Origin: Clostridiales bacterium
Lineage (GTDB): Bacteria; Bacillota; Clostridia; Peptostreptococcales; Anaerovoracaceae
Length of the DNA: 64,000 nt
Reading direction: 5' to 3'
NCBI GenBank assembly: GCA_009776955.1
Contig: WRMW01000002.1
Location: 1-64,000, forward strand
In this document: positions 1 through 64,000 of the stretch, in pieces
How the letters are laid out: the number at the start of each line of letters is the position of its first letter
How positions within the stretch are numbered: position 1 is the first letter of the stretch
Position numbers and translations under genes: made by a program
Notes under the pieces: generated by a model
What the model was told of the DNA's origin: nothing
The model's input: only the letters and a program-made list of their open reading frames with translations
The model's database searches: none

Positions 1-3000
1 TCCCCTATGTCGTCGCCCGTCAGGGTGTAGGTCGTGCCGGTCGCGCCCGGTATGGCCACGCCGCCCCTGTACCATTGGTAGGCGCGGTCGGTGAGGTCCA
101 CGCCTGGTATGGTCTGACCGCCAGGGCTGGCGACGGCACGCAAGGCGTCAAGCCCGCCTATGCCCAGCTCGTCGCCGTACTGGGGCGCACCGGAGCGGCC
201 GTGCTCTATCGTGATGGCGCCGGCAAGGGCGGCCATGCTTACCGCGATGGTGAATGAAGTCATGCTTGGCAAGGTGTTGTAAATATTGTATGCAGACACA
301 TTAAAAGCGTAAGTCCATGTATATGGGGGCATGGACGTGCCTGGAACAGGAGCGCCAGAGACATTGCCGTCCGAACCAAGAGAGAAGCCAGGCGGAAGAT
401 TGCCGCCAATGTGATTCCATGTGATTGGTTGCGTACCCGTCGCCTCAAGCTGCACCTCGTAATCCGCCCCTACCCATGCGGCCGGAAGCGGCGAGGTCGT
501 GGTGATGGCGGCCGGCGCCCTGTCGACAATCTCCACAACGACGTTTATCGCTATGTTCTCGTAATTCGTGAAGCCGCTTACCGTCACGGGTATGGTGGCC
601 GTATTTCCTATGTTATCCGGCTCGACAAGTCCTGCTATTATATTGAACCTTAAATCGCTGGTGTTCGTCATAGAAGGCGGTTGGGGCACAGGCCCGGTCA
701 CCACTATCACAGGGTCGCCGGTCGGGGCGCCAGGAGCATAAGCTGCGGTGCCGCCTGTCGCCGCATACTCGCTTACCAAGGACGCAAGGGCCACGAGCTG
801 CCGCGTGCCGCTGTCTTGGTAATGTATTTCTATCGGCCCGTGCTCTATGGGCGCCACTGTCGCCTTTTCGATCTCGGCCGACAGACCGAAGTGCGCGTTG
901 GCGTCGGTCAGTGACGGCAGTATGTAGCAGTCCGCGGCAGAGCCGTCAAGCTCCCATTCCACGATGGTGACGGGCTTGTCCGCGCCGGCATTCGCATTCG
1001 CAAACTCCGCTTCGATAATCTCAATGGTGACGTTGCCGATATCGTCTGTAAGCAGGCCGGTCGCTATCGTCGCCTCCACCATGGATGTGGCGTCGATGTC
1101 GCCGTCGTAGACCTTGCTCGGCTCTATGCTTACGCTTATGTCTGTAGGCGCAAGCTGCCTGCGCGCCACGGGGCCGACCGCAGAGGCCGCTACGGAGCCT
1201 GTGCAGTTCGCAGCGGTGATGACCACATGGATTGCCGAGTCTATATCCTCAGCGCCGAGGGTGTAGGTCGCGCCGGTCGCACCGCTTATCGCCACACCGC
1301 CACGGTACCAAGTATACGTAATTGTGCCCGGAACCACGCCGGGGTCGGCAGGCCCTACAGGCACATCCTCCACTATGGTCAGGATCCCGCCGTATACGGC
1401 ATCGCCGTCAATGCTTATCTCGCCTTCGAGCGCGGACGCGCTTATGTCTATAGTGAAGCTCCTCGTGTGCGTAGCTGCCTGCGGCGTACCCGCCCTGCCT
1501 GTCGCCATTATCGTGAATGTGTAAGGCCCTGCAGTTTGCGATGTAGGCGTGCCAGATATAAGGCCTGTGGCCGCGTCGAGCGAAAGCCCTACCGGAAGCG
1601 CGCCACTTGAAACGCCCCAGGTGATGGGCCGAGTGCCGGTCGCGACAAGCTGCACGCCTGTCGAATCGTACGGCGCCCCAACTATGCCCGCAGGCAGGGA
1701 TGACGTCACTATATACGGCGGCGCGTCGTCGACAAGCCTTATGGTAAGGGTCAGTGTCACGGCGCTGTGGTTGTTGAGGCCGGTGACCGCCACTGCGATG
1801 TCAGCCGTGTCGCCGATGCTTGAAGCCGTCAAGCCAGACGCAACATCAAACGAAAGCACGCCGACAGAGCTTACCGCCGTTCCGCTCGCAAGTATGTTCT
1901 GCGGGTCGTCGATTCCATCCGGCACGAGCACATAGACAGGATTGTCGCCGCTTACCGCATAATCGCTTATCGCGAATAGCTGCGCCAGATCGATGGTGCG
2001 TGGCCGCTCGGACGGATTCCGCTCGGCTTCGTAATGCGTATCAGCTGTTTCGTCAAGCTCAAGCGTTCCCGCCGTGATGGTGGCGCCTGTGACCGTAAGA
2101 GAGGTCTGCGGGGTGAAAACGCCGCCCGCCATAGCGCCGAGCCTGTAAAGCCCTTCGCCGTTTCCGTCAAGCGAAAGGTTTACAAGGGCTGTATGCGTGC
2201 CCACGTTTGAGCCGCTGAACGACACCGGCGCGGTAACGACCCTGACGCCGCCCGTATTGTTTACTTCATTATATATGTCCGCCGAAAGCAGTCCCGTCGC
2301 CACCGGCGCGCCGACCTCATGGTCCGTGGTCGCCGTGGCATCACCGTCAAAGGGCTTGGTAAGGGTGTAATCGTCGCCTTGCGTCACGCTTACCGCCCTA
2401 GGCGTCGCGGCGAGCGTCGGAGCGGATGTCAATGTGCCGTTAGTGTTCTCGGCGGTGACGGTGACGTGAATCGTGCTCCCGATATCGTCCCCTGTAACGG
2501 TGTAGGTCGTGCCTGTCGCGCCTGTTATCTCCACGCCGCCACGATGCCATTGATAAGTAACCGTGCCTATATTCACGCCCGCCACGCTCGGCGTAAACGT
2601 TCCTGTCACCGTCAGTTCGTCGCCGTATTGCGGAGAGCCAGTATAGCCGCTTACCACAGGCGTGCCGTTCAGGTTCGCCCTGCCCACCACGATCCTGAAG
2701 TCGCCGAAATCATAGCCGGCGCCGCCACTATATTCATTCTCCGCCAATACCGTGAAAATGAATTCGCCTGCCGTAGTCGGGGTTCCGTCTATCGTCCCGT
2801 CCGAACGCAATACTAGCCCTGGCGGGAAGTTGCCAGACGATTGGCTCCATGTGATGGGTCTTGTGCCTCTGGCTTGAAGCTCGACAGGGGCATAGACAAG
2901 CCCCACCGTGCCGCTTTGCAGATTGTTGTTTTCAATAATAATGGTGGGAGGCGCGTCGTCCGCGATAGTCACCACGACATTGACGATGCCGTTTTCGTAG

Positions 3001-6000
3001 TTTCTGAAACCAGTCACGTTCATCGGGATGGTGACAGACCTTCCGCTGTCTGCCGACGAAAGGGTGGTGTCGATGCTGAACGTAAGCCTGCCGCCTGTGT
3101 ACGCATGGCTCGCTATCAGGGAAGCGTTTATGCCTGTTATCGTGCCGAGGGTGAACACCGGGGTGTCGCCGGCCGCGAGGTGTGCCGCCACTATCGCCGC
3201 AAGCTCCGCATCCGTCACTTCCTGCTGCCCATGGTCATCGTATTGCACGGTCTTGGGAATGTTCTGGAGGGTCGGCAGCGGCGCCCTTGTGATATTCGCC
3301 GTGCGTGGATAGTTGGTCACGTCAGGTGGCTCATAATTGCCGGCGTCCGTGCCGCCTAGTTCCCAACTATATATAATGGATATGCCGTTTGCCACATTCG
3401 GGTCTGCGAACTCGGCGTCCACCAGATCGAGGGTCACATCGTCGAGCGTCCCTGCGGTGTTTGACATCACGCCGTTGTCGGCGGTTAGCGGCGCGATATT
3501 CACGACCACATCGACATCGCCGTTGTACGCCCTGCTTGTCGCGGTGACATCTATGCTCGTAAGCGTCGCCTGCGTGATGTTCGCGGAAAGGCCCGTATGC
3601 GTGAACGGGAGGGCGGGAAGCGCATATCCTCCGCTTGCATCGCCGTCAAGCTCCCAATCTGTTATCGTAATCGTCTTTCCGTTGCCGACGTTCCTGTTGT
3701 CGAACACGGCTTCATTCACAATTATAAATACCTTGCCCTCGTCCTCTATCTCAAGACCGCTCACTATATCAGCCAAGGCAAGCCCTGTTGCATCTGCGTT
3801 GCCGTTGTATGTCCTGCCTGCCGCGCTGACGCTGCCGACGATATCAGTAGACAACAATTGCTTTCCGCTCACGGGGCCGACGGCGGGGGACAATCTCGGA
3901 TAGTCGGGATCGGTGTTCGCGGAACGGACATCCACGGTGATAAGGGCGTCGATGTCATCTGGGCCGAGGGTATATGTCGCGCCCGTTTCGCCCGCTATGG
4001 CCGTGCCGTTGCGATACCATTGATATGAGAGCGAACCTATGTTCACGCCCGCTATGTCGGAAGTGAGGGCGGCCGTGCCCTGCACCGTGAGCGTGTCGCC
4101 GTATTGCGGTGCGTCTGTGAAGCCGCCTATCGTGATGTCGCCCGAAAGCTTCGCTATGCTGAGTTCAATGGAAAGCGGCATATCATGTGAGCCGGACTGC
4201 ACGGGGTCACCGTATTGGTTGGTGGCGCGAACTGTGAAGCTGAACGTGCCTGCGGCCTGCATCGTCGGCGTGCCGGAGATAATGCCCGTCGAGGGGTTGA
4301 GGATTAGCCCGTCGGGAAGCGAACCCGTGCCGCTGACCAAAGACCAGGTGATGGGCTTGGTGCCTATGGCGTCGAGCAATACGCCAGTGACATTGTACGG
4401 CGCACCGACTGCGGCATCCGGCAGGCTTTCCGTCATAATCACCGGCGGGGCGCTGTCGGTCACTGCCACTATTACGTGTATTTCCGCGCCGTGGTAATTG
4501 TGAAGCCCGCTCACAGGAATGGTGATTACGGCTTCCCTGCCTGTATAGGTGTCGTCAAGATTGTTGGCGATGCCGAACGTGAGGTTTCCGCCAGACACCA
4601 CGGGCACACCTGCCAATATGTTATAGCTGTCAACCACGGCAACGGTGCCGAATAAAGGCGTGTCGCTCGATATGGCATAGTCCAGGAGCAAGTCCGCAAG
4701 CGATTCCGTATAATCCCTTACGTCATCGTACTGAACATGAACCGTGTGCTCGACATCGAGTTTTGCCGTATCTATAAACGCCGGAACCCCTGTGAGTGTA
4801 AGCGTCTGCAAATCGTAGTTTGCAATCCTTGCCGAATCTCCCGCAAGGCTGAGCGTGACGTTGACGGTATAAGACCCTACGTTGCCGCTGTTCAACGATG
4901 GATAGCTGTCCGCCGCGGCGCTTACCCATACATAGCTTTCATCCGTCTGCACAATGCCGACGCCTGCGTCTTGAGCGACATCGAGCAACGCCTCGTCGCC
5001 CGTGCCCGCCGACACCGTGCCGTCGAACTCTTTCCTTACTTCAAAATCGCCTACGAGGACGGTGACAGGCCTCTGCGTGATGGAGGCGTTTGTCAGCGTT
5101 ATCGTATCGTTTGTCAGAGAGTAGTTGCCCGAACCCGCACCGTCAAGAGCAAGGTCAATCGTGACCGTATGCGTGCTGCCCACGTTGCTTGTCCCGAAGT
5201 CGCGGGGCGTGGGCACGACGGTGACCGTGACGTCCTCTATGCCGGTTATTCCGAGCAGGCCTGCGCCCGTGCCGGCATCGTTCGTGCCGTCATATACCTT
5301 GCTGACATTGTAGCCGCCCTGCGTCACCGTAACGCTCTTTGTGGTGATGCTTGCGGGCACGCCTGTCAGCGTGGTTGTCAGAAGATTGTAGTTTGCGACC
5401 TTGACAGGATTGCCTGCGAGGGAGATTCCTACATTTATAGTATAGTTGCCGACGGCCGCGCTCGTGAAAGCTGCCGGTTCATCGGCCACGGTGACGATGC
5501 CCACGTCTGCGGGGACTATGGTGTCCACGATAAGCAGCGCAGCATTTCCTGTGCCGGGCGTGGTATCGCTGTCGTATTCCTTGGTGACGGTGTACGTGCC
5601 CCGTTCCACGGTGAGGTCGAGCTGCGTAATGGACGCGCCCGTAATGGTGAGCGTGGGCGAGGCAGGGACATAAGCGGTGGCGGGCGTGCCCTCAAGCGAA
5701 ATCGTGGCGGTGACGGTATAGGCGCTGCCTACGTCCACTCCTGTGTAATTGCCAGGAACCGCTACGATGCTTATATCGTCGTTGTTGATAACGCCGTCCA
5801 GTCCGCCGAGCGTGCCGCTGCCCGTGCCGGGGGAGTTCGTGCCGTCATACACCTTGGTGACGCCGTAGCCGCCCTGCGTTATCGTGAGCGTCCTCGGAGC
5901 GACCAATTGGCGGGGGGTGGTCTCCCTTACGCCCGAAGTCTCAGACGTGGTGACGGCAACGGTGATATACCTGCCGACATCCGCTGCCTGAAGCTCGTAT

Positions 6001-7010
6001 TCCGCGCCGCCCGCATCCGCGGCACCGCTGTGTATGATCTGGAAAGTGCCGCCTGTCAGCGTCGCGTAGCTACGCCATTCATATGAGGGGTCTCCGAGCG
6101 GCAAGCCTGCCGGCAATGTGCCAAGCCCCGCCGTCGCAGCCGTTAGCCCCTCGCCGTAGACGAAAGAGCCTGTGACGGTGACCTGCCCTGTAAGCAATGC
6201 CCTGTCTGTATATATCGGTTCGCTGACGGCGCTTATGGGCGAACCGTCCTGCACCGCCGTTTCCTTGATGCGGGCCTGGAACAGATATGCGGTGTTCGGT
6301 GCGAGATTCATAAACGATGCGCTGTCCTGCCAATCGTCATCATCGTTCATCCCTGCGCCGGTGTATATCCTGTACTCCGCATACTGTATCGTATTGAGCA
6401 CAATGCTGCCCACTGTACGGCTCGCCATGGTCGGGGCGTCGGGCGTCTGCGGCGAGGTTCTTCTTGCGACAGGCGCAGTTGCCGCAGAGCGAACAGTGCC
6501 CTGAGAAACATCCGAGGAAACGATTACGTATATGCCGTGCCCTATGGCCGTGTCGACGTTTATCTGATAGGTGGGCACGCTCGTGGTCGTTATCGGGGTG
6601 TCCGCGAACCCGCCGCCGTTGGCTATCATCCAGGTATATGAAAGCGTGCCGACTATGTTGTCGGGCACCGCCGTAAGGGTCTCTCCGTATATGGCGTCGC
6701 CTGTGATTTCCACCGTTCCTGAAATCGCGGCGCTCTCTACCGTGATGGTCACGCCACGCGTCGACTTGCCGCCTTCGTTCTCAGCCGCGACCGTGAACGT
6801 GAACCTTCCATTTTGTATCGGCACTCCAAAGATTTCGCCGTCTTCCGAAATCTCCAATCCTGCCGGTATCGGGAACTGCGGGCTTACTACGAGGCTCCAT
6901 TCGATCGGCTCGTCGCCCGTCGCTGCAAGGAGCTCGCTGTACGCCTCGCCCACGGTGGCGTTCGGGAGGCTCGATGTCGTAATGATGGGCGCTATGACGC
7001 CACGCACCGT
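1..7010 (-). repeat. Array of He_PIG-like Ig, WYRGG Ig-like and YDG-like domains
   Basis: Five putative Ig domains carry the signature LPxxxVGxxY...PITWS...LPxGLxLxxxxGxIxGxP. They lie near 6.9, 4.3, 2.85, 1.6 and 0.4 kb. Most are followed by a segment with YGxxLTV, WYRGGxxIxGATG and TYTLxxxDI. YDG-like modules (VxKVYDGTxxxGTG) lie near 5.85, 5.57, 5.30 and 5.03 kb, and looser ones near 3.8, 3.5, 2.35 and 1.1 kb. The order Ig, WYRGG, YDG, beta spacer repeats about every 1.2-1.5 kb, so this is a second-order tandem repeat that runs out of the window. Confidence 0.8.
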
Positions 7011-10000
7011 GCAAGTGATGCCGACAGTGGTTTCCACTACCCTCGTATGCCTGTTCGCGAAACCGACGTCACCGTTAATCGGCTCGTCCTCTATAGCGTC
7101 ATGCCATACATACCTGAAACCGTCCGCAGTCGCGCTCGATGCCGTGGCCGTGATGACGAGCACGCCGCCCGACAGAACCACGGCGCCGGACGATATGGGC
7201 GCACCGCCATAGGTGGCGCTTATCGAGCCAGTGACGCCAGCCTCTGCGGTCAGCGAGAAGCCTATGGTGAAGTAGTCTATATCCGCGCTGCCCGGCGGGT
7301 TGTCTGTATCAATATCTATGCCGGTGTACACAGAGCCTTCGTACACTTTCCATATGCCGCCGTCCACGCCGGCGCTGACTGTGCTGCCCGTGCCTACCAT
7401 AGGCCAAACGACGCTTTCATCGCCGCTGAGCTTCAGCGTGAAGCTCTTGCCATGCCCATCCCATGGATTGCCGTCTAGATTTACATTCAGCGACGCCGTT
7501 TGGAAATCTATTTCGGCGCTGCCTACGTCGTCGTTTATCACGATGTCGATGCCGCTGTATGCGCCGCCGACATAGACTTTCCAAGTGCCGTTCAACACGC
7601 CCGCCTCCACGGTGCCCGCCGCAGCATCTGTCATGCCCGCCCTCATAATGCTTTCATAGCCGCTCATCCTCAGCTCGAAATCCTTGCCGTGGTCGGCCCA
7701 AGGCATACCGTCCCTCTTTACGCTAAGCGTCGCCGTATGATAATGAAGCTCGATGGTGCCGTCATCCTCTATGACAAGGCCGGTATTGTAGTCGCCCTCG
7801 TAGACCGTCCATGAGCCGCCAGGCACCGCCGCCGTCATTATGTCCACGCCCTCAAGCAATTCTATTATTACGATAAGCCCTTCGTTGAAAGTCTGCACAA
7901 GCTTGAGGTCCCTGTTGTGGTCTGGCCATAGGTCGCCGTCCTTGTACACCTCAAGAGTTATTTCGTAGGAGAGCCCAAGATAGTCGGGCGGAACCACGAT
8001 GTCGTTTCTAAGGCCGGGCAGGTAATCCGGCATATACGCCCAAGGCGCATTTGTCCTGAAGTGCTCTGGGAACGCCGTGCCGTTCCGCAGGGATGCGGCA
8101 GTCCGGCTAAGGCCGTCCGGAAGCGCGGCGCCCGGGACGACTACGGTGTTGATGTCCATGTCGGCGAACGCGCCGTTGTTTGCGAGCCCTGTACCGTTGC
8201 CCGACACGCGGCCTATCGATGTCGCGCCGCTTGCGATAAAGACCCTTTCGTTCAGAGCGACATTGTCCGTAACGCTTCCGCCCGCAGCCACTTGCCCCAC
8301 TATGCCGCCGACAAAGGTGTTGCCCTGAACAGAGCTTGCAGACCATGTGTGCTTCACGCTGCTGCCAGCCCCTGTCACAAGACCCGCCACTCCGCCGATG
8401 CTGCTGCCTGTGCCGTTGACCGCGCCCATGGAGTAGGAGTCCTCGACCGAAGCGCCGGCCTCTATCCTCCCTGCCACCCCGCCTACATTGTTGATGCCCG
8501 TAACAGGAATCTTGGTGAAGCTGCCACGCACGGCCGAGCCAGACCCGGTGATGATGCCCACTATGCCGCCTACGGTGTTGGCGGCGCCAGCGCCCGTGCC
8601 TGTGACTGAACCTGTGGGATTGCAATTTTCGATAAGGGCGCCAGCCTCGACCCGCCCTGCTATGCCGCCTATGCCGGTCACGCCTGAGATGGCGCCGGAC
8701 GAATCGCTGCCGCTGATGACTGTGCCACTGCCCGTGACGAACCCCGCGATACCGCCGCCATTGTTGAGGTTGGCGCCGCCGACCGTAGCCGCCGAACTGG
8801 TGTTCGTGATGGCCGCGCCGCCCTGAAGCTGCCCGACAATGCCGCCGACGCGCGCGTTTGCGTTATTGCCGAAAGTGATGACGCCTGATGCCGATGAACC
8901 CGTGATGGCGGCTGTCGGACCTGTCACAAGGCCAGCGATAATTCCAGCATATGTCGTGCCTGTCACGTTATGCGTGATGTTCGCGCCTTCCACTTTGAGG
9001 TTTTGCACCCTGCCGTCCGCGATATGGCCGAACAGGCCGTTGTAAGCTCCTGTATCCGCGTTGATAAACAGATTTGTGATCGTGTATTCGTTTCCGCTTA
9101 GCGAACCCGCAAATGTGCCCGAGAAAGGATTTGCGGCTGTCCCGATGGGTATCCAGCCCTTGCCGTCGTTCCAGGCGGCGCCGCTCCCGTAAATGCTGAG
9201 GTTGATATCTGCGCCGAGGAAGATAGTCCTTCCTGTGAAGCCGAAGACGCCATCGTTCACGAGCATGGCAAGCCCGGCAAGCTCCTCTGGCGTACGTATA
9301 ATATATGAAGGCGCATTTGTGTTTTGATAGTACCATTGGTCGTTTGGCTCGCCCGGGACGATGCGGAGATGCTCCGGCATCGGGGAGTACGGCTCGCCGA
9401 GGCCTGGCAAGAGTCCCGCCGCGTAGACCCATGGGTTTATCCTGAGCTGCAATGGGAAGGCGCTGCTTTCCTGCAACTGCGGCCTGCTTCTGCTCACCCC
9501 GTCGGCGCCGCTTTCGTTGGGATCCAATGTTACTTTGGAAATATCCATCAGGCTGAAGCCAATATTGTTTGTAAGCCCTGTGGCGTTCCCTGCCACACGA
9601 CCTATAAGCGCGGAGCCGCTTGTTGAGTTCACGTTCGTGTTGAGAGCGGCGCTGTTTGTGACGCTGCCGCCTGCACCGACCTGGCCGGCGATGCCGCCGA
9701 CGTACGATGTGCCTTGGATGCCGCCCGTCGCCCAGCTGTTGCTGACCCTGCTGCCTGTGCCGGTGACATTTCCGACCACGCCGCCTGCGTCAGACGCCGT
9801 TGCCGCGACTGAGCCGTCCACCCAGGTGTTCTCTATGACTGCGCCGTCCGCTATGCCGCCCGCTATGCCGCCTATGCGTCCGGCGCCGGAAGCCGTGCCG
9901 GTGAAGTAGCTCGTCCTTACGGCGCTGCTGCCGCCTGTGACATAGCCCGCCACGCCGCCGACGTCGGAGCCGCCGCTGACAGCGCCCGAAGCGTTGGACG

Positions 10001-13000
10001 TTTCGACCCTGCCGCCTGCGCCTACATAGCCTGCGATGCCGCCGATATAGCTGCCCGTGCCGGATGAGGCGCCGGTAGCCCTGGTGTTCAGTATCCTGGC
10101 GTTTGTGCCGGTGACATAGCCCGCCACGCCACCGACGTTGGAGTTGCCGCTTACCACTGCCGAAGAACGGCTGCCGGTGATAGCGACGCCCACACCGATC
10201 TGCCCTGCAAGTCCGCCCACGCGGGCGTCCGCGCTCGTGCCGGTGTATGAGATAGCGCCCGAAGCGCCGCCGCCTTCGATGGCGGAGCCTGCGCCTTCGA
10301 TATATCCCGCAATGCCGCCGCCGTATGATGTACCGCCGGCATTGAATGTAATGTTTGCGTTCCTTACGGTGAGGTCGTGTATCCTGCCGCCGCCGCTGAC
10401 ATAGCCAAAGAGACCGTTGTATGCACGTTGGCCCGCCCCTGTGCTGTCTATATACAGGCCTGTGATGACATTTTCGTTCCCTTCAAACGTTCCTTGGAAC
10501 CTCGCGGCGACGGGGGTGTTCGTGCCTATTGGTATCCATCCCCTGCCACTGTTCCAGCTTGAGGCACCGAGACCGTAGGACGAGAGGTTGATGTCTGCAA
10601 TAAGGGATATAGTCTTGCCGAGGAAGGTGATGCTCGGCGTCCCGTTGACCAGCTCCGCAAGCCCGGCAAGCTCGTCCGCCGTGCTTATGATAAAGCGGCT
10701 CGCATTTGGATTTTGATGGTACCATCTGGAGTCTGGCATGCCCTCGAAAAGCATAAGGTGTTCGGGCATGGGATAGGCCTCGCCGTGTCCGGGCAGGAAG
10801 CCTATGGCATAGACCCACGGAGACTGCCTGAGCTGCGACGGGAACCCGCTTGCGCCTTGCAATGTGGTACGGCTTCTGTCCTCGCCGTCCGCAAGCGTGC
10901 CGCCGGAGACGATGTTCTTTTGCGTGCCACCGTGCGTGACATTCGCCTCGGCAAAGCCCACATTGCCTGTGGTCGCAGTGCCGCTGATATTCCCTACGAC
11001 GCGCCCAAGGTTTGCTTCGGTCGCGGTGGTCTTGATAATAAACTCGTTGAGGGCGGCGCTGTTTACGACACCTGCGTTTGTGGCAAGCTGCCCGGCTATG
11101 CCGCCGACATTGTTTGCGCCCTGCACACGGCTGATGGACCATGAGTTCTCCACCCTTGCGGTGGCGCCGTTCAACTGCCCTGCCACGCCGCCGACTGAAG
11201 CGCCCGTGCCTGTGACATCGCCGGTCGAATAAACATTTCTGACAATGGCGGGGGTATTGACATAGCCTGCAACGCCACCGACATTAGCTGCGCCGCTGAC
11301 ATCGCCCGACGAGGCGCTTGACTGGACGCTCGTGCCGGCGCCTGTGATACGGCCGACTATTCCGCCAACGTCATTCGCCGCACCTGAGACTGTGCCTGAG
11401 AAGTAGCAACTTTCGACGCTGCCGCCTGTATCTATACGGCCCACTATGCCGCCGACATCCGATATCGCGCCGCTTACCGTCCCTGTGACGCGGCTCCCTC
11501 TGATGGTGGCATTTGTGCCGGTGATGATACCCGCTATGCCGCCAACGTAGTTGCGGCCGTTCACATCGGCTTCCGATACGCTGTTCTCGATGCTGCCGTT
11601 TGCGCCGACATATCCTACCACGCCGCCAACGCGGACGTTGTTGGTTGCAGCGCTATAATTGATCGTGCCCGAGACATAGCAGCCGTCTATCATGGAACCT
11701 GCACCGTCGAGCCAAGCCGCTATTATGCCGCCGTACGCCGGCTGCTGCGCAGTCCCGGCATGGTTGAATGTGATGCTCGCGTCCTCTACTCTGAGATTCC
11801 GCACGCGGCCGCCGCCGGTGACGTAGCCAAATAGACCGTTGTACTGCCTTTGGCCTGTAGCGGTATCATTTATATATAGCCCTGCGACTATCTTGTTGTT
11901 TCCGTTGAATGTGCCTTGGAACCTGTTTGTGGCACTCACCGCATTGGCGTCGTTCGCGTTCCGGCCGATGGGTATCCAGCCCCTGCCGCCGTTCCACGCC
12001 GAGGCGCCGAGGCCGTAGTCGCTTAGGTCTATGTCCGCCATAAGAGTGACAGTCCTGCCGCTGAAGTTTATGGCGGGCGAGCCGTTGACGAGAACGGCGA
12101 GCCCGGCAAGCTCGTCAGCCGTGTAAATCATAAAGCTGTTTGAGGTCGGGCTTTGGTAGTACCATCCGTCGTCAGGGTCGCCAGGGGAAAGCATAAGGTG
12201 TGCGGGCATTTCTATGGGCTCGACTATGCCCGGCAGGTAGCCAGGTTCGTAGATCCACGGCACTTGCCTGAGAACGCCTGGGTATGCGGGACCCCATTGC
12301 AGCGCGCCCTTGTTCCTGGTCTCGCCGTCCACTTGCGTCATGGTGGCTGTGGTTGTTATCGTCTTAGGCGTGCCGAACAGCGGGTTGTCCACATTCGGAT
12401 TTGTGTTTCCGTACCTTATGTTCATGCCGCCAAAAGCCACATTGCCTGAAAGGTTTGTGCCGCCTTGCAGACCTACCACACGTCCGTAGCCTGAGTTTGT
12501 GTTTGTTATTCTGAGAACATCCGAATTGAGAGCGGCACTGTTTGTAACGCCGCCTTGTGCATTGTTCCCCACTATGCCGCCGACGTTGTTTTCGCCTCGG
12601 ACATATGAGGTAGACCAGCTATTGTTGACCCTTGCTGCGGCGCCGTTTATCTGTCCGGCTACTCCGCCAACGGCGGTGCCAGAACCCATAACCCTGCCCG
12701 TTGAATAGGAGTTCTGTACCACGACGGCTGCGACATAGCCTACTACGCCGCCTATATTGCTCCTGCCGGTCACGTTGCCGGTGGAGCCTGACGAGCGTAT
12801 GGTGGAGCCTGCGCCGGTGACGCGGCCCGCCACTCCTCCGATATCATCGCCAAGCGCTGTGACCACGCCAGAGAAGAAGCTGGTCTCTACCCTGCCGCCC
12901 GCATCAACAAGCCCGGCTATGCCGCCTACATAGTTTGCGGCCGCTGCGGCCTGGGTGCTAGTGACCGTGCCAGTGGCCTGGGAATTTTCGATGACGCCGT

Positions 13001-16000
13001 TGTTCAGCCAGCCTGCCACCCCACCGATATTGGTGTTGCCTGTCACAGGCCCTGTCGCCGTGCTACCCCTTATCGCGGAGTTCTGGCCCATGACCTGGCC
13101 TGCTATACCGCCAAGATACCGACCGCCTCTGACTATGACGTCAGAAGTGCAGTCCACCACGGTCGCTGCCGCCTGAACCTGCCCGACAATGCCGCCCACA
13201 CGCGGATTGGTTTGGTTTGTGCTTACGGAAAGATAAATCTCGCCCTCCGCATGGCAGTCCGTTATCGAAGCCCCTACACCATTCACCACGCCTGCGATAA
13301 CGCCTGCGCTCATCTGGGTGGCGGCGGTCGCATTGGAGACGATGTACACACCCGTGAGGCTTAGGTTCTGCACCTTGCCGCCAGTGCCTATATAACCGAA
13401 AAGGCCATTGTGGGCACGGTAGTTCGCATTGTCGTTGATAGTCATCTGCGATATGGTGAAGCCGCCACCGTCAAAAACGCCTCTGAATGGAGCGGCGGCC
13501 AAAACGCCTATGGGGTTCCAGCCTTTGGCTCCGAAGAACGTGTTGGGGGTGGCATCGTACCTGTAATCGTACAGGCTTATATCATCCATAAGGTTGATAG
13601 TCCTGCCGCTGAAGTTGATTGCGGGCGTCCCGTTGACAAGCTGTGAAAGGCCTGCGAGCTCGTCGGCAGTCCATATCTCAAAGACGGTGGCGTCCGGGTT
13701 TTTGTTGTACCACCAGAGGTCTGGCTGCCCTGGTTGCGAACGTATGTGCGCGGGCATTTCGTACGGCACCCCATTCAGCCCTGGCAGGAAGCCTGCTGCA
13801 TATGTCCACGGATGTTGCGTAAGCTGTGCGGGGTATTGACCCCCTTCACGCAAGTTTTCACTGGTTCTGTTCGCGCCGTCTGTGTTTGCGGCGTTGTTTG
13901 TTATTGTCCTAGGCGTGCCGACGGTCGGGTCGGCGGCGTTGGTGTTGTTGTATCTGGCCTGCATGCCGACAAAGGCTATATTGTTGCTCAGCCCTACATT
14001 GTTGCCCGCTACACGCCCGTGGTTCGCTGCCGCGTCGGCTATCTTCAGGACGGCAGGATTCAGCGCGGCGCTGTTTGCCACACCGCCGCCTGCGTCGACC
14101 CGCCCCACAATGCCGCCAACATAGTCATTGCCACGGACATATGATATCGACCATGAATTGTTTACCCTTGCAGTCGTTCCCGCGATATAGCCCACGATGC
14201 CGCCGACATTGGTGCCCGTGCCCATGACGGCGCCTGTGGAATAGCTGTTTTCTATTGTGGCATTCGCTGCGTTGACATAGCCCGCGATGCCGCCGACGTT
14301 TGCCACGCCGCTTACCGCTGCTTCGGACACTCCCCTTGCCAGGGTCACACCCGTGCCCTGCATATGCCCCACGATGCCGCCGATATGGGCGGTGGCTGTG
14401 GTGGTCGAAACCGTGCCCGAAACGCTGATGTCCTCGATGCGGGCGGCATTGACGTAGCCCGCCAATATGCCCACGTACGAATCGCCTGCACCTGTATAAG
14501 TCAATGCCACGTTTGCATTTTCGATAACGAGGTCGTGTACGTAGCCGTTATCGCCTATATAGCCAAAGAGCCCTGCGTGTTGCGTCGTGGCGTTTATGGT
14601 CAGGCCTGTGACGGTGCGGCCGTTTCCGTCAAAGATGCCACGGAACGGGGTGGTGCCGTTCAAGCCTATTGGAGTCCAGTTTGGATATGAGCCTAGGTCT
14701 ATGTCCGCCGCAAGGATGACTTGCCTGTTCAGGAATGAATCGCCGCCGTTGACCGAGGCCGCAAACGTGGCGAGTTCCGCAGCCGTGGCGATTGTGAGTA
14801 TGGCGGGATCGTCCTCCGCAATAATATGGTCGGGCATCGGGAATGGCTCGCCGAGACCAGGAAGGGAGCCGGCCGTATAGACCCATGGGGGCTGCCTAAG
14901 AGCTCCAGGGAACGCCCCTGGCCCTTGCAGTACCTGCCCTGTCCTGTCCGCTCCGTCCACGCCTGTCTCGGAAGATGTGGTGGGCTTGGGCGTCGTAGCA
15001 TTATGGAAGATATCCATATCGGCAAAGGCCACATTGCCGAACAGACCTACTGCGTTTGTGGTGACCCTGCCTACGTTCGCGGCTCCGTTTGCCGTTGCCG
15101 TGACGCTCTCGTTCAGCGCCGCGCTGTCCGCCACACCGCCCGCGCCTGCAGCGATAGCCCCCGCCAGTCCGCCGACACCTTGGGCGCCACTGACTGTGGC
15201 TATGGACCATGTGTTGTAGACCCTGCTGCCCGCGCCGTTGATATAGCCGACCACGCCGCCCACATTGTTCCGTCCGTTTACTTCACCGGTGGAGAAGCTG
15301 TTTCTTACAACGGAGCCGGCACGAACCTCGCCGACAAGACCGCCTGTGTACCCGCTTGTGGTGCTTGTGCCTGTATATGAAATAGTCGAATCTACGACTT
15401 GGGAGTTTTCTATTATAGAGCTCACGTCAGCGACGGCCACGACGATGCCGCCCCTCGCGTTTGCGCCGGCCGCATCGAATGTGATTGTCGCATTCTCGAC
15501 CTTGACGTTCCTTACTATTGCATTGTTGTTTATATATCCGAATAGCCCGTTGTAATCCCTTTGCGCCGAACCGACATCATTTATATATAGGCCTGTGATG
15601 GCATGGCCCGTGCCGTTGAACGTGCCTTGGAAAGAAGCGGCGGCGCTTGTGCCTATCGGGGTCCAGCCCTTGCCGGAGCCATAGGCGGAAAGGCTGATCG
15701 GGTTTGCGAGATTTACTGTAAGCCCGATAAAGGGGAAGCCGCCGTTCACAAGCTCGGCGAACTCGGCAAGCTCGACCGCCGTGGTAATCGAGAAGCTTGT
15801 CGCCGACGGGTCGGTCCCAAGCCATGTGAACTTCGATGGGTCGTAGCCCGAATACGCAAGGTGCGTAGGCATCGCGACCCCTGCGCCAAGGCCGGGCAGC
15901 ATGCCCATTTCATAGACCCATGGAGCCTGTCCAAAACCGGCGGGGAAAGCCAAGGGCGTATGGAGTATGAGCACGTCCATGCTTTGGCCGTCCAGACCTG

Positions 16001-19000
16001 TATAAGTCGGAGCAAGAGGTGTCTTGATAGTGCCGGTCGTAGCGCTTGTGGCACCGACTCTGATATTCATAGCCGACCATGCAATATTTTCTGACAGTTC
16101 AGCGGCACTCCCTGTTCCCGATACCCGTCCAACACCCGCAACTCCAGCACCTGTCTTAAAGACGCTTATGTTAAGGGCGGCGTTGCCTGTTACGCTGCCG
16201 CCTGTAGCCACTTGGCCAACTACGCCACCGACGTTCAGGGCCCCTTGCATGGTGCCCGATGCCCAAGACGAAATTACTGCGCTGCCGTTGTCGACATAGC
16301 CCGCCACGCCGCCTACCTGCTGCCTGCCAGTGATGTCTACGCCAGACCAGACGTTCCTTGCCTCGGCGCCTGTGTCTAGGCTACCCACGATGCCGCCCGT
16401 GCGGGTGGTCGTATTCGCGGCGATGGTGTAGGTGATGGTCCCTGTGGCGCTGCAGCCTTCGATGACAGTGCCTGCGCCTTCGGCAAGCGCTACCACCATG
16501 CCAATACGGCCTGGAAAATTGGGGGCCCATGTGATGCTCGTTCCTTGCACATTGAGGTTTCGCACTGAGGCGCCACCCGATATGTATCCGAACAAGCCAT
16601 GACGCCGTCTCGTGGTAGCTGTGGCTGTGCGGTCATCGTCGATAGACAGCTCGGAAATAGTATGCCCATTCCCTTCAAATGTGCCACGGAACGGATTGGC
16701 GGCGGCATCTGCGAAGTTTGCGCCGCCTATGGGCGTCCAGCCTCGTCCATCCTCCCATGAAGCGTTTGTGGTGGCATAGTAGCTCAAGTCAATATTCGCC
16801 ACGAGGTCGATGGTCTTGCCGTCGAAGTCTATGCCTTCGTTTACGAGCTTTGCCAACCCTGCAAGCTCGTCGGCGTTTGTGATGGTAAAGACGTCGGCGG
16901 ACGGGTCGAGGTAGTACCACAGAGTCCGTGGGCCGTCACCGACAAGATGCGCGGGCATGGGCATAACAGGTGCGCCAAGTCCGGGCAGCGCTTCGGGAAG
17001 GTAGTACCACGGCGAGCCGGGGTTTGCCTCCCTGCTTGTAAACCATGAGTTTGAAGTGGTAAAGCCCGAAGCTTCTTTAAGGTCACCTTTGCCACGGTTC
17101 AGGCCGTCCACTTCAGTAAGGCCAGAGGCGGGGGTTTTTGGCGCGCCGGCGGTACCGTTATACCTTATATCCATGTCCTCAAACGCTATGTTGCCGGAGA
17201 TCCTCGCCGCGTTGCCGCCCGGCCCCTGGGTAGCAGGGGCGCTCCCTACGACACGACCGAGGTTTGCGACGGCATTGTTTCTCTTTATGACGCTTCTGTT
17301 CAGCGCGGCGCAGTCGACCACCATGCCGTTGCCGCTGATGTCGCCGACTATGCCGCCGACATAGTCATTGGCCTGCACGGAGCCCGATGCCCAGCTTCTT
17401 CTAACTTGGCCGTTGAGCGTCAGGCCTGTATTGTTTTGAGTCAGCCCGTACAGCCAGCCCACTACGCCGCCGGCTCTCGTCCCCGTCGCTATGATATCGC
17501 CCATGCTATAGCAGTCATCAACTATCGTGTTGTTGGTTTCGACACGGCCTGCCACTCCGCCAACGTTATTCGCGCCCCGGACTGCGCCTGTGGAATAGCT
17601 TCTGCGCAAAGGCGCGTTCCCGCCTGAGCCATTGACCGATCCGGCGATGCCGCCCACATAGTCCCCGTCGCTACGTATATAGCCTGTGGAATAGCAATCC
17701 TCCACGATGCCTGTTTCCGTTGCCACGCCTGCTGTTGCGCTTATTAGGCCTATCCGGCCTGTGATGCCGCCGACATAGGCGCCCGTGCCGGTGACATTAC
17801 CGGTGGTGTGACTCTCCCTTATGGCACTGTTCGTTCTGACCCGTCCCGCGATGCCGCCGACGTAGCCTACGCCTTCCACTGTCGCAGTGACACGGCTGCC
17901 CGTCACGATGGAGCTGTCCTGCATCTCGCCAGTTATTCCGCCGACGCGGGCATTGGCGTTTGTGCCTGTATATGAGACAAGGCCGGTGACCGTGCTGTTC
18001 TCTATCTGCGTGCCCGAGTCTACGATATAGCCCGCCACTCCGCCGACATAAGAATCGCCGCCCGGAGCATTCGCTCGGATGTTCGCATTCTCGAGCCTGA
18101 CGCCTTGTATGACCGCGCCGTTGTTCACGTAGCCAAACAGGCCGTTGTACAGCCTTTGGCCTGTGCTTGTGTCGTTTATGAACAGACCTGCTATGGTTCT
18201 AAGACTGCCATTGAACGTGCCGCTGAACGGGGTGTCGGCATCAAGGCCTATGGGTATCCATCCCTTGCCGCCGTTCCACGACGCGCCGTAGATATGAAGC
18301 TCTATATTGGCGGCGAGGGTTATGACCTTTCCGCTGAAATCTGTCTCGCCCGAGTTCACGATCTCGGCAAGCCCGGCAAGCTGGTCTGCGGTGGTGATGG
18401 TGTAGCCTGAGGCCGTCGGGTTCTGATAATACCACTGGGAGTCCGGCGTCCCCGGGAGAAGGCCAAGATGGGCAGGCATCGGCATGGCCGTGCCGAGCCC
18501 CGGCAAAGACCCTGTGCTATAAGTCCATGGGAACGTGACAAGGGGTTCGGGGAAGCCGCCTGCGCCTTGCAGGGCGCCCCTGCCCCTGGACGCGCCTTCG
18601 ATGGTCGCATCCCCCGGCGTGAACGTCTGTTTGCTGTACGTCATGGCGTCGAATGCTATATTGCCGGACAAGCCTGTGGCATTGCCCGCGACCCTGCCGA
18701 AGTTTGCGGGGTTGGCTGCGGTGGCGACGACCCCTTGGTTGAGAGCGGCGCTGCTTGAAACGCTGCCCCCCGTGCCTACCTGCCCAGCCACGCCGCCGAC
18801 ACGGTCCGCGCCTGTTATTGTTCCCGATGCCCACGCAGCCACCACGACGCCGCCGTCGATATAGCCGACGATGCCGCCGACATTGCTGCCCGCGCCTGTC
18901 ACGTTGCCTGTAGCATATGCGTTGTCCACGCTGCCGCCGCCGGTGACATAGCCCGCCACGCCGCCTGCGTACTGCCTGCCGTTGACTGTGGCGGCGGAGC

Positions 19001-22000
19001 CGACTTCCGTAAGGGAAGCGCCTGCCTGAACCTGCCCTGCGATGCCGCCGATGCGAACGTTGTCATTTGTGCCCGCATAGGAAACGGTGCCTGTGACGAA
19101 GCTCCACTCTATGTATGCGCCTGCGCCCTCGATGACGCCAGCGATGATGCCTGCGCACGAAACGGCGGGGGCAACGGCGGAGCTGAATGTGATGTTCGCT
19201 CCCTCTACCCTGAGATCCACGACACGGCCGCCGGTGATATGGCCGAACAGCCCGTTGCATTCCCTCTGGGGAGCGGATGCGTCATTTATGTATAGCCCGG
19301 TGATGGTGTAGCCGCCGCCGTTGAGGGTGCCGGCAAAGGGATGTTCGCCGGTGCCTATGGGGAGCCAACCCTTGCCGGCGTTCCAGCCAGAGCCGTAAGA
19401 GCCGAGGCTGATGTCCGATGCGAGGATGACGGTCTGGCCGTCGAAATCGACGAGGCCGTCGCTTACTATTTCCGCAAGGCCGGCAAGCTCATCAGCCGTG
19501 GCGATGGTGAAGGTCGTAAGGCTTGGGTTGCGTCCGTACCAGATGGCGTTCGGCTTGCCGGCCGTGATAGCCAGATGGGGCGGCATCGGGACCGCCGCTC
19601 CGTGCCCGGGAAGGCTGCCCGCCTCATAAGTCCATGGCGATATGCCAAACCCTACCGGGATGCCGCCCTCTGTCCACGAAGGGAAGGCCGCGAGTATCTG
19701 TACGCTTGCGCCGCCTCGGCTCGTGCCGTCCACCCCTGTAGGCGAAGGCGCGACCGCCTTTGATATCTGCATATCGGCATAGGCTATATTGTCCGTCAGG
19801 GCGCCTGCGCTCCCTGCCACGCGGCCGAGGTTGCCCGTGCCGCCGGCCGTCCTTGCGACGCTCGGGTTCAATGCGGCGTTTTGCCGCACGATGGCATTGG
19901 CCGAGCCAAGCTGACCCGCCACGCCGCCTGCATAGTCCGCACCTTGGACGGAGCTTGTGGACCAGTTGCCTATGGCGGCACCGTTGTTCGCTTCGCCTGC
20001 GGCACCGCCGCCGACGATGAAGCCCGCCACGCCGCCTACGCCGTTTCCTGTGCCTGTGACGGCACCCATTGAATAACTGTATTCGACCTTGCCGCCAGCA
20101 CCTACATGGCCTACGGCGCCGCCGACCTGCGCGGCGCCGCCCACATTGCCTGTGGCGGAGCTGCCGCTTATGACTGCGTTCGGGCCTGTGACGTTGCCTG
20201 CCACGCCGCCGACTTGACTGCCTATGCTAGTGACAGCGCCTGTGGAGTAGCTGCTTTCCACCCTGCTGCCTGAGCCTCCGACAATGCCCGCCACGCCGCC
20301 GACGCCTGTGCCGGCACCCGCGCTCGTGGCACTGACCGCGCCTGTGGATGAGCTGCCGCTTACGGTGGCGGCCGAGAGCTCGCCCGCAACGCCGCCGACG
20401 CCCGACCTGCCGCTTACGGTGGCTGCAGAACTGACGTTCTCTATGGCCGTGCCTGACTGAGCCATTCCGACCACACCACCGACGCGCGCATCATCGCTCG
20501 CGCCTGTGTACGCGATGGAGCCAGTGACGGAGCCGCCCTCTATCTGAGAGCCTGCCCCTGTTATGAATCCTGCGATTATTCCCAAATAGGACGCGCCGGC
20601 ATTGTTGGACACGACGCTCGCGCCCTGCACATTGAGGTTGCGAACAGCGCCGCCAGTCCCGACGTAGCCGAAGAGCCCGTTGTACGCCCTCTGCGGCGCG
20701 GTGATGTCGTTTATGTAAAGACCCGTGACGGTGTAGGTATTGCCGTTGAACACGCCACGGAACATATTGGTCGTCGATATCCCTATAGGCGACCAGCCCC
20801 TGCCGCCGTTCCATGCGGCGCCGTACAGGGTCAGGTCGATATTGTCTATAAGGTTGAGCGTCCTGCCGGCGAAGGCGATCCCTTCATCGTTGACAAGCTC
20901 CGCAAGGCCAGCAAGGTCTGCCGCCGTGCTTATCGTGAATACGCTCGCGTTCGGGTTTTGGTAATACCATAGGTTGTTCGGCTCGCCCGACGTCGGTATA
21001 AGGTGAGAGGGCATCGGGTACGACACGTTGAGGCCTATGCCGGGAAGGGCACCGTAGGCATAGCCCCACGGGTATTGTATGAACTGCGCGGGGAAGCCGC
21101 CGACAACTTGCAGGCTCGTCGCGTTCCTGCTCGCGCCGTCCACGCCTGTCTCGGAAGCGGTGGCGCCAGGAATCTTTGTCGTGCCGCCAGTGTATGTCGT
21201 GGCATCGACCCCATGCCTGAGATCCATGCCGGAAAAGCCTATGTTGTTTGAGAGGGCGCCGCTGCTTGCGCCCGCCACCCTGCCTACGACCGTGTCCGCG
21301 TTCGTGACCGAGAGGACGCTCGTGTTCAACGCGGCGCTTCTTTCCACGGTCGCGCCTGATGCCGCCTGCCCGACTATGCCGCCAACGTTCGACAGTCCCC
21401 TGACAGCGCTGATAGACCAGGTGGAGAACACCCTGCCGCCCGAGACCATGCCCGCGATTCCGCCGACGTTGTTCCCTGTGCCTATGACCATGCCTGTGGA
21501 ATATGAGTGATCCGCCCTGCCGCTAGACCCGACAAAGCCTGCCACGCCGCCGACGTATTGGCGGCCGCTGACGGCGGCTTCCGAAATGCCGGCGTTGACG
21601 GTGGCGTTCGAACTGCGTACCTCGCCGACCAAGCCGCCTACGCGCGCCTCATCGCTCGTGCCCGTGTACGACACGGAACCCGTGACCACGTTCCAGTCGA
21701 CCAGGGCGCCCGAACCTTCTACCAGTCCTGCCACCCCTCCGACATATGCCGTGCCGTCCGCGTTCGCCTTTATGTCCGCGTTCACTATCCTAAGGCCTTC
21801 GACCACGCCCCCATCGATATATCCGAACAGGCCGTTGTACTGCCTGCGGCCTGTGATGGTGTCGTCTATGTACAGCCCCGTAATGTCGTACCTTGCGGTA
21901 ATCCTTCCGCCGGAACGTGTCCTCGCTCCGTCAAAGTACCCTTTGAACACGGCATCGACCGTGCCGCCATCGCCAATGGGTATCCAGCCCCTGCCCTCGT

Positions 22001-22547
22001 TCCACAATTCGCCGTAGGCTCCGAGGTTTATATCGTTCGTGAGCCTGATGACTTGGTCTTCAAAACTGTATTGTGAAATCCCCAGTGGAAGGTCCGGGCC
22101 GCCGTTGACTATGAAAGCAAGAGCAGCAAGCTGGTCTGCCGTAGCTATTTGATAAGTTTCCTCGCCAGGGCCGGAGAACCAGCTGAAGTCGAGCATGTCC
22201 AGCCCAGAGCTCATCGGCTCGAGCAGACCCATCATCTCGATGATCTCTTCTTCGTCTTCTTCTTCCGGCTCCTCTATGGGAGGCTCTTCTGGGTCTTCAG
22301 GAGGCGTAGGCTCAGGCTCGTCGCCGCCGGGCTCACCGGGGTCATCGCCAGGGTCGCCGCCCTCTGGCTCGGACGGCTCGCCGCTTTCTGGCAGCTGCTC
22401 CTCGGTGCCGGGCGCGTCATCGCCGGACGCATAGACCGTGCTTGCGTTCAAGGGCACCATGGTAATCGCCAGAGCGAATACCAGCACCCAAGCCATCACC
22501 CGGGTGAAGATCCTGCTCCCTATTAACGATAATCCATTCTCCCTCAT
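1..22547 (-). CDS. Giant secreted GLUG/Ig-like repeat surface protein, partial (no stop in window)
   Basis: A single frame stays open from an ATG at 22547 to the left edge, at least 7,515 codons. I checked the frame at the start, near 18000, 15000, 10983, 8000 and 4983, and at position 3. A GAGGAG ribosome site lies just upstream. The N-terminus has a basic stretch, a hydrophobic segment (AWVLVFALAITMV) and a likely cleavage after residue 40, so the product is exported. Then come an acidic Glu/Pro/Gly linker, eleven GLUG-type units (about 22.2-8.0 kb), three short beta repeats (about 8.0-7.3 kb), an FN3-like segment, and repeated He_PIG-like Ig and YDG-like domains to the edge. Proteins of this build are usually surface adhesins or matrix proteins; that role is inferred. 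The C-terminus and any LPXTG or SLH anchor lie outside the window. Confidence 0.9.
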   Translation of the reverse strand, partial: MRENGLSLIGSRIFTRVMAWVLVFALAITMVPLNASTVYASGDDAPGTEEQLPESGEPSEPEGGDPGDDPGEPGGDEPEPTPPEDPEEPPIEEPEEEDEEEIIEMMGLLEPMSSGLDMLDFSWFSGPGEETYQIATADQLAALAFIVNGGPDLPLGISQYSFEDQVIRLTNDINLGAYGELWNEGRGWIPIGDGGTVDAVFKGYFDGARTRSGGRITARYDITGLYIDDTITGRRQYNGLFGYIDGGVVEGLRIVNADIKANADGTAYVGGVAGLVEGSGALVDWNVVTGSVSYTGTSDEARVGGLVGEVRSSNATVNAGISEAAVSGRQYVGGVAGFVGSSGRADHSYSTGMVIGTGNNVGGIAGMVSGGRVFSTWSISAVRGLSNVGGIVGQAASGATVERSAALNTSVLSVTNADTVVGRVAGASSGALSNNIGFSGMDLRHGVDATTYTGGTTKIPGATASETGVDGASRNATSLQVVGGFPAQFIQYPWGYAYGALPGIGLNVSYPMPSHLIPTSGEPNNLWYYQNPNASVFTISTAADLAGLAELVNDEGIAFAGRTLNLIDNIDLTLYGAAWNGGRGWSPIGISTTNMFRGVFNGNTYTVTGLYINDITAPQRAYNGLFGYVGTGGAVRNLNVQGASVVSNNAGASYLGIIAGFITGAGSQIEGGSVTGSIAYTGASDDARVGGVVGMAQSGTAIENVSSAATVSGRSGVGGVAGELSAATVSGSSSTGAVSATSAGAGTGVGGVAGIVGGSGSRVESSYSTGAVTSIGSQVGGVAGNVTGPNAVISGSSATGNVGGAAQVGGAVGHVGAGGKVEYSYSMGAVTGTGNGVGGVAGFIVGGGAAGEANNGAAIGNWSTSSVQGADYAGGVAGQLGSANAIVRQNAALNPSVARTAGGTGNLGRVAGSAGALTDNIAYADMQISKAVAPSPTGVDGTSRGGASVQILAAFPSWTEGGIPVGFGISPWTYEAGSLPGHGAAVPMPPHLAITAGKPNAIWYGRNPSLTTFTIATADELAGLAEIVSDGLVDFDGQTVILASDISLGSYGSGWNAGKGWLPIGTGEHPFAGTLNGGGYTITGLYINDASAPQRECNGLFGHITGGRVVDLRVEGANITFSSAVAPAVSCAGIIAGVIEGAGAYIEWSFVTGTVSYAGTNDNVRIGGIAGQVQAGASLTEVGSAATVNGRQYAGGVAGYVTGGGSVDNAYATGNVTGAGSNVGGIVGYIDGGVVVAAWASGTITGADRVGGVAGQVGTGGSVSSSAALNQGVVATAANPANFGRVAGNATGLSGNIAFDAMTYSKQTFTPGDATIEGASRGRGALQGAGGFPEPLVTFPWTYSTGSLPGLGTAMPMPAHLGLLPGTPDSQWYYQNPTASGYTITTADQLAGLAEIVNSGETDFSGKVITLAANIELHIYGASWNGGKGWIPIGLDADTPFSGTFNGSLRTIAGLFINDTSTGQRLYNGLFGYVNNGAVIQGVRLENANIRANAPGGDSYVGGVAGYIVDSGTQIENSTVTGLVSYTGTNANARVGGITGEMQDSSIVTGSRVTATVEGVGYVGGIAGRVRTNSAIRESHTTGNVTGTGAYVGGITGRIGLISATAGVATETGIVEDCYSTGYIRSDGDYVGGIAGSVNGSGGNAPLRRSYSTGAVRGANNVGGVAGRVETNNTIVDDCYSMGDIIATGTRAGGVVGWLYGLTQNNTGLTLNGQVRRSWASGSVQANDYVGGIVGDISGNGMVVDCAALNRSVIKRNNAVANLGRVVGSAPATQGPGGNAARISGNIAFEDMDIRYNGTAGAPKTPASGLTEVDGLNRGKGDLKEASGFTTSNSWFTSREANPGSPWYYLPEALPGLGAPVMPMPAHLVGDGPRTLWYYLDPSADVFTITNADELAGLAKLVNEGIDFDGKTIDLVANIDLSYYATTNASWEDGRGWTPIGGANFADAAANPFRGTFEGNGHTISELSIDDDRTATATTRRRHGLFGYISGGASVRNLNVQGTSITWAPNFPGRIGMVVALAEGAGTVIEGCSATGTITYTIAANTTTRTGGIVGSLDTGAEARNVWSGVDITGRQQVGGVAGYVDNGSAVISSWASGTMQGALNVGGVVGQVATGGSVTGNAALNISVFKTGAGVAGVGRVSGTGSAAELSENIAWSAMNIRVGATSATTGTIKTPLAPTYTGLDGQSMDVLILHTPLAFPAGFGQAPWVYEMGMLPGLGAGVAMPTHLAYSGYDPSKFTWLGTDPSATSFSITTAVELAEFAELVNGGFPFIGLTVNLANPISLSAYGSGKGWTPIGTSAAASFQGTFNGTGHAITGLYINDVGSAQRDYNGLFGYINNNAIVRNVKVENATITFDAAGANARGGIVVAVADVSSIIENSQVVDSTISYTGTSTTSGYTGGLVGEVRAGSVVRNSFSTGEVNGRNNVGGVVGYINGAGSRVYNTWSIATVSGAQGVGGLAGAIAAGAGGVADSAALNESVTATANGAANVGRVTTNAVGLFGNVAFADMDIFHNATTPKPTTSSETGVDGADRTGQVLQGPGAFPGALRQPPWVYTAGSLPGLGEPFPMPDHIIAEDDPAILTIATAAELATFAASVNGGDSFLNRQVILAADIDLGSYPNWTPIGLNGTTPFRGIFDGNGRTVTGLTINATTQHAGLFGYIGDNGYVHDLVIENANVALTYTGAGDSYVGILAGYVNAARIEDISVSGTVSTTTATAHIGGIVGHMQGTGVTLARGVSEAAVSGVANVGGIAGYVNAANATIENSYSTGAVMGTGTNVGGIVGYIAGTTARVNNSWSISYVRGNDYVGGIVGRVDAGGGVANSAALNPAVLKIADAAANHGRVAGNNVGLSNNIAFVGMQARYNNTNAADPTVGTPRTITNNAANTDGANRTSENLREGGQYPAQLTQHPWTYAAGFLPGLNGVPYEMPAHIRSQPGQPDLWWYNKNPDATVFEIWTADELAGLSQLVNGTPAINFSGRTINLMDDISLYDYRYDATPNTFFGAKGWNPIGVLAAAPFRGVFDGGGFTISQMTINDNANYRAHNGLFGYIGTGGKVQNLSLTGVYIVSNATAATQMSAGVIAGVVNGVGASITDCHAEGEIYLSVSTNQTNPRVGGIVGQVQAAATVVDCTSDVIVRGGRYLGGIAGQVMGQNSAIRGSTATGPVTGNTNIGGVAGWLNNGVIENSQATGTVTSTQAAAAANYVGGIAGLVDAGGRVETSFFSGVVTALGDDIGGVAGRVTGAGSTIRSSGSTGNVTGRSNIGGVVGYVAAVVVQNSYSTGRVMGSGTAVGGVAGQINGAAARVNNSWSTSYVRGENNVGGIVGNNAQGGVTNSAALNSDVLRITNTNSGYGRVVGLQGGTNLSGNVAFGGMNIRYGNTNPNVDNPLFGTPKTITTTATMTQVDGETRNKGALQWGPAYPGVLRQVPWIYEPGYLPGIVEPIEMPAHLMLSPGDPDDGWYYQSPTSNSFMIYTADELAGLAVLVNGSPAINFSGRTVTLMADIDLSDYGLGASAWNGGRGWIPIGRNANDANAVSATNRFQGTFNGNNKIVAGLYINDTATGQRQYNGLFGYVTGGGRVRNLRVEDASITFNHAGTAQQPAYGGIIAAWLDGAGSMIDGCYVSGTINYSAATNNVRVGGVVGYVGANGSIENSVSEADVNGRNYVGGIAGIITGTNATIRGSRVTGTVSGAISDVGGIVGRIDTGGSVESCYFSGTVSGAANDVGGIVGRITGAGTSVQSSASSGDVSGAANVGGVAGYVNTPAIVRNVYSTGDVTGTGASVGGVAGQLNGATARVENSWSISRVQGANNVGGIAGQLATNAGVVNSAALNEFIIKTTATEANLGRVVGNISGTATTGNVGFAEANVTHGGTQKNIVSGGTLADGEDRSRTTLQGASGFPSQLRQSPWVYAIGFLPGHGEAYPMPEHLMLFEGMPDSRWYHQNPNASRFIISTADELAGLAELVNGTPSITFLGKTISLIADINLSSYGLGASSWNSGRGWIPIGTNTPVAARFQGTFEGNENVITGLYIDSTGAGQRAYNGLFGYVSGGGRIHDLTVRNANITFNAGGTSYGGGIAGYIEGAGSAIEGGGASGAISYTGTSADARVGGLAGQIGVGVAITGSRSSAVVSGNSNVGGVAGYVTGTNARILNTRATGASSGTGSYIGGIAGYVGAGGRVETSNASGAVSGGSDVGGVAGYVTGGSSAVRTSYFTGTASGAGRIGGIAGGIADGAVIENTWVDGSVAATASDAGGVVGNVTGTGSRVSNSWATGGIQGTSYVGGIAGQVGAGGSVTNSAALNTNVNSTSGSALIGRVAGNATGLTNNIGFSLMDISKVTLDPNESGADGVSRSRPQLQESSAFPLQLRINPWVYAAGLLPGLGEPYSPMPEHLRIVPGEPNDQWYYQNTNAPSYIIRTPEELAGLAMLVNDGVFGFTGRTIFLGADINLSIYGSGAAWNDGKGWIPIGTAANPFSGTFAGSLSGNEYTITNLFINADTGAYNGLFGHIADGRVQNLKVEGANITHNVTGTTYAGIIAGLVTGPTAAITGSSASGVITFGNNANARVGGIVGQLQGGAAITNTSSAATVGGANLNNGGGIAGFVTGSGTVISGSDSSGAISGVTGIGGIAGRVEAGALIENCNPTGSVTGTGAGAANTVGGIVGIITGSGSAVRGSFTKIPVTGINNVGGVAGRIEAGASVEDSYSMGAVNGTGSSIGGVAGLVTGAGSSVKHTWSASSVQGNTFVGGIVGQVAAGGSVTDNVALNERVFIASGATSIGRVSGNGTGLANNGAFADMDINTVVVPGAALPDGLSRTAASLRNGTAFPEHFRTNAPWAYMPDYLPGLRNDIVVPPDYLGLSYEITLEVYKDGDLWPDHNRDLKLVQTFNEGLIVIIELLEGVDIMTAAVPGGSWTVYEGDYNTGLVIEDDGTIELHYHTATLSVKRDGMPWADHGKDFELRMSGYESIMRAGMTDAAAGTVEAGVLNGTWKVYVGGAYSGIDIVINDDVGSAEIDFQTASLNVNLDGNPWDGHGKSFTLKLSGDESVVWPMVGTGSTVSAGVDGGIWKVYEGSVYTGIDIDTDNPPGSADIDYFTIGFSLTAEAGVTGSISATYGGAPISSGAVVLSGGVLVITATASSATADGFRYVWHDAIEDEPINGDVGFANRHTRVVETTVGITCTVRGVIAPIITTSSLPNATVGEAYSELLAATGDEPIEWSLVVSPQFPIPAGLEISEDGEIFGVPIQNGRFTFTVAAENEGGKSTRGVTITVESAAISGTVEITGDAIYGETLTAVPDNIVGTLSYTWMIANGGGFADTPITTTSVPTYQINVDTAIGHGIYVIVSSDVSQGTVRSAATAPVARRTSPQTPDAPTMASRTVGSIVLNTIQYAEYRIYTGAGMNDDDDWQDSASFMNLAPNTAYLFQARIKETAVQDGSPISAVSEPIYTDRALLTGQVTVTGSFVYGEGLTAATAGLGTLPAGLPLGDPSYEWRSYATLTGGTFQIIHSGAADAGGAEYELQAADVGRYITVAVTTSETSGVRETTPRQLVAPRTLTITQGGYGVTKVYDGTNSPGTGSGTLGGLDGVINNDDISIVAVPGNYTGVDVGSAYTVTATISLEGTPATAYVPASPTLTITGASITQLDLTVERGTYTVTKEYDSDTTPGTGNAALLIVDTIVPADVGIVTVADEPAAFTSAAVGNYTINVGISLAGNPVKVANYNLLTTTLTGVPASITTKSVTVTQGGYNVSKVYDGTNDAGTGAGLLGITGIEDVTVTVVPTPRDFGTSNVGSTHTVTIDLALDGAGSGNYSLTNDTITLTNASITQRPVTVLVGDFEVRKEFDGTVSAGTGDEALLDVAQDAGVGIVQTDESYVWVSAAADSYPSLNSGNVGSYTVNVTLSLAGDSARIANYDLQTLTLTGVPAFIDTAKLDVEHTVHVQYDDVRDYTESLADLLLDYAISSDTPLFGTVAVVDSYNILAGVPVVSGGNLTFGIANNLDDTYTGREAVITIPVSGLHNYHGAEIHVIVAVTDSAPPVIMTESLPDAAVGAPYNVTGVLLDAIGTKPITWSLVSGTGSLPDGLILNPSTGIISGTPTMQAAGTFSFTVRATNQYGDPVQSGSHDMPLSIELSIAKLSGDITIGGFTDAPQYGDTLTVQGTAALTSDIAGVNIGSLSYQWYRNGTAIAGETGATYTLGPDDIDALITVDVRSANTDPDYPRLSPAVGPVSGKQLLSTDIVGSVSAAGRTYNGNADATGLALADIVSGLEIEDEGKVFIIVNEAVFDNRNVGNGKTITITDWELDGDASGGYALPALPFTHTGLSANITQATLTSIDVTATSRAYNGDVDVVVNIAPLTADNGVMSNTAGTLDDVTLDLVDAEFADPNVANGISIIYSWELGGTDAGNYEPPDVTNYPRTANITRAPLPTLQNIPKTVQYDDHGQQEVTDAELAAIVAAHLAAGDTPVFTLGTITGINASLIASHAYTGGRLTFSIDTTLSSADSGRSVTIPMNVTGFRNYENGIVNVVVTIADDAPPTIIIENNNLQSGTVGLVYAPVELQARGTRPITWSQSSGNFPPGLVLRSDGTIDGTPTTAGEFIFTVLAENEYSGGAGYDFGDFRIVVGRANLNGTPVVSGYTGSPQYGDELTVTGTFTPSVAGVNIGTVTYQWHRGGVEITGATGTTYTVTGDDIGSTIHVTVTAENTNGTLTSAPTLAATPRAVSVTQGDDYTLTKPFDGDATATTDHEVGAPVATGLLSADIYNEVNNTGGVRVVTAPVSFSGSNVGTHTALVNLSLDGNGEGLYRLGAMAGGVFTPQTSLTVTGATITAGTLELDETADTHYEAERNPSERPRTIDLAQLFAISDYAVSGDNPVYVLVPDGIDDPQNILASGTAVSSVGVLSFDVASGLTASSIGDTADIAVAVTGLNNHSAVTLTLTIRLVDDAPPYIVTSSLPAGIVGAPYDSTGVQLVATGTRPITWGVSSGALPVGLSLDAATGLISGTPTSQTAGPYTFTIMATGRAGTPQAATHTRSFTIDISASALEGEISIDGDAVYGGILTIVEDVPVGPADPGVVPGTITYTWYRGGVAISGATGATYTLGAEDIDSAIHVVITAANCTGSVAASAVGPVARRQLAPTDISVSIEPSKVYDGDIDATSMVEATIATGLLTDDIGNVTIEIIEAEFANANAGADKPVTIVEWELDGSAADCYILPSLTDANAHFGLSAEIEKATVAPIEHGPIEIHYQDSGTRQLVALASLVSEYAATGGTAAYAPGAPTGDPVIVVTGPVPQPPSMTNTSDLRFNIIAGLVEPDNIGNTATIPVTVSGFTNYENIAINVVVEIVDRAPAAITTTSPLPAAWVGADYEVQLEATGTQPITWNHIGGNLPPGFSLGSDGNVSGAPVPGTSMPPYTWTYAFNVSAYNIYNTLPSMTSFTIAVSMAALAGAITIEHGRSGAPQYGDELGIGGLDALRAVASPGGQTIPGVDLTDRAYQWYRGGVAIPGATGTTYTLTGDDIG
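7290..7980 (-). repeat. Three short beta repeats of the KDGxPWxDHGK type
   Basis: Between the GLUG array and the Ig-like region, a module of about 80 residues occurs three times, at roughly 7.93, 7.70 and 7.46 kb. Shared features are (K/R)DGxxWxDHxK, a following LxxSGxES segment, a Gly-Thr-Trp-Lys-Val-Tyr-like turn (WKVYxG) and a closing YxGIDI with acidic residues. I do not match it to a named family with certainty. It resembles small beta-sandwich spacers in Bacillota surface proteins. Confidence 0.65.
8000..22190 (-). repeat. Eleven tandem GLUG-type units inside the giant surface protein
   Basis: The unit recurs about every 1.0-1.55 kb. It opens with WYYQNPxAxxFxIxTA then ELAGLAELVNxG, seen near 22150, 20960, 19520, 18420, 16890, 15800, 14790, 13690, 12130, 10700 and 9310. 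It continues with DIDLSxYG, W(T/I)PIG, GLYINDxxxxQRxYNGLFGY and several GLUG-like turns (VGGVAGxV, xNSYSTG). It then has an SAALN...GRV(A/S)G segment and closes with PWxYxxGxLPGLG and MPxHL. Units near 15.8, 14.8 and 13.7 kb are shorter and have fewer GLUG turns. GLUG motifs are known from bacterial surface and IgA-protease-like proteins and are expected to form a right-handed beta solenoid; that fold is inferred. Confidence 0.85.
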
Positions 22548-22756
22548 TGTTCTCCTCTACCCTTGTTTTTCAGTCCACATGAAACCGAACGGCAAAGTAC
22601 ACCGCAAAATACATGGGAGTGCTGATGGCGCATCTCCCTCTCATGCATTATGTTACCACATTACGCAGGTTTTAAACATATATAGCAAAGGTTTTTTTTA
22701 TAACACTTTTGTTGCTGTTTTGTGACATTTTATGTTAAAAACTCAAGGAAATTTCG
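22548..22756 (-). promoter_or_regulatory. AT-rich leader region upstream of the giant surface gene
   Basis: These 209 bases separate the dusB stop from the giant gene start. The dusB-proximal half is strongly AT-rich and contains several -10-like strings (TTATAA, TAATGT), but I find no well-spaced sigma-70 promoter and no clear rho-independent terminator for dusB. The GAGGAG ribosome site of the giant gene sits at the left end. A separate promoter here is likely but unproven. Confidence 0.35.
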
Positions 22757-23686
22757 CTATGAAAAATACGCGTCGGCAGCAAATTCCCCGACCTCGCGAA
22801 CAAGGGTTTTTAGGTCTTGTATTATGTTAACCTGAGCCCTTAGTCGAGCGGAGCCGGGAATGCCCTTGAAATACCACCCGGCATGCTTGCGCATTTCGAG
22901 AACGGCCATTCTCTCGCCTTTGTGCTCCGCAGTCAGGCGGGCATGGCGAATAAACATTTCGACTTTGTCGCGGGTCGTGGGCAAGGTGCGTTCCCCATCT
23001 ATATTTTCGTTGAAAATCCAAGGGTTTCCGAGTGCGCCACGCCCAACCATCACATGGTCGCAGCCCGTCTGCTCCACCATTCGCGCCGCATCTTCCCGCG
23101 AACATACGTCCCCGTTTCCGATGACCGGAATCGAAACGGCAGCCTTGACTTTCGCTATCACGTCCCAGTCCGCTTTTCCGCTGTAATATTGTTCGCGCGA
23201 ACGTGCGTGCACGCAGACCATCGAAGCCCCTGCATTTTCGAGTGTTTGGGCGACCTCCACAGCATTGATGTTTTCCGCGTCCCAGCCGGATCTTATCTTT
23301 GCCGTGATAGGTTTTTTTGTTTTTTTGCACATCGCTCCCAAAATTTGACCTGCTTTTTTGGGATTTTTCATCAAAGCCGAGCCATCGCCGTTCTTGACGA
23401 CCTTTGGCACGGGGCAGCCCATGTTTACGTCGATCAATACGTTTTCCCTTTCGTCCAGGGCTTCGGCGGCGAATGCCATCACCTCCGGGTCGGAACCGAA
23501 CACCTGAAAAGCGACCGGCCCTTCCTCTGGGCATGTCTCCAGCAATTCGCCCGTCTTCCTGTCGCCGTACCAGAGAGCCTTTGCGCTCACCATCTCCGAA
23601 TATACCAAGGCTGCGCCGTTTTCGTGGCACAGCCTTCTGAATGTCTTATCCGTGATTCCCGCAAGCGGCGCGAGAAACATTTTCAT
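22757..23686 (-). CDS. dusB: tRNA-dihydrouridine synthase
   Basis: FMN-dependent enzyme that reduces uridines to dihydrouridine in the D-loop of tRNA. The sequence shows the TIM-barrel start [10 protein letters not shown], the catalytic loop NMGCPVPKV with its cysteine, the Lys of TAKIRSGW, the [11 protein letters not shown] segment and the FMN phosphate loops NGDV and [10 protein letters not shown]. The length of about 309 residues is normal. The frame extends to a TTG at 23698 that overlaps the coaX stop. The AAGGA motif touches that TTG directly, so I prefer the ATG at 23686, with a spacing of about 12. It is the last gene of the coaX transcript. The subtype (DusB versus other Dus) is inferred from overall similarity. 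Confidence 0.92.
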
Positions 23687-23694
23687 ATTGCCGC

Positions 23695-24483
23695 TCAATC
23701 CTTCTTGTTCTTGTCGTAGATATATGACAGGCCTTCGAGCGTCAGCATCCTGTCGACCACGTCTATGCTGCCCGTACCTCTATGCATCAAGGCCGCCAGA
23801 CCGCCCGTCGCAATGACGCGTACCGGCTCTCCGCTGCCGTCTATCTCTGCAAGCTCTTCTTTTATACGGGCTGCAATATACTCCACCATGCCTCGATGCC
23901 CGTAGACCAAACCCGACTGCATGCTCTCTATCGTGTTCTTGCCAATTGTCGCGAGAGGCTCGTCTATCTCGACGCGCGGCAGTTTCGCAGTCTTCTCGAA
24001 GAGCGCCTCCGAGGATATCTTGACGCCTGGCGCGATGGAGCCGCCTATGTATCGCCAGTCCTTTGTGCATGCGCAAAATGTGGTCGCGGTGCCGAAGTCG
24101 ATGACGATGAGCGGGCCTCCGTATTTGTGCAAGGCCGCAACCGCGTTCACTATGCGGTCGGCGCCTACCTGGGTCGGGTCGTCGTAAATAATCTCGAGCC
24201 CGGTCTTGATGCCTGGCCCGACCACCATCGCCCGCGTGCCGAGATATTTCTGCACCATGTTTTGCAGAGAATAAAGCACAGGCGGCACAACTGTTGAAAT
24301 AATGACGTCTTTTACATCGGAGAGTCTCAGCCCTTCAAACCCGAAAAGCTGGTTCACCACCATCGCATACTCATCAGAACTGCGATGGTGCATGGTTTCC
24401 ATGCGCCAGTCCTGAACAAGCTCGCCGTCCTTGAAGACGCCGAGCACCATGTTCGTATTGCCTACATCAAAAGCCAGAAGCAT
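23695..24483 (-). CDS. coaX: Type III pantothenate kinase
   Basis: Phosphorylates pantothenate, the first step of coenzyme A synthesis. Type III enzymes belong to the ASKHA fold and are not inhibited by CoA. Visible motifs are the N-terminal phosphate loop [19 protein letters not shown] with the substrate and cation residues, DFGTATTF and GGSIAPG. The 262-residue length is typical. A GGAGG site lies 8 bases before the ATG. It starts 21 bases after the biotin carrier gene and its stop abuts dusB, so it is probably cotranscribed with the CoA-ester enzyme genes upstream. A functional link through CoA supply is possible but inferred. Confidence 0.95.
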
Positions 24484-24504
24484 GGGAGCGCCCTCCCCTT
24501 TCGC

Positions 24505-24927
24505 TTATTTTACCGAGAACAGCACGTCTCCCGCATTGACCGAAGCGCCCTTGTTGACCGCGATGGCGTCGATGGTGCCGCCTGCGGGCGAAACGATCTC
24601 GTTCTCCATCTTCATGGCCTCGAGGATAAGCACGGTCTCGCCTTCGCCGACCGGGTCGCCGGCTTTTTTGACGACGTTGAGGACTGTGCCGGGCATGGGG
24701 GCCTCGACGGTGGTCGCGCCAGCCGACGGAGCTGCTGCAGGAGCCGCCGCAGGAGCGGGAGCCGGAGCTGCTGCCGGAGCAGGCACAGGAGCCGCCGCCA
24801 CAGGGGCGGGAGCCGGTGCGGGGGCGGGGGCGGGAGCCGCCGCAGGAACGACCGACGGCGCGCCGCCGACCTCGTTCACCTCGACATCGTAGACCTTGCC
24901 ATTTACCGTGATGCTGTACTTCTTCAT
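24505..24927 (-). CDS. Biotin carboxyl carrier subunit of an acyl-CoA decarboxylase/carboxylase
   Basis: The 140-residue protein carries covalently bound biotin and shuttles the carboxyl group between active sites. Residues 1-25 form a small beta start (YSITVNGKVYDVEV). A long Ala/Pro swinging linker of about 45 residues follows. The C-terminal 70 residues are a biotinyl domain with the lysine in EAMKMEN and the downstream GASVNAGDVLFSV. This matches the gamma subunit of glutaconyl-CoA or methylmalonyl-CoA decarboxylases (GcdC/MmdC). AAGGAGG sits 7 bases before the ATG. It follows the small subunit and carboxyltransferase genes, so the three form one complex. Confidence 0.92.
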   Translation of the reverse strand: MKKYSITVNGKVYDVEVNEVGGAPSVVPAAAPAPAPAPAPAPVAAAPVPAPAAAPAPAPAAAPAAAPSAGATTVEAPMPGTVLNVVKKAGDPVGEGETVLILEAMKMENEIVSPAGGTIDAIAVNKGASVNAGDVLFSVK

Positions 24928-24950
24928 TTACATACCTCCTTGTTTTATGA

Positions 24951-25202
24951 TTATATACGACGCATATCTATCGCTTCGTTTGTGCCCATGGCGCCCCATG
25001 CGGGACGGACGGCGGCGGCTCGCGAGAGCTTCCTTACGTGGAGCGTCTGTCTGCCGCTTCCTGTTTCGTATGCGGCGACGGCAGCCGAGAGGACGGCGAT
25101 AAGCTCCTCGTCCGTTTCGCTGGCCGCTATGCCGGCGGCGATGACGGCCGCAAGCTCGCCGTCGTCCGCGCCTTTATTTTTCTTTTTGTTGAATAGTCCC
25201 AT
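24951..25202 (-). CDS. Small delta/OadG-like subunit of the biotin-dependent decarboxylase
   Basis: An 83-residue protein lies between the carboxyltransferase and biotin carrier genes. The start at 25202 is chosen because AAGGAGG lies 5 bases upstream; a longer reading to 25256 would overlap the previous gene. The sequence has a basic start (LFNKKKNK), then ELAAVIAAGIAASE and ELIAVLSAAVAAYE, and a C-terminal RPAWGAMG. This resembles the cytoplasmic tail of sodium-pump decarboxylase gamma/delta subunits (OadG family). The usual N-terminal membrane helix is not visible, which is odd for that family. The assignment rests on context plus the tail motif. Confidence 0.7.
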   Translation of the reverse strand: MGLFNKKKNKGADDGELAAVIAAGIAASETDEELIAVLSAAVAAYETGSGRQTLHVRKLSRAAAVRPAWGAMGTNEAIDMRRI

Positions 25203-25212
25203 GCGACCCTCC

Positions 25213-26760
25213 TTACAACGGAATGTTTCCGTGCTTCTTCGCCGGGCGTGAGTCACGCTTGGACTCGAGCATATCGAACGCGCTTATCAGCCTCTGCCTC
25301 GATTCGCTCGGCTCGATGACATCCTCTACATAGCCAAGCTCCGCAGCCCTGTATGGGTTGTTGAACTTCTCTTCGTACTCCGCGACCTTCGCCTTGCGCA
25401 CCGCGATCGGATCGTCCGCGTCCTTGATGTCGTTCCTGAAAACGATGTTGGCCGCGCCCTCCGCGCCCATTACCGCAATCTGCGCGCTCGGCCATGCGAG
25501 CACCAAGTCCGCGCCAAGCTCTTTGTTGTTCATCGCTATATACGCGCCGCCGTAGGCCTTGCGCAGAATCAGGGTCACGCGCGGCACGGTCGCCTCGCAG
25601 AAAGCGTAGAGCAGCTTGGCGCCGTGGCGGATGATGCCGCCCGTTTCTTGGTCTGTCCCCGGCAGGAAACCCGGCACGTCCGTAATTACGAGCAAGGGGA
25701 CGTTGAACGCGTCGCAGCGACGGACAAACCGCGCCGCCTTGTCTGACGCATTTATGTCGAGACAGCCCGCCGCGACCATCGGCTGGCTCGCGACGACGCC
25801 TACTGAATTGCCGCCAAGCCGGATATAGCAAGTTATTATATTCTTCGCATAATCCTTCGCGACGTCAAAGATCTTTCCGTCGTCCGCAAGGCCTGCTATC
25901 ACCTTGTACATATCGTAGGGCTTGTTCGGGTTGTCCGGCACCAATTCGTCGAACTCAGGGATAAGCCTGTTCGGGTCGTCGCTTGAGCAGACAGGCGGCG
26001 CGACCTCAAGGTTGTTCGACGGCAGATAAGACAGAAGCTCCCTCACCTGCGCCAGAGTGTCCGCATCGTCCTTGCCCATAAAGTGCGCGACGCCGCTCTT
26101 TGCATTGTGGGTGCGGGCGCCGCCAAGCTCTTCTGCCGTAATCTTCTCGCCCGTGACCGTCTCGATGACCTGCGGGCCCGTGATGAACATCTGGCTCGTC
26201 CCGTCCACCATGAAGATGAAGTCCGTGATGGCAGGCGAGTAGACTGCGCCGCCAGCGCACGGCCCCATGATGACCGAAATCTGAGGGACGACGCCGGAAG
26301 AGATGGTGTTGTTGTAAAAAATCTTCCCGTAGCCGGAGAGGGCTGTGACGCCTTCCTGTATACGTGCCCCGCCGCTGTCGTTGAGCCCTACGATGGGGGC
26401 GCCCATCTTCAGCGACATCTCCTGCACCTTCACGATCTTGTTCGCATGGTACTCGCCCAGCGAGCCGCCAAGCACCGTGAAGTCCTGCGCGTACGCATAG
26501 ACAAGCCTTCCGTCCACGTTGCCGTAGCCAGTCACGACACCGTCGCCCGGGGCGCGGGTCTTGCCCATGTCGAAGTTGTTGCTCCTGTGGTGGACAAAAA
26601 CGTCAAGCTCGACAAACGTGCCCGGATCGAACAAAATGTCCATCCTCTCACGTGCCGTCAGCTTGCCGCCTTTGTGCTGGTTTTCGATTCGCTTCTCGCC
26701 GCCGCCTAGGGCCACCTCAGCTTTTAGCCGCCGTAGTTCATCCAATTTTTCGTTTGCCAT
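25213..26760 (-). CDS. mmdA: Carboxyltransferase subunit, methylmalonyl-CoA decarboxylase alpha / propionyl-CoA carboxylase beta type
   Basis: The 515-residue crotonase-fold protein transfers the carboxyl group between an acyl-CoA and biotin. Signatures are GGARIQEGV in the N-terminal half, MGPCAGGAVYSPA (oxyanion loop), the ITGPQV segment, and in the C-terminal half VPGFLPGTDQE, GAKLLYAF and KAYGGAYIAM. Length and order match MmdA, PccB and AccD-like carboxyltransferases. GGGAGG precedes the ATG. It begins 42 bases after ftsH. The neighbours encode a small subunit and a biotin carrier, but neither a biotin carboxylase nor a membrane beta subunit is nearby, so decarboxylase versus carboxylase stays open. 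Acyl-CoA specificity cannot be read from the sequence. Confidence 0.9.
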   Translation of the reverse strand: MANEKLDELRRLKAEVALGGGEKRIENQHKGGKLTARERMDILFDPGTFVELDVFVHHRSNNFDMGKTRAPGDGVVTGYGNVDGRLVYAYAQDFTVLGGSLGEYHANKIVKVQEMSLKMGAPIVGLNDSGGARIQEGVTALSGYGKIFYNNTISSGVVPQISVIMGPCAGGAVYSPAITDFIFMVDGTSQMFITGPQVIETVTGEKITAEELGGARTHNAKSGVAHFMGKDDADTLAQVRELLSYLPSNNLEVAPPVCSSDDPNRLIPEFDELVPDNPNKPYDMYKVIAGLADDGKIFDVAKDYAKNIITCYIRLGGNSVGVVASQPMVAAGCLDINASDKAARFVRRCDAFNVPLLVITDVPGFLPGTDQETGGIIRHGAKLLYAFCEATVPRVTLILRKAYGGAYIAMNNKELGADLVLAWPSAQIAVMGAEGAANIVFRNDIKDADDPIAVRKAKVAEYEEKFNNPYRAAELGYVEDVIEPSESRQRLISAFDMLESKRDSRPAKKHGNIPL

Positions 26761-26802
26761 TTCATACCTCCCGAGGTCACAAACTACCGATTCAATATAC
26801 TA

Positions 26803-28845
26803 TCATTTATCCGAGTCAAAATCATCGTCTTCTTCGTAATCTTCCTCGTCGTAATCGTCGTCATGTTCGTCGTAATCGTCGTCGTCCGCATCTGAGTCCG
26901 TATCCGGGTCCGCATCTGGGTCAGCCTCCGCCTCAGCGATTATCTGCTCCATCTCGGCCGCCTCGATCGCATTGCGCTCGCTTATGCGGGCCTCCTCGTT
27001 TTTCACTTTCTCCGTAAGCTGCTCCACGGTAAGCTCGCCTTTGAACAGAGCCTCGAATTGCTCGCCGTCAAGCGTTTCCAGTTCGAGAAGCGCGTTTGCG
27101 ACTCTGTGAAGCTTGTCGATGTTTTCGTTGAGAATGCGCTCGGCAGTGACAAAGGCCTCTTCGATAAGCGCCTTGATCTCCTCATCGATCTCTGCGGCAA
27201 GCGCCTCCGAATAATTTTTCTGCGAGGTGAAGTCGCGACCGAGGAACACCTCTTCTTCCGAGCTGTAATTGACCGGCCCGAGCTTGTCCGAGAACCCGTA
27301 CTTCTTGACCATGTCGCGCGCTATGTCCGTTGCCCGCATAATGTCGTTGCTCGCGCCCGTGCTGATATCGTGAAGTGTAAGTTTTTCCGCGACCCGTCCG
27401 CCGAGCAGATTGACTATCTGCTCCTGCATCTCGGTCTTTGTGCCGTAGTTTCTGTCCTCTTTGGGCAATACCATGGTGAAGCCGCCGGAACGCCCACGCG
27501 GAATAATCGTGATTTGGTGTACAGGGTCGATGTTCGGCAAGTCGTGCGCCACGATGGCATGCCCTGCTTCGTGGTAGGCGACAAGCTTGCGCTCCTTTTC
27601 GCTTATCACGCGGCTCTTCTTTTCCGGCCCTGCGATGACTTTCGTAATCGCCTCTTCGATCTCTTCCATGCGTATCTTGCGACCGTTGCGTCGCGCTGTA
27701 AGAAGCGCGGCTTCGTTCAGCATGTTTTCGATGTCTGCCGGCGTGAAGCCCGGCGTCCTTCTTGCGAGCACCTTGGGGTCGACCTCCTCGGACAATGGCT
27801 TGTTCTTTGAGTGGACGCGGAATATCGCTTCCCTTCCTTTTATGTCGGGGATGCCTATGACGACCTGCCTGTCGAAGCGTCCGGGGCGGAGCAGCGCCGG
27901 GTCGAGGATGTCGGGGCGGTTTGTCGCGGCCAGAATTATTATTCCGCTGTTCTCGCCAAAGCCGTCCATCTCCACAAGCAATTGGTTGAGCGTCTGCTCG
28001 CGTTCGTCGTGCCCACCGCCAAGGCCCGCGCCGCGCCTGCGGCCAACCGCATCTATCTCGTCTATGAAAATTATGCAAGGATTGTTTTTCTTCGCCTGTT
28101 CGAAAAGGTCACGCACCCTTGACGCGCCGACACCCACGAACATCTCCACAAAATCCGAGCCGGATATGGTGAAGAACGGCACTTCCGCCTCGCCTGCCGT
28201 CGCCTTGGAAAGATAGGTCTTGCCCGTGCCTGGCGGGCCGACAAGCAGTATGCCTTTTGGGATGCGGGCGCCAAGCTCGTTGTACTTCGTCGGGTTTTTC
28301 AGGAAGTCGACGACCTCCGAAAGCTCCTCCTTCTCCTCGTCGAGCCCTGCCACCTCTTCGTACGTGATCTTCTTGCCGTCGCCCTCCTTGTGCAATCTGG
28401 CACGGCTTCGCCCAAACTGCATCACGCGGCCGCCACCGCCGCCCGCGCTGTTCATTATGAAATACATCACGAAAACAAGCACGCCGACCATAAGCAACGT
28501 CGGCAGCAACGATGCCAATATGCCGCCGTCTCTGGGCTGTGGGCTTGAGACATCCTCTATGGTCCCCCTAAGCATCTGCGGGAACACATAAGTGTCATTT
28601 AGCCAGCTTATCTCTATTATGTTGGCGGCATAAGCCACAATGGTGCTGCCGTCTTTGAGCTCGGCCTGCAGCTTGGTGCCCTCCGTGACGAATTTGGTGA
28701 CATTGCTCCTTCTGAGCTCATTTGCGAGCTCGGAGAAGCTGACCTCTTTCATTTCCGGAGCAGGTTCGGTGCGCGTAAATACCGCCAACATAATCAAGGC
28801 CAGTATTATGACCACAAAAAAACCATAGTTTCGTTTGTTTTTCAT
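26803..28845 (-). CDS. ftsH: ATP-dependent zinc metalloprotease FtsH
   Basis: Membrane-bound AAA+ protease that degrades misfolded membrane proteins and short-lived regulators. Counting from the TTG at 28851, there is one membrane helix at about residues 9-26, an extracytoplasmic segment, and a second helix at about 111-133. Walker A GPPGTGKT is at 205-212, then the pore motif in [17 protein letters not shown], Walker [12 protein letters not shown], and the zinc site HEAGH near 427. The C-terminus ends in an unusually long acidic tail of Asp, Glu and Tyr (about 45 residues). The ATG at 28845 has its nearest GGAG 17 bases away; the TTG at 28851 is better spaced, so the start is uncertain by two codons. 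Its own promoter is at 28921-28950. Confidence 0.96.
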
Positions 28846-28920
28846 TGCCAAATTGCAGGCTTCTCCATTCCAGTCGCGTATCTTTCCGCGTCAAGCAGTC
28901 GCACGATAGCTAACCGAGTG

Positions 28921-28950
28921 ATTTTATCATATCAAGCGGGGGATATTCAA
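28921..28950 (-). promoter_or_regulatory. Predicted sigma-70 promoter for ftsH
   Basis: On the minus strand, TTGAAT (28945-28950) and TAAAAT (28921-28926) are separated by 18 bases. TGA directly before the -10 box gives an extended -10 (TGATAAAAT). It lies 70-80 bases upstream of ftsH, in the gap after tilS, so ftsH can be expressed apart from the translation genes upstream. Confidence 0.6.
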
Positions 28951-28970
28951 TAGGGTTTACTCAAAGCCGC

Positions 28971-30026
28971 TCAGAACCGGCGGCGGGGCTTCCAGTCGGG
29001 GTCGGCGTCGGCGGGGGCACGGAAAACCGCCTCTTTGCCGATGATGCCGAAAGTGTAGTCGCAGGGGAACTCCACGCGCTTGCCGGACGCTTCGCCGCCG
29101 TTTTGAAAGGTTTCGAGCAGGCGGTCGGCGGCGGCAAGGTGGACGGATGCGATGTCGTGTCGCAGGCCGAGCTCGGCGAATACGGCACGGATAAGGCGGT
29201 GGCGTATGGCGGGGTGGGCGGTGGCGAGGGCGGGGGCAGGGAGGGTGGCGAGGGTTTTGTAGGGCTCAAGAATACCCGCCACCACCGCCTCGAAGTAATC
29301 CCGATCCTCAGCGGCGTTTTCGGCGAGGCGGAGAAACCCACGTCGCAGGTCGATGCCGAGCGCGTCTTTAAGGTACGGCAGGACTTCGAGCCGCAGCTTG
29401 TTGCGAAAGTGTTCGGCCTCCAGGTTGCTTGTGTCTATCCTTGGCGTCTCGCCGTAGGTCGCGAGCCGGCTGTCAATCTCTTTCCTTGACACGCCGAGCA
29501 GGGGGCGGGCGATGTCGAAGCCGGCGGCGCTCTTGCGGATGGGGGCTATGCCTGCAAGGCCGTCCGTGCCTGTGCCACGCAGGATACGCATAAGTATGGT
29601 CTCGACCTGGTCGTCTTGGTTGTGGGCGGTGGCGATAAGCGGTGCAGGCGGGTAGGGGGAGGCGGTCACTCCTGCGAGATACGCTTGGCAAAGCTCGTCG
29701 AAAAATGCGTAGCGCGCCTCGCGGCCGGCTTCCTCGACCGTCAGGCCTTTTTCTTTGGCGAGGACGGCGGCGTCTATGCGTTTCACCTCGACAGGGACAC
29801 CTAGCCGCTCGCACAATGAGCGAACGTATGTTTCGTCACCGTCCGATTCATCGCCACGCAGCCCGTGGTTGACGTGGGCGCAGACGATGGGGTTCCCCAA
29901 GCCGCCGCCCTCGCGCCGGGCTGCGTTCATCGCAAGAAGCTCAAGGAGCAGGCATACGGAATCCGGCCCGCCGGAGAGACCGAGCACTATCGGTTGGCTA
30001 TCGGGAATCAGGGTTTCGTTAATCAT
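28971..30026 (-). CDS. tilS: tRNA(Ile)-lysidine synthetase
   Basis: Modifies C34 of the minor tRNA-Ile to lysidine with ATP and lysine, so that it reads AUA. It is essential in most bacteria. The PP-loop SGGPDS lies at residues 18-23, followed by CAHVNHGLRG, RYAFF, ATAHNQDDQVET and RGTGxxGLxGI, all typical of TilS. The start ATG at 30026 overlaps the tatD stop by ATGA. A longer open frame upstream to 30329 is only an out-of-frame reading of tatD. The product is 351 residues, with a short, divergent C-terminal region. It is translationally coupled to tatD. Confidence 0.93.
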   Translation of the reverse strand: MINETLIPDSQPIVLGLSGGPDSVCLLLELLAMNAARREGGGLGNPIVCAHVNHGLRGDESDGDETYVRSLCERLGVPVEVKRIDAAVLAKEKGLTVEEAGREARYAFFDELCQAYLAGVTASPYPPAPLIATAHNQDDQVETILMRILRGTGTDGLAGIAPIRKSAAGFDIARPLLGVSRKEIDSRLATYGETPRIDTSNLEAEHFRNKLRLEVLPYLKDALGIDLRRGFLRLAENAAEDRDYFEAVVAGILEPYKTLATLPAPALATAHPAIRHRLIRAVFAELGLRHDIASVHLAAADRLLETFQNGGEASGKRVEFPCDYTFGIIGKEAVFRAPADADPDWKPRRRF

Positions 30027-30802
30027 AGCCCGAAGAAGCGTTTGGCGTTTGCGAGGGTGGCGGCGGCGACCTCCTCGTACGCAAGCCCCTTGATCTCCGC
30101 CACCTTGCGGGCGACATGCTCCACATAGGGCGGCTCGTTCTGCTTGCCGCGAAATGGCTCCGGCGTCAGGTAGGGGGAGTCCGTCTCGATAAGCAGATGC
30201 TCCAGCGGCGTTTCCGCGACGACCCTTATGGTCTTTTTGTTGTTTTTGTATGTAATGGGGCCGGCGATGGATATGGTGCAGCCGAGGGCGATATACTCCG
30301 CCGCTTGCTCGGCGCTTCCAGAGAAGCAATGCATCAGGACGCGGGAGCCTGGAAAAGCCCCTTCCTCTTTCAATATCTCGATGGTGTCGCCGCCGCTTTC
30401 ACGGTCGTGGATGATAATGGGCAAGCCCGCTTCGAGGCCGAGCCTTATCTGCCTGCGAAAGGCGTCGCGCTGAACGTCACGCGGCGAGTGGTCACGGTAA
30501 TAGTCAAGGCCCGTTTCGCCGAGCGCCACGACCTTTGGCTCCTTGAGAAGCTTTTTAAGGGTCTCGAACGCATCGTCCGTAAGGGTCTTTGCGTCGTGCG
30601 GGTGGACGCCGACCGCTGCATAGCACCACGGCTTTGCCTGTGCGTGGGCTATGGCAAGACGCGAGCTTTCTATGTCGAAGCCGACATCGACCACGTACGC
30701 AATGGCTGAATCGTCGATGCGACCCATAAGCTCGTCACGTTCAGCATCGGAATACCCCTCGTAATTGATATGCGCGTGCGAATCGAAAAGCAGTTTTTCC
30801 AT
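30023..30802 (-). CDS. tatD: TatD family metal-dependent deoxyribonuclease
   Basis: A 259-residue TIM-barrel hydrolase. TatD enzymes act as 3'-5' exonucleases in DNA repair; some members have other roles. Metal ligands are visible: FDSHAHIN near the start, GETGLDYY, IIHDRES, MHCFSGS and ETDSPYLTP. The length is normal. The ATG follows the metG stop with no gap, and the end overlaps tilS, so metG-tatD-tilS are tightly coupled. The metG-tatD pairing is common in Bacillota. Confidence 0.94.
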   Translation of the reverse strand: MEKLLFDSHAHINYEGYSDAERDELMGRIDDSAIAYVVDVGFDIESSRLAIAHAQAKPWCYAAVGVHPHDAKTLTDDAFETLKKLLKEPKVVALGETGLDYYRDHSPRDVQRDAFRRQIRLGLEAGLPIIIHDRESGGDTIEILKEEGAFPGSRVLMHCFSGSAEQAAEYIALGCTISIAGPITYKNNKKTIRVVAETPLEHLLIETDSPYLTPEPFRGKQNEPPYVEHVARKVAEIKGLAYEEVAAATLANAKRFFGL

Positions 30803-32389
30803 CTAGCCCAGAGCCTCTAGCGCTTCTATCTCTTTTTCGACGTCTATACGCGGGAAAAGCGCGTCGCCCTTTACGACATCATAAGTCGCTTCCTTGGCAA
30901 AGACCCTGGCGTCGTCCCAGATTACGCCGCCTTCCTCGCCCACGCCGAGCTGCCTACGCATTTCTTTTGCGGAATGGTGCATAAAGGGGTGGATAAGTAT
31001 GGATATGATTCTCAGGGACTCGCAGAGGTTGTATAGCACCGCTTCGAGCCTGTCGCGTTGCGTCTCGTCCCTGGCAAGTATCCACGGCATTGTCTCGTCA
31101 ATGTATTTGTTTGACGCCCCGACAAGCGACCATATTTCTTCGAGTGCATGGCTGAAGCTAAATTTCTCCATATGGGCTTCGACCTTGCCGGCGATGGATG
31201 TGGCGAGCTCCGCAAGGGCGGTGTCCACGTCATCAGTTGGGACGGACACCTTGACGTGACCGTCGAAATACTTTTCCACCATGCCGCATGTACGCGAAAG
31301 CAGATTGCCGAGGTCGTTGGCGAGGTCGCCGTTTATGCGGTTCAGCATCACTTCATTTGTGTAGAGCCCGTCGTTGCCGAACGTATATTCGCGTAACAGG
31401 AAGTATTTCAGGGCATCGACGCCGTAGCGGTCTATAAGCACCACAGGATCCACGACATTGCCGCGCGACTTGCTCATCTTGCCGCCCTCAAGCAGCAGCC
31501 ACCCATGACCCCTTACGCTCCCCGGCAGGGGCAGTCCCGCGCTCATAAGCATGGCAGGCCATATAATGGAGTGGAAACGCACTATCTCCTTGCCGACGAG
31601 GTGTACGTCCGCCGGCCAGTAACGTTCGTACTTTTCGAGCCCCGCATCCGCTGCATCATCCGACGCCCCGCCCTCTATCAATGGGTAGCCCAGTGCCGTC
31701 ACATAGTTTGAAAGCGCGTCGAGCCATACGTAGATGACCTGTTCCTCATCGTCCGGCACCTTGATGCCCCAGTCGAAAGCAGACCTCGATATGTTCAAAT
31801 CCTCAAGACCCTGTTTGATAAACTGCTCCATTTCGCGACGGCGCGTTTCCGGCTCCAAAAATCCTTCATTATATAAGTCAAGGAGTCTGTCGCCATATTT
31901 TGAGAGCCTAAAGAAATATGCGTCCTCGCTCATGCGTTCCACCGGCCGGCCGCAATCGGGGCAATTCCCATCCACGAGCTGCTTGTCCGTCCAATAGCTT
32001 TCGCACGGCGTACAATACCACCCTTCGTAGACGCCCTTGTAGATGTCGCCTGCGTCTTGGATAAGGCGGAATATCTCCTGCACGCGTAGCTTGTGCCGCT
32101 CCTCGGTGGTGCGGATGAAGTCATCGTAGCTTATTTCCATCTTCGCCCAAAGCTCTTTGATTCCACCGACTATCACGTCGACGTGCTCCTGCGGGGTGCG
32201 TCCAAGGGACTCGGCGACACGCTGGATTTTCTGCCCGTGCTCGTCCGTGCCGGTCAGGAACATGACGTCGTAGCCCGCAAGCCTTTTGAACCGTGCCATC
32301 GCATCCGCCATGACCGTGCAATAAGTGTGCCCTATATGCAGGTTCGAGCTAGGATAATAAATGGGTGTCGTGATGTAGAATTTTTTCAT
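30803..32389 (-). CDS. metG: Methionyl-tRNA synthetase
   Basis: Class I synthetase charging tRNA-Met. The ATP site HIGHTY-like motif (NLHIGHTYCTV) lies at residues 16-26. A zinc-knuckle-like insert has CTPCESYW and CPDCGRP, and the KMSKSRGNV loop is intact. It has 528 residues and ends after the anticodon domain, so the extra C-terminal tRNA-binding/dimerisation domain found in longer MetG is absent. The frame opens further upstream, but the ATG at 32389 has AGGAG 9 bases before it and begins with the family start MKKFYITTPIYY. The ribosome site is part of a 15-bp tandem duplication. Confidence 0.95.
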   Translation of the reverse strand: MKKFYITTPIYYPSSNLHIGHTYCTVMADAMARFKRLAGYDVMFLTGTDEHGQKIQRVAESLGRTPQEHVDVIVGGIKELWAKMEISYDDFIRTTEERHKLRVQEIFRLIQDAGDIYKGVYEGWYCTPCESYWTDKQLVDGNCPDCGRPVERMSEDAYFFRLSKYGDRLLDLYNEGFLEPETRRREMEQFIKQGLEDLNISRSAFDWGIKVPDDEEQVIYVWLDALSNYVTALGYPLIEGGASDDAADAGLEKYERYWPADVHLVGKEIVRFHSIIWPAMLMSAGLPLPGSVRGHGWLLLEGGKMSKSRGNVVDPVVLIDRYGVDALKYFLLREYTFGNDGLYTNEVMLNRINGDLANDLGNLLSRTCGMVEKYFDGHVKVSVPTDDVDTALAELATSIAGKVEAHMEKFSFSHALEEIWSLVGASNKYIDETMPWILARDETQRDRLEAVLYNLCESLRIISILIHPFMHHSAKEMRRQLGVGEEGGVIWDDARVFAKEATYDVVKGDALFPRIDVEKEIEALEALG

Positions 32390-32392
32390 TTC

Positions 32393-32422
32393 GGTATGCT
32401 CCTGTTTGGTATGCTCCTGTTT
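32393..32422. repeat. Perfect 15-bp tandem repeat that duplicates the metG ribosome binding site
   Basis: The plus-strand unit GGTATGCTCCTGTTT occurs twice back to back (32393-32407 and 32408-32422). On the minus strand each copy carries AGGAG. Only the copy nearer metG is at a usable distance from the ATG at 32389. It may be a recent slippage event. Confidence 0.85.
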
Positions 32423-32467
32423 CTTTGCCGCTTTCCTACCATTATACATGAACTATGTATGCATGGG

Positions 32468-33502
32468 CTATACGCGGACGATGTTGTTTCCGGCGGCTTT
32501 AAGCAGTCGGTTCAGTATCGCGGTGGTGATGCCGCCGACTTCGGGCGGGGCGACCGCTATTATCATGTCCACGCCTTCGTTGTCGAAATCGCGAAGCTTC
32601 GCATAAAAGTCACGGGCAAATTCATAATGGGAACGCTCGCCTGCGAGCAATAGCCCGACGCGTATGCCAAGCGCCTCGTTTTGTTTTTTTAATCGCATAA
32701 GCTCGGCGGCGGTCTTTTCCGCGTCTTGCCCCATAACTACGAGCAGTGTGGCTTTGGGGGCGTAGTGGGCGTATTTCATGCCAGGGGATTTGGGGGGGGC
32801 GGCGTCGAAGGGGGCGGCGGCCTGAGGGTTCGTCGTAATGACGGAGTGCCCCGCTATGGGTTCGCCGAGGCAGGTCTCTATGTCCTCACGCGTTATGATG
32901 CCCGGCCGTAGCACGCACGGCGGGCTTGCTGTCATGTCTACGACCGTAGACTCTATTCCGATATGGCAAGGGCCTCCTTGCAATATGATATCCACCTTTC
33001 CGTCGAGGTCGGCTATGACATGCTCCGCTTTCGTGGGGCTTGGGCTACCTGAAAGGTTTGCGGAGGGGGCGGCCAGGGGGATGCCGGCGAGCCGTATAAG
33101 CTCGGCTGCGACAGGGTGGTCCGGCAGGCGGATGGCTACCGTTTCGAGGCCGCCCGTCACTCGCCTCGGCACTTCGTCACGTTTTGCCGCCACCATCGTC
33201 AGAGGGCCGGGCCAGAAAGCTTTCGCCAGTTTTTCCATATGCGGGGACGTGGACTTCGCCAGAAGCCCTATATCGTCCGGCCGTGCGATATGCGCTATCA
33301 TGGGGTTGTCCGAGGGGCGGCCTTTCGCTTCGTATATGCGTCCTACGGCTTCCTCGTCAAAGGCGTTTGCGCCAAGCCCGTACACAGTTTCCGTCGGGAA
33401 AGCTACAAGGCCGCCCCGCTTGATCACCTCTGCGGCCCGGCCTAGTCTCGCCGTCGTTTCCTCGCCCGGCACCCTTACGTCGAGTATCTCCGTCCTCGCC
33501 AT
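32468..33502 (-). CDS. tsaC: L-threonylcarbamoyladenylate synthase (Sua5/TsaC family)
   Basis: Makes threonylcarbamoyl-AMP from threonine, bicarbonate and ATP for the t6A37 modification of ANN-decoding tRNAs. The YrdC-like domain has FPTETVYGLGANA, the KGRPSDNPM loop, WPGPLT, APSANLSGSPSPT and STVVDM, followed by a C-terminal Sua5 domain that lengthens the protein to about 344 residues. A TTG at 33514 overlapping the prfA stop could add four codons; the ATG at 33502 has no good ribosome site, so the start is uncertain. It follows prfA directly, as is usual in Bacillota. Confidence 0.93.
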   Translation of the reverse strand: MARTEILDVRVPGEETTARLGRAAEVIKRGGLVAFPTETVYGLGANAFDEEAVGRIYEAKGRPSDNPMIAHIARPDDIGLLAKSTSPHMEKLAKAFWPGPLTMVAAKRDEVPRRVTGGLETVAIRLPDHPVAAELIRLAGIPLAAPSANLSGSPSPTKAEHVIADLDGKVDIILQGGPCHIGIESTVVDMTASPPCVLRPGIITREDIETCLGEPIAGHSVITTNPQAAAPFDAAPPKSPGMKYAHYAPKATLLVVMGQDAEKTAAELMRLKKQNEALGIRVGLLLAGERSHYEFARDFYAKLRDFDNEGVDMIIAVAPPEVGGITTAILNRLLKAAGNNIVRV

Positions 33503-33510
33503 GTTGAAAA

Positions 33511-34578
33511 TCAATACGCCTTCATACGTTCGGCGCGGTCGCTGGTTATAAGTCCGTCGACGACCTCGTCAAGCTCGCCGTCCATAAACATCGGCAGCTT
33601 GTAAAGCGTCAGTCCTATGCGATGGTCCGACACGCGTCCCTGCGGGAAGTTGTACGTGCGTATCCGCTCGCTTCTGTCGCCCGAGCCGACCATGCTCCGT
33701 CTGGCGTCCGCCTGCTCCTTGTTCTGCTCCTGAAGCGCCAAGTCGTACAGACGGGCGCGCAAGACCTTGAAAGCCTTGTCCTTGTTCTTTATCTGCGACT
33801 TTTCATCCTGGCACGATACGACGATGCCTGTCGGGACATGCGTAAGCCGCACCGCCGAGTCCGTGGTGTTGACCGACTGCCCGCCGTTGCCCGACGAGCG
33901 GAACACATCCACACGCACTTCGTTCGGGTCTATCTCCACCTCGACGTCCTCCACCTCCGGCAGCACCGCGACCGTAGCCGCCGAGGTGTGTATGCGCCCG
34001 GATGTCTCTGTTTCCGGCACGCGTTGGACACGATGCACGCCGCTTTCATATTTTAGGCGAGAGTACGCTCCCTTACCACGCAGCATCATAATGGCTTCCT
34101 TGACGCCGCCAAGCTCGGTCGCGTTTAGGTCTATCATTTCGGTTTTGTAGCCACGGCGTTCCGCGTATCGCGTATACATACGCAAGAGGTCACCACCAAA
34201 AAGGCTCGCTTCCTCGCCGCCCGTGCCGGCGCGTATCTCAAGTATCACGTTCTTGTCGTCGTTGGGGTCTTTCGGAAGCAGCAAGAACCTCAGTTCTTCC
34301 TCCCCTGCCGCTATCTTGTCCTTCAGCTCACCAAGCTCCGTCTTGAACATATCACGTTCGTCATCGTCAAGACCGCCGCCGTCAAGCATTTCCTCAGTGT
34401 CAGCAAGCGCTTCCTTGTTCTTTTTGTATGCGCTGTACTCGCCCACGACCGGCTCAAGCTCGCTCATTTCCTTGACGATTTTCCGCCACTCAGGTTGGTC
34501 GGCAATCACGTCAGGGTCTGCCGCCTTTGCCGCAAGCTCGTCGTATTTCCCAATGATAAAATCCAGTTTCTCAAACAT
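33511..34578 (-). CDS. prfA: Peptide chain release factor 1
   Basis: Recognises UAA and UAG and triggers peptide release. It has 355 residues. The stop-codon-reading PxT motif is PET in [15 protein letters not shown]. The catalytic GGQ is in [10 protein letters not shown], the glutamine normally methylated by PrmC, whose gene lies at 47.4 kb. GGAG precedes the ATG by 8 bases. It is downstream of rpmE, with a hairpin between them, and overlaps the tsaC region. Confidence 0.97.
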
Positions 34579-34625
34579 CGCTTTTCTCCGCTAAGCTACT
34601 ACGCCGCCACACTCGGTTTCACACA

Positions 34626-34655
34626 ACAGGGACAGGCCGCTAGGCCTGTCCCTGT
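34626..34655 (-). terminator. Strong hairpin between rpmE and prfA
   Basis: A perfect 13-bp inverted repeat (arm ACAGGGACAGGCC, loop GCTA) lies 21 bases after the rpmE stop. The T content after the stem on the minus strand is modest, so it may attenuate rather than fully stop transcription into prfA. Confidence 0.65.
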
Positions 34656-34676
34656 CTTGGTTTCCATATGTCGCAG

Positions 34677-34874
34677 CTAAAGGTTGTACTTGTTCTTGAA
34701 CTTCTCTACGCGACCGCCTCGGTTGATGAACTTCTGCTGACCCGTAAAGAACGGGTGGCAGGCCGAACAGACGTCAAGCCGAATGGTCTCTTCCGTCGAG
34801 CGCGTATCCCACGCATTGCCGCACGCGCAGCTTACGCTTGTGGCTTTGTATTCCGGGTGTATCTCCTGTTTCAT
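34677..34874 (-). CDS. rpmE: 50S ribosomal protein L31 (zinc-type)
   Basis: A 65-residue large-subunit protein. It starts with MKQEIHPEY and has the zinc-binding cysteines of the C+ form (SCACGN and CSACHP), then FFTGQQKF. The ATG at 34874 is chosen over a longer frame because it matches the family start and has AGAGG 4 bases upstream. A good promoter lies at 34938-34966. In many Bacillota rpmE sits next to rho; here rho is about 10 kb away on the other strand. Confidence 0.96.
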   Translation of the reverse strand: MKQEIHPEYKATSVSCACGNAWDTRSTEETIRLDVCSACHPFFTGQQKFINRGGRVEKFKNKYNL

Positions 34875-34937
34875 TGTGCCTCTACCTTTCTTATTTCTGC
34901 ATTCATCGCACGGTCCTATTCGTACGACAGCCGTTAT

Positions 34938-34966
34938 ATTATAGTAGATGCGTTCCCACACCGCAA
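34938..34966 (-). promoter_or_regulatory. Predicted sigma-70 promoter for rpmE
   Basis: Minus strand TTGCGG (34961-34966), a 17-base spacer, then a perfect TATAAT (34938-34943). The -35 box is one arm of a CCGCAA/TTGCGG inverted repeat that lies just after the stop of the surface-protein gene. End-of-gene structure and promoter therefore overlap. Confidence 0.75.
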
Positions 34967-34987
34967 GGACTTTTTTTTGCGGCCAAT

Positions 34988-37900
34988 TTATCTCAAAATC
35001 ACCCTTATGTTGTAGACGGTGGGGGTGGTCATGGCTTTGTTCTTGGCGTTGCGTAATGGCACAACTTTGCCGGTGGTCGGGTCGATTTCGGCTCGGCCTG
35101 TTTCGGGGTCGAGTTTGTACGTCCCCTCAGCCCATAACTCCACTCGGATTGCATAATTGTTGTTTAGCTTGGTGGTGGTTTTGTTGGTGGGGTAGTTTCG
35201 GTGGAGGATGGCGCCTGGGGCGATGCCGTCCTCGAAGCTGAGGGCGTAAGTGGTTTCGCCTGTGCGGGCGAGGACGAGGCCGCCGTGGTGCGGGTTGTCG
35301 GGGTCACCGTACTTTTCGTAGCCTATGCGGGTGGTATCGCCGTCGGGTACGAGTACGGGCTTGCCGAATCGAATGCTGTCGAGGCGGGCTTGGTCGATGC
35401 CGTAATAGCCGAGGGACGAGCCCGCGGGCGTGCCTATGACCGCCTCGAACGCTGCCCCTTGCAAAGGCTGACTACGGTAGAGGGTGACGGTGCGTGATGT
35501 AGCCCGCTGAACGGCTTGCAGGGCGGTCACGCCTATGGTGCGGTCGGTGTTTCTGTTCTTGGTGTTGAGTGCCGTCCAGGAGTTTAAGACCTGGCCGTTC
35601 GTCAGCGTCAGTTGCACCGATAAATTCTGTCGCACCTTGGGCACCACCTCCATATTGTCGGGGTGCGTCATAATATTGAACGTCAATGCTCCAGTCACCT
35701 CGGCGATAAAGTCCGTGCTTTCGGTGGGTCGTTCGTCGTTGTTCTTGGCGGTCGGGTAGAGCCTGACGCCCGCTATCTCCGCCGTTGTGCCGGTAAGCCG
35801 TACGGTGGCGGTCTGGAACGACTTCGGGTTCGCCACGTCTATCCTGGTTCGGCTGTTCAGGCTGACGGTGAATGTGGGGTTGCCGGCGTTGAACGTCAGG
35901 TTGACGGCAAAGGTGCGTACCCTGTCGTTCTTGTCTCGTATCTTGTCCGAGCCGATAAGCATACGGTAGGTCATGTTGCGGTAGGTCGTGCTTTCAGGGC
36001 TGACCTTGCCACGCTCCATCAAATCCTCAAGTGCCGCTTTGTGGGCGTAGAGCCGTATGCCGCTCTTATACGCCTCGACCCGCACCGGCGGTATCGGTTC
36101 GCCGTTGCCGTCGAGAATATTTTCGCCGAGCCATGGTGTCCGTGTCTTGGACGTCTCGCTGATGCTCTGGGCTTTCCAATCGCCAAGCACGATATTGTCC
36201 ACGTTCAGACCGATGGGGATGTCCCGAATAATCCATTCGGTTTCGTATTCATCATCGCTGCCGCCTTCGGCAAGTCGGCTGACGTGGTTTCGGTTGACCG
36301 CCACGGGCGTGGCTTTGTTTGTGACGTTCAGGGCGGTGGAAGCCCGCATGGTCACACGCAGATTCCCTATGTTGCGGAACTTGGTGTCGCTCGCTTCAAG
36401 GTTCTGTTGGTTGTCGGGGAACGCAGGGTCGTGGAATATCACCCTGAGCGGCACGGTCTTGGGTACGGTGCCGAGCGGGGTCAGCTTCACCACGCCTGGC
36501 TCGTCTGGGTTGTACGGTTCGATTCGTAGGTTGAATCGGTCTGGGTCCGTATGGTTTATCTCCACCCGCTTGACCTTATAGCCGTCCTCGAACACGCCGT
36601 TTCGCACGCCCGATATAAGGTTGACCACGGCAGGCGTGAAGTCATCTCTAAGCAGCATGGTCGGGTTTTCGGGGTCAGGCTGCACCGTCGGCAAATCGCC
36701 TATCGGTTCGCCAGGATAATGCAGAGCCACGGAGTTTTTGGCGAGCCGTACGTTCGGCGCGGCGTTCACCACCTTGACGTTCATCGCCACTTCCTGTGGT
36801 TTGAAGCCTGCGACTTGGACTGTCGCACGGCCTCGTTGAGTGCCTGCCTTGGTGAGTACGGGCTCAGGGGCGGTGGGGTCGGTGTCCGCTTTTAGCACAA
36901 GCTTCACCGTTGCGGGCTCGCCGCCGACGCTCGATGTCATGGCGATATTGTTTATGAACGTTTGCGTCTTTGCGTTATCTACGATATTCAGCACGTCCAC
37001 CGCCCCCGCTGTGCTTGTGGCGGTCACGGTCGAGCTTTCGGTCGGGAACATCAGGTTCAGGTCGCCCACCCTAAGCGTGACGCTTGGGAATCTGTTCGAT
37101 ACCGTCAGGTTGAACTGCCCTATAACTGGCACACGCTTCGCCTCGTCCGCCCAGTCCGCATCTACCACGGCACCGTTCTCGCCGCTGCCGACGCCCGCCC
37201 TAAGTATCTGCAGTCGCACGTTCTTTGTATTCTTTGCGGTCGCGTCCGCCGTCACCTCGATAAACCTATCGTCCTCTGGCGGTATCTCCACCTTATATCC
37301 TGCGACCTCCCGCACATTCGCACCAGTGCCGGTCACAAGCCTTATCGCCCCTATCTCTGGAAGCGACGGCATAGGACGCCCAGAATCGTCAAGAGCCCCG
37401 ACGCCATTGCCATCATCATCGCTAAACGCCGTCAGCCCCATATCCGCCGGCTCTTGCTGCGTGATAAGTATGGGCACGAGCGTTCCACGCTCCAACGCCC
37501 TGTTGACGGCAACCGATGGCTCAAGCACACGCACCGAGGTATGAAGCCCCTCAGTAGACGGGTCACCTGGCGCCCTTGCAGGCAAGTCCGCATCAGGCAT
37601 TAGCTCTATGGTGGCAATAGCCATGTAAAGTCCGCTATCGTAAGATGCCCGCACACGTATCGTATGCGCCTTGCGGTCGGTATCGCTTACCCACGCCCAT
37701 GCAGGCTCCACCTTTACGCTGCCCCCGTCCGTCGCGACCGTGACCACCGCTGCCGCCGGCCCCCACGTTCCGTCCGCGACCGCCTCACTCACCGTAATGA
37801 CCTCGTCGAACTCGCCAGTCCGTACCGTGCTATATTCCGTGCCAAGGCTTCCGCTCCACCTGTCCACGCTCCACGACACCCTGCTGAAATCGAAGAAATC

Positions 37901-40891
37901 CATCGGTGCCGTGACTGCTTCCACAACGGCAGCGCTGACGCTTTTCTCCGTCAATATGGCATGGGTCGGCGAGAGCGCGAAAGACGCCATATCTATAACG
38001 TCAGGGTCGCCATCAAGCTTTATATACTTATAGCCTTTTTCAACCGAAAAAGTTTCTTTGTCACCGAAGAACGTGCGGTTTGTCGGGCTGCCGCCGGGGT
38101 CTGCGTTCTCATCCGCATTGGTCCAGTAGCCGTATACGCCTGTAACGGTGACATTGCCGCCCGTCTTTTCCTCGCCGGGGCCTATCGCAAGCGCCGATGC
38201 GACGTGGGAGTGAGGGTTGACGGCGCCGGCCGTGGCCGTGACCGTGCCGCCGCTGATGGTGATATCTCCGCCATCGCCTTTCCAGCCGCCGCCTATGCCT
38301 GCCCCGCCGCCATAATCCTCAGAATAATAGCCGCCCGTGGCCGTGACCGTGCCGCCGCTGATGGTAATTTTGCCGCCGTTGCCATAGGTGTTGTTAGATC
38401 CACTGCCGTCCCCGCCGCCTATGCCTGCGCCGCCGCCGCCGCCCATGGCCGTGACCGTGCCGCCTTCTATGACGATAATGCCGCCGTCGCTGTTCAGGCC
38501 GCCGCCTATGCCTGCCCCGCCGCCAACGCCTGCTGCCACATAGCGGCCGCCTGTGGCTATGACCTCTGCCTCGTCTTTTATAGTGATATAGTCGATTTTT
38601 GCGCCGCCGGTGGAGCCTCTTTGGCCGCCGCCCACTCCCGCGCCGCCAAAGCCGCCCGTGGCTATGACCTTTGCCTCGTCTTTTATAGTGATATAGTTGT
38701 CGTATGCGCCCGTGTTGTTGCCGCCGCTGCCCACTCCCGCGCCGCCGTCGCCGCCCGTGGCTATGACCTCCGCCTCGCCGCCTATGGTGATATCGAAGCC
38801 TGTGCCACCATTGCCGCCGCCTATGCCCGCACCACCATCGCCGCCCGTGGCTGTAAGGCGGCCTGCGCCCCCGATTGTAAGCGTGGCTTCCGGGGCCACA
38901 TCGACGCCCGCCCTGTTATCGCCTGCCACAAGGGTGTTTTCGCTGCCCTCTGCAAGCACAAGCTCCACACCCGTATACATATACAAACGCAGCGGCGATT
39001 GACCCGTGTCAAGGTTTGTGATGGAAGCGCCGTCCAGCGTGATTGTTGCATTGGCGAACGTCGGGACCTCTATGCGCCGCTCGGTCGGGGGGGCAGGCTC
39101 TTGGTCGTCGCCCGTGACCACTTGGTTGTCGCCCGTGACCACCACGTCCGCGCCATCGACTAACGTGTACAGATCGCCGTTCCTATCCCAATTGATGCCG
39201 TAGGGGGGCGGGCTAGTTTCGCTTATAGGTGCGCTTAGGTCTATGGTGCGGGTCGGCGCGACCGCCGCATTCCCATCCACCTTGCCCACCGCCACGCCGA
39301 ATATATAGCCGTCGTTGGCAAACGTGATGCCCTCGTTTATAGCCAAGGTCTTTTCCCTCGGAATAATAATGCTTCTGTCATCGGGTATGGTTGCGTCGTA
39401 ATCTATCGTTATAGTTTCGCCGCCATACCATTGCGTTTCGCCCCCGCGAACCAATATGCCGCCTTTGTCGTTTGTTGCGGAGACCCCAGCGCTTACGCTG
39501 TTTGCGAACACTATGGCATTGCCGGTCATGTTTAGGGTGCTGGGGAGAGGTGGGGAAGCGTTAAAGGGGACATAATTGCCGATGCCCACAGCGTTCTCTC
39601 CGCCCGTGGCTATGACCATGCCGCCGCTGATGGCGATGACAGTGTTGGAGCCGGGAGCGTTAACGCCGTTGCCTATGCCAGAACCCCATGAGGTGGGGGT
39701 CCCACCCGTGAGGGTCCCCATTGTCGCCGTGACCGTGCCGCCTTTGATGGTGATGGAGCCGCCGTTGCCGCTGCTGCCGCCGCCGATGCCCGCACAATTG
39801 CCGCTGCTGCCGCCCGTGGCCGTGACCGTGCCGCCTTCTATGGTGATTTTGTCGCTGTTGCCGCCTGCGCCGCCGCCGATGCCTGCGCCGGTGCCGCCGC
39901 CCGTGGCTGTGACCTCGCCGCCGCTTATGGTGATTTCTTCGCTGTGGCCGCCGTTGCTCCCGCCGCCCCCGCCGCCGCCGATGCCTGCGCCGCCACCACC
40001 GCCGCCCGTGGCCGTGACCTTCGCATCGCCGCCTATGGTGATTTCTTTGCTTTTGCCGCCCATGCCTAAGTTGACGCCGCCGCCGCCTATGCCTGCGCCG
40101 TTACTGCCAGCGATGTCGAACGTGGCTGTGACATCCGCATCGCCGCCTATGATGATGGTGTTGCTGTCGCCGCCGAAGCCGCCGCCTATGCCTGCACCAC
40201 CGCCACTGCCCGTGGCTATGACCGTGCCGCCGTCTATGGTGATGGTGCCGCCGTTAGAGCCGTTCCAGCCGCCGCCGATGCCTGCACCCATGGTGCCGCC
40301 CTTGGCCGTGACCGTGCCGCCGCTTATGGTGATATCGCCGCTGTGGTCGGCCCCGGCGCTAGAGGACACGCCCATGCCGCCGATGCCTGCGCCGTTTTGA
40401 TCGCTCGAAGCAAAAAGGATGCCTGTGCCCTCGATTTTAAGTTTGCTGCGAGCGGGCACATGGATGCCCGGCATCGGGACAACCCCCAAAAAGGTGTTTT
40501 CGCTGCCATCCGCAAGCACAAGGGTCACATCCGCGCCACTCTCCGCGCCACTGACCAGAGTCAGCGGTGACGGGATGTTCGAGCCACCCGAAGTGCTCGT
40601 TCTGGAAGCGCCGTTTAGCGTGATTCTCGCCGTGACGCCAGCTTCGACATTAATGTATCGGTTGGTACCCATATCGCCGGTTATTTCGATGTTTGCACCG
40701 TTGAGTATGTTGAGGATGGGAGGAGACCAGGTGTAGCCCTCGCCCTCGCCTTCGCCCGTGTCGAAGTCGAAGAATGAAGTAGGCTCGGTGGGTTCGGCGA
40801 ACGCCGCCCCTGCCGGCATCATCGCAAACACAAGCGCCAGTGCCAACACCCACGCCCCAAACCTCCGCAAACCCTTGCTATTCTTGCTCAT
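34988..40891 (-). CDS. Large secreted protein with glycine-rich AGIGGG beta-solenoid repeats
   Basis: 1,967 residues. The signal peptide has a basic start and the core AWVLALALVFAMM, with likely cleavage after AAFA near residue 32. Residues about 50-560 and 590-940 each begin with a Cthe_2159-like segment (NGANIEITGD, ITLNGAS, LTLVLADGSENTF). They then carry many 20-30-residue repeats of the form ITISGGTVTATGGxxGAGIGGG. The second half holds several beta-rich modules without clear family matches. No LPXTG, SLH or membrane anchor is seen at the end (YNIRVILR). Cthe_2159-type domains bind polygalacturonate-like polysaccharides, so carbohydrate contact is plausible but inferred. AAGGAG lies 5 bases before the ATG. 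Confidence 0.88.
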   Translation of the reverse strand: MSKNSKGLRRFGAWVLALALVFAMMPAGAAFAEPTEPTSFFDFDTGEGEGEGYTWSPPILNILNGANIEITGDMGTNRYINVEAGVTARITLNGASRTSTSGGSNIPSPLTLVSGAESGADVTLVLADGSENTFLGVVPMPGIHVPARSKLKIEGTGILFASSDQNGAGIGGMGVSSSAGADHSGDITISGGTVTAKGGTMGAGIGGGWNGSNGGTITIDGGTVIATGSGGGAGIGGGFGGDSNTIIIGGDADVTATFDIAGSNGAGIGGGGVNLGMGGKSKEITIGGDAKVTATGGGGGGAGIGGGGGGGSNGGHSEEITISGGEVTATGGGTGAGIGGGAGGNSDKITIEGGTVTATGGSSGNCAGIGGGSSGNGGSITIKGGTVTATMGTLTGGTPTSWGSGIGNGVNAPGSNTVIAISGGMVIATGGENAVGIGNYVPFNASPPLPSTLNMTGNAIVFANSVSAGVSATNDKGGILVRGGETQWYGGETITIDYDATIPDDRSIIIPREKTLAINEGITFANDGYIFGVAVGKVDGNAAVAPTRTIDLSAPISETSPPPYGINWDRNGDLYTLVDGADVVVTGDNQVVTGDDQEPAPPTERRIEVPTFANATITLDGASITNLDTGQSPLRLYMYTGVELVLAEGSENTLVAGDNRAGVDVAPEATLTIGGAGRLTATGGDGGAGIGGGNGGTGFDITIGGEAEVIATGGDGGAGVGSGGNNTGAYDNYITIKDEAKVIATGGFGGAGVGGGQRGSTGGAKIDYITIKDEAEVIATGGRYVAAGVGGGAGIGGGLNSDGGIIVIEGGTVTAMGGGGGAGIGGGDGSGSNNTYGNGGKITISGGTVTATGGYYSEDYGGGAGIGGGWKGDGGDITISGGTVTATAGAVNPHSHVASALAIGPGEEKTGGNVTVTGVYGYWTNADENADPGGSPTNRTFFGDKETFSVEKGYKYIKLDGDPDVIDMASFALSPTHAILTEKSVSAAVVEAVTAPMDFFDFSRVSWSVDRWSGSLGTEYSTVRTGEFDEVITVSEAVADGTWGPAAAVVTVATDGGSVKVEPAWAWVSDTDRKAHTIRVRASYDSGLYMAIATIELMPDADLPARAPGDPSTEGLHTSVRVLEPSVAVNRALERGTLVPILITQQEPADMGLTAFSDDDGNGVGALDDSGRPMPSLPEIGAIRLVTGTGANVREVAGYKVEIPPEDDRFIEVTADATAKNTKNVRLQILRAGVGSGENGAVVDADWADEAKRVPVIGQFNLTVSNRFPSVTLRVGDLNLMFPTESSTVTATSTAGAVDVLNIVDNAKTQTFINNIAMTSSVGGEPATVKLVLKADTDPTAPEPVLTKAGTQRGRATVQVAGFKPQEVAMNVKVVNAAPNVRLAKNSVALHYPGEPIGDLPTVQPDPENPTMLLRDDFTPAVVNLISGVRNGVFEDGYKVKRVEINHTDPDRFNLRIEPYNPDEPGVVKLTPLGTVPKTVPLRVIFHDPAFPDNQQNLEASDTKFRNIGNLRVTMRASTALNVTNKATPVAVNRNHVSRLAEGGSDDEYETEWIIRDIPIGLNVDNIVLGDWKAQSISETSKTRTPWLGENILDGNGEPIPPVRVEAYKSGIRLYAHKAALEDLMERGKVSPESTTYRNMTYRMLIGSDKIRDKNDRVRTFAVNLTFNAGNPTFTVSLNSRTRIDVANPKSFQTATVRLTGTTAEIAGVRLYPTAKNNDERPTESTDFIAEVTGALTFNIMTHPDNMEVVPKVRQNLSVQLTLTNGQVLNSWTALNTKNRNTDRTIGVTALQAVQRATSRTVTLYRSQPLQGAAFEAVIGTPAGSSLGYYGIDQARLDSIRFGKPVLVPDGDTTRIGYEKYGDPDNPHHGGLVLARTGETTYALSFEDGIAPGAILHRNYPTNKTTTKLNNNYAIRVELWAEGTYKLDPETGRAEIDPTTGKVVPLRNAKNKAMTTPTVYNIRVILR

Positions 40892-40973
40892 CGCCTCTCC
40901 TTATCATTCACGCTCCACCTATTGTTGTTCTGCCTATTGTTATTACACAAATTACCGCTCCACCAAACCAAAC

Positions 40974-41002
40974 AAAAAAGAGCGCCGCCAAGCGGTACGC
41001 TC
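40974..41002 (-). terminator. Rho-independent terminator after the Rpn-type gene
   Basis: A hairpin with GAGCG/CGCTC and CCGC/GCGG stem segments (40980-41002), separated by a TA bulge and closed by a CAA loop, is followed on the minus strand by six T (40979-40974). It separates the Rpn gene from the surface-protein gene. I see no convincing promoter in the remaining 82 bases before the surface-protein start, so its promoter is unclear. Confidence 0.75.
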
Positions 41003-41186
41003 CCTTCCAATTGCAAAAAAATTATTCGCGGTGGCTAAAAAACGACACCCCCCCCCCGAACGTATGTTCAGGAATGGCGTGCTCGCCACAAAGCCCTTGC
41101 TTCTGCCGCTCTCACCGCCCTTATTGCTCTCGCTTCCCAAAAGTCCTTTCAGCCGACCATTCTCCTGTAAATAGTTATGCATCAGT

Positions 41187-41867
41187 CTAACCCGACGACC
41201 TGATTGCTTCCTCCGAAAGCCCCGTGACCTTTGCGATAAACGCCGGCTCAGCACCCTCGGCTTTCATATTCTGCGCGACTTTGAGCAGACCCTCCTCGCG
41301 ACCCTTTCTCTCGCCTTCCTCTATCAAAACCTCGCGGTATATCTCCTCATTCCATTCATAACTAAGCATACGCCTGACCTCCGCATTGTTTACTGTCAAA
41401 TACTCTCGCATTATACCATTTTCAATGCAATGGTGTATAGCCTCGTCGAGTGCCTCCTCCGGCGTCGCGCCCTTGTTGCGGTTGTCATTTACGCGCGAGA
41501 CGAAGAACGCATAGTGCGAGAGTGCCGTGCTGTGCCCAAGAAGCTCCTTGCCTTGTCCGTTCGCAATGCTGTATACTGGCACCACCAATTCAAGACTTGG
41601 CTCGCCTTTCTTGCAGATAAATGCGTCCGACAGCCGTAGCACCTCTTTTTCTTCGCGTCTCTCGCTGCCGTTGTAAATGACGAAAAACTCTGGCGTCGGC
41701 AGCGGCTTCAGCTCCTTGTCGTACACCGCCCGCTCTGGCAAGAACCCCCGGTATATCTCGTTGATGAACGACAGCATCCTGAGCGGCATGTTTTTGTTGA
41801 CTGTGGATTGATGCTCGACCAAGACGACGAGATGCCCCTCGATGTATTCACGATTTGCAGTATTCAT
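41187..41867 (-). CDS. N-terminally shortened Rpn/PD-(D/E)XK family putative transposase-nuclease
   Basis: 226 residues. LVVLVEHQSTVNKNMPLRM is the hallmark E-x-Q strand of the Rpn (recombination-promoting nuclease) family. It is followed by FFVIYNGS, LELVVPVYSI and a C-terminal EGERKGREEGL charged helix with SEEAIRSSG. In full-length relatives about 60-80 residues, including a catalytic Asp, precede this strand; here only about 15 do. The start at 41867 has AAGGA 9 bases upstream and a promoter behind it, so the short form is probably what is made. Nuclease activity is doubtful. The family often multiplies in genomes and promotes RecA-independent recombination. Confidence 0.75.
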   Translation of the reverse strand: MNTANREYIEGHLVVLVEHQSTVNKNMPLRMLSFINEIYRGFLPERAVYDKELKPLPTPEFFVIYNGSERREEKEVLRLSDAFICKKGEPSLELVVPVYSIANGQGKELLGHSTALSHYAFFVSRVNDNRNKGATPEEALDEAIHHCIENGIMREYLTVNNAEVRRMLSYEWNEEIYREVLIEEGERKGREEGLLKVAQNMKAEGAEPAFIAKVTGLSEEAIRSSG

Positions 41868-41916
41868 GTGCAATGATCCTTATCCTTTCGTTAGCAATTT
41901 ATGGTCTATATAGGAT

Positions 41917-41945
41917 ACGTTACCATGAATGGGTTTGTTTGTCAA
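41917..41945 (-). promoter_or_regulatory. Predicted promoter for the Rpn-type gene
   Basis: Minus strand TTGACA (41940-41945), 17-base spacer, TAACGT (41917-41922), about 50 bases before the ATG at 41867. The -35 box is perfect and the -10 box is fair. Confidence 0.6.
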
Positions 41946-41976
41946 TATATGCTATTGTATAAATTTTGTGGGAGTA

Positions 41977-42684
41977 TTACCCCTCATCCAGCAAACGGTA
42001 GCCGACCCCTATTTCCGTAAAGATGTATTTTGGCTCCGCAGGGTCGTCCCCTATCTTGCGGCGGATATTTGCCATGTTGACACGGAGTATGCGATTGTCG
42101 TTTGTCATGGCAGGCCCCCAAATCTCCTTTAGCAAATAGTCGTAGGTGAGCACCCTCCCCGCATTGCGGCCGAGCAACGCCACAATCCGAAACTCATTGT
42201 GCGTCAGCCGCGCATTTTTCCCGCCAATAAGGACTTGATGCTTGTCAAAGTCGATTGTCATGTCGCCCATGTTCAGCTTCCCGGTGAAAACGCCTTCTGT
42301 GCCGACCCCGGCGGACCTATAGCGCCGTATGGCCGTCCGAACGCGTGCCATCAGCTCCGAGGCCCCAAACGGTTTCGTGATATAGTCGTCGGCGCCGAGG
42401 TCGAGGGCCTGCACCTTCTCACGCTCATGCATACGCGCGGAAATGACTATTATCGGCATTTCGCTCCAAGTCCTGACGGACTCTATTATTGACACGCCAT
42501 CCATGTCCGGCAGCCCGAGGTCCAACAACACCAAGTCCGGCGAGCACGACATTATCATGGAATAGGCCTCTGCTCCCGAGCTTGCCGTGACGACGTCATA
42601 GCCGTTGGCTGTAAGCAGGATCGACAAAAACCGGCATATGCTTTTCTCGTCGTCAACAATCAATACCCTATCTTTTAGCGCCAT
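41977..42684 (-). CDS. OmpR/KdpE-family response regulator
   Basis: 235 residues. The receiver domain has VLIVDDEKSI, the phospho-acceptor Asp in LVLLDLGLPDMDG, the Thr/Ser switch VISAR and the Lys in ITKPFG. A winged-helix output domain follows (LTHNEFRIVALL, VLTYDYLLKEIWG, LRVNMANIRRKIG, GVGYRL). The closest subfamily by pattern is KdpE. GGGAGG lies 9 bases before the ATG at 42684; longer frames upstream are not supported. It overlaps the histidine kinase end by 17 bases, so the pair is translationally coupled. No kdpFABC potassium pump genes are in the window, so the target is unknown. Confidence 0.92.
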   Translation of the reverse strand: MALKDRVLIVDDEKSICRFLSILLTANGYDVVTASSGAEAYSMIMSCSPDLVLLDLGLPDMDGVSIIESVRTWSEMPIIVISARMHEREKVQALDLGADDYITKPFGASELMARVRTAIRRYRSAGVGTEGVFTGKLNMGDMTIDFDKHQVLIGGKNARLTHNEFRIVALLGRNAGRVLTYDYLLKEIWGPAMTNDNRILRVNMANIRRKIGDDPAEPKYIFTEIGVGYRLLDEG

Positions 42685-43744
42685 CGCCCTCATCCTCCCA
42701 ACGCAACAAGCTAAACCCAACGCACACGCCGCCCTCCGCATTGCCGTGTACAAACATCTTGCCGCCGTGCGCCTTGACTATCGCAGCGCAGACGGAAAGC
42801 CCGAGACCCAGACCGCTTCTGTTTTCCCTTATCTGCGGCTCGCCAGACGATATGAAGCCGCCCTCCATATATTTGTGCAATATGCCCGCATCTATGATGT
42901 CCCCATCGTTCTCGACGGAAAAGACCGCCTCGTCCTCCTCCAGCCTGACAGAAAAAGTGATTCGCGTCATGCCTGTTCCATGCATTACTGCGTTTTCCAA
43001 CAGGTTCATTACGACTTGCCCGATAAGGGTCGCATCCATGGGCACAAAAACCACATCGTCGGGCATCGAAACAACAATTTGCGCTTCCAGATAGCGTTTC
43101 CTGAATTTATCGACTATGCCGCCCACTAGCTCCTCTATCAATTCTTGTTTTTTTTGTATATTCGTCTCGCCTCGTATCCGTGTGACGGACAGTATGTTTT
43201 CCACCATCCGGATCAGCCAGGATGCGTCATCGCGGATTTCGGACAGAAGCTCTCTTTTCTGCACACTCGAAAAGCGTGTGTCCCCGTCCAGCATGGCCGA
43301 CGTAGACCCGACTATTGACGTGAGCGGCGTCCTGAGGTCGTGGGAGATGGCGCGCAACAAATCGGCGTAAAGCTTTTCACGCTCCGCCTCTGCGCGTATG
43401 GCCTGCTGCTTCTTGACCTGCGTTGTGAGCGTGCTTGTGATGACGGCCACCACAAACAAGGTGATGAATGTGACGGGATACCCTGTTATCGTGAAATTGA
43501 ACGCGAAAAACGGGTATGTGAAAGCATAGTTGATAATGAAAACGGCCACAACAGACGTCACAATGCCGTAGACGAAGCCGTCCGTCAGCCGCGAAACAAT
43601 AAGGACGGCCAGCACAAATATAAGGTGGATAGGGAGCTCGGCGGCGTTTGCAATCTGCAACACCACACAGACAACGGTCGCAACCGCAACGATCGCGATT
43701 GTTATAAATATGTTTTTAACGGTAGGTGTGCAAAATTTAGTCAT
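42668..43744 (-). CDS. KdpD-like sensor histidine kinase without the N-terminal KdpD/Usp domains
   Basis: 358 residues. Four membrane helices (about residues 10-115) resemble the DUF4118 membrane module of KdpD. They are followed by a HisKA domain with the phospho-His in AISHDLRTPLTSI and an HATPase domain (NLLENAVMHG, ENDGDII, GLGLGLSVC). The large cytosolic KdpD and Usp sensor region of true KdpD is missing, as in many Clostridia. The ATG has no clear ribosome site; a TATAAT lies only 6 bases upstream. It is 24 bases after the bPH-domain gene and overlaps the response regulator. Stimulus unknown. Confidence 0.9.
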   Translation of the reverse strand: MTKFCTPTVKNIFITIAIVAVATVVCVVLQIANAAELPIHLIFVLAVLIVSRLTDGFVYGIVTSVVAVFIINYAFTYPFFAFNFTITGYPVTFITLFVVAVITSTLTTQVKKQQAIRAEAEREKLYADLLRAISHDLRTPLTSIVGSTSAMLDGDTRFSSVQKRELLSEIRDDASWLIRMVENILSVTRIRGETNIQKKQELIEELVGGIVDKFRKRYLEAQIVVSMPDDVVFVPMDATLIGQVVMNLLENAVMHGTGMTRITFSVRLEEDEAVFSVENDGDIIDAGILHKYMEGGFISSGEPQIRENRSGLGLGLSVCAAIVKAHGGKMFVHGNAEGGVCVGFSLLRWEDEGDGAKR

Positions 43745-43768
43745 CCATAGATTATACTATCTGTCTGG

Positions 43769-44365
43769 CTAAACCGCTTCAACTTCTCTGTTGAGAGCCG
43801 AGCAGATAATCGCTATGTCGCTTTCCGGCAGCCGGTAGTACACCATTCCCGCGAGTTTGTCATCCTTGTCATGCGCGCCCACAATCGACATTCTGCGCAA
43901 CTTCAAACCCTTAGCCTCAAAAGTAGCGGAGCCGAAAAGTATGCGGCCAAAGCCAGGCTCCTTCTTCTCCACGCGTACGTTGTCGATATTGGCGATATTC
44001 ATGGATAGTGCCCCGCTTTCCGTATTCGTGCTTTTGTGAAAGATGATGATGCGCTTGTCCGTGACCATCAATATCTGCTTGGAGATGGCCGCCCTGTCCC
44101 TGATCGGATCCACAAAGAAAATAAGCGGAAACCCGACAAGCATCGCGTATATGACCGCTTGCTCCGGCGCAAACGCAAGATCCGCGGTAAATACCGCATA
44201 CATAATGACAAGGACAATCGCGACGGCTGCCGAAGCGATCCATATCAGCAAAGTCCCTTTCTTGTTATCCTCATCCAGCAATTCGTAACGGGATGTCTTT
44301 CCTTTCCATATCAGGGTTTCGCCTTCCCTGATTACCGATGCAGAAGCCAATTCGTTGTAGTCCAT
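43769..44365 (-). CDS. Membrane protein with bacterial PH-like domain, function unknown
   Basis: 198 residues. Two hydrophobic segments (IWIASAAVAIVLVIMYAVF and VIYAMLVGFPLIFFV, about residues 55-100) precede a region with TDKRIIIFHKS, ALSMNIANIDNVRVEK and FGSATFEAKG. This pattern is typical of bacterial PH-like (bPH) domains. Part of the fold also lies before the helices (GETLIWKGKTSRYELLD). AGGAGG lies 6 bases before the ATG at 44365. It heads the kinase/regulator operon. Such proteins are often induced by envelope stress; that role is inferred. Confidence 0.75.
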   Translation of the reverse strand: MDYNELASASVIREGETLIWKGKTSRYELLDEDNKKGTLLIWIASAAVAIVLVIMYAVFTADLAFAPEQAVIYAMLVGFPLIFFVDPIRDRAAISKQILMVTDKRIIIFHKSTNTESGALSMNIANIDNVRVEKKEPGFGRILFGSATFEAKGLKLRRMSIVGAHDKDDKLAGMVYYRLPESDIAIICSALNREVEAV

Positions 44366-44515
44366 ACCTTCCTCCTTCTTGCAATTCAAACGTTTGTAAC
44401 AACACATAAAGTATAGGACGGGAGCTTGCTAAGATTTCGCAAAAAAGAGGCGGCTTTTCGTAAAGAAAGCATCATGCCGCAAAGCATCAGACGTAAGCCT
44501 CTGGCAAAAAACTGC

Positions 44516-44544
44516 TTGCATTTTGGATATAGCGCCCCTATAAT
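44516..44544 (+). promoter_or_regulatory. Predicted sigma-70 promoter for rho
   Basis: TTGCAT (44516-44521), 17-base spacer and a perfect TATAAT (44539-44544). It gives a leader of about 125 bases before the rho start. Such leaders allow rho autoregulation in other bacteria; I see no specific structure to support that here. Confidence 0.75.
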
Positions 44545-44678
44545 ATCTAATTGTTCGAAGCAATACAGACATATTGGCAAGTCAGGCCATCAAAATCCCA
44601 GTGAACATTTTAAAAATGACGAGGCGATTTAATCAGTAAGTATGAAGTTGTGCGTGTAGCGTGTTCGAGGTGAAATCA

Positions 44679-46328
44679 ATGGACGAAAAAGAACAGGTGG
44701 TATTACTCAAGAAGAAGGTCGGCGAACTGCGTGAAATCGCAAAAGCTTTCGGTATAGAAGGCTACAAGACCATGAAGAAGAAGGAGCTGCTTGACGCGCT
44801 GATCGACGGCGAAGGGGCGGGGGCATCAGGGACGACCCAGGAAGCCTCCGAGGCGGTTGACGACGGCGATTGGTTCTCGAAATTCACGGCTGCCGGATTG
44901 TCATCAGGATCTTCTGGCGGCAATGCCAGCGGCGGAGAAGGCGGTCTGGGAAACAATGGCCGCCGCTACGATGACGATGACGGTCTTGACTACAACGACT
45001 ATGACAACGAGTACGATGCGCCAGCTCGCGCCCCCGCATCAAACGAAGGGTACGGCCATGCGCCCATAGTGATTGAAATGCCAGATGGCGCCGGCGCTGA
45101 AAAGACTGAGGGCGGCGTTGGCATTGACGCTGACGCTATAGACGCCATACCCATAGAGGAGAGCCTCTCGGAGGAAGACTCGGAGGAGGCGGAAAAATAC
45201 AAGCTACGTTACGAGGTCGAAGGCATACTCGAGCTTTCTGAAAGCGGCTTCGGCTTCCTGCGCTTTGAGAACTACCTCTCCGGCCCCAACGACGTATATG
45301 TGGCGCCTGCGCAGATACGCCGCTTCAACCTGAAGACCGGCGACAGAATCAAAGGAGTCGCACGGAAACCGAACGAGGGGGAAAAATTCGGTGCCCTGCT
45401 CTATGTCTTCGATGTCAACAACGATGAACTCCGGGTCGCAATCCATAGACCCAAGTTTGAAAGATTGACGCCTATATTCCCGAACGAACGCATAAACCTT
45501 GAGGAGAACACAAAGAACCTCTCCATGCGCCTGATAAATATCATCTCGCCGATAGGCAAGGGGCAGCGCGGGCTTATCGTCGCACCGCCAAAGGCCGGCA
45601 AGACAGTGCTTTTGAAGAACGTCGCGAACACTATCGAAAAAACCCACCCCGAGTGCGAGATGATCGTGCTTCTCGTCGACGAACGTCCCGAGGAAGTCAC
45701 GGACATGCAGCGCTCCATCAAGGGCGAGGTCATTTACTCGACCTTTGACGAACTGCCGCAGAACCACGTGAAGGTCGCCGAGATGGTGCTGGCACGGGCG
45801 CAGCGCCTGGCCGAGCACGGCAAGGACGTCGTAGTGCTGCTCGACAGCATAACGCGTCTCGCACGGGCTTACAACCTGGTCGTACCGGCTTCAGGCCGGA
45901 CGCTTTCCGGCGGCCTCGATCCCGGCGCCCTGCACAAGCCGAAGAAATTCTTCGGCGCGGCGCGCAATATCGAGGAAGGCGGAAGCATCACGATACTTGC
46001 AACGGCCCTTATCGAAACAGGCAGCCGCATGGACGAGGTCATCTTTGAAGAGTTCAAGGGCACTGGCAATATGGAGCTCCACCTCGACCGCAAGCTTTCC
46101 GAAAAACGCATATTCCCAGCGATAAACCTGAACAAATCTGGAACGCGCCGCGAGGATCTGCTTATGGAGAAAGACGAGCTGGACGCGGTGTGGCTTATGC
46201 GTCGCGCGATGTCCAACTTCGGGACGCAGGAGGTCACGGAAATCATCATCGACCTTATGGCCAAGACGCGCAACAACAACGATTTCATACAAATTATTCG
46301 CAAGAAGCTCGAAAATGCCGGCGATTGA
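44679..46328 (+). CDS. rho: Transcription termination factor Rho
   Basis: Hexameric RNA helicase that ends transcription. 549 residues. The Rho_N helical domain lies at about residues 10-50. An acidic, Gly/Asp-rich insertion at about 55-165 ([16 protein letters not shown]) lengthens the protein. The RNA-binding cold-shock-like domain has GFGFLRF and [12 protein letters not shown]. Walker A is APPKAGKT, then [13 protein letters not shown] and [13 protein letters not shown]. The start at 44679 has GAGGTG 7 bases upstream; a GTG at 44661 is less likely. It overlaps the next gene by 14 bases. Confidence 0.96.
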
Positions 46329-47358
46329 TTTCAAAAAAATCTTCATAAAGGACGCAAGCCCGACGAAGATAGGCGGGCAGGCCGTGCTCGAAGGCATCAT
46401 GATGAAAGGCGAAGACCGCACGGCTGTGGTTGTGCGCGGGGACAAAGGCCGCCTGCATATCAAGACAGAAAAGCTTCCAGAGCGAAGCAAGGCCGCCGAG
46501 ATACCGATAGTGCGCGGTGTGTATATCTTTGTCACCACATTGATGACGGGCATGAAGACGCTGATATACTCGGCCGAGGTGCTTGAGCGGATTTATGGTG
46601 AAGAAGAGGAAGCGGGAGCGGACGTTCCCGATGCAGGGGCGGACGACAAGGAAGGGGGCATCCCGTTTGGCGTGATGATCGCATTCTCCGTGGCGATAGC
46701 GATCGCTTTCGTCGTCGGCGTCTTTATAATCGTCCCAACCGTGGTCGTGAACTTCCTAGGCGCGTACACGGACAGCGCCGTCACCTTGAACCTCTTTGAG
46801 GGGCTACTCCGCATCGTTTTCTTCATCGTATATATCGCCGTGATTTCGCGTATGAAAGACATCCGGACCACCTTTGAATATCACGGCGCGGAGCACAAGA
46901 CCATACATTGCTATGAGAGCGGCCTGCCGCTGACGCCTGCAAACGCCTCGCGCTTTGAGACGTTGCACCCGCGCTGCGGCACAAGCTTCCTTATGTTCGT
47001 GATGATAATAGCGCTTTTGATCTTCTCGATGCTTGGCTGGCCGGATCTTTTCCTGCGCATCGTGTCGCGCCTGGCTTTCATCCCGCTTATCGCGGGGCTG
47101 TCATATGAGCTGCTACGCTTTGCGGGGCGGAGCGACACGGCTCTCGTGAAGATACTCAGCGTCCCCGGGCTGCTGCTTCAAAAGCTGACCACCCGCGAAC
47201 CGGACGCCTCGCAGGTAGAGCTCGCCATCGCCGCGTTAAAGGCCGTGCTGGCGCCATCGGACGCTTCGGATATAGAGGGGTTTTGCGATACTGACGGCAG
47301 GCTTTTGCCGGACGAAAACTCTCTTGAATACCAGAGCGCGCTAGAGGGATACTCGTAA
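46315..47358 (+). CDS. DUF1385 membrane protein (YqhQ family)
   Basis: 347 residues, function unknown. The family motif lies at the start: [15 protein letters not shown], then IPIVRGVY. Membrane helices follow ([20 protein letters not shown]; the [10 protein letters not shown] region). The conserved [14 protein letters not shown] and [13 protein letters not shown] hold His and Cys residues that could bind metal. The start lies inside the rho 3' end. DUF1385 genes commonly sit next to prmC and prfA in Bacillota; the reason is not known. Confidence 0.9.
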
Positions 47359-47390
47359 GGGCCTAGGGGTCTAGAGGTCTTAGGGGAACA

Positions 47391-48254
47391 ATGGGGCTGA
47401 CAATCAAGGAACTCGTCCCCATCGGGGAAAGAATACTCAAGCAAAACGGCGTGGACAATGCGGGGCACGATGCCGAGGCTCTGCTTGGGTTTGAAATCGG
47501 CTTCGACAAGCAGAAGATGTTTATGAACTGGACTTATGAAGTGGAAGACGAACGTAGCGAAAGCTACTTTGATTTGATAAATAGGCGCGCGGCCGGGGAG
47601 CCGTTGCAATATATCACAGGTGAACAATATTTTTTTGGCCACCGCTTCTGCGTGAACCCGTACGTACTTATTCCGAGGCCGGAAACCGAGGCGCTTGCCG
47701 AGAAAGCCGTTCAGCATCTGCAGGCGCTTGGAGGGGCAAAATCCGTGCTCGACCTTTGCACAGGCAGCGGGGCGCTCGCCGTCAGCATCGCAAAGGCCTG
47801 CCCTCGCGTGAAACTCACAGCCTCGGATCTGTTTGAGCAGGCACTTTCCGTAGCGAAGCATAACGCGCACGAACTCGGCGTTTCCAGCCGCATCGACTTT
47901 ATAAAGAGCGACTTGTTTGCTTCTGTCAAGCGAGGAACCTTCGGCAAAAAATTCGACTTGATCGTGACCAATCCGCCCTATATCCGAACGGGCAGCCTTA
48001 TGGGGCTGCAACGCGAAATACGCGATCACGAACCTATGTTTGCGTTGGATGGCGGCATTGACGGCCTTGATTTTTATCGGCGCATAGCCGAGGATGCCCG
48101 CGCGTATATGCGCCCCGATGCCTGCATTATGGCTGAGATAGGATTTGACCAGGCGGAGGAAGTCGCGGGGATTTTCGAGGCAGCCGGATTCAAGGATATC
48201 GAAGTGTTTCGAGACCTCGCAGGCCTCGACCGTATCGTAAAGGCGCTTAGCTAA
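47391..48254 (+). CDS. prmC: Release factor glutamine methyltransferase
   Basis: Methylates the GGQ glutamine of release factors RF1 and RF2 with S-adenosylmethionine. 287 residues. An N-terminal helical bundle (residues 1-75) is followed by YITGEQYFFG, IPRPETEAL, the SAM site LDLCTGSGALAVSIA and the catalytic TNPPYI. It lies 32 bases after the DUF1385 gene, with GGGG before the ATG. Its substrate gene prfA is at 33.5-34.6 kb on the other strand, not adjacent as in many relatives. Confidence 0.95.
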   Translation: MGLTIKELVPIGERILKQNGVDNAGHDAEALLGFEIGFDKQKMFMNWTYEVEDERSESYFDLINRRAAGEPLQYITGEQYFFGHRFCVNPYVLIPRPETEALAEKAVQHLQALGGAKSVLDLCTGSGALAVSIAKACPRVKLTASDLFEQALSVAKHNAHELGVSSRIDFIKSDLFASVKRGTFGKKFDLIVTNPPYIRTGSLMGLQREIRDHEPMFALDGGIDGLDFYRRIAEDARAYMRPDACIMAEIGFDQAEEVAGIFEAAGFKDIEVFRDLAGLDRIVKALS

Positions 48255-48278
48255 ACCAGGAAAAACGAGAAGAGCCCT

Positions 48279-50762
48279 ATGGAAAAGCAAACTCTAAATA
48301 TTCAAGGTATGTCGTGCGCCTCATGCGCCGCGCGGATTGAAAAGACGGTGCAGCAGATGGACGGCGTCGAGGCCGTATCTGTGAATCTAGTTGCGGAGAA
48401 GATGGCAGTGACCTATGACCCGCAGAAATTGGGGGTCGCGGCGATTTTGGCGGGTGTTGAGAAGCTTGGGTTTGCGGCTTCGGTACGTCCGGATACGGCA
48501 CCGTATGGAGGGGGAGGTTCTGGTGCCGGTTCTGGTGCCGATTGGGATGCGGGCGGTGCGGGGGGCATGGTCGACGAGGACAAGGCACGCAAGGAGAAAG
48601 AGATCGCGACCTTGCGTATGAAGTTTGTCGTGTCGGCAGTGCTTTGCGTGCCGCTCTTTTACATAGCGATGGCGCCTATGGCCACGTTCGCCTCGTTGCC
48701 GTTCCCTGCCGTGCTTGACTTGACGGAACACCCACTTAATTTCGCGCTGACCCAACTCGCGCTGACGATTCCTATTGTTATTGCGGGGCACAAATTCTAC
48801 ACCGTCGGGTTCAGGGCGATGATTATGCGAAGCCCGAACATGGACTCGCTTATCGCCATCGGCACGTCGGCAGCGTTTATATTCAGCCTTTACAACACAT
48901 TCCTTATCGCGGGGGGGGACGCCCATGCCGTCCATATGCTCTACTACGAAACGGCCGGCGTGATAGTGACGCTGATTTTGCTCGGCAGGACGCTGGAGGC
49001 GGTGACCAAGGGCAAGACGGGCGAGGCGCTTAAAAAATTGATGGGGCTCGCGCCGAAAACCGCCATCGTGGTGCGGGGCGGCGTGGAGGTGGAAATCCCG
49101 ATAGGCGAGGTGGAGATAGGCGATATCGTCGTGGTAAGACCCGGCGCGAAAATCCCTGTGGACGGCTCGGTCACGGACGGGCATTCCGCTGTGGACGAGT
49201 CCATGCTGACCGGCGAAAGCATGCCTGTGAACAAGAAAGCCGGCGATCCAGTGTACGCCGCCACCATCAACACCACGGGCGTGTTCCGCTTCCGTGCGGA
49301 AAAGGTGGGCAGCGAAACGGCCTTGGCTCAAATCATCAAGATGGTGGAGGACGCGCAAGGCTCCAAGGCGCCGATAGCCAAGATAGGCGACCGAGTCGCG
49401 GCGTATTTCGTGCCAGTCGCGTGCCTTATCGCGATTGCGGCGGGCGTCATATGGTATGCGGTGACAGGGGATATCGAGTTTGCCTTGACAGCGTTTATAT
49501 CCGTGTTGGTCATCGCCTGCCCCTGTGCGTTGGGCTTGGCAACGCCGACCGCAATTATGGTCGGCACGGGCAAGGGAGCGGAAAACGGCATATTGATAAA
49601 GGGCGGCGAGGCGTTGGAAATAACGCACAAGGTCGAGACCATCGTGCTTGACAAGACCGGCACCATTACCGAGGGGCGGCCTGCCGTAACCGACGTGGTG
49701 GTGTTTGGGGGTGTATTGTCCGAGGGCGAGCTGCTGCGAATTGTGGCTTCTGCGGAGAGCGGGTCGGAACATCCGCTTGGGCGGGCCATAGTGGACGGCA
49801 CGGGGGAGAGGGGGCTTAGGCTGCTTGCGGCGGAGAGCTTTGAGTCCGTTACGGGGCGGGGTATCGAGGCTGTCGTCGGAGGGACGAAGGTGTTGGCGGG
49901 GAACAGGAAGCTGATGGTCGAGCGGGGGGTGGCGCTTGGGGGTTTTGAGGACGGTGCGAGTGCGGGGTCGGGGGTCGGTTTGGACGGCGTGGCGGGGGGC
50001 GTGGCGGGGGATGGAGCGGGAAACGTGGCGGGGAGTACGATAGGCGATGGTGCGGGGGGCGTGGCGGATCGACTGGCAGGCGAGGGCAAGACCCCGATGT
50101 ACGTGGCTCTGGACGGCAGGCTTGCCGGCATCATCGCCGTAGCCGACGTGGTGAAGCCCAGCAGCAAGGCGGCCATAGAGACCTTGCGCGGAATGGGCAT
50201 ACAGGTGGCGATGATTACTGGCGACAACCACAAGACCGCCGCCGCCATAGCGAAGCAGGTCGGCATCGACATCGACAAGGTCTTGTCCGAGGTGCTTCCA
50301 CAGGACAAATCCACCGAGGTGAAGAAGCTGCAGGGCGAAGGCCGGAAGGTAGCGATGGTCGGCGACGGCATAAACGACGCACCCGCGCTGACGCAGGCCG
50401 ACATAGGCATCGCCATAGGATCTGGCACCGACGTTGCCATCGAGTCGGCAGATATCGTGCTGATGCATTCAGATTTGATGGACGTCCCGACGGCCATTCA
50501 GCTTAGCAAGAAAACAATTACGAACATCAAGCAAAACTTATTCTGGGCATTCCTCTACAACTCCACGCTGATTCCCGTGGCGGCGGGGGCGCTCTATGCA
50601 TTCGGCGGCCCGATGCTCAACCCCATGCTTGCAGCCGCGGCGATGGGGCTCAGCTCGGTGTCGGTACTGGCAAACGCGCTAAGGCTGAAACGGTTCAAAC
50701 CGTATATTGTGGGGGCAGAGGGAGACCCGACGGATGAATCGCAGAACGGACCGGGCAGGTGA
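48279..50762 (+). CDS. copA: Copper-translocating P-type ATPase
   Basis: P1B-1 ATPase that exports Cu(I). 827 residues. One N-terminal metal-binding domain has GMSCASC (residues 10-16). Transport motifs are the membrane CPC in [14 protein letters not shown], phosphorylation DKTGT, TGE (MLTGES), HP in SEHPLGRAI, and [20 protein letters not shown] is also present. Two low-complexity inserts are unusual: a Gly/Ala stretch after the metal-binding domain (about 76-97) and a Gly/Ala/Val/Asp stretch of about 45 residues inside the nucleotide-binding domain (about 555-600). No CsoR, CopY or copper chaperone gene is adjacent. Confidence 0.94.
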
Positions 50763-50784
50763 ATATTTGCAAAACGAGGATATT

Positions 50785-51546
50785 ATGGTAAATCAATTTT
50801 CGAGAACGGAACTGATATTCGGCAAGGACGGGATGGCGAAGCTGCGCGAGGCAAGCGTGGCGGTTTTCGGCATAGGCGGCGTCGGCGGCTACGCTGTGGA
50901 AGCCCTTGCACGCAGCGGAGTCGGAAAGCTTGACCTGTTCGACGACGACAAAATCTGCCTGACGAACATCAACCGCCAGATACACGCGACGAGACAGAAC
51001 GTTGGGCAGTACAAGGTGGACGCCGCCAAGGAGCGCGTGCTTGACATCAACCCCGATGCGGTCGTAAACACATACAGATCGTTCTATATGCCCGAAACAT
51101 CGGCGCAAGTGGATCTGTCGCAATACGACTATATCATCGACGCCATCGACACAGTTACCGGGAAGATAGAGCTTGTACTCAAGGCCGAGGAGTACGGCGT
51201 CCGAATAATAAGCTCCATGGGCGCGGGAAACAAAGTGAACGCGGCGGGCTTTGAAGTCGCCGATATTTACGCCACTTCCATCTGCCCCCTCGCCAAAGTC
51301 ATGCGGTATGAACTTCGCCAACGAGGGGTGGAGAAATTGAAAGTTGTGTATTCAAAAGAGCCCAGTATATCCCCACAGGAAGATATGCTGTCAGACTGCA
51401 AGGCGAATTGCATATGCCCCCCCGGCACGGAAAGAAACTGCACACAACGGCGACAGATTCCCGGCAGCAACGCATTCGTACCAGCTGCCGTCGGTTTGAT
51501 TATCGCAGGGGAAGTGGTCAAGGATTTGACGGGCGTTCATAATTGA
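50785..51546 (+). CDS. tcdA: tRNA threonylcarbamoyladenosine dehydratase
   Basis: ThiF/E1-like enzyme that cyclises t6A37 of tRNA to ct6A with ATP. 253 residues. Motifs are FGIGGVGGYAVEALARSG (nucleotide binding), the Asp in LFDDDKICLTNINRQI, DAIDTVTGK, SSMGAGNK and a C-terminal CICPPG / PGSNAFVP tail. The start at 50785 is chosen for its GAGGA and family start; a longer frame overlaps copA. It acts after TsaC in the same modification pathway, and tsaC is also in the window. Its stop abuts that of the convergent lysozyme gene with no gap. Confidence 0.92.
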   Translation: MVNQFSRTELIFGKDGMAKLREASVAVFGIGGVGGYAVEALARSGVGKLDLFDDDKICLTNINRQIHATRQNVGQYKVDAAKERVLDINPDAVVNTYRSFYMPETSAQVDLSQYDYIIDAIDTVTGKIELVLKAEEYGVRIISSMGAGNKVNAAGFEVADIYATSICPLAKVMRYELRQRGVEKLKVVYSKEPSISPQEDMLSDCKANCICPPGTERNCTQRRQIPGSNAFVPAAVGLIIAGEVVKDLTGVHN

Positions 51547-52965
51547 TTATTGTGGCGGCATCCGATCCCAGTACAGATAGTTCATGTCCACTTCGCCCTC
51601 TATCCCGTCGACTGAGCCGGTAGCGCGGTATTGCCATACGCTCGGCTGCTTGTCCCCGTCCCACGACAGCGTGCCAGATTCCTGTTCCATATCGTTGCTA
51701 TACCAGCGGGCGAGCCAGAACGGGTAGCCCTCATTGAACAATTGTTCTGCGTCGAACTCCCTGCCCGCCCACACCGAGAATGTGTAGAAGCCGGTGTCGT
51801 GGCCGTGGCTACGCAGCCTTTCCATGCCTAGGCGTACAAGGTCGGTGCGATAGTCGAAACCGCCAAGCGCGTCAGAACCCGGCTTGAAGTATTCCTCGCA
51901 TTCGATGTCCAGAAACACAGGCAGGTCGAGTCTAACACGGCTCGCCGAAATGTCCTCGTGGAACGAATCTATCGCCTCGATCAGCCCTTCCTCGGTGTAG
52001 TTGTACACATATATATAGGCGCCAACGGATATACCCTGCGCCTGTGCGCCGAGGACGTTTTGCTCGAACCGCGAGTCTGGCTGCCAAAGCGGTTCTTCGT
52101 ACGGCGATATCCACCCGGCGCGCACGATGGCGAATTCCACGCCGCTCGCCTTGGCCGCCGCCCAGTCGATGACCGGCCCTTGGTGCCACGACACATCGAT
52201 ACCGCGCCAAACCGGTGTTCGCTCCTTGCCTATTACCACGCCGTCCGCACCGATATCATAGACCTCGCCGTTGTAATACGTCGTGCCAGTAAAGCGGCCA
52301 CCCATGCTTATGTTCAGCAAATAGGGCTTGCCGTCTATGGTCTGCTCGCCGTAGAGCATCCCCGCATCGCCATCGTAATAGCAAGTGCGTCCGTCGGGAA
52401 GAGTCAGCCAGCCAGTGCCGAACCTAGACCCATCCTCCGTATAGTAGTACCAAATGCCGTCAAGCTGCTTCTCGCTGTCATGCAGCTTTCCGGTAAACGC
52501 CTCGAAATAATAATGCGTCCCGTTTATCTCGATAGGCCCTATATACTCCGCGCCCTCGGCGTCGAACAGAAAGTCGTTCTCGCCTATCGTGTGCAGCCGA
52601 CCGATTACCTTGTGGCCGTTTTCTTCATAATAATAGCGATTGCCGTTCCTCTCCATCCACCCAGTATGCATAACGCCCGTGCCTTCGTCGAAGAAATAAG
52701 TTTCGCCATCAAGCACGATCTCGCCTTTGTAAACGACGCCGTCAATGTCGAAATAATAGGTCTTGCCGTCGATTTCAAGGAGCGTGTCCGTTACGACGCC
52801 CGCATGTCTGTCGAGATATCTCAGACCGTCACCCTCGCCGACCCATCCCGAACGGTCGGGCATTCCAAAGAAGAATATATGTCCGTTGTAGACCCTGAGC
52901 CCAAGGACGCAGACGATGGCCACTATCAAGATGAGCATAAGCGCGATTTGTTTTTTGGATGTCAT
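51547..52965 (-). CDS. GH25-family lysozyme with N-terminal cell-wall-binding repeats
   Basis: 472 residues, membrane-anchored or secreted (hydrophobic segment at 8-24). Residues about 45-250 hold roughly ten YYF/WYYY-type repeats resembling choline/glucan-binding repeats (GKTYYFDIDG, GWMERNGNRYYYEENG). Residues 255-472 are a GH25 muramidase: RGIDVSWHQG, FAIVRAGW, YIYVYNYTEE, the catalytic acids in VFLDIECEE, and a final WQYRATGSVDGIEGEVDMNY. GH25 enzymes cut the MurNAc-GlcNAc bond. I see no clear ribosome site before the ATG. Likely a self-cell-wall remodelling enzyme rather than a phage lysin, judging by its position. Confidence 0.92.
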   Translation of the reverse strand: MTSKKQIALMLILIVAIVCVLGLRVYNGHIFFFGMPDRSGWVGEGDGLRYLDRHAGVVTDTLLEIDGKTYYFDIDGVVYKGEIVLDGETYFFDEGTGVMHTGWMERNGNRYYYEENGHKVIGRLHTIGENDFLFDAEGAEYIGPIEINGTHYYFEAFTGKLHDSEKQLDGIWYYYTEDGSRFGTGWLTLPDGRTCYYDGDAGMLYGEQTIDGKPYLLNISMGGRFTGTTYYNGEVYDIGADGVVIGKERTPVWRGIDVSWHQGPVIDWAAAKASGVEFAIVRAGWISPYEEPLWQPDSRFEQNVLGAQAQGISVGAYIYVYNYTEEGLIEAIDSFHEDISASRVRLDLPVFLDIECEEYFKPGSDALGGFDYRTDLVRLGMERLRSHGHDTGFYTFSVWAGREFDAEQLFNEGYPFWLARWYSNDMEQESGTLSWDGDKQPSVWQYRATGSVDGIEGEVDMNYLYWDRMPPQ

Positions 52966-53044
52966 AAGAGCATCATAACATATTAGTGGTAGGGACGGTT
53001 GCTTCTTCCGGCTTTTGTGTGCGGGGACGGTGTTCTTTTCCGTC

Positions 53045-55078
53045 TTATGGACGGGTGCTACGATCCCGCCCGACCCGCGATGCGTTCAGCACGGCGAGCA
53101 ACGCCACCCCCACATCGGCGAAAACAGCCTCCCACATGGAAGCGACGCCGAGCGCGCCAAGGAGCATAAAGAGCCCTTTCACCCCCAAGGCGAAGATGAT
53201 GTTCTGCCAAACGATACGTTTTGTGAAGCGTGCGATGTCAATCGCCTCGGCAAGCTTTGAGGGCTCGTCGGTCATCAGCACTATGTCGGCGGCTTCGATT
53301 GCAGCGTCCGAACCCAGACCGCCCATCGCGATTCCGATATCGGCCCGTGCCAATACAGGAGCGTCGTTGATGCCATCGCCTACGAAAGCGAGTTTGCCTT
53401 TTGGGTGCTTTTGCTCCGAAAATTTTTCCATCAATTCTATTTTTTGGTGCGGCAGAAGCCCTGCGTAGACTTCATCTATATTGAGTTCATTTGCGACAGC
53501 CTCCGCAATCTGCGGGTTGTCGCCTGTGAGCATGGCGGTCTTGCGGACACCCTTTGCCTTTAATGTGTCGATGGCTTTGTGGCTGTCTGGCTTTATCTCG
53601 TCCGCAATCACGATATGCCCCGCAAAGACGCCGTCCGCAGCGACGTAGACCGTCGTGCCTATGCTTTTCATTTCTTTGCACGATACGCCTTTCAGGGTCA
53701 TCAGCTTGTGGTTTCCGGCCAATAAGGACTTGCCGTTTGCGTTGACGCTGATGCCATGCCCCGCTATCTCGTCGTACTCAGAGAGTGTGGCGGTATCGAT
53801 TTCGGCGTGGCGTTTGTGGGCTTCTTGGGGCGTATCTTTGGCGGATGCTTCTCTGATAGCGTAAGCCTTTGATATGGAGAGTGCGATGGGGTGGCTTGAA
53901 AGCGCCTCGACGGTGGCGGCAAGCCTTAGCACTTCTCCCTCCGAAAAGCCGTTCGTTGGCTCGATGTCCGTCACCTCGAACACGCCCTTTGTCAATGTTC
54001 CGGTCTTGTCGAACACGACGATGTCGAGGTCGTTCAGCGCCTCCAGATAATTGCCGCCCTTGACGAGGACGCCCTTCCTGGACGCCCCGCCAATCCCGCC
54101 AAAAAAGCTGAGCGGTATGGATATAACAAGCGCGCACGGGCAGGAAATCACGAGGAATATCAGCCCCCTGTTTATCCAGTCCGCCCACATTCCGCCCATA
54201 AACAGTGGCGGGATGACGGCAATCAGCGCTGCCAAGCCCACGACCACAGGGGTATAGTAACGCGCGAATTTCGTGATAAAATTTTCCGTGGGCGCCTTCT
54301 TGCTGCTTGCGTTTTCCACAAGGTCGATAATCTTCGCCACTGTGGACTCGCCGAACGTTTTGGTGACCTTGATGGTCAGCACACCGTTTTGGTTGATGCA
54401 GCCAGACAGCACGGCATCGTGAACTGACGTTCGCCTTGGCACGGACTCCCCTGTCAGCGCCGAAGTGTCAAGCATGGACTCGCCCTCAATCACCACTCCG
54501 TCAAGCGGGATTTTTTCGCCAGGCTTCACCATTATTATGTCCCCTATTCCCACCGTGTCCGGGCTGACACGGACAATCTCGCCATCCCTTACTAAGTTCG
54601 CATAGTCCGGGCGGATATCCATAAGGTCGGCGATGGACTTCTTGGACCTTCGCACCGCCAACCCCTGAAAATACTCGCCGACCTGGAAGAACAGCATAAC
54701 GGCTACGGCCTCTGGGTATTCGCCTATCGCGAACGCCCCCAAGGTAGCGACACTCATCAAAAAGTTTTCGTCGAACACCTGCCCGCGTGCGATGTTCTTG
54801 GCGGCACGAAGCACGATCTCGCCGCCGAATATGATATAGGCCGCAACAAACAAAGCGATGGGTATGTATGGGACTATGGACGGGAGTATGGTTGAGGTTA
54901 TTGACGGATTCGGGCCGAGCAGAAGCGAGAGGGCCAAACCCACGCCGAACACTACGCTGCCTATTATCAGCTTCAGAATTTCCGCCCTGCCGCCTTCTTC
55001 ATGTGTGTGGTCGTGCGCATGGTCGTGCGCCTCGCAGCACCCACACCCGTGCGTATCACATTCTGCCAAACTTTTCAT
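53045..55078 (-). CDS. cadA: Zn/Cd/Pb-type P1B ATPase with a Cys/His-rich N-terminus
   Basis: Heavy-metal exporter of 677 residues. The membrane CPC is in ISCPCALVISIP, phosphorylation DKTGT, LTGES, the HP motif in SSHPIALS, MLTGDN and [14 protein letters not shown]. The ending is typical of CadA/ZntA. In place of a ferredoxin-like metal domain, residues about 8-28 are a short Cys/His cluster (CDTHGCGCCEAHDH, then HDHTH). AGGAGGG lies 7 bases before the ATG at 55078; a TTG two codons earlier is unlikely. It is controlled by the cadC-type gene just upstream, with a perfect operator-like repeat at 55097-55122. Confidence 0.93.
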   Translation of the reverse strand: MKSLAECDTHGCGCCEAHDHAHDHTHEEGGRAEILKLIIGSVVFGVGLALSLLLGPNPSITSTILPSIVPYIPIALFVAAYIIFGGEIVLRAAKNIARGQVFDENFLMSVATLGAFAIGEYPEAVAVMLFFQVGEYFQGLAVRRSKKSIADLMDIRPDYANLVRDGEIVRVSPDTVGIGDIIMVKPGEKIPLDGVVIEGESMLDTSALTGESVPRRTSVHDAVLSGCINQNGVLTIKVTKTFGESTVAKIIDLVENASSKKAPTENFITKFARYYTPVVVGLAALIAVIPPLFMGGMWADWINRGLIFLVISCPCALVISIPLSFFGGIGGASRKGVLVKGGNYLEALNDLDIVVFDKTGTLTKGVFEVTDIEPTNGFSEGEVLRLAATVEALSSHPIALSISKAYAIREASAKDTPQEAHKRHAEIDTATLSEYDEIAGHGISVNANGKSLLAGNHKLMTLKGVSCKEMKSIGTTVYVAADGVFAGHIVIADEIKPDSHKAIDTLKAKGVRKTAMLTGDNPQIAEAVANELNIDEVYAGLLPHQKIELMEKFSEQKHPKGKLAFVGDGINDAPVLARADIGIAMGGLGSDAAIEAADIVLMTDEPSKLAEAIDIARFTKRIVWQNIIFALGVKGLFMLLGALGVASMWEAVFADVGVALLAVLNASRVGRDRSTRP

Positions 55079-55096
55079 TTCCAAACCCTCCTAACA

Positions 55097-55122
55097 AATA
55101 GTTGTTCACTCATTCAACTATT
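55097..55122. promoter_or_regulatory. Probable CadC/ArsR-type operator upstream of the metal ATPase
   Basis: A perfect 8-bp inverted repeat, AATAGTTG / CAACTATT, separated by 10 bases. It lies in the 56-base gap between the regulator stop and the ATPase start. The same geometry recurs before the regulator gene at 55510-55535. Confidence 0.65.
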
Positions 55123-55134
55123 ACCGTAAAAAAA

Positions 55135-55494
55135 TCATTCGCGCATATGCACGAAGCCCTTCTCGAAAATATCCTTGACATGGCCGTCCGCAAGCGAGTA
55201 GTACACCACCTTGCCCTGCTTGTCGTACCTGACAAGGTTTGCAAGGCGCAGCGATTTGAGCTGATGCGATATCGCCGACTTGGTCATGCCCAAGAGGACG
55301 GCGAGGTCGCAGACGCACATATCCTCGCGCGACAGCGCCCAGAGTATGCGTACGCGGGTGTTGTCCGCGAACATCTTGTACAGATTGGCAAGGTCGTGAA
55401 AATCCCTGCCGTCTGGCATCGCGCCACGAACCCGCTCCACGACATCCTCGTGGATCGCATGACAGTCGCACACTACTTGATCATTGTTCTTCAT
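55135..55494 (-). CDS. cadC: ArsR/SmtB-family metal-sensing repressor (CadC-like)
   Basis: 119 residues. Winged-helix repressor that leaves DNA when Cd, Pb or Zn binds. An N-terminal cysteine pair (VVCDCHAIHEDV) and the helix CVCDLA provide the thiolate site typical of CadC. The DNA-reading helix is MTKSAISHQLKSLR, and the wing is VRYDKQGKVVYYSL. The start at 55494 has GGAGGG about 8 bases upstream; a longer frame is not supported. It lies directly before the ATPase it should control, and both genes carry matching inverted repeats upstream. Confidence 0.93.
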   Translation of the reverse strand: MKNNDQVVCDCHAIHEDVVERVRGAMPDGRDFHDLANLYKMFADNTRVRILWALSREDMCVCDLAVLLGMTKSAISHQLKSLRLANLVRYDKQGKVVYYSLADGHVKDIFEKGFVHMRE

Positions 55495-55509
55495 AATCGC
55501 AACCCTCCA

Positions 55510-55535
55510 GATAATTGAGCGATTGTTCAACTATT
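55510..55535. promoter_or_regulatory. Probable operator upstream of the CadC-like repressor
   Basis: GATAATTG and CAACTATT are separated by 10 bases, an imperfect copy (6 of 8 in the left arm) of the repeat at 55097-55122. It lies 16-41 bases upstream of the repressor ATG, where autoregulation is expected. Confidence 0.6.
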
Positions 55536-55583
55536 ATGAGAATACGCCTCTCGAATTGCTTTGTCAAGGGGGTTATATTATTA

Positions 55584-55611
55584 AAAGACCCGACTTTTAC
55601 ATCGAGTCTTT
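55584..55611 (-). terminator. Probable original terminator of tRNA-Ser
   Basis: A hairpin (AAAGAC and CGA paired with TCG and GTCTTT, one mismatch) followed on the minus strand by TTTTAAT. It lies directly beyond the 43-bp tRNA fragment at 55613-55655. Before the island inserted, it would have followed the intact tRNA gene. Confidence 0.5.
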
Positions 55612-55612
55612 C

Positions 55613-55655
55613 GTGGCGGAGAGCGTGGGATTCGAACCCACGGTAGGTTGCCCTA
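55613..55655. repeat. Left attachment-site-like repeat (tRNA-Ser 3' fragment)
   Basis: 43 bp identical to 60034-60076. It contains the T-arm, acceptor 3' strand and encoded CCA of tRNA-Ser, then diverges from the intact tRNA at position 55656. Confidence 0.85.
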
Positions 55656-55892
55656 ATAGAAAATGTTAGGCATTAGTAAGTTCGTTAGCGAAATGTTAAA
55701 CAAGCAAGGAAACCGAACTAAAAACCACTTGTACCACAAAATGGGTCATACTAATTGACAAGGACTTACTATTTTGCTAAATTGGAGTCACAAAGGTTCA
55801 TCATTGAACTGGCGCTGGACGGCGTTCTTTCCCTGACAAGCTCTGGGATAGATGAAGAACCGCAACCCTTTCCAATAGGATTGGGTTGTTTT
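55656..55892. other. Left end of the island, no confident gene
   Basis: No recognisable gene. Two small plus-strand frames occur: 55662-55757 (32 codons, no ribosome site), and one starting at a TTG at 55755 that runs to 55943 (62 codons). The second crosses a plus-strand terminator-like hairpin (CAACCC/GGGTTG, 55863-55888, followed by six T), so it is unlikely to be coding. A terminator with no obvious upstream gene suggests a short RNA or a decayed gene. Integrase arm sites could also lie here. Confidence 0.4.
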
Positions 55893-55894
55893 TT
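55863..55894 (+). terminator. Rho-independent terminator with no obvious gene upstream
   Basis: CAACCC (55863-55868) pairs with GGGTTG (55883-55888), an inner TCC/GGA may extend the stem, and six T follow. It points along the plus strand, against the DUF3800 gene whose stop it overlaps. Confidence 0.55.
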
Positions 55895-56531
55895 ATGGAT
55901 ACTCCCAAAGGTCAACCTTGCTTTCGATGATGGAATAATATAATGCGCTGTCTGATTTTGCGATTTGCTTAGAACGTTGGATTGCTCCCACAACCATGTC
56001 TGCCAATTGAATCAAGTCGTTACTGGCTGAGTTTGCAAAGCTCATGTTAACAATACGCTTGGCATTTTTGTTGATATATTGGCGAATGTAAGTAAAAGCG
56101 GCTTGCTTGTAAGCCTTTCTTGCCTCGCCATCAATATGTACATTGGCGTTGGAAATATCGTTAATGTGGTGCGCCAACAATTCTTTTATTATGAAATTAT
56201 AGAACTTTCCCGCATTTTTCTTTGCTTCTTCATTTTGAACCCTTGACTTGTCTACGCTAATAGCCCAAACCCTGAACTCGCAACCTAATACCGCTTTTAG
56301 AAAAGCCTGTTTTGTCGTGCTTGAAGATTTATGGAACTTAAATTCCCGATTGTCTGACCAGCCGAGTGTACGGCGCAGGCGTTTGATTTTAATGGCAGTT
56401 TCTTCGGCATCAAGCCAGTCATTGAACACCATGCAAGCGATAGAAAAGTATTCGCTGGAGCCTCGATTGAATTTGAAGCCTGCGTCACCGCTGTCATCTA
56501 TGTAAATCAATTGCTTTGGTTTTACTGTCAT
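55893..56531 (-). CDS. DUF3800 domain protein (first copy)
   Basis: 212 residues from the ATG at 56531; a further 12 codons are open to 56567, and neither start has a good ribosome site. YIDDSGDAGF is the DUF3800 signature (usually Y(L/I)DESGD). FKFHKSS follows, then a late NVHIDGE and the C-terminal NDLIQLADMVVGAIQRS. The acidic residues suggest an RNase H-like fold with metal-dependent nuclease activity, as proposed for the family. DUF3800 genes are common on mobile elements and near defence genes. The second copy at 57180 is divergent in sequence. It is divergent in direction from the AbrB gene, with 206 bases between. Confidence 0.85.
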   Translation of the reverse strand: MTVKPKQLIYIDDSGDAGFKFNRGSSEYFSIACMVFNDWLDAEETAIKIKRLRRTLGWSDNREFKFHKSSSTTKQAFLKAVLGCEFRVWAISVDKSRVQNEEAKKNAGKFYNFIIKELLAHHINDISNANVHIDGEARKAYKQAAFTYIRQYINKNAKRIVNMSFANSASNDLIQLADMVVGAIQRSKQIAKSDSALYYSIIESKVDLWEYP

Positions 56532-56658
56532 GGCGAGATAAGCATACCACAGATTTGTCGATAACATTAAGCGTTATTGGTGTTGTAAAAACAGCTTTTC
56601 CGAAAACCCTGCCTGCCATTAAGTTTTAGAGAAAACCACATGTTTTATTAATGGGCAG

Positions 56659-56686
56659 TTGACTTCTTCTGGCGAGTGTATATAAT
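56659..56686 (+). promoter_or_regulatory. Predicted promoter of the AbrB-type gene
   Basis: TTGACT (56659-56664), 16-base spacer, perfect TATAAT (56681-56686), 52 bases before the ATG. Confidence 0.7.
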
Positions 56687-56709
56687 GGACATAATGAATT
56701 TAATGCAAT

Positions 56710-56723
56710 TAATGATTACATTA
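56710..56723. promoter_or_regulatory. Palindrome in the AbrB-gene leader, possible autoregulatory operator
   Basis: TAATG-ATTA-CATTA is a perfect inverted repeat within a string of related TAATG/AATTAATG motifs between the predicted transcription start and the ribosome site. AbrB/MazE-type proteins often repress their own promoters at such repeats. Confidence 0.45.
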
Positions 56724-56737
56724 CATGAGGTGAAATT

Positions 56738-56992
56738 ATGGAACTTGCAAAAGTGACAACACAGGGGCAGATAACAATACCCGCCGACATCAGAAAATAC
56801 CTGAACGTGAAAGGCGGTGACAAGGTCGTGCTGATAAGGGATAACGGTCGTGTGGTCATGGCGAACTCAACAATGCTTGCGTTAAGGGAAGTTCAGGAGG
56901 CGTTTTCTGGTGTCGCCGACAATTTAGGGCTGAAAAGCGAAGATGATGTTGTGGCACTCGTGAAAGCCCACCGCAAAAGCAAGAGGGCATAG
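56738..56992 (+). CDS. AbrB/SpoVT-family swapped-hairpin regulator or antitoxin
   Basis: 84 residues. The N-terminal half is a SpoVT/AbrB domain: AKVTTQGQITIPADIRKYL, then GGDKVVLIRDNGRVVMAN. The C-terminal half (ALREVQEAFSGVADNLGLK, DDVVALVKAHRKSKR) is helical and could bind a partner. Such proteins are DNA-binding regulators or antitoxins (MazE, VapB, PrlF types). No MazF, PIN or RelE-like toxin gene follows; the next gene encodes a DUF3800 protein. GAGGTG precedes the ATG. It has a strong own promoter. Confidence 0.88.
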   Translation: MELAKVTTQGQITIPADIRKYLNVKGGDKVVLIRDNGRVVMANSTMLALREVQEAFSGVADNLGLKSEDDVVALVKAHRKSKRA

Positions 56993-57044
56993 AAGCCACC
57001 TTTCAAAGCTTCCCGTCCTTATATATTTTGCGGTGGTTTTAGTA

Positions 57045-57142
57045 TTGACTTTTTGCCGTGCTTGACACAGAATAGGGGTAGGTAAGTAAATCCCCCAATC
57101 GGGCCGTACCGTAGAGCGCAGCGTTAAGAGATTGGGGGTTTT
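57045..57142 (+). ncRNA. Possible short structured RNA or attenuator between the AbrB and DUF3800 genes
   Basis: TTGACT (57045-57050), 17 bases, CAGAAT (57068-57073) could form a promoter. Downstream, CCCCCAATC (57092-57100) pairs with GATTGGGGG (57130-57138), followed by TTTT. The loop is 29 bases. A transcript of about 65 bases ending here would be a small RNA; read-through would lead into the second DUF3800 gene at 57180. It could also simply be the terminator of the AbrB gene. Confidence 0.4.
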
Positions 57143-57179
57143 ATCTTTTCATAGGAGAGTTATTGAGGGAAACGAAATA

Positions 57180-57803
57180 TTGAAAACTATTTATTTGGAC
57201 GAAAGCGGTGACTTAGGGTTTGATCTTGCAAAACAAGGTCCGTCCGATTATTTCATTTTGGCTTTTTTGATAGCAGACAATCCACGCCCTATTCATGCCG
57301 TGGTTAAAAAGGTCTTTAAGGCATTGCCTGAAACAGACAGAAAGCATTTTCATGGCGTTCTGCACGCATACGATGTCAGAAAAGAAACTCGTATGCGTTT
57401 GTTGAAAAAGCTGTCTGAGAAGGACTTTCAAATTGCCTTGATGGTGTTTGATAAGCGCAAAGCAATTATTGCCAACGATGCCAACGCTATATACAGCAGT
57501 ATGGCAACCGTGCTGATTAACCGCTTGCATATTGACGGCTATATAAAAGCGGAAGAAGATGCCACGCTTATTGCCTCGCAAAGCAACACAAACAAGCGAC
57601 TGAACGAGAATTTTACGGCTGTCGTGCTTGATGGCAGCAAGCCTGTAAACCTTGCCGTTGAAATAAAAAAACCTTTCGATGAAAAAGCGTTACAGGCTGT
57701 TGATTTCATCGCGTGGTCTTTTGGCAAAAAATACGAACACGGCGATTCGAGTTATGCAGAAATTATAGAGCCAAAAGTCGTAGCCGTGTACGATTACTAT
57801 TAA
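57180..57803 (+). CDS. DUF3800 domain protein (second copy)
   Basis: 207 residues from a TTG at 57180, preceded by GAGGGA; the open frame reaches back to 57132 but would start inside a hairpin. It begins with KTIYLDESGDLGFD, the canonical DUF3800 motif. It continues with DYFILAFLIAD, RKHFHGVLHAYDVR, VVLDGSKP and ALQAVDFIAWSFGKKYEHGD, which is the family's QxADxxA-type C-terminal segment. It belongs to a different branch from the copy at 55893: the spacing and middle part do not align by eye. Predicted metal-dependent nuclease of RNase H fold; target unknown. Confidence 0.85.
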   Translation: MKTIYLDESGDLGFDLAKQGPSDYFILAFLIADNPRPIHAVVKKVFKALPETDRKHFHGVLHAYDVRKETRMRLLKKLSEKDFQIALMVFDKRKAIIANDANAIYSSMATVLINRLHIDGYIKAEEDATLIASQSNTNKRLNENFTAVVLDGSKPVNLAVEIKKPFDEKALQAVDFIAWSFGKKYEHGDSSYAEIIEPKVVAVYDYY

Positions 57804-57891
57804 TCAAATTAAACGGTATATTATTTAAGAGTGGACGATAAAAAGCCTAATCCCGATTACAGGGCGAACAGTTGCAAAAGGAGATAATTAA

Positions 57892-58242
57892 ATGCTTATA
57901 AACAACAAACAAGAAGCGAGAGGTTTTATAAAAGCAGTGCCAAAAGAAGTCTTTGAAAAAGTAGCGAAAGAAAAGGGGCGAGAAAAGGGTTTACAAGTAT
58001 TAGGCGAGCATCTTATTTTTATGGACGAGGTTTACTTACTATGCAATAACGGAAAAAAGAGATGGTTTAGTTTTGAATGTAACGGTCAAATTCAATTCTT
58101 CTTACGTAGGTATTCTAAAAAACCTATAGACTTTGGGGATACGAGACTACCAGGACCCCCCTTTGATATTAGGTGGACGCTTTCAATGGAGGATGGAAGC
58201 ATAGGAATATTTGACGAAGGGTTTACATATAGGACAAAATAG
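57892..58242 (+). CDS. Small hypothetical protein of the island
   Basis: 116 residues with a good ribosome site (AAAAGGAG). I do not recognise it. The N-terminal third is a charged helix (KAVPKEVFEKVAKEKGREKG), followed by a beta-rich region with aromatic residues (RWFSFECNGQIQFFLRRY, then GPPFDIRWTLSMEDGS). No membrane segment, signal peptide or metal motif is seen. It lies 88 bases after the second DUF3800 gene and 41 before the ADP-ribosylglycohydrolase gene, so it is probably cotranscribed with the latter. Confidence 0.7.
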   Translation: MLINNKQEARGFIKAVPKEVFEKVAKEKGREKGLQVLGEHLIFMDEVYLLCNNGKKRWFSFECNGQIQFFLRRYSKKPIDFGDTRLPGPPFDIRWTLSMEDGSIGIFDEGFTYRTK

Positions 58243-58283
58243 AATAAGGATAAAGGTAAACCAAAACGATGGGGGAATTGTAG

Positions 58284-59204
58284 ATGTTAAATAAAGCCCT
58301 AACCAAAAACATAATATACATGATAGCAATAGGTGACGCCCTTGGCGTTCCTGTTGAGTTTTACAGTCGCGAGGAACTGGACAAAGACCCCGTGTTTGGG
58401 TACAGGGAATTTGGAACTTACCAACAGCCTGCGGGAACATGGAGCGATGACACGGCATTTACGCTTGCAACATTTGTCGGGTTAAACAAGGCTATGCGAA
58501 CGGGGGCACAGAAACTGGACGAGTGGAACGCAATTATGTATGACGTTCTCGCAGAGTGCATGGACGGACGCTTTTGGCAGGACGGGGAACTGTTCGATAT
58601 AGGACACGCCACATACACGGCAATTCAAAACAGGCAGTCATCAAGTGATGAACGGTCAAACGGCAATGGGGCTTTAATGCGTATAATGGGGCTTTTCCCC
58701 TTTATATATAACGAGAAGGGCAAAGAGTACGACGCAGGGCAAATCGACCTTATACGGCGAGTAACAAGCCTTACACACGGCACGGAGTTAACAGGAGCAG
58801 TAAACATCTTTTATTTGGAACTCGCAAGACGAATAATGGAACAGCCAAACACGGATTATTACAACTTGGTACAGCAGACGGTGGAATACTGTCACCATAG
58901 ATTCGGAGCGGAGATGGATATGGTTGCTTCGGCAGCGGAAAAAGTAACGTATATGAGCAGGGATGAAGTCAAGTCAGGAGGGTATTGCCTTGACGCGTTG
59001 GTAGCTGCATTGTATTGCTTGCTGAAGCCTGGGGATTCAAAGGAGAAACTGCTCAAAGCCGTCAACCTTGGTTCAGACACGGACACGACAGCAGCCGTGC
59101 TTGGAGGATTGTTGGGCATAAGAGAGGAACTGCACTCGGATATGGTAGCAGGGTTACGGCACAAAGAAATAATAGATGACGTAGTGGAAATGGTTTATGC
59201 GTGA
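58284..59204 (+). CDS. ADP-ribosylglycohydrolase family protein
   Basis: 306 residues of the DraG/ARH fold (PF03747 type), which removes ADP-ribose from proteins or nucleic acids with two metal ions. Visible ligand motifs are GDALGVPVEF, WSDDTAFTLA near residue 54, NGNGALMRI, LTHGTELT and LGSDTDTTAAVLGGLLG near 265. All are intact, so it should be active. The start at 58284 follows a weak ribosome site (GGGG). Such hydrolases act as antitoxins to ADP-ribosyltransferase toxins or in defence systems. No transferase is recognised in the island, so its substrate is unknown. Confidence 0.92.
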   Translation: MLNKALTKNIIYMIAIGDALGVPVEFYSREELDKDPVFGYREFGTYQQPAGTWSDDTAFTLATFVGLNKAMRTGAQKLDEWNAIMYDVLAECMDGRFWQDGELFDIGHATYTAIQNRQSSSDERSNGNGALMRIMGLFPFIYNEKGKEYDAGQIDLIRRVTSLTHGTELTGAVNIFYLELARRIMEQPNTDYYNLVQQTVEYCHHRFGAEMDMVASAAEKVTYMSRDEVKSGGYCLDALVAALYCLLKPGDSKEKLLKAVNLGSDTDTTAAVLGGLLGIREELHSDMVAGLRHKEIIDDVVEMVYA

Positions 59205-59218
59205 GGTGAGGGCAAACA

Positions 59219-59284
59219 ATGAACAGAATGTTAAAAATGCTAATGCAAGACACGATGGACGTATACCGTTCAGTAGAGGTATAA
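59219..59284 (+). CDS. Possible 21-residue peptide
   Basis: MNRMLKMLMQDTMDVYRSVEV with a strong GAGGTGAGGG site 7-15 bases before the ATG, located 14 bases after the glycohydrolase stop and before the nuclease gene. Its length gives little statistical support. It could be a leader peptide or coupling frame for the nuclease gene. Confidence 0.35.
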   Translation: MNRMLKMLMQDTMDVYRSVEV

Positions 59285-59307
59285 TATGTATGAGAGGAGA
59301 CTAAAAA

Positions 59308-59967
59308 ATGAATGTACTTGAAAAGGTTATGCTGGATATACCCGCTGTTATGGAATCACTTTCGCAGAAGCGACCTATATTCCATTTGGAATCCGACTTC
59401 CAATTTGCCCTCGCTTGGGAGATTCAAAGGTTTTATCCTGAATACGATGTCCGACTTGAAGTGCCTTTCGGGTTTGAAAAAAAAGGACGCATAGACATAG
59501 TTGTACGCAATAGTGGTGCTGTGCTTCCGATAGAGTTGAAGTATTTGAAGAAGAAATTGCTCCATACGATTGACGGAGAGCAATTTAACCTCGCTGACGG
59601 CGTTCACGACATGGATATGTATAGCTGTATGGCAGATATTGAACGCATGGAATCATTTTGCGGGCAACTTCCCGATTTCGATACAGGATACGTTGTTTGG
59701 CTGACCAATGACCCTGCTTACTGGGACAAAAACTATAACTCATCATATTATAAGGAATTTCACGCCCCTGATGGCTCTGTGAAAACAGGAAAGATGTATT
59801 TCGATAAAGCAAACCCAAGAACAAAAAAGCCACCGCAGATATGTAGCTTAAAACATTACAAAAACGCTGTAACCCTTAACGGCAGCTATCACATAAATTG
59901 GCAAGATTACAGCGATTTAGAGGTACCAAAGGGGATTTTCAAATATGCAGTTGTGAGGATTGGATAA
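59308..59967 (+). CDS. Predicted PD-(D/E)XK-superfamily nuclease of the island
   Basis: 219 residues. ESDFQFALAWEIQ, then GRIDIVVRNSG and VLPIELKYLKKK give the order Glu ... Asp ... (E)xK expected for a PD-(D/E)XK core at residues about 29-85. The C-terminal half (VVWLTNDPAYWD, GKMYFDKANPR, INWQDYSDLEVPKGIFKY) looks like a target-specific region. Similar small proteins occur on mobile elements and near restriction or defence genes. Activity on DNA is inferred. It is the last gene of the island, ended by the hairpin at 60004-60033. Confidence 0.72.
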   Translation: MNVLEKVMLDIPAVMESLSQKRPIFHLESDFQFALAWEIQRFYPEYDVRLEVPFGFEKKGRIDIVVRNSGAVLPIELKYLKKKLLHTIDGEQFNLADGVHDMDMYSCMADIERMESFCGQLPDFDTGYVVWLTNDPAYWDKNYNSSYYKEFHAPDGSVKTGKMYFDKANPRTKKPPQICSLKHYKNAVTLNGSYHINWQDYSDLEVPKGIFKYAVVRIG

Positions 59968-60003
59968 AACAATAGGTGAATCATCTTTGGTTATAAAAAT
60001 GTT

Positions 60004-60033
60004 AAAGGGTCGGTTTTTTGCCGACCCTTTTTT
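60004..60033. terminator. Strong terminator between the island nuclease gene and tRNA-Ser
   Basis: A perfect 10-bp stem (AAAGGGTCGG / CCGACCCTTT) with loop TTTTTTG, followed by T on the plus strand. It can end the plus-strand island transcript, and possibly the tRNA transcript coming from the other side. It directly abuts the right 43-bp repeat. Confidence 0.8.
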
Positions 60034-60076
60034 GTGGCGGAGAGCGTGGGATTCGAACCCACGGTAGGTTGCCCTA
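60034..60076. repeat. Right attachment-site-like repeat (within tRNA-Ser)
   Basis: 43 bp identical to 55613-55655. It is the 3' part of the intact tRNA-Ser gene plus one base beyond the CCA. Confidence 0.85.
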
Positions 60077-60123
60077 CACGACATTTCCAATGTCGCACCT
60101 TACGACCACTCGGACAGCTCTCC
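60035..60123 (-). tRNA. tRNA-Ser(GGA)
   Basis: 89 bases including an encoded CCA. The acceptor GGAGAGC pairs with the 3' CTCTCC strand. The anticodon stem CGACA/TGTCG holds loop TTGGAAA with anticodon GGA, reading UCC and UCU. A long variable arm (class II) and the T-loop GGTTCGAATCC are present. It is used as the insertion site of the adjacent island; the gene remains complete. Confidence 0.97.
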
Positions 60124-60227
60124 ATTTTCTATTACTTATTAATCTATTTCCTACAACAACACGCAAGTACAAATCTACCATAAAACGCGCCCGCTGTCAC
60201 CCAACACTCACCCTGCTCACCCTACAC

Positions 60228-63107
60228 TCACTCCGCATTCTTCCCGCAACAATTCTTGTGCTTCTTGCCGGACCCGCAGGGACAGGGGTCATTACGCCCG
60301 ACCTTGGCGCCTGTGCGTCGGACGGTCTCCTTGCGCCCGCCCCTAGATTCCTTGGGCCCCTCGGTCGGCATTCCGGACAGCTTGCCCTTGCCCCCCCCTG
60401 CCGCATTCTGGCGCTGTTCCTTGGCCTCGGAACGATAGGCATCCTCATCGGTCTTGGTCTCCTTCATGCTGCCAGATGTCTGGGAACGACGCTCGCTCTT
60501 GGTCTCGACCGTGACGCCGTAGCAATATCGCACGGTGTCCTCCTTGATGGACTCGGTCATAAGCTCGAACATATCGAAGCCCTCGTGTGCGTAGGCGGCG
60601 GCGGGGTCTTGCTGCCCGATTCCGCGAAGGCCAATGCCCGTTTTCAATTGGTCCATCGCGTCGATGTGGTCCATCCATTTGCCGTCTATCACCATAAGGA
60701 GTATCATGCGTTCAAGTTCACGCATGCGGTCTGCGCCTATCTCCGACTCTTTTGCCTCGTACAGACCCACCATCTTTTCTAGGGCGAGCTCCTTTAGCCC
60801 ATCCTCGTCCGCACGCAACAATTCTTCCTCTGAAAGCCCTAGGCCGTTATAGTCCCGCGTAAGACGCAGAAGCGCATCATTTAGATACGCCATGTCCCAT
60901 TCCTCGGCAAATTTAGAGCCCATGAGAGCGCCGCTGACGGCCTCGTCCACAAGGTCCTCTATCATAGCCATGACATTGTCCCTCACGTCCTCCCCCTCAA
61001 GCACCTTGCGACGCTCGCCGTAGATGATCTCACGCTGCTTGTTCATCACGTTGTCGTATTGGAGCACGTATTTGCGGACGCTGAAATTGCGGCCCTCGAC
61101 TTTCTTCTGAGCGTTTTCGATTGACTTTGACAGCACACCCGCCTCGATGGGGTGTTCCTCATCGACGCCGAGACGTCCGACGATGGCCTGCATCCGCTCG
61201 CCGCCAAAGAGCCGTAAAAGCTCGTCCTCCATGGATATATAGAACCGTGTCATGCCAGGGTCGCCCTGGCGTCCGGCACGGCCTCTAAGCTGATTGTCGA
61301 TGCGTCGCGACTCATGGCGTTCCGTGCCTATGATATGCAGGCCGCCAAGCTCCACCACCTTGCGTTGCTCGTCCGCCCGCTCGCTCTTGTAAGCGTCGTG
61401 ATACTCGTTGTACTTGCGACGCGCCTCTTGCAGTTCCTCGGTTTCGAGAGGCACAAAGGACGCCGCAAGCGAGATTGCTTCCTCGTCGTATTCTTCCTTT
61501 CGCATTTCCTGTTTCGCCGCGAAGTCAGGGTTGCCGCCGAGTATGATGTCAGTGCCTCGGCCTGCCATGTTTGTAGCTATCGTGACCATGCCGAGCCTGC
61601 CCGCTTCCGCCACTATTCGCGCTTCCTGCTCGTGGTGCTTGGCGTTGAGGACGTTGTGCTTGACCCCCCGCTTCTTCAGCATATCAGAGATTTTTTCGGA
61701 ATTTTCGATGGATATTGTGCCGACAAGCACGGGCTTCCCCGTCGCATGCGCCGCCGTGATGTCCTCCACGATGGCCGCATACTTGCCGCGTTCCGACGGG
61801 TAGACCGCATCGTCCAAATCCTCACGAACGATGGGCTTGTTGGTCGGTATCGTGATGACGTTCATATTGTAGATGTCGACAAATTCTTCTTCCTCGGTCT
61901 TTGCCGTGCCCGTCATGCCGGACAGCTTTTGGTACATTCGGAAATAGTTCTGAATCGTGATGGTCGCGAGCGTCATCGACTCGTTCTTGACTTTCAGCCC
62001 CTCTTTTGCCTCGATTGCCTGATGAAGCCCCTCGCTATAACGCCGCCCGAACATAAGCCGTCCCGTGAACTCGTCCACGATGATGATTTCCCCGTCCTTG
62101 ACCACATAATCCACATCAAGCCTCATTGTATAATTCGCTTTCAGCGCTTGCATAATGTGGTGGTTCACTTCCATGTTTTCAGGGTCGGCAAGGTTTTCGA
62201 CACCGAACGCTTTCTCGGCTTTCTCATTGCCCATTTTGGTCAGGTTGATTTTTTTGTCTTTTTCTTCATATACATAATCGCCGAGTTCTTCGTGTTCGTC
62301 GTCTATGTTTTGCATCGCTATCATGGATTTGGGGCGCTCTTTCTTGGGCGGTGCCGCTTTGAGTCCGCGTACGAAACGGTCGGCTTTGGAGTACATTTCC
62401 GTAGATTTTGCCGCCTGCCCCGATATGATAAGGGGCGTCCGCGCCTCGTCCACCAAGATGCTGTCCACCTCGTCGACGATGGCGAAATTCAGCGGGCGCT
62501 GCATCATCTGCTCCTTGTACTTGACCATATTGTCGCGTAGGTAGTCGAAGCCAAATTCGTTGTTCGTCCCGTAGGTGATGTCCGCCCGGTAAGCCTCCTT
62601 GCGTGCCTCGCTGCCCGGCTCGATGTCATGGACCACGCACCCGACGGTAAGGCCGAGGAATGTGTAGAGCTTGCCCATCCATTCCATATCGCGTTTTGCA
62701 AGGTAGTCGTTGACGGTCACGACATGAACTCCCTTGCCCGTGAGCGCGTTCAGATATGCGGGGAGCGTGGCGACTAACGTCTTGCCCTCGCCCGTTTTCA
62801 TTTCGGCGATATTGCCGTTGTGGAGCGCTATTCCGCCAACGATCTGCACCGGGAAGTGCTTCATCCCAAGGCTGCGCCAAGCCGCCTCGCGGCAGACCGC
62901 AAAGGCCTCTGGCAGAATCTCGTTCAGCGCGTCATCGTCCGCATCATCCCCAAGCCGTTCGCGAAATTCATCAGTCTTTGCCCTCAGTTCCGCATCGGAC
63001 AGGGCCTGCATCTGCTCATCCAGCACAAGCGCTTTTTCGGCAAGCTTTTCGAGCTTCACGACTTCTCGTTTATTCAAATCAGGAAGGATTTTTTCAAACA
63101 GTCCCAT
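60228..63107 (-). CDS. secA: Preprotein translocase ATPase SecA
   Basis: Motor that pushes preproteins through SecYEG. 959 residues. Walker A is in [10 protein letters not shown] near residue 105, then [24 protein letters not shown], the [15 protein letters not shown] Walker [11 protein letters not shown], and the helical wing and scaffold. A linker region rich in Gly, Ser and Lys precedes the zinc-binding C-terminus, [17 protein letters not shown], which contacts SecB-like partners, lipids or ribosomes. GGAGG lies before the ATG. The two giant secreted proteins in this window would depend on it. It follows the aspartate kinase gene. Confidence 0.97.
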
Positions 63108-63146
63108 GACCCGCCTCCATGCTCCATATACTCTTGCTACTCGACC

Positions 63147-64000
63147 CTACGAAGATTCCGCAACAAATGCGTCGTAGATCGCACGTATCGCCGTCTCAAA
63201 ATCTTTCGTCTCGACGCCCACTATTATATTCATCTCGCTTGAGCCCTGGTCTATCATGCGAATGTTTACGCCCGCTTCGGTGAGCGAGTTGAACAGCTTC
63301 GCCGCAACCCCCTGGACCGACGCCATGCCGTGTCCGACCGTCGCGATAAGCGACATATTCTCAAAAATTTCGATGCTGTCCGCACCCAGCTTCTTTTCAA
63401 ATTCTTCGAGCAGATCGTCCAGTTTGTCATCGAGGTATTTCTTCGCGATAACTAGCGAAACCGTGTCGATGCCCGACGGGATGTGCTCAATCGGGATTTT
63501 GTAATCTTCGAGAATCGAGAGTATAAGCTTGATAAATCCTATCTCGTTGCTCATCATGTTTTTGTGAATGCCGATAACGATAAAGTCCTTGTTGCCGGCG
63601 ATGCCCGTGACAATCTGGCCTCCATGCACCTCATCGTCGGCGCTGATGATGGTGCCGGGATCGTCTGGAAGATTCGTGTTGCGGATATTGATGGGGATGC
63701 CTGCGAGCCGCGCCGGGTAGATGGCGTTCTCGTGAAGCACGGACGCGCCCATATACGAGAGTTCGCGTAGCTCCTTGTACGAAAGGTTTTTGATGGCTTT
63801 CGGGTTCTCGATTACCCTTGGGTCTGCCATCAAAAAGCCAGAAACGTCCGTCCAGTTCTCGTAGACATCCGCCTTCACTGCGCGTGCGACGAGCGCTCCT
63901 GTGATGTCCGAGCCGCCACGCGAAAAGGTCTTGATGTTTCCGTCCGGCGTGGTACCGTAAAAGCCGGGGATAACCGCCCGCTCGTACTTTGCAAGCGTAG
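63147..64000 (-). CDS. lysC: Aspartate kinase, 3' part (runs off the window)
   Basis: The C-terminal 284 codons of aspartate kinase, the first enzyme of the lysine/threonine/methionine pathway. At the right edge AVIPGFYGTTPDG and TFSRGGSDITG (nucleotide and aspartate site) are visible, then FLMADPRVI, ELSYMGASVLH and two ACT regulatory domains (IDTVSLVIAKK and MSLIATVGHGMASVQG, with GVNIRMIDQGSSEMN). Feedback inhibition by lysine or threonine is expected from the ACT pair, but which one is not readable. The frame is open upstream of 63878, so the true start is beyond the window. The monofunctional form is inferred from the ending. Confidence 0.95.
   Translation of the reverse strand, partial: TLAKYERAVIPGFYGTTPDGNIKTFSRGGSDITGALVARAVKADVYENWTDVSGFLMADPRVIENPKAIKNLSYKELRELSYMGASVLHENAIYPARLAGIPINIRNTNLPDDPGTIISADDEVHGGQIVTGIAGNKDFIVIGIHKNMMSNEIGFIKLILSILEDYKIPIEHIPSGIDTVSLVIAKKYLDDKLDDLLEEFEKKLGADSIEIFENMSLIATVGHGMASVQGVAAKLFNSLTEAGVNIRMIDQGSSEMNIIVGVETKDFETAIRAIYDAFVAESS

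Follow-up and report, generated by a model that had tools for sequence, protein, structure and literature searches.

A giant secreted protein cut by a contig edge, and a set of large secreted proteins sharing a C-terminal module, in a Clostridiales bacterium

Giant surface proteins are known in bacteria, and how the cells hold them is often unclear. In Clostridioides difficile, the CWP family comprises 28 paralogues in strain 630 that share wall-binding motifs (PMC3080850), and the length that a bacterial ORF can reach is illustrated by one of 39,678 aa described in Omnitrophota (Velamenicoccus) (PMC10066038). Two further systems bear on the repeats reported below. In a solved complex the N-terminal domain of the IgA1 protease, which contains a beta-helix of the same kind, touches the Fab of IgA1 and controls access to the active site (PMC7695701), and GLUG proteins of an archaeon have been proposed to act in gut adhesion (PMC9723798). 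Literature searches on GLUG adhesins, giant adhesins of Clostridia and surface proteins of the bacterial family studied here retrieved little beyond the latter paper and a survey of huge proteins (PMC11573180).

The window, i.e. the whole stretch of DNA that was analysed (64,000 nucleotides), comprises bases 1-64000 of contig C2 (WRMW01000002.1) in a metagenome-type draft assembly of 22 contigs and 2.03 Mb (90.9% complete, 0.2% contamination). An earlier, sequence-only reading of the window had described a frame of at least 7,515 codons, running from a signal peptide and still open at the edge. The minus-strand frame was re-translated from its ATG down to base 3 without meeting a stop, which agrees with that description, and since window base 1 is also base 1 of the contig, the frame is truncated by the contig edge and not merely by the window. 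The start is well placed, with a ribosome-binding site and a clear signal peptide (see the table), the pattern of which (AW-LxLxLVFTMxP) recurs in most members of the giant-protein set described below. To call the frame one of the largest in bacteria was an overstatement, given a complete relative of 7,605 aa on contig C6 of the same genome and the Omnitrophota ORF cited above.

Table. Features of the giant ORF and of its neighbour in the window (positions in window coordinates; aa, residues of the giant ORF unless otherwise stated).
Feature	Position	Strand	Remarks
Giant ORF	3..22547	-	ATG at 22547; 7,515 codons; open at contig edge, C-terminus missing
Probable ribosome-binding site, AGAGGAG	22552..22558	-	Purine-rich, 4 bases before the ATG; from sequence
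Signal peptide, aa 1-40	22428..22547	-	...RVMAWVLVFALAITMVPLNASTVYA followed by S; from sequence
Acidic Pro/Glu-rich linker, aa 41-121	22185..22427	-	From sequence
Eleven GLUG modules, aa 122-4870	7938..22184	-	Length 332-516 aa, 36-51% identical to one another (aa); predicted beta-helix fold of the IgA1-protease type
Short beta modules, aa 4871-5186	6990..7937	-	VxLDGxPWxGHxKxFxL...GxWxVYxGxxxTGxDI; from sequence; also in the C6 giant
Array of YDG (PF18657), putative Ig (He_PIG, PF05345) and related beta domains, aa 5187-7515	3..6989	-	Same classes as at the start of C15
Second family member, 1,967 aa, complete	34988..40891	-	Signal peptide, Beta_helix_3 repeats, shared C-module
Shared C-module of the neighbour (its last ~850 aa)	34991..37540	-	In-window copy

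The domain assignments of the giant ORF rest on matches to GLUG (PF07581; 121 bits in the middle third and 22.1 in the first third, with a curated cut-off of 20.5) and to YDG (five stretches, 161 bits, cut-off 25), while the NCBIfam matches, ZmpA and ZirU, stayed below threshold. One GLUG module was modelled with AlphaFold2 from the alignment of all eleven (pLDDT 89.6, pTM 0.91). Among solved structures the model is matched best by N-terminal regions of M26 IgA1 proteases (PDB entries 3n6z, 7uvk, 6xja, 6xjb, 7uvl and 7jgj; Z 26.5-31.6), followed by polysaccharide lyases at Z 17 and below, and a sequence-profile search matched M26 N-terminal regions at E 1e-14 to 4e-12, with the same six entries at E 8e-14 to 4e-12. 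The zinc-metalloprotease motif HExxH is absent from the 7,515 residues read (the unread C-terminus lies outside this search), as it is from the C6 giant and the C15 protein, which ruled out an IgA1 protease; the giant thus resembles the recognition part of the protease without the enzyme. A phage tail fibre was likewise ruled out, by the surrounding housekeeping genes and the signal peptide. Homology to the IgA1 proteases, together with the proposal that GLUG proteins serve as gut adhesins, suggests that the beta-helices would bind a ligand. The earlier interpretation, with a surface function such as adhesion, a matrix, or binding to a partner or host cell, is in part supported, and the product is most likely a surface binding protein.

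The giant gene does not stand alone. A search profile was made from seven large ORFs, taking the final 560 aa of each, and it found this shared C-terminal module (C-module) at 21 places in the genome, 17 of them full-length. Each full-length copy forms the extreme C-terminal end of a large ORF, and the complete ORFs all begin with a signal peptide. One member lies in the window, 12 kb from the giant ORF, and two more (3,035 and 1,641 aa) are found complete and in tandem where C10 and C1 are joined by a 127-base overlap. The set adds up to 55,966 aa or 8.25% of the assembly when the window ORF and a C17 protein with a weak match are included, a figure that is slightly high owing to a few unscreened start positions. 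The larger point, overlooked in the sequence-only reading, is that the giant gene is part of a group of about twenty, which take up about 8% of the assembly, and its product probably belongs to this set of large surface proteins.

The N-terminal parts, or fronts, of the members were assigned by Pfam to GLUG, Beta_helix_3, YDG, PKD, PQQ and Cadherin-like types, with a subtilase in one member. The other complete GLUG proteins (the C6 giant, a 1,682-aa protein on C1 and a 1,547-aa protein at C2:175k) all carry the C-module. In a maximum-likelihood tree of the C-module the front types do not form clades, and well-supported branches require at least 2 or 3 front changes for GLUG, Beta_helix_3, YDG and PKD (the labels of C14b and C1e were assigned without Pfam); C-module and front have thus been recombined. 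The last 127 bases of C17 and C20 are identical and lie inside a C-module, beyond which the two diverge by a few substitutions; judged from the sequences, these near-identical copies suggest a recent duplication or gene conversion.

The paralogues with a full C-module have no LPXTG, hydrophobic or transmembrane (TM) tail at their ends, and no match to SLH (PF00395) was found in the whole assembly. The cell wall-binding domain CWB2 (PF04122) is absent from the window ORF, from C15 and from 13 other members scanned, as well as from the 17 C-modules at E values up to 1. The LPXTG or SLH anchor that had been guessed for the giant is therefore not borne out by its relatives, and it is from these paralogues that we infer its own anchor. 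A search of the genome with PF00746 gave nothing above cut-off, albeit as a weak test, with two clear LPXTG-like tails seen by eye. The subtilase-front member is directly followed by a 1,101-aa secreted protein with LPRTG and a membrane tail (L065:4213-12199), placing both tail types side by side. On C3 (L064:3108-8939) a 1,933-aa YDG-like secreted protein, listed with L017 and L060 (C15), ends in a TM tail and has no C-module, so that the genome also retains conventional tails. The C-module is neutral to basic and so differs in charge from the acidic parts that precede it: in full-module members the C-terminal 850 aa carry a net charge of -5 to +22, and the remainder one of -48 to -574.

In the window frame the last 850 aa have a net charge of -62, consistent with the C-module lying beyond the part read. 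The missing part was looked for among the other contigs. The C15 contig carries a frame that is open at its first base, spans 6,621 aa and ends in the shared C-module, and its YDG/He_PIG repeats give 48 local alignments with the window array, versus 4 for the C6 giant. Among the contig edges examined, only the C2 start and C15 have repeats of this type in an open edge frame. No end-to-end overlap was found between the C2 start and any other contig end, C15 included; MBG_3 units are present in C15 and were not detected in the window part of the giant, and further open C-module stubs lie at the ends of C17 and C20. C15 is the best candidate for the other half, and it is slightly more likely than not that C2 and C15 form one gene, the protein of which would then have at least 14,136 aa.

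The reading to which we give slightly better than even chances is that of a multivalent beta-helix binding protein with a YDG/Ig stalk, held at the surface by the shared C-module. The giant ORF would encode the N-terminal portion of a very large surface protein exported by the Sec route, in which the eleven beta-helix modules, free of the protease motif, would form a long multivalent binding region and the YDG/Ig-like domains behind them would act as a stalk. The missing end would most likely carry the C-module common to other large secreted proteins of the genome, and this module, in place of LPXTG, SLH or a membrane tail, would keep the protein on the cell surface. Four elements are what we infer here: the giant carries the C-module, C15 supplies its missing half, the C-module retains proteins at the surface, and the beta-helices have a ligand. 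Retention is suggested by the position of the module, by its being shared, by its having been recombined with fronts of unrelated kinds, one of them an enzyme, and by the contrast in charge; the several front changes on the module tree indicate that it travels independently of its cargo, as anchors do. On the other hand, an S-layer-like or matrix assembly would fit the C-module as well as anchoring does, and the module could also be a rigid stalk, with something else as the anchor.

The first of these alternatives, in which the C-module is a self-assembling, S-layer-like lattice element that builds a coat or matrix through module-module contacts with the N-terminal parts facing outward, was weighed against the predicted structure. 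A model of the last 600 aa, built from a 17-row alignment, is a string of beta-sandwich domains (pLDDT 81.5, pTM 0.51). Foldseek and VIA-align matched it to generic Ig/cadherin strings and also to the S-layer proteins SbsC and Sap (Z about 7-8), whose assembly domains are in favour of a lattice. However, cadherins and other Ig strings score equally well, so that the S-layer matches are not specific, and since the structural matches are of this generic kind no function was read from them. Pfam applied to the 17 C-modules at E values up to 1 gave scattered single-member matches only and no known wall-binding domain, which would also suit a lattice, as would the presence of about twenty co-encoded copies. 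A sequence search of the PDB with the C-module gave no match, and in an internal-repeat test by profile comparison the best E value was 0.003, too weak to call the domains repeats of one unit. The copies are only about 30-43% identical to the reference copy, which would be unusual for a single lattice, and we regard the lattice as an unlikely alternative to retention.

The other alternative of weight concerns the giant itself, which might be an ordinary giant YDG/GLUG adhesin with a conventional end (TM or LPXTG) on unassembled sequence, the C-module of its paralogues then being irrelevant to it. In line with this, YDG proteins are present in 78 of the bacterial family's 347 genomes screened, with ORFs of up to 6,371 aa in other genera and several TM-type ends, and the present genome itself encodes one sortase, while LPXTG or TM tails are found on some of its large proteins. 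Where the ends of giants from related genera could be read, they were mostly TM tails or Ig-type repeats rather than the C-module, a contrast that speaks for the main reading. (A contig scan with the YDG part yielded a single weak Sedimenticola locus, which was dropped.) The C-module, for its part, had no match in 349 other genomes of the bacterial family, including three congeners (83-86% complete, with more fragmented assemblies), and none was found in the phylum sample (397 other genomes), in the class sample (390 others), on plasmids or in IMG/VR contigs. By these sequence comparisons, giant repeat proteins are nothing unusual in the bacterial family, and what sets this species apart is the shared tail; whether it arose by fast divergence, by loss elsewhere or from an unsampled source is a question raised by its absence from the three congeners and 346 further family genomes. 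Against a conventional end stands the fact that all other complete GLUG proteins of the genome carry the C-module, and such an end for the giant is accordingly considered improbable.

The frame is in any case genuine: it encodes a giant secreted surface protein and is cut by the assembly edge. Its GC3 per 500-codon block stays within 0.64-0.73, with the last 15 codons as the sole exception, and there is no frameshift across 22.5 kb. Among the eleven internal GLUG modules pN is lower than pS in 55 of 55 pairs, i.e. the repetitive protein is under purifying constraint, as expected from the earlier claim that a secreted protein is kept intact by selection, and the modules have pairwise DNA identities of 49-60% (a difference of 40-51%). 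Exact 127-base overlaps between other contig ends (C1/C10 and C17/C20) suggest an assembler with k=127. The longest exact repeat within the giant ORF, 24 bp, is far below that length and too short to have misled such an assembler, which makes collapsed or duplicated repeats unlikely, and no frameshift, the other refuting case named beforehand, was seen. A pseudogene, or a frame kept open by GC content, was ruled out by the GC3 evenness, the repeat length and the pN/pS relation. A reading of the ORF as decaying or as created by the assembly (duplicated or misjoined repeats, or GC bias keeping the frame open) would suit a metagenome-type draft, a repetitive protein and a contig break inside the gene, but in view of the stop-free frame and the divergence of its modules it is very improbable.

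Some further observations concern the contig ends and the remainder of the window. The contig ends C4e, C5e, C8e, C9s, C11e and C14e (L093, L094, L097, L077, L100 and L103) have a common stretch that translates as '...RRIVPLWHSASSFLKLVTTIISYLKKWYESW'; it is probably present in many copies, as an element at which the assembly broke. The starts of C12, C13, C16, C19, C20 and C21 run into poly-Gly/poly-Pro (G or C homopolymer), which is likely sequencing noise. At 51547-52965 the window encodes a secreted protein with repeats of the choline/glucan-binding type (PspA, PspC and glucan-binding repeat are the top NCBIfam matches, none of them reaching the cut-off) and a C-terminal half that by eye is GH25 lysozyme-like. 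A response regulator and a sensor kinase closest to KdpE/KdpD lie at 41977-43744, beside the smaller family member, and no kdp transporter genes were seen adjoining them.

Taken together, a compact genome of 2.0 Mb invests about 8% in one set of proteins, most of which share an otherwise unknown tail behind fronts that range from beta-helices to a subtilase. If the C-module truly retains proteins it would be a new and directly testable way of protein display. More tentatively, it may represent an undescribed, non-covalent means by which very large secreted proteins are held or assembled on a Gram-positive-type cell, used by about twenty proteins in this one species, absent elsewhere among the genomes searched and swapped between unrelated display regions by recombination, and the window gene together with C15 would then encode one such protein, with more than 14,000 residues.

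Several known systems can be set beside this one. With the M26 IgA1 proteases (PF05342) the giant ORF has in common the sequence motif, the predicted beta-helix fold and the character of a Gram-positive-type secreted protein, but the proteases have one copy of the beta-helix, whereas the giant has eleven in tandem and no HExxH in the part read. The Omnitrophota giants are likewise very long single ORFs with a proposed surface or adhesion role; the Velamenicoccus ORF is much longer and has 42 predicted TM helices, and the likeness considered here is one of size and proposed role (PMC10066038). Giant YDG/MBG/Ig repeat proteins found elsewhere in the bacterial family resemble it in size, in signal peptide pattern and in their YDG and Ig-like repeats, but they are without the C-module, their readable ends being mostly TM tails or Ig-type repeats and some LPXTG-like. 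In its organization the set can be compared with the CWP family of C. difficile, where there are likewise tens of paralogues that have one module in common and differ in the rest, and where the CWP repeats mediate surface functions. The CWP proteins carry CWB2 modules, whereas here the shared part is C-terminal, about 850 aa long and predicted to be Ig/cadherin-like, with no PF04122 in the members scanned. By analogy, the C-module set would thus work like the CWP family without being a member of it.
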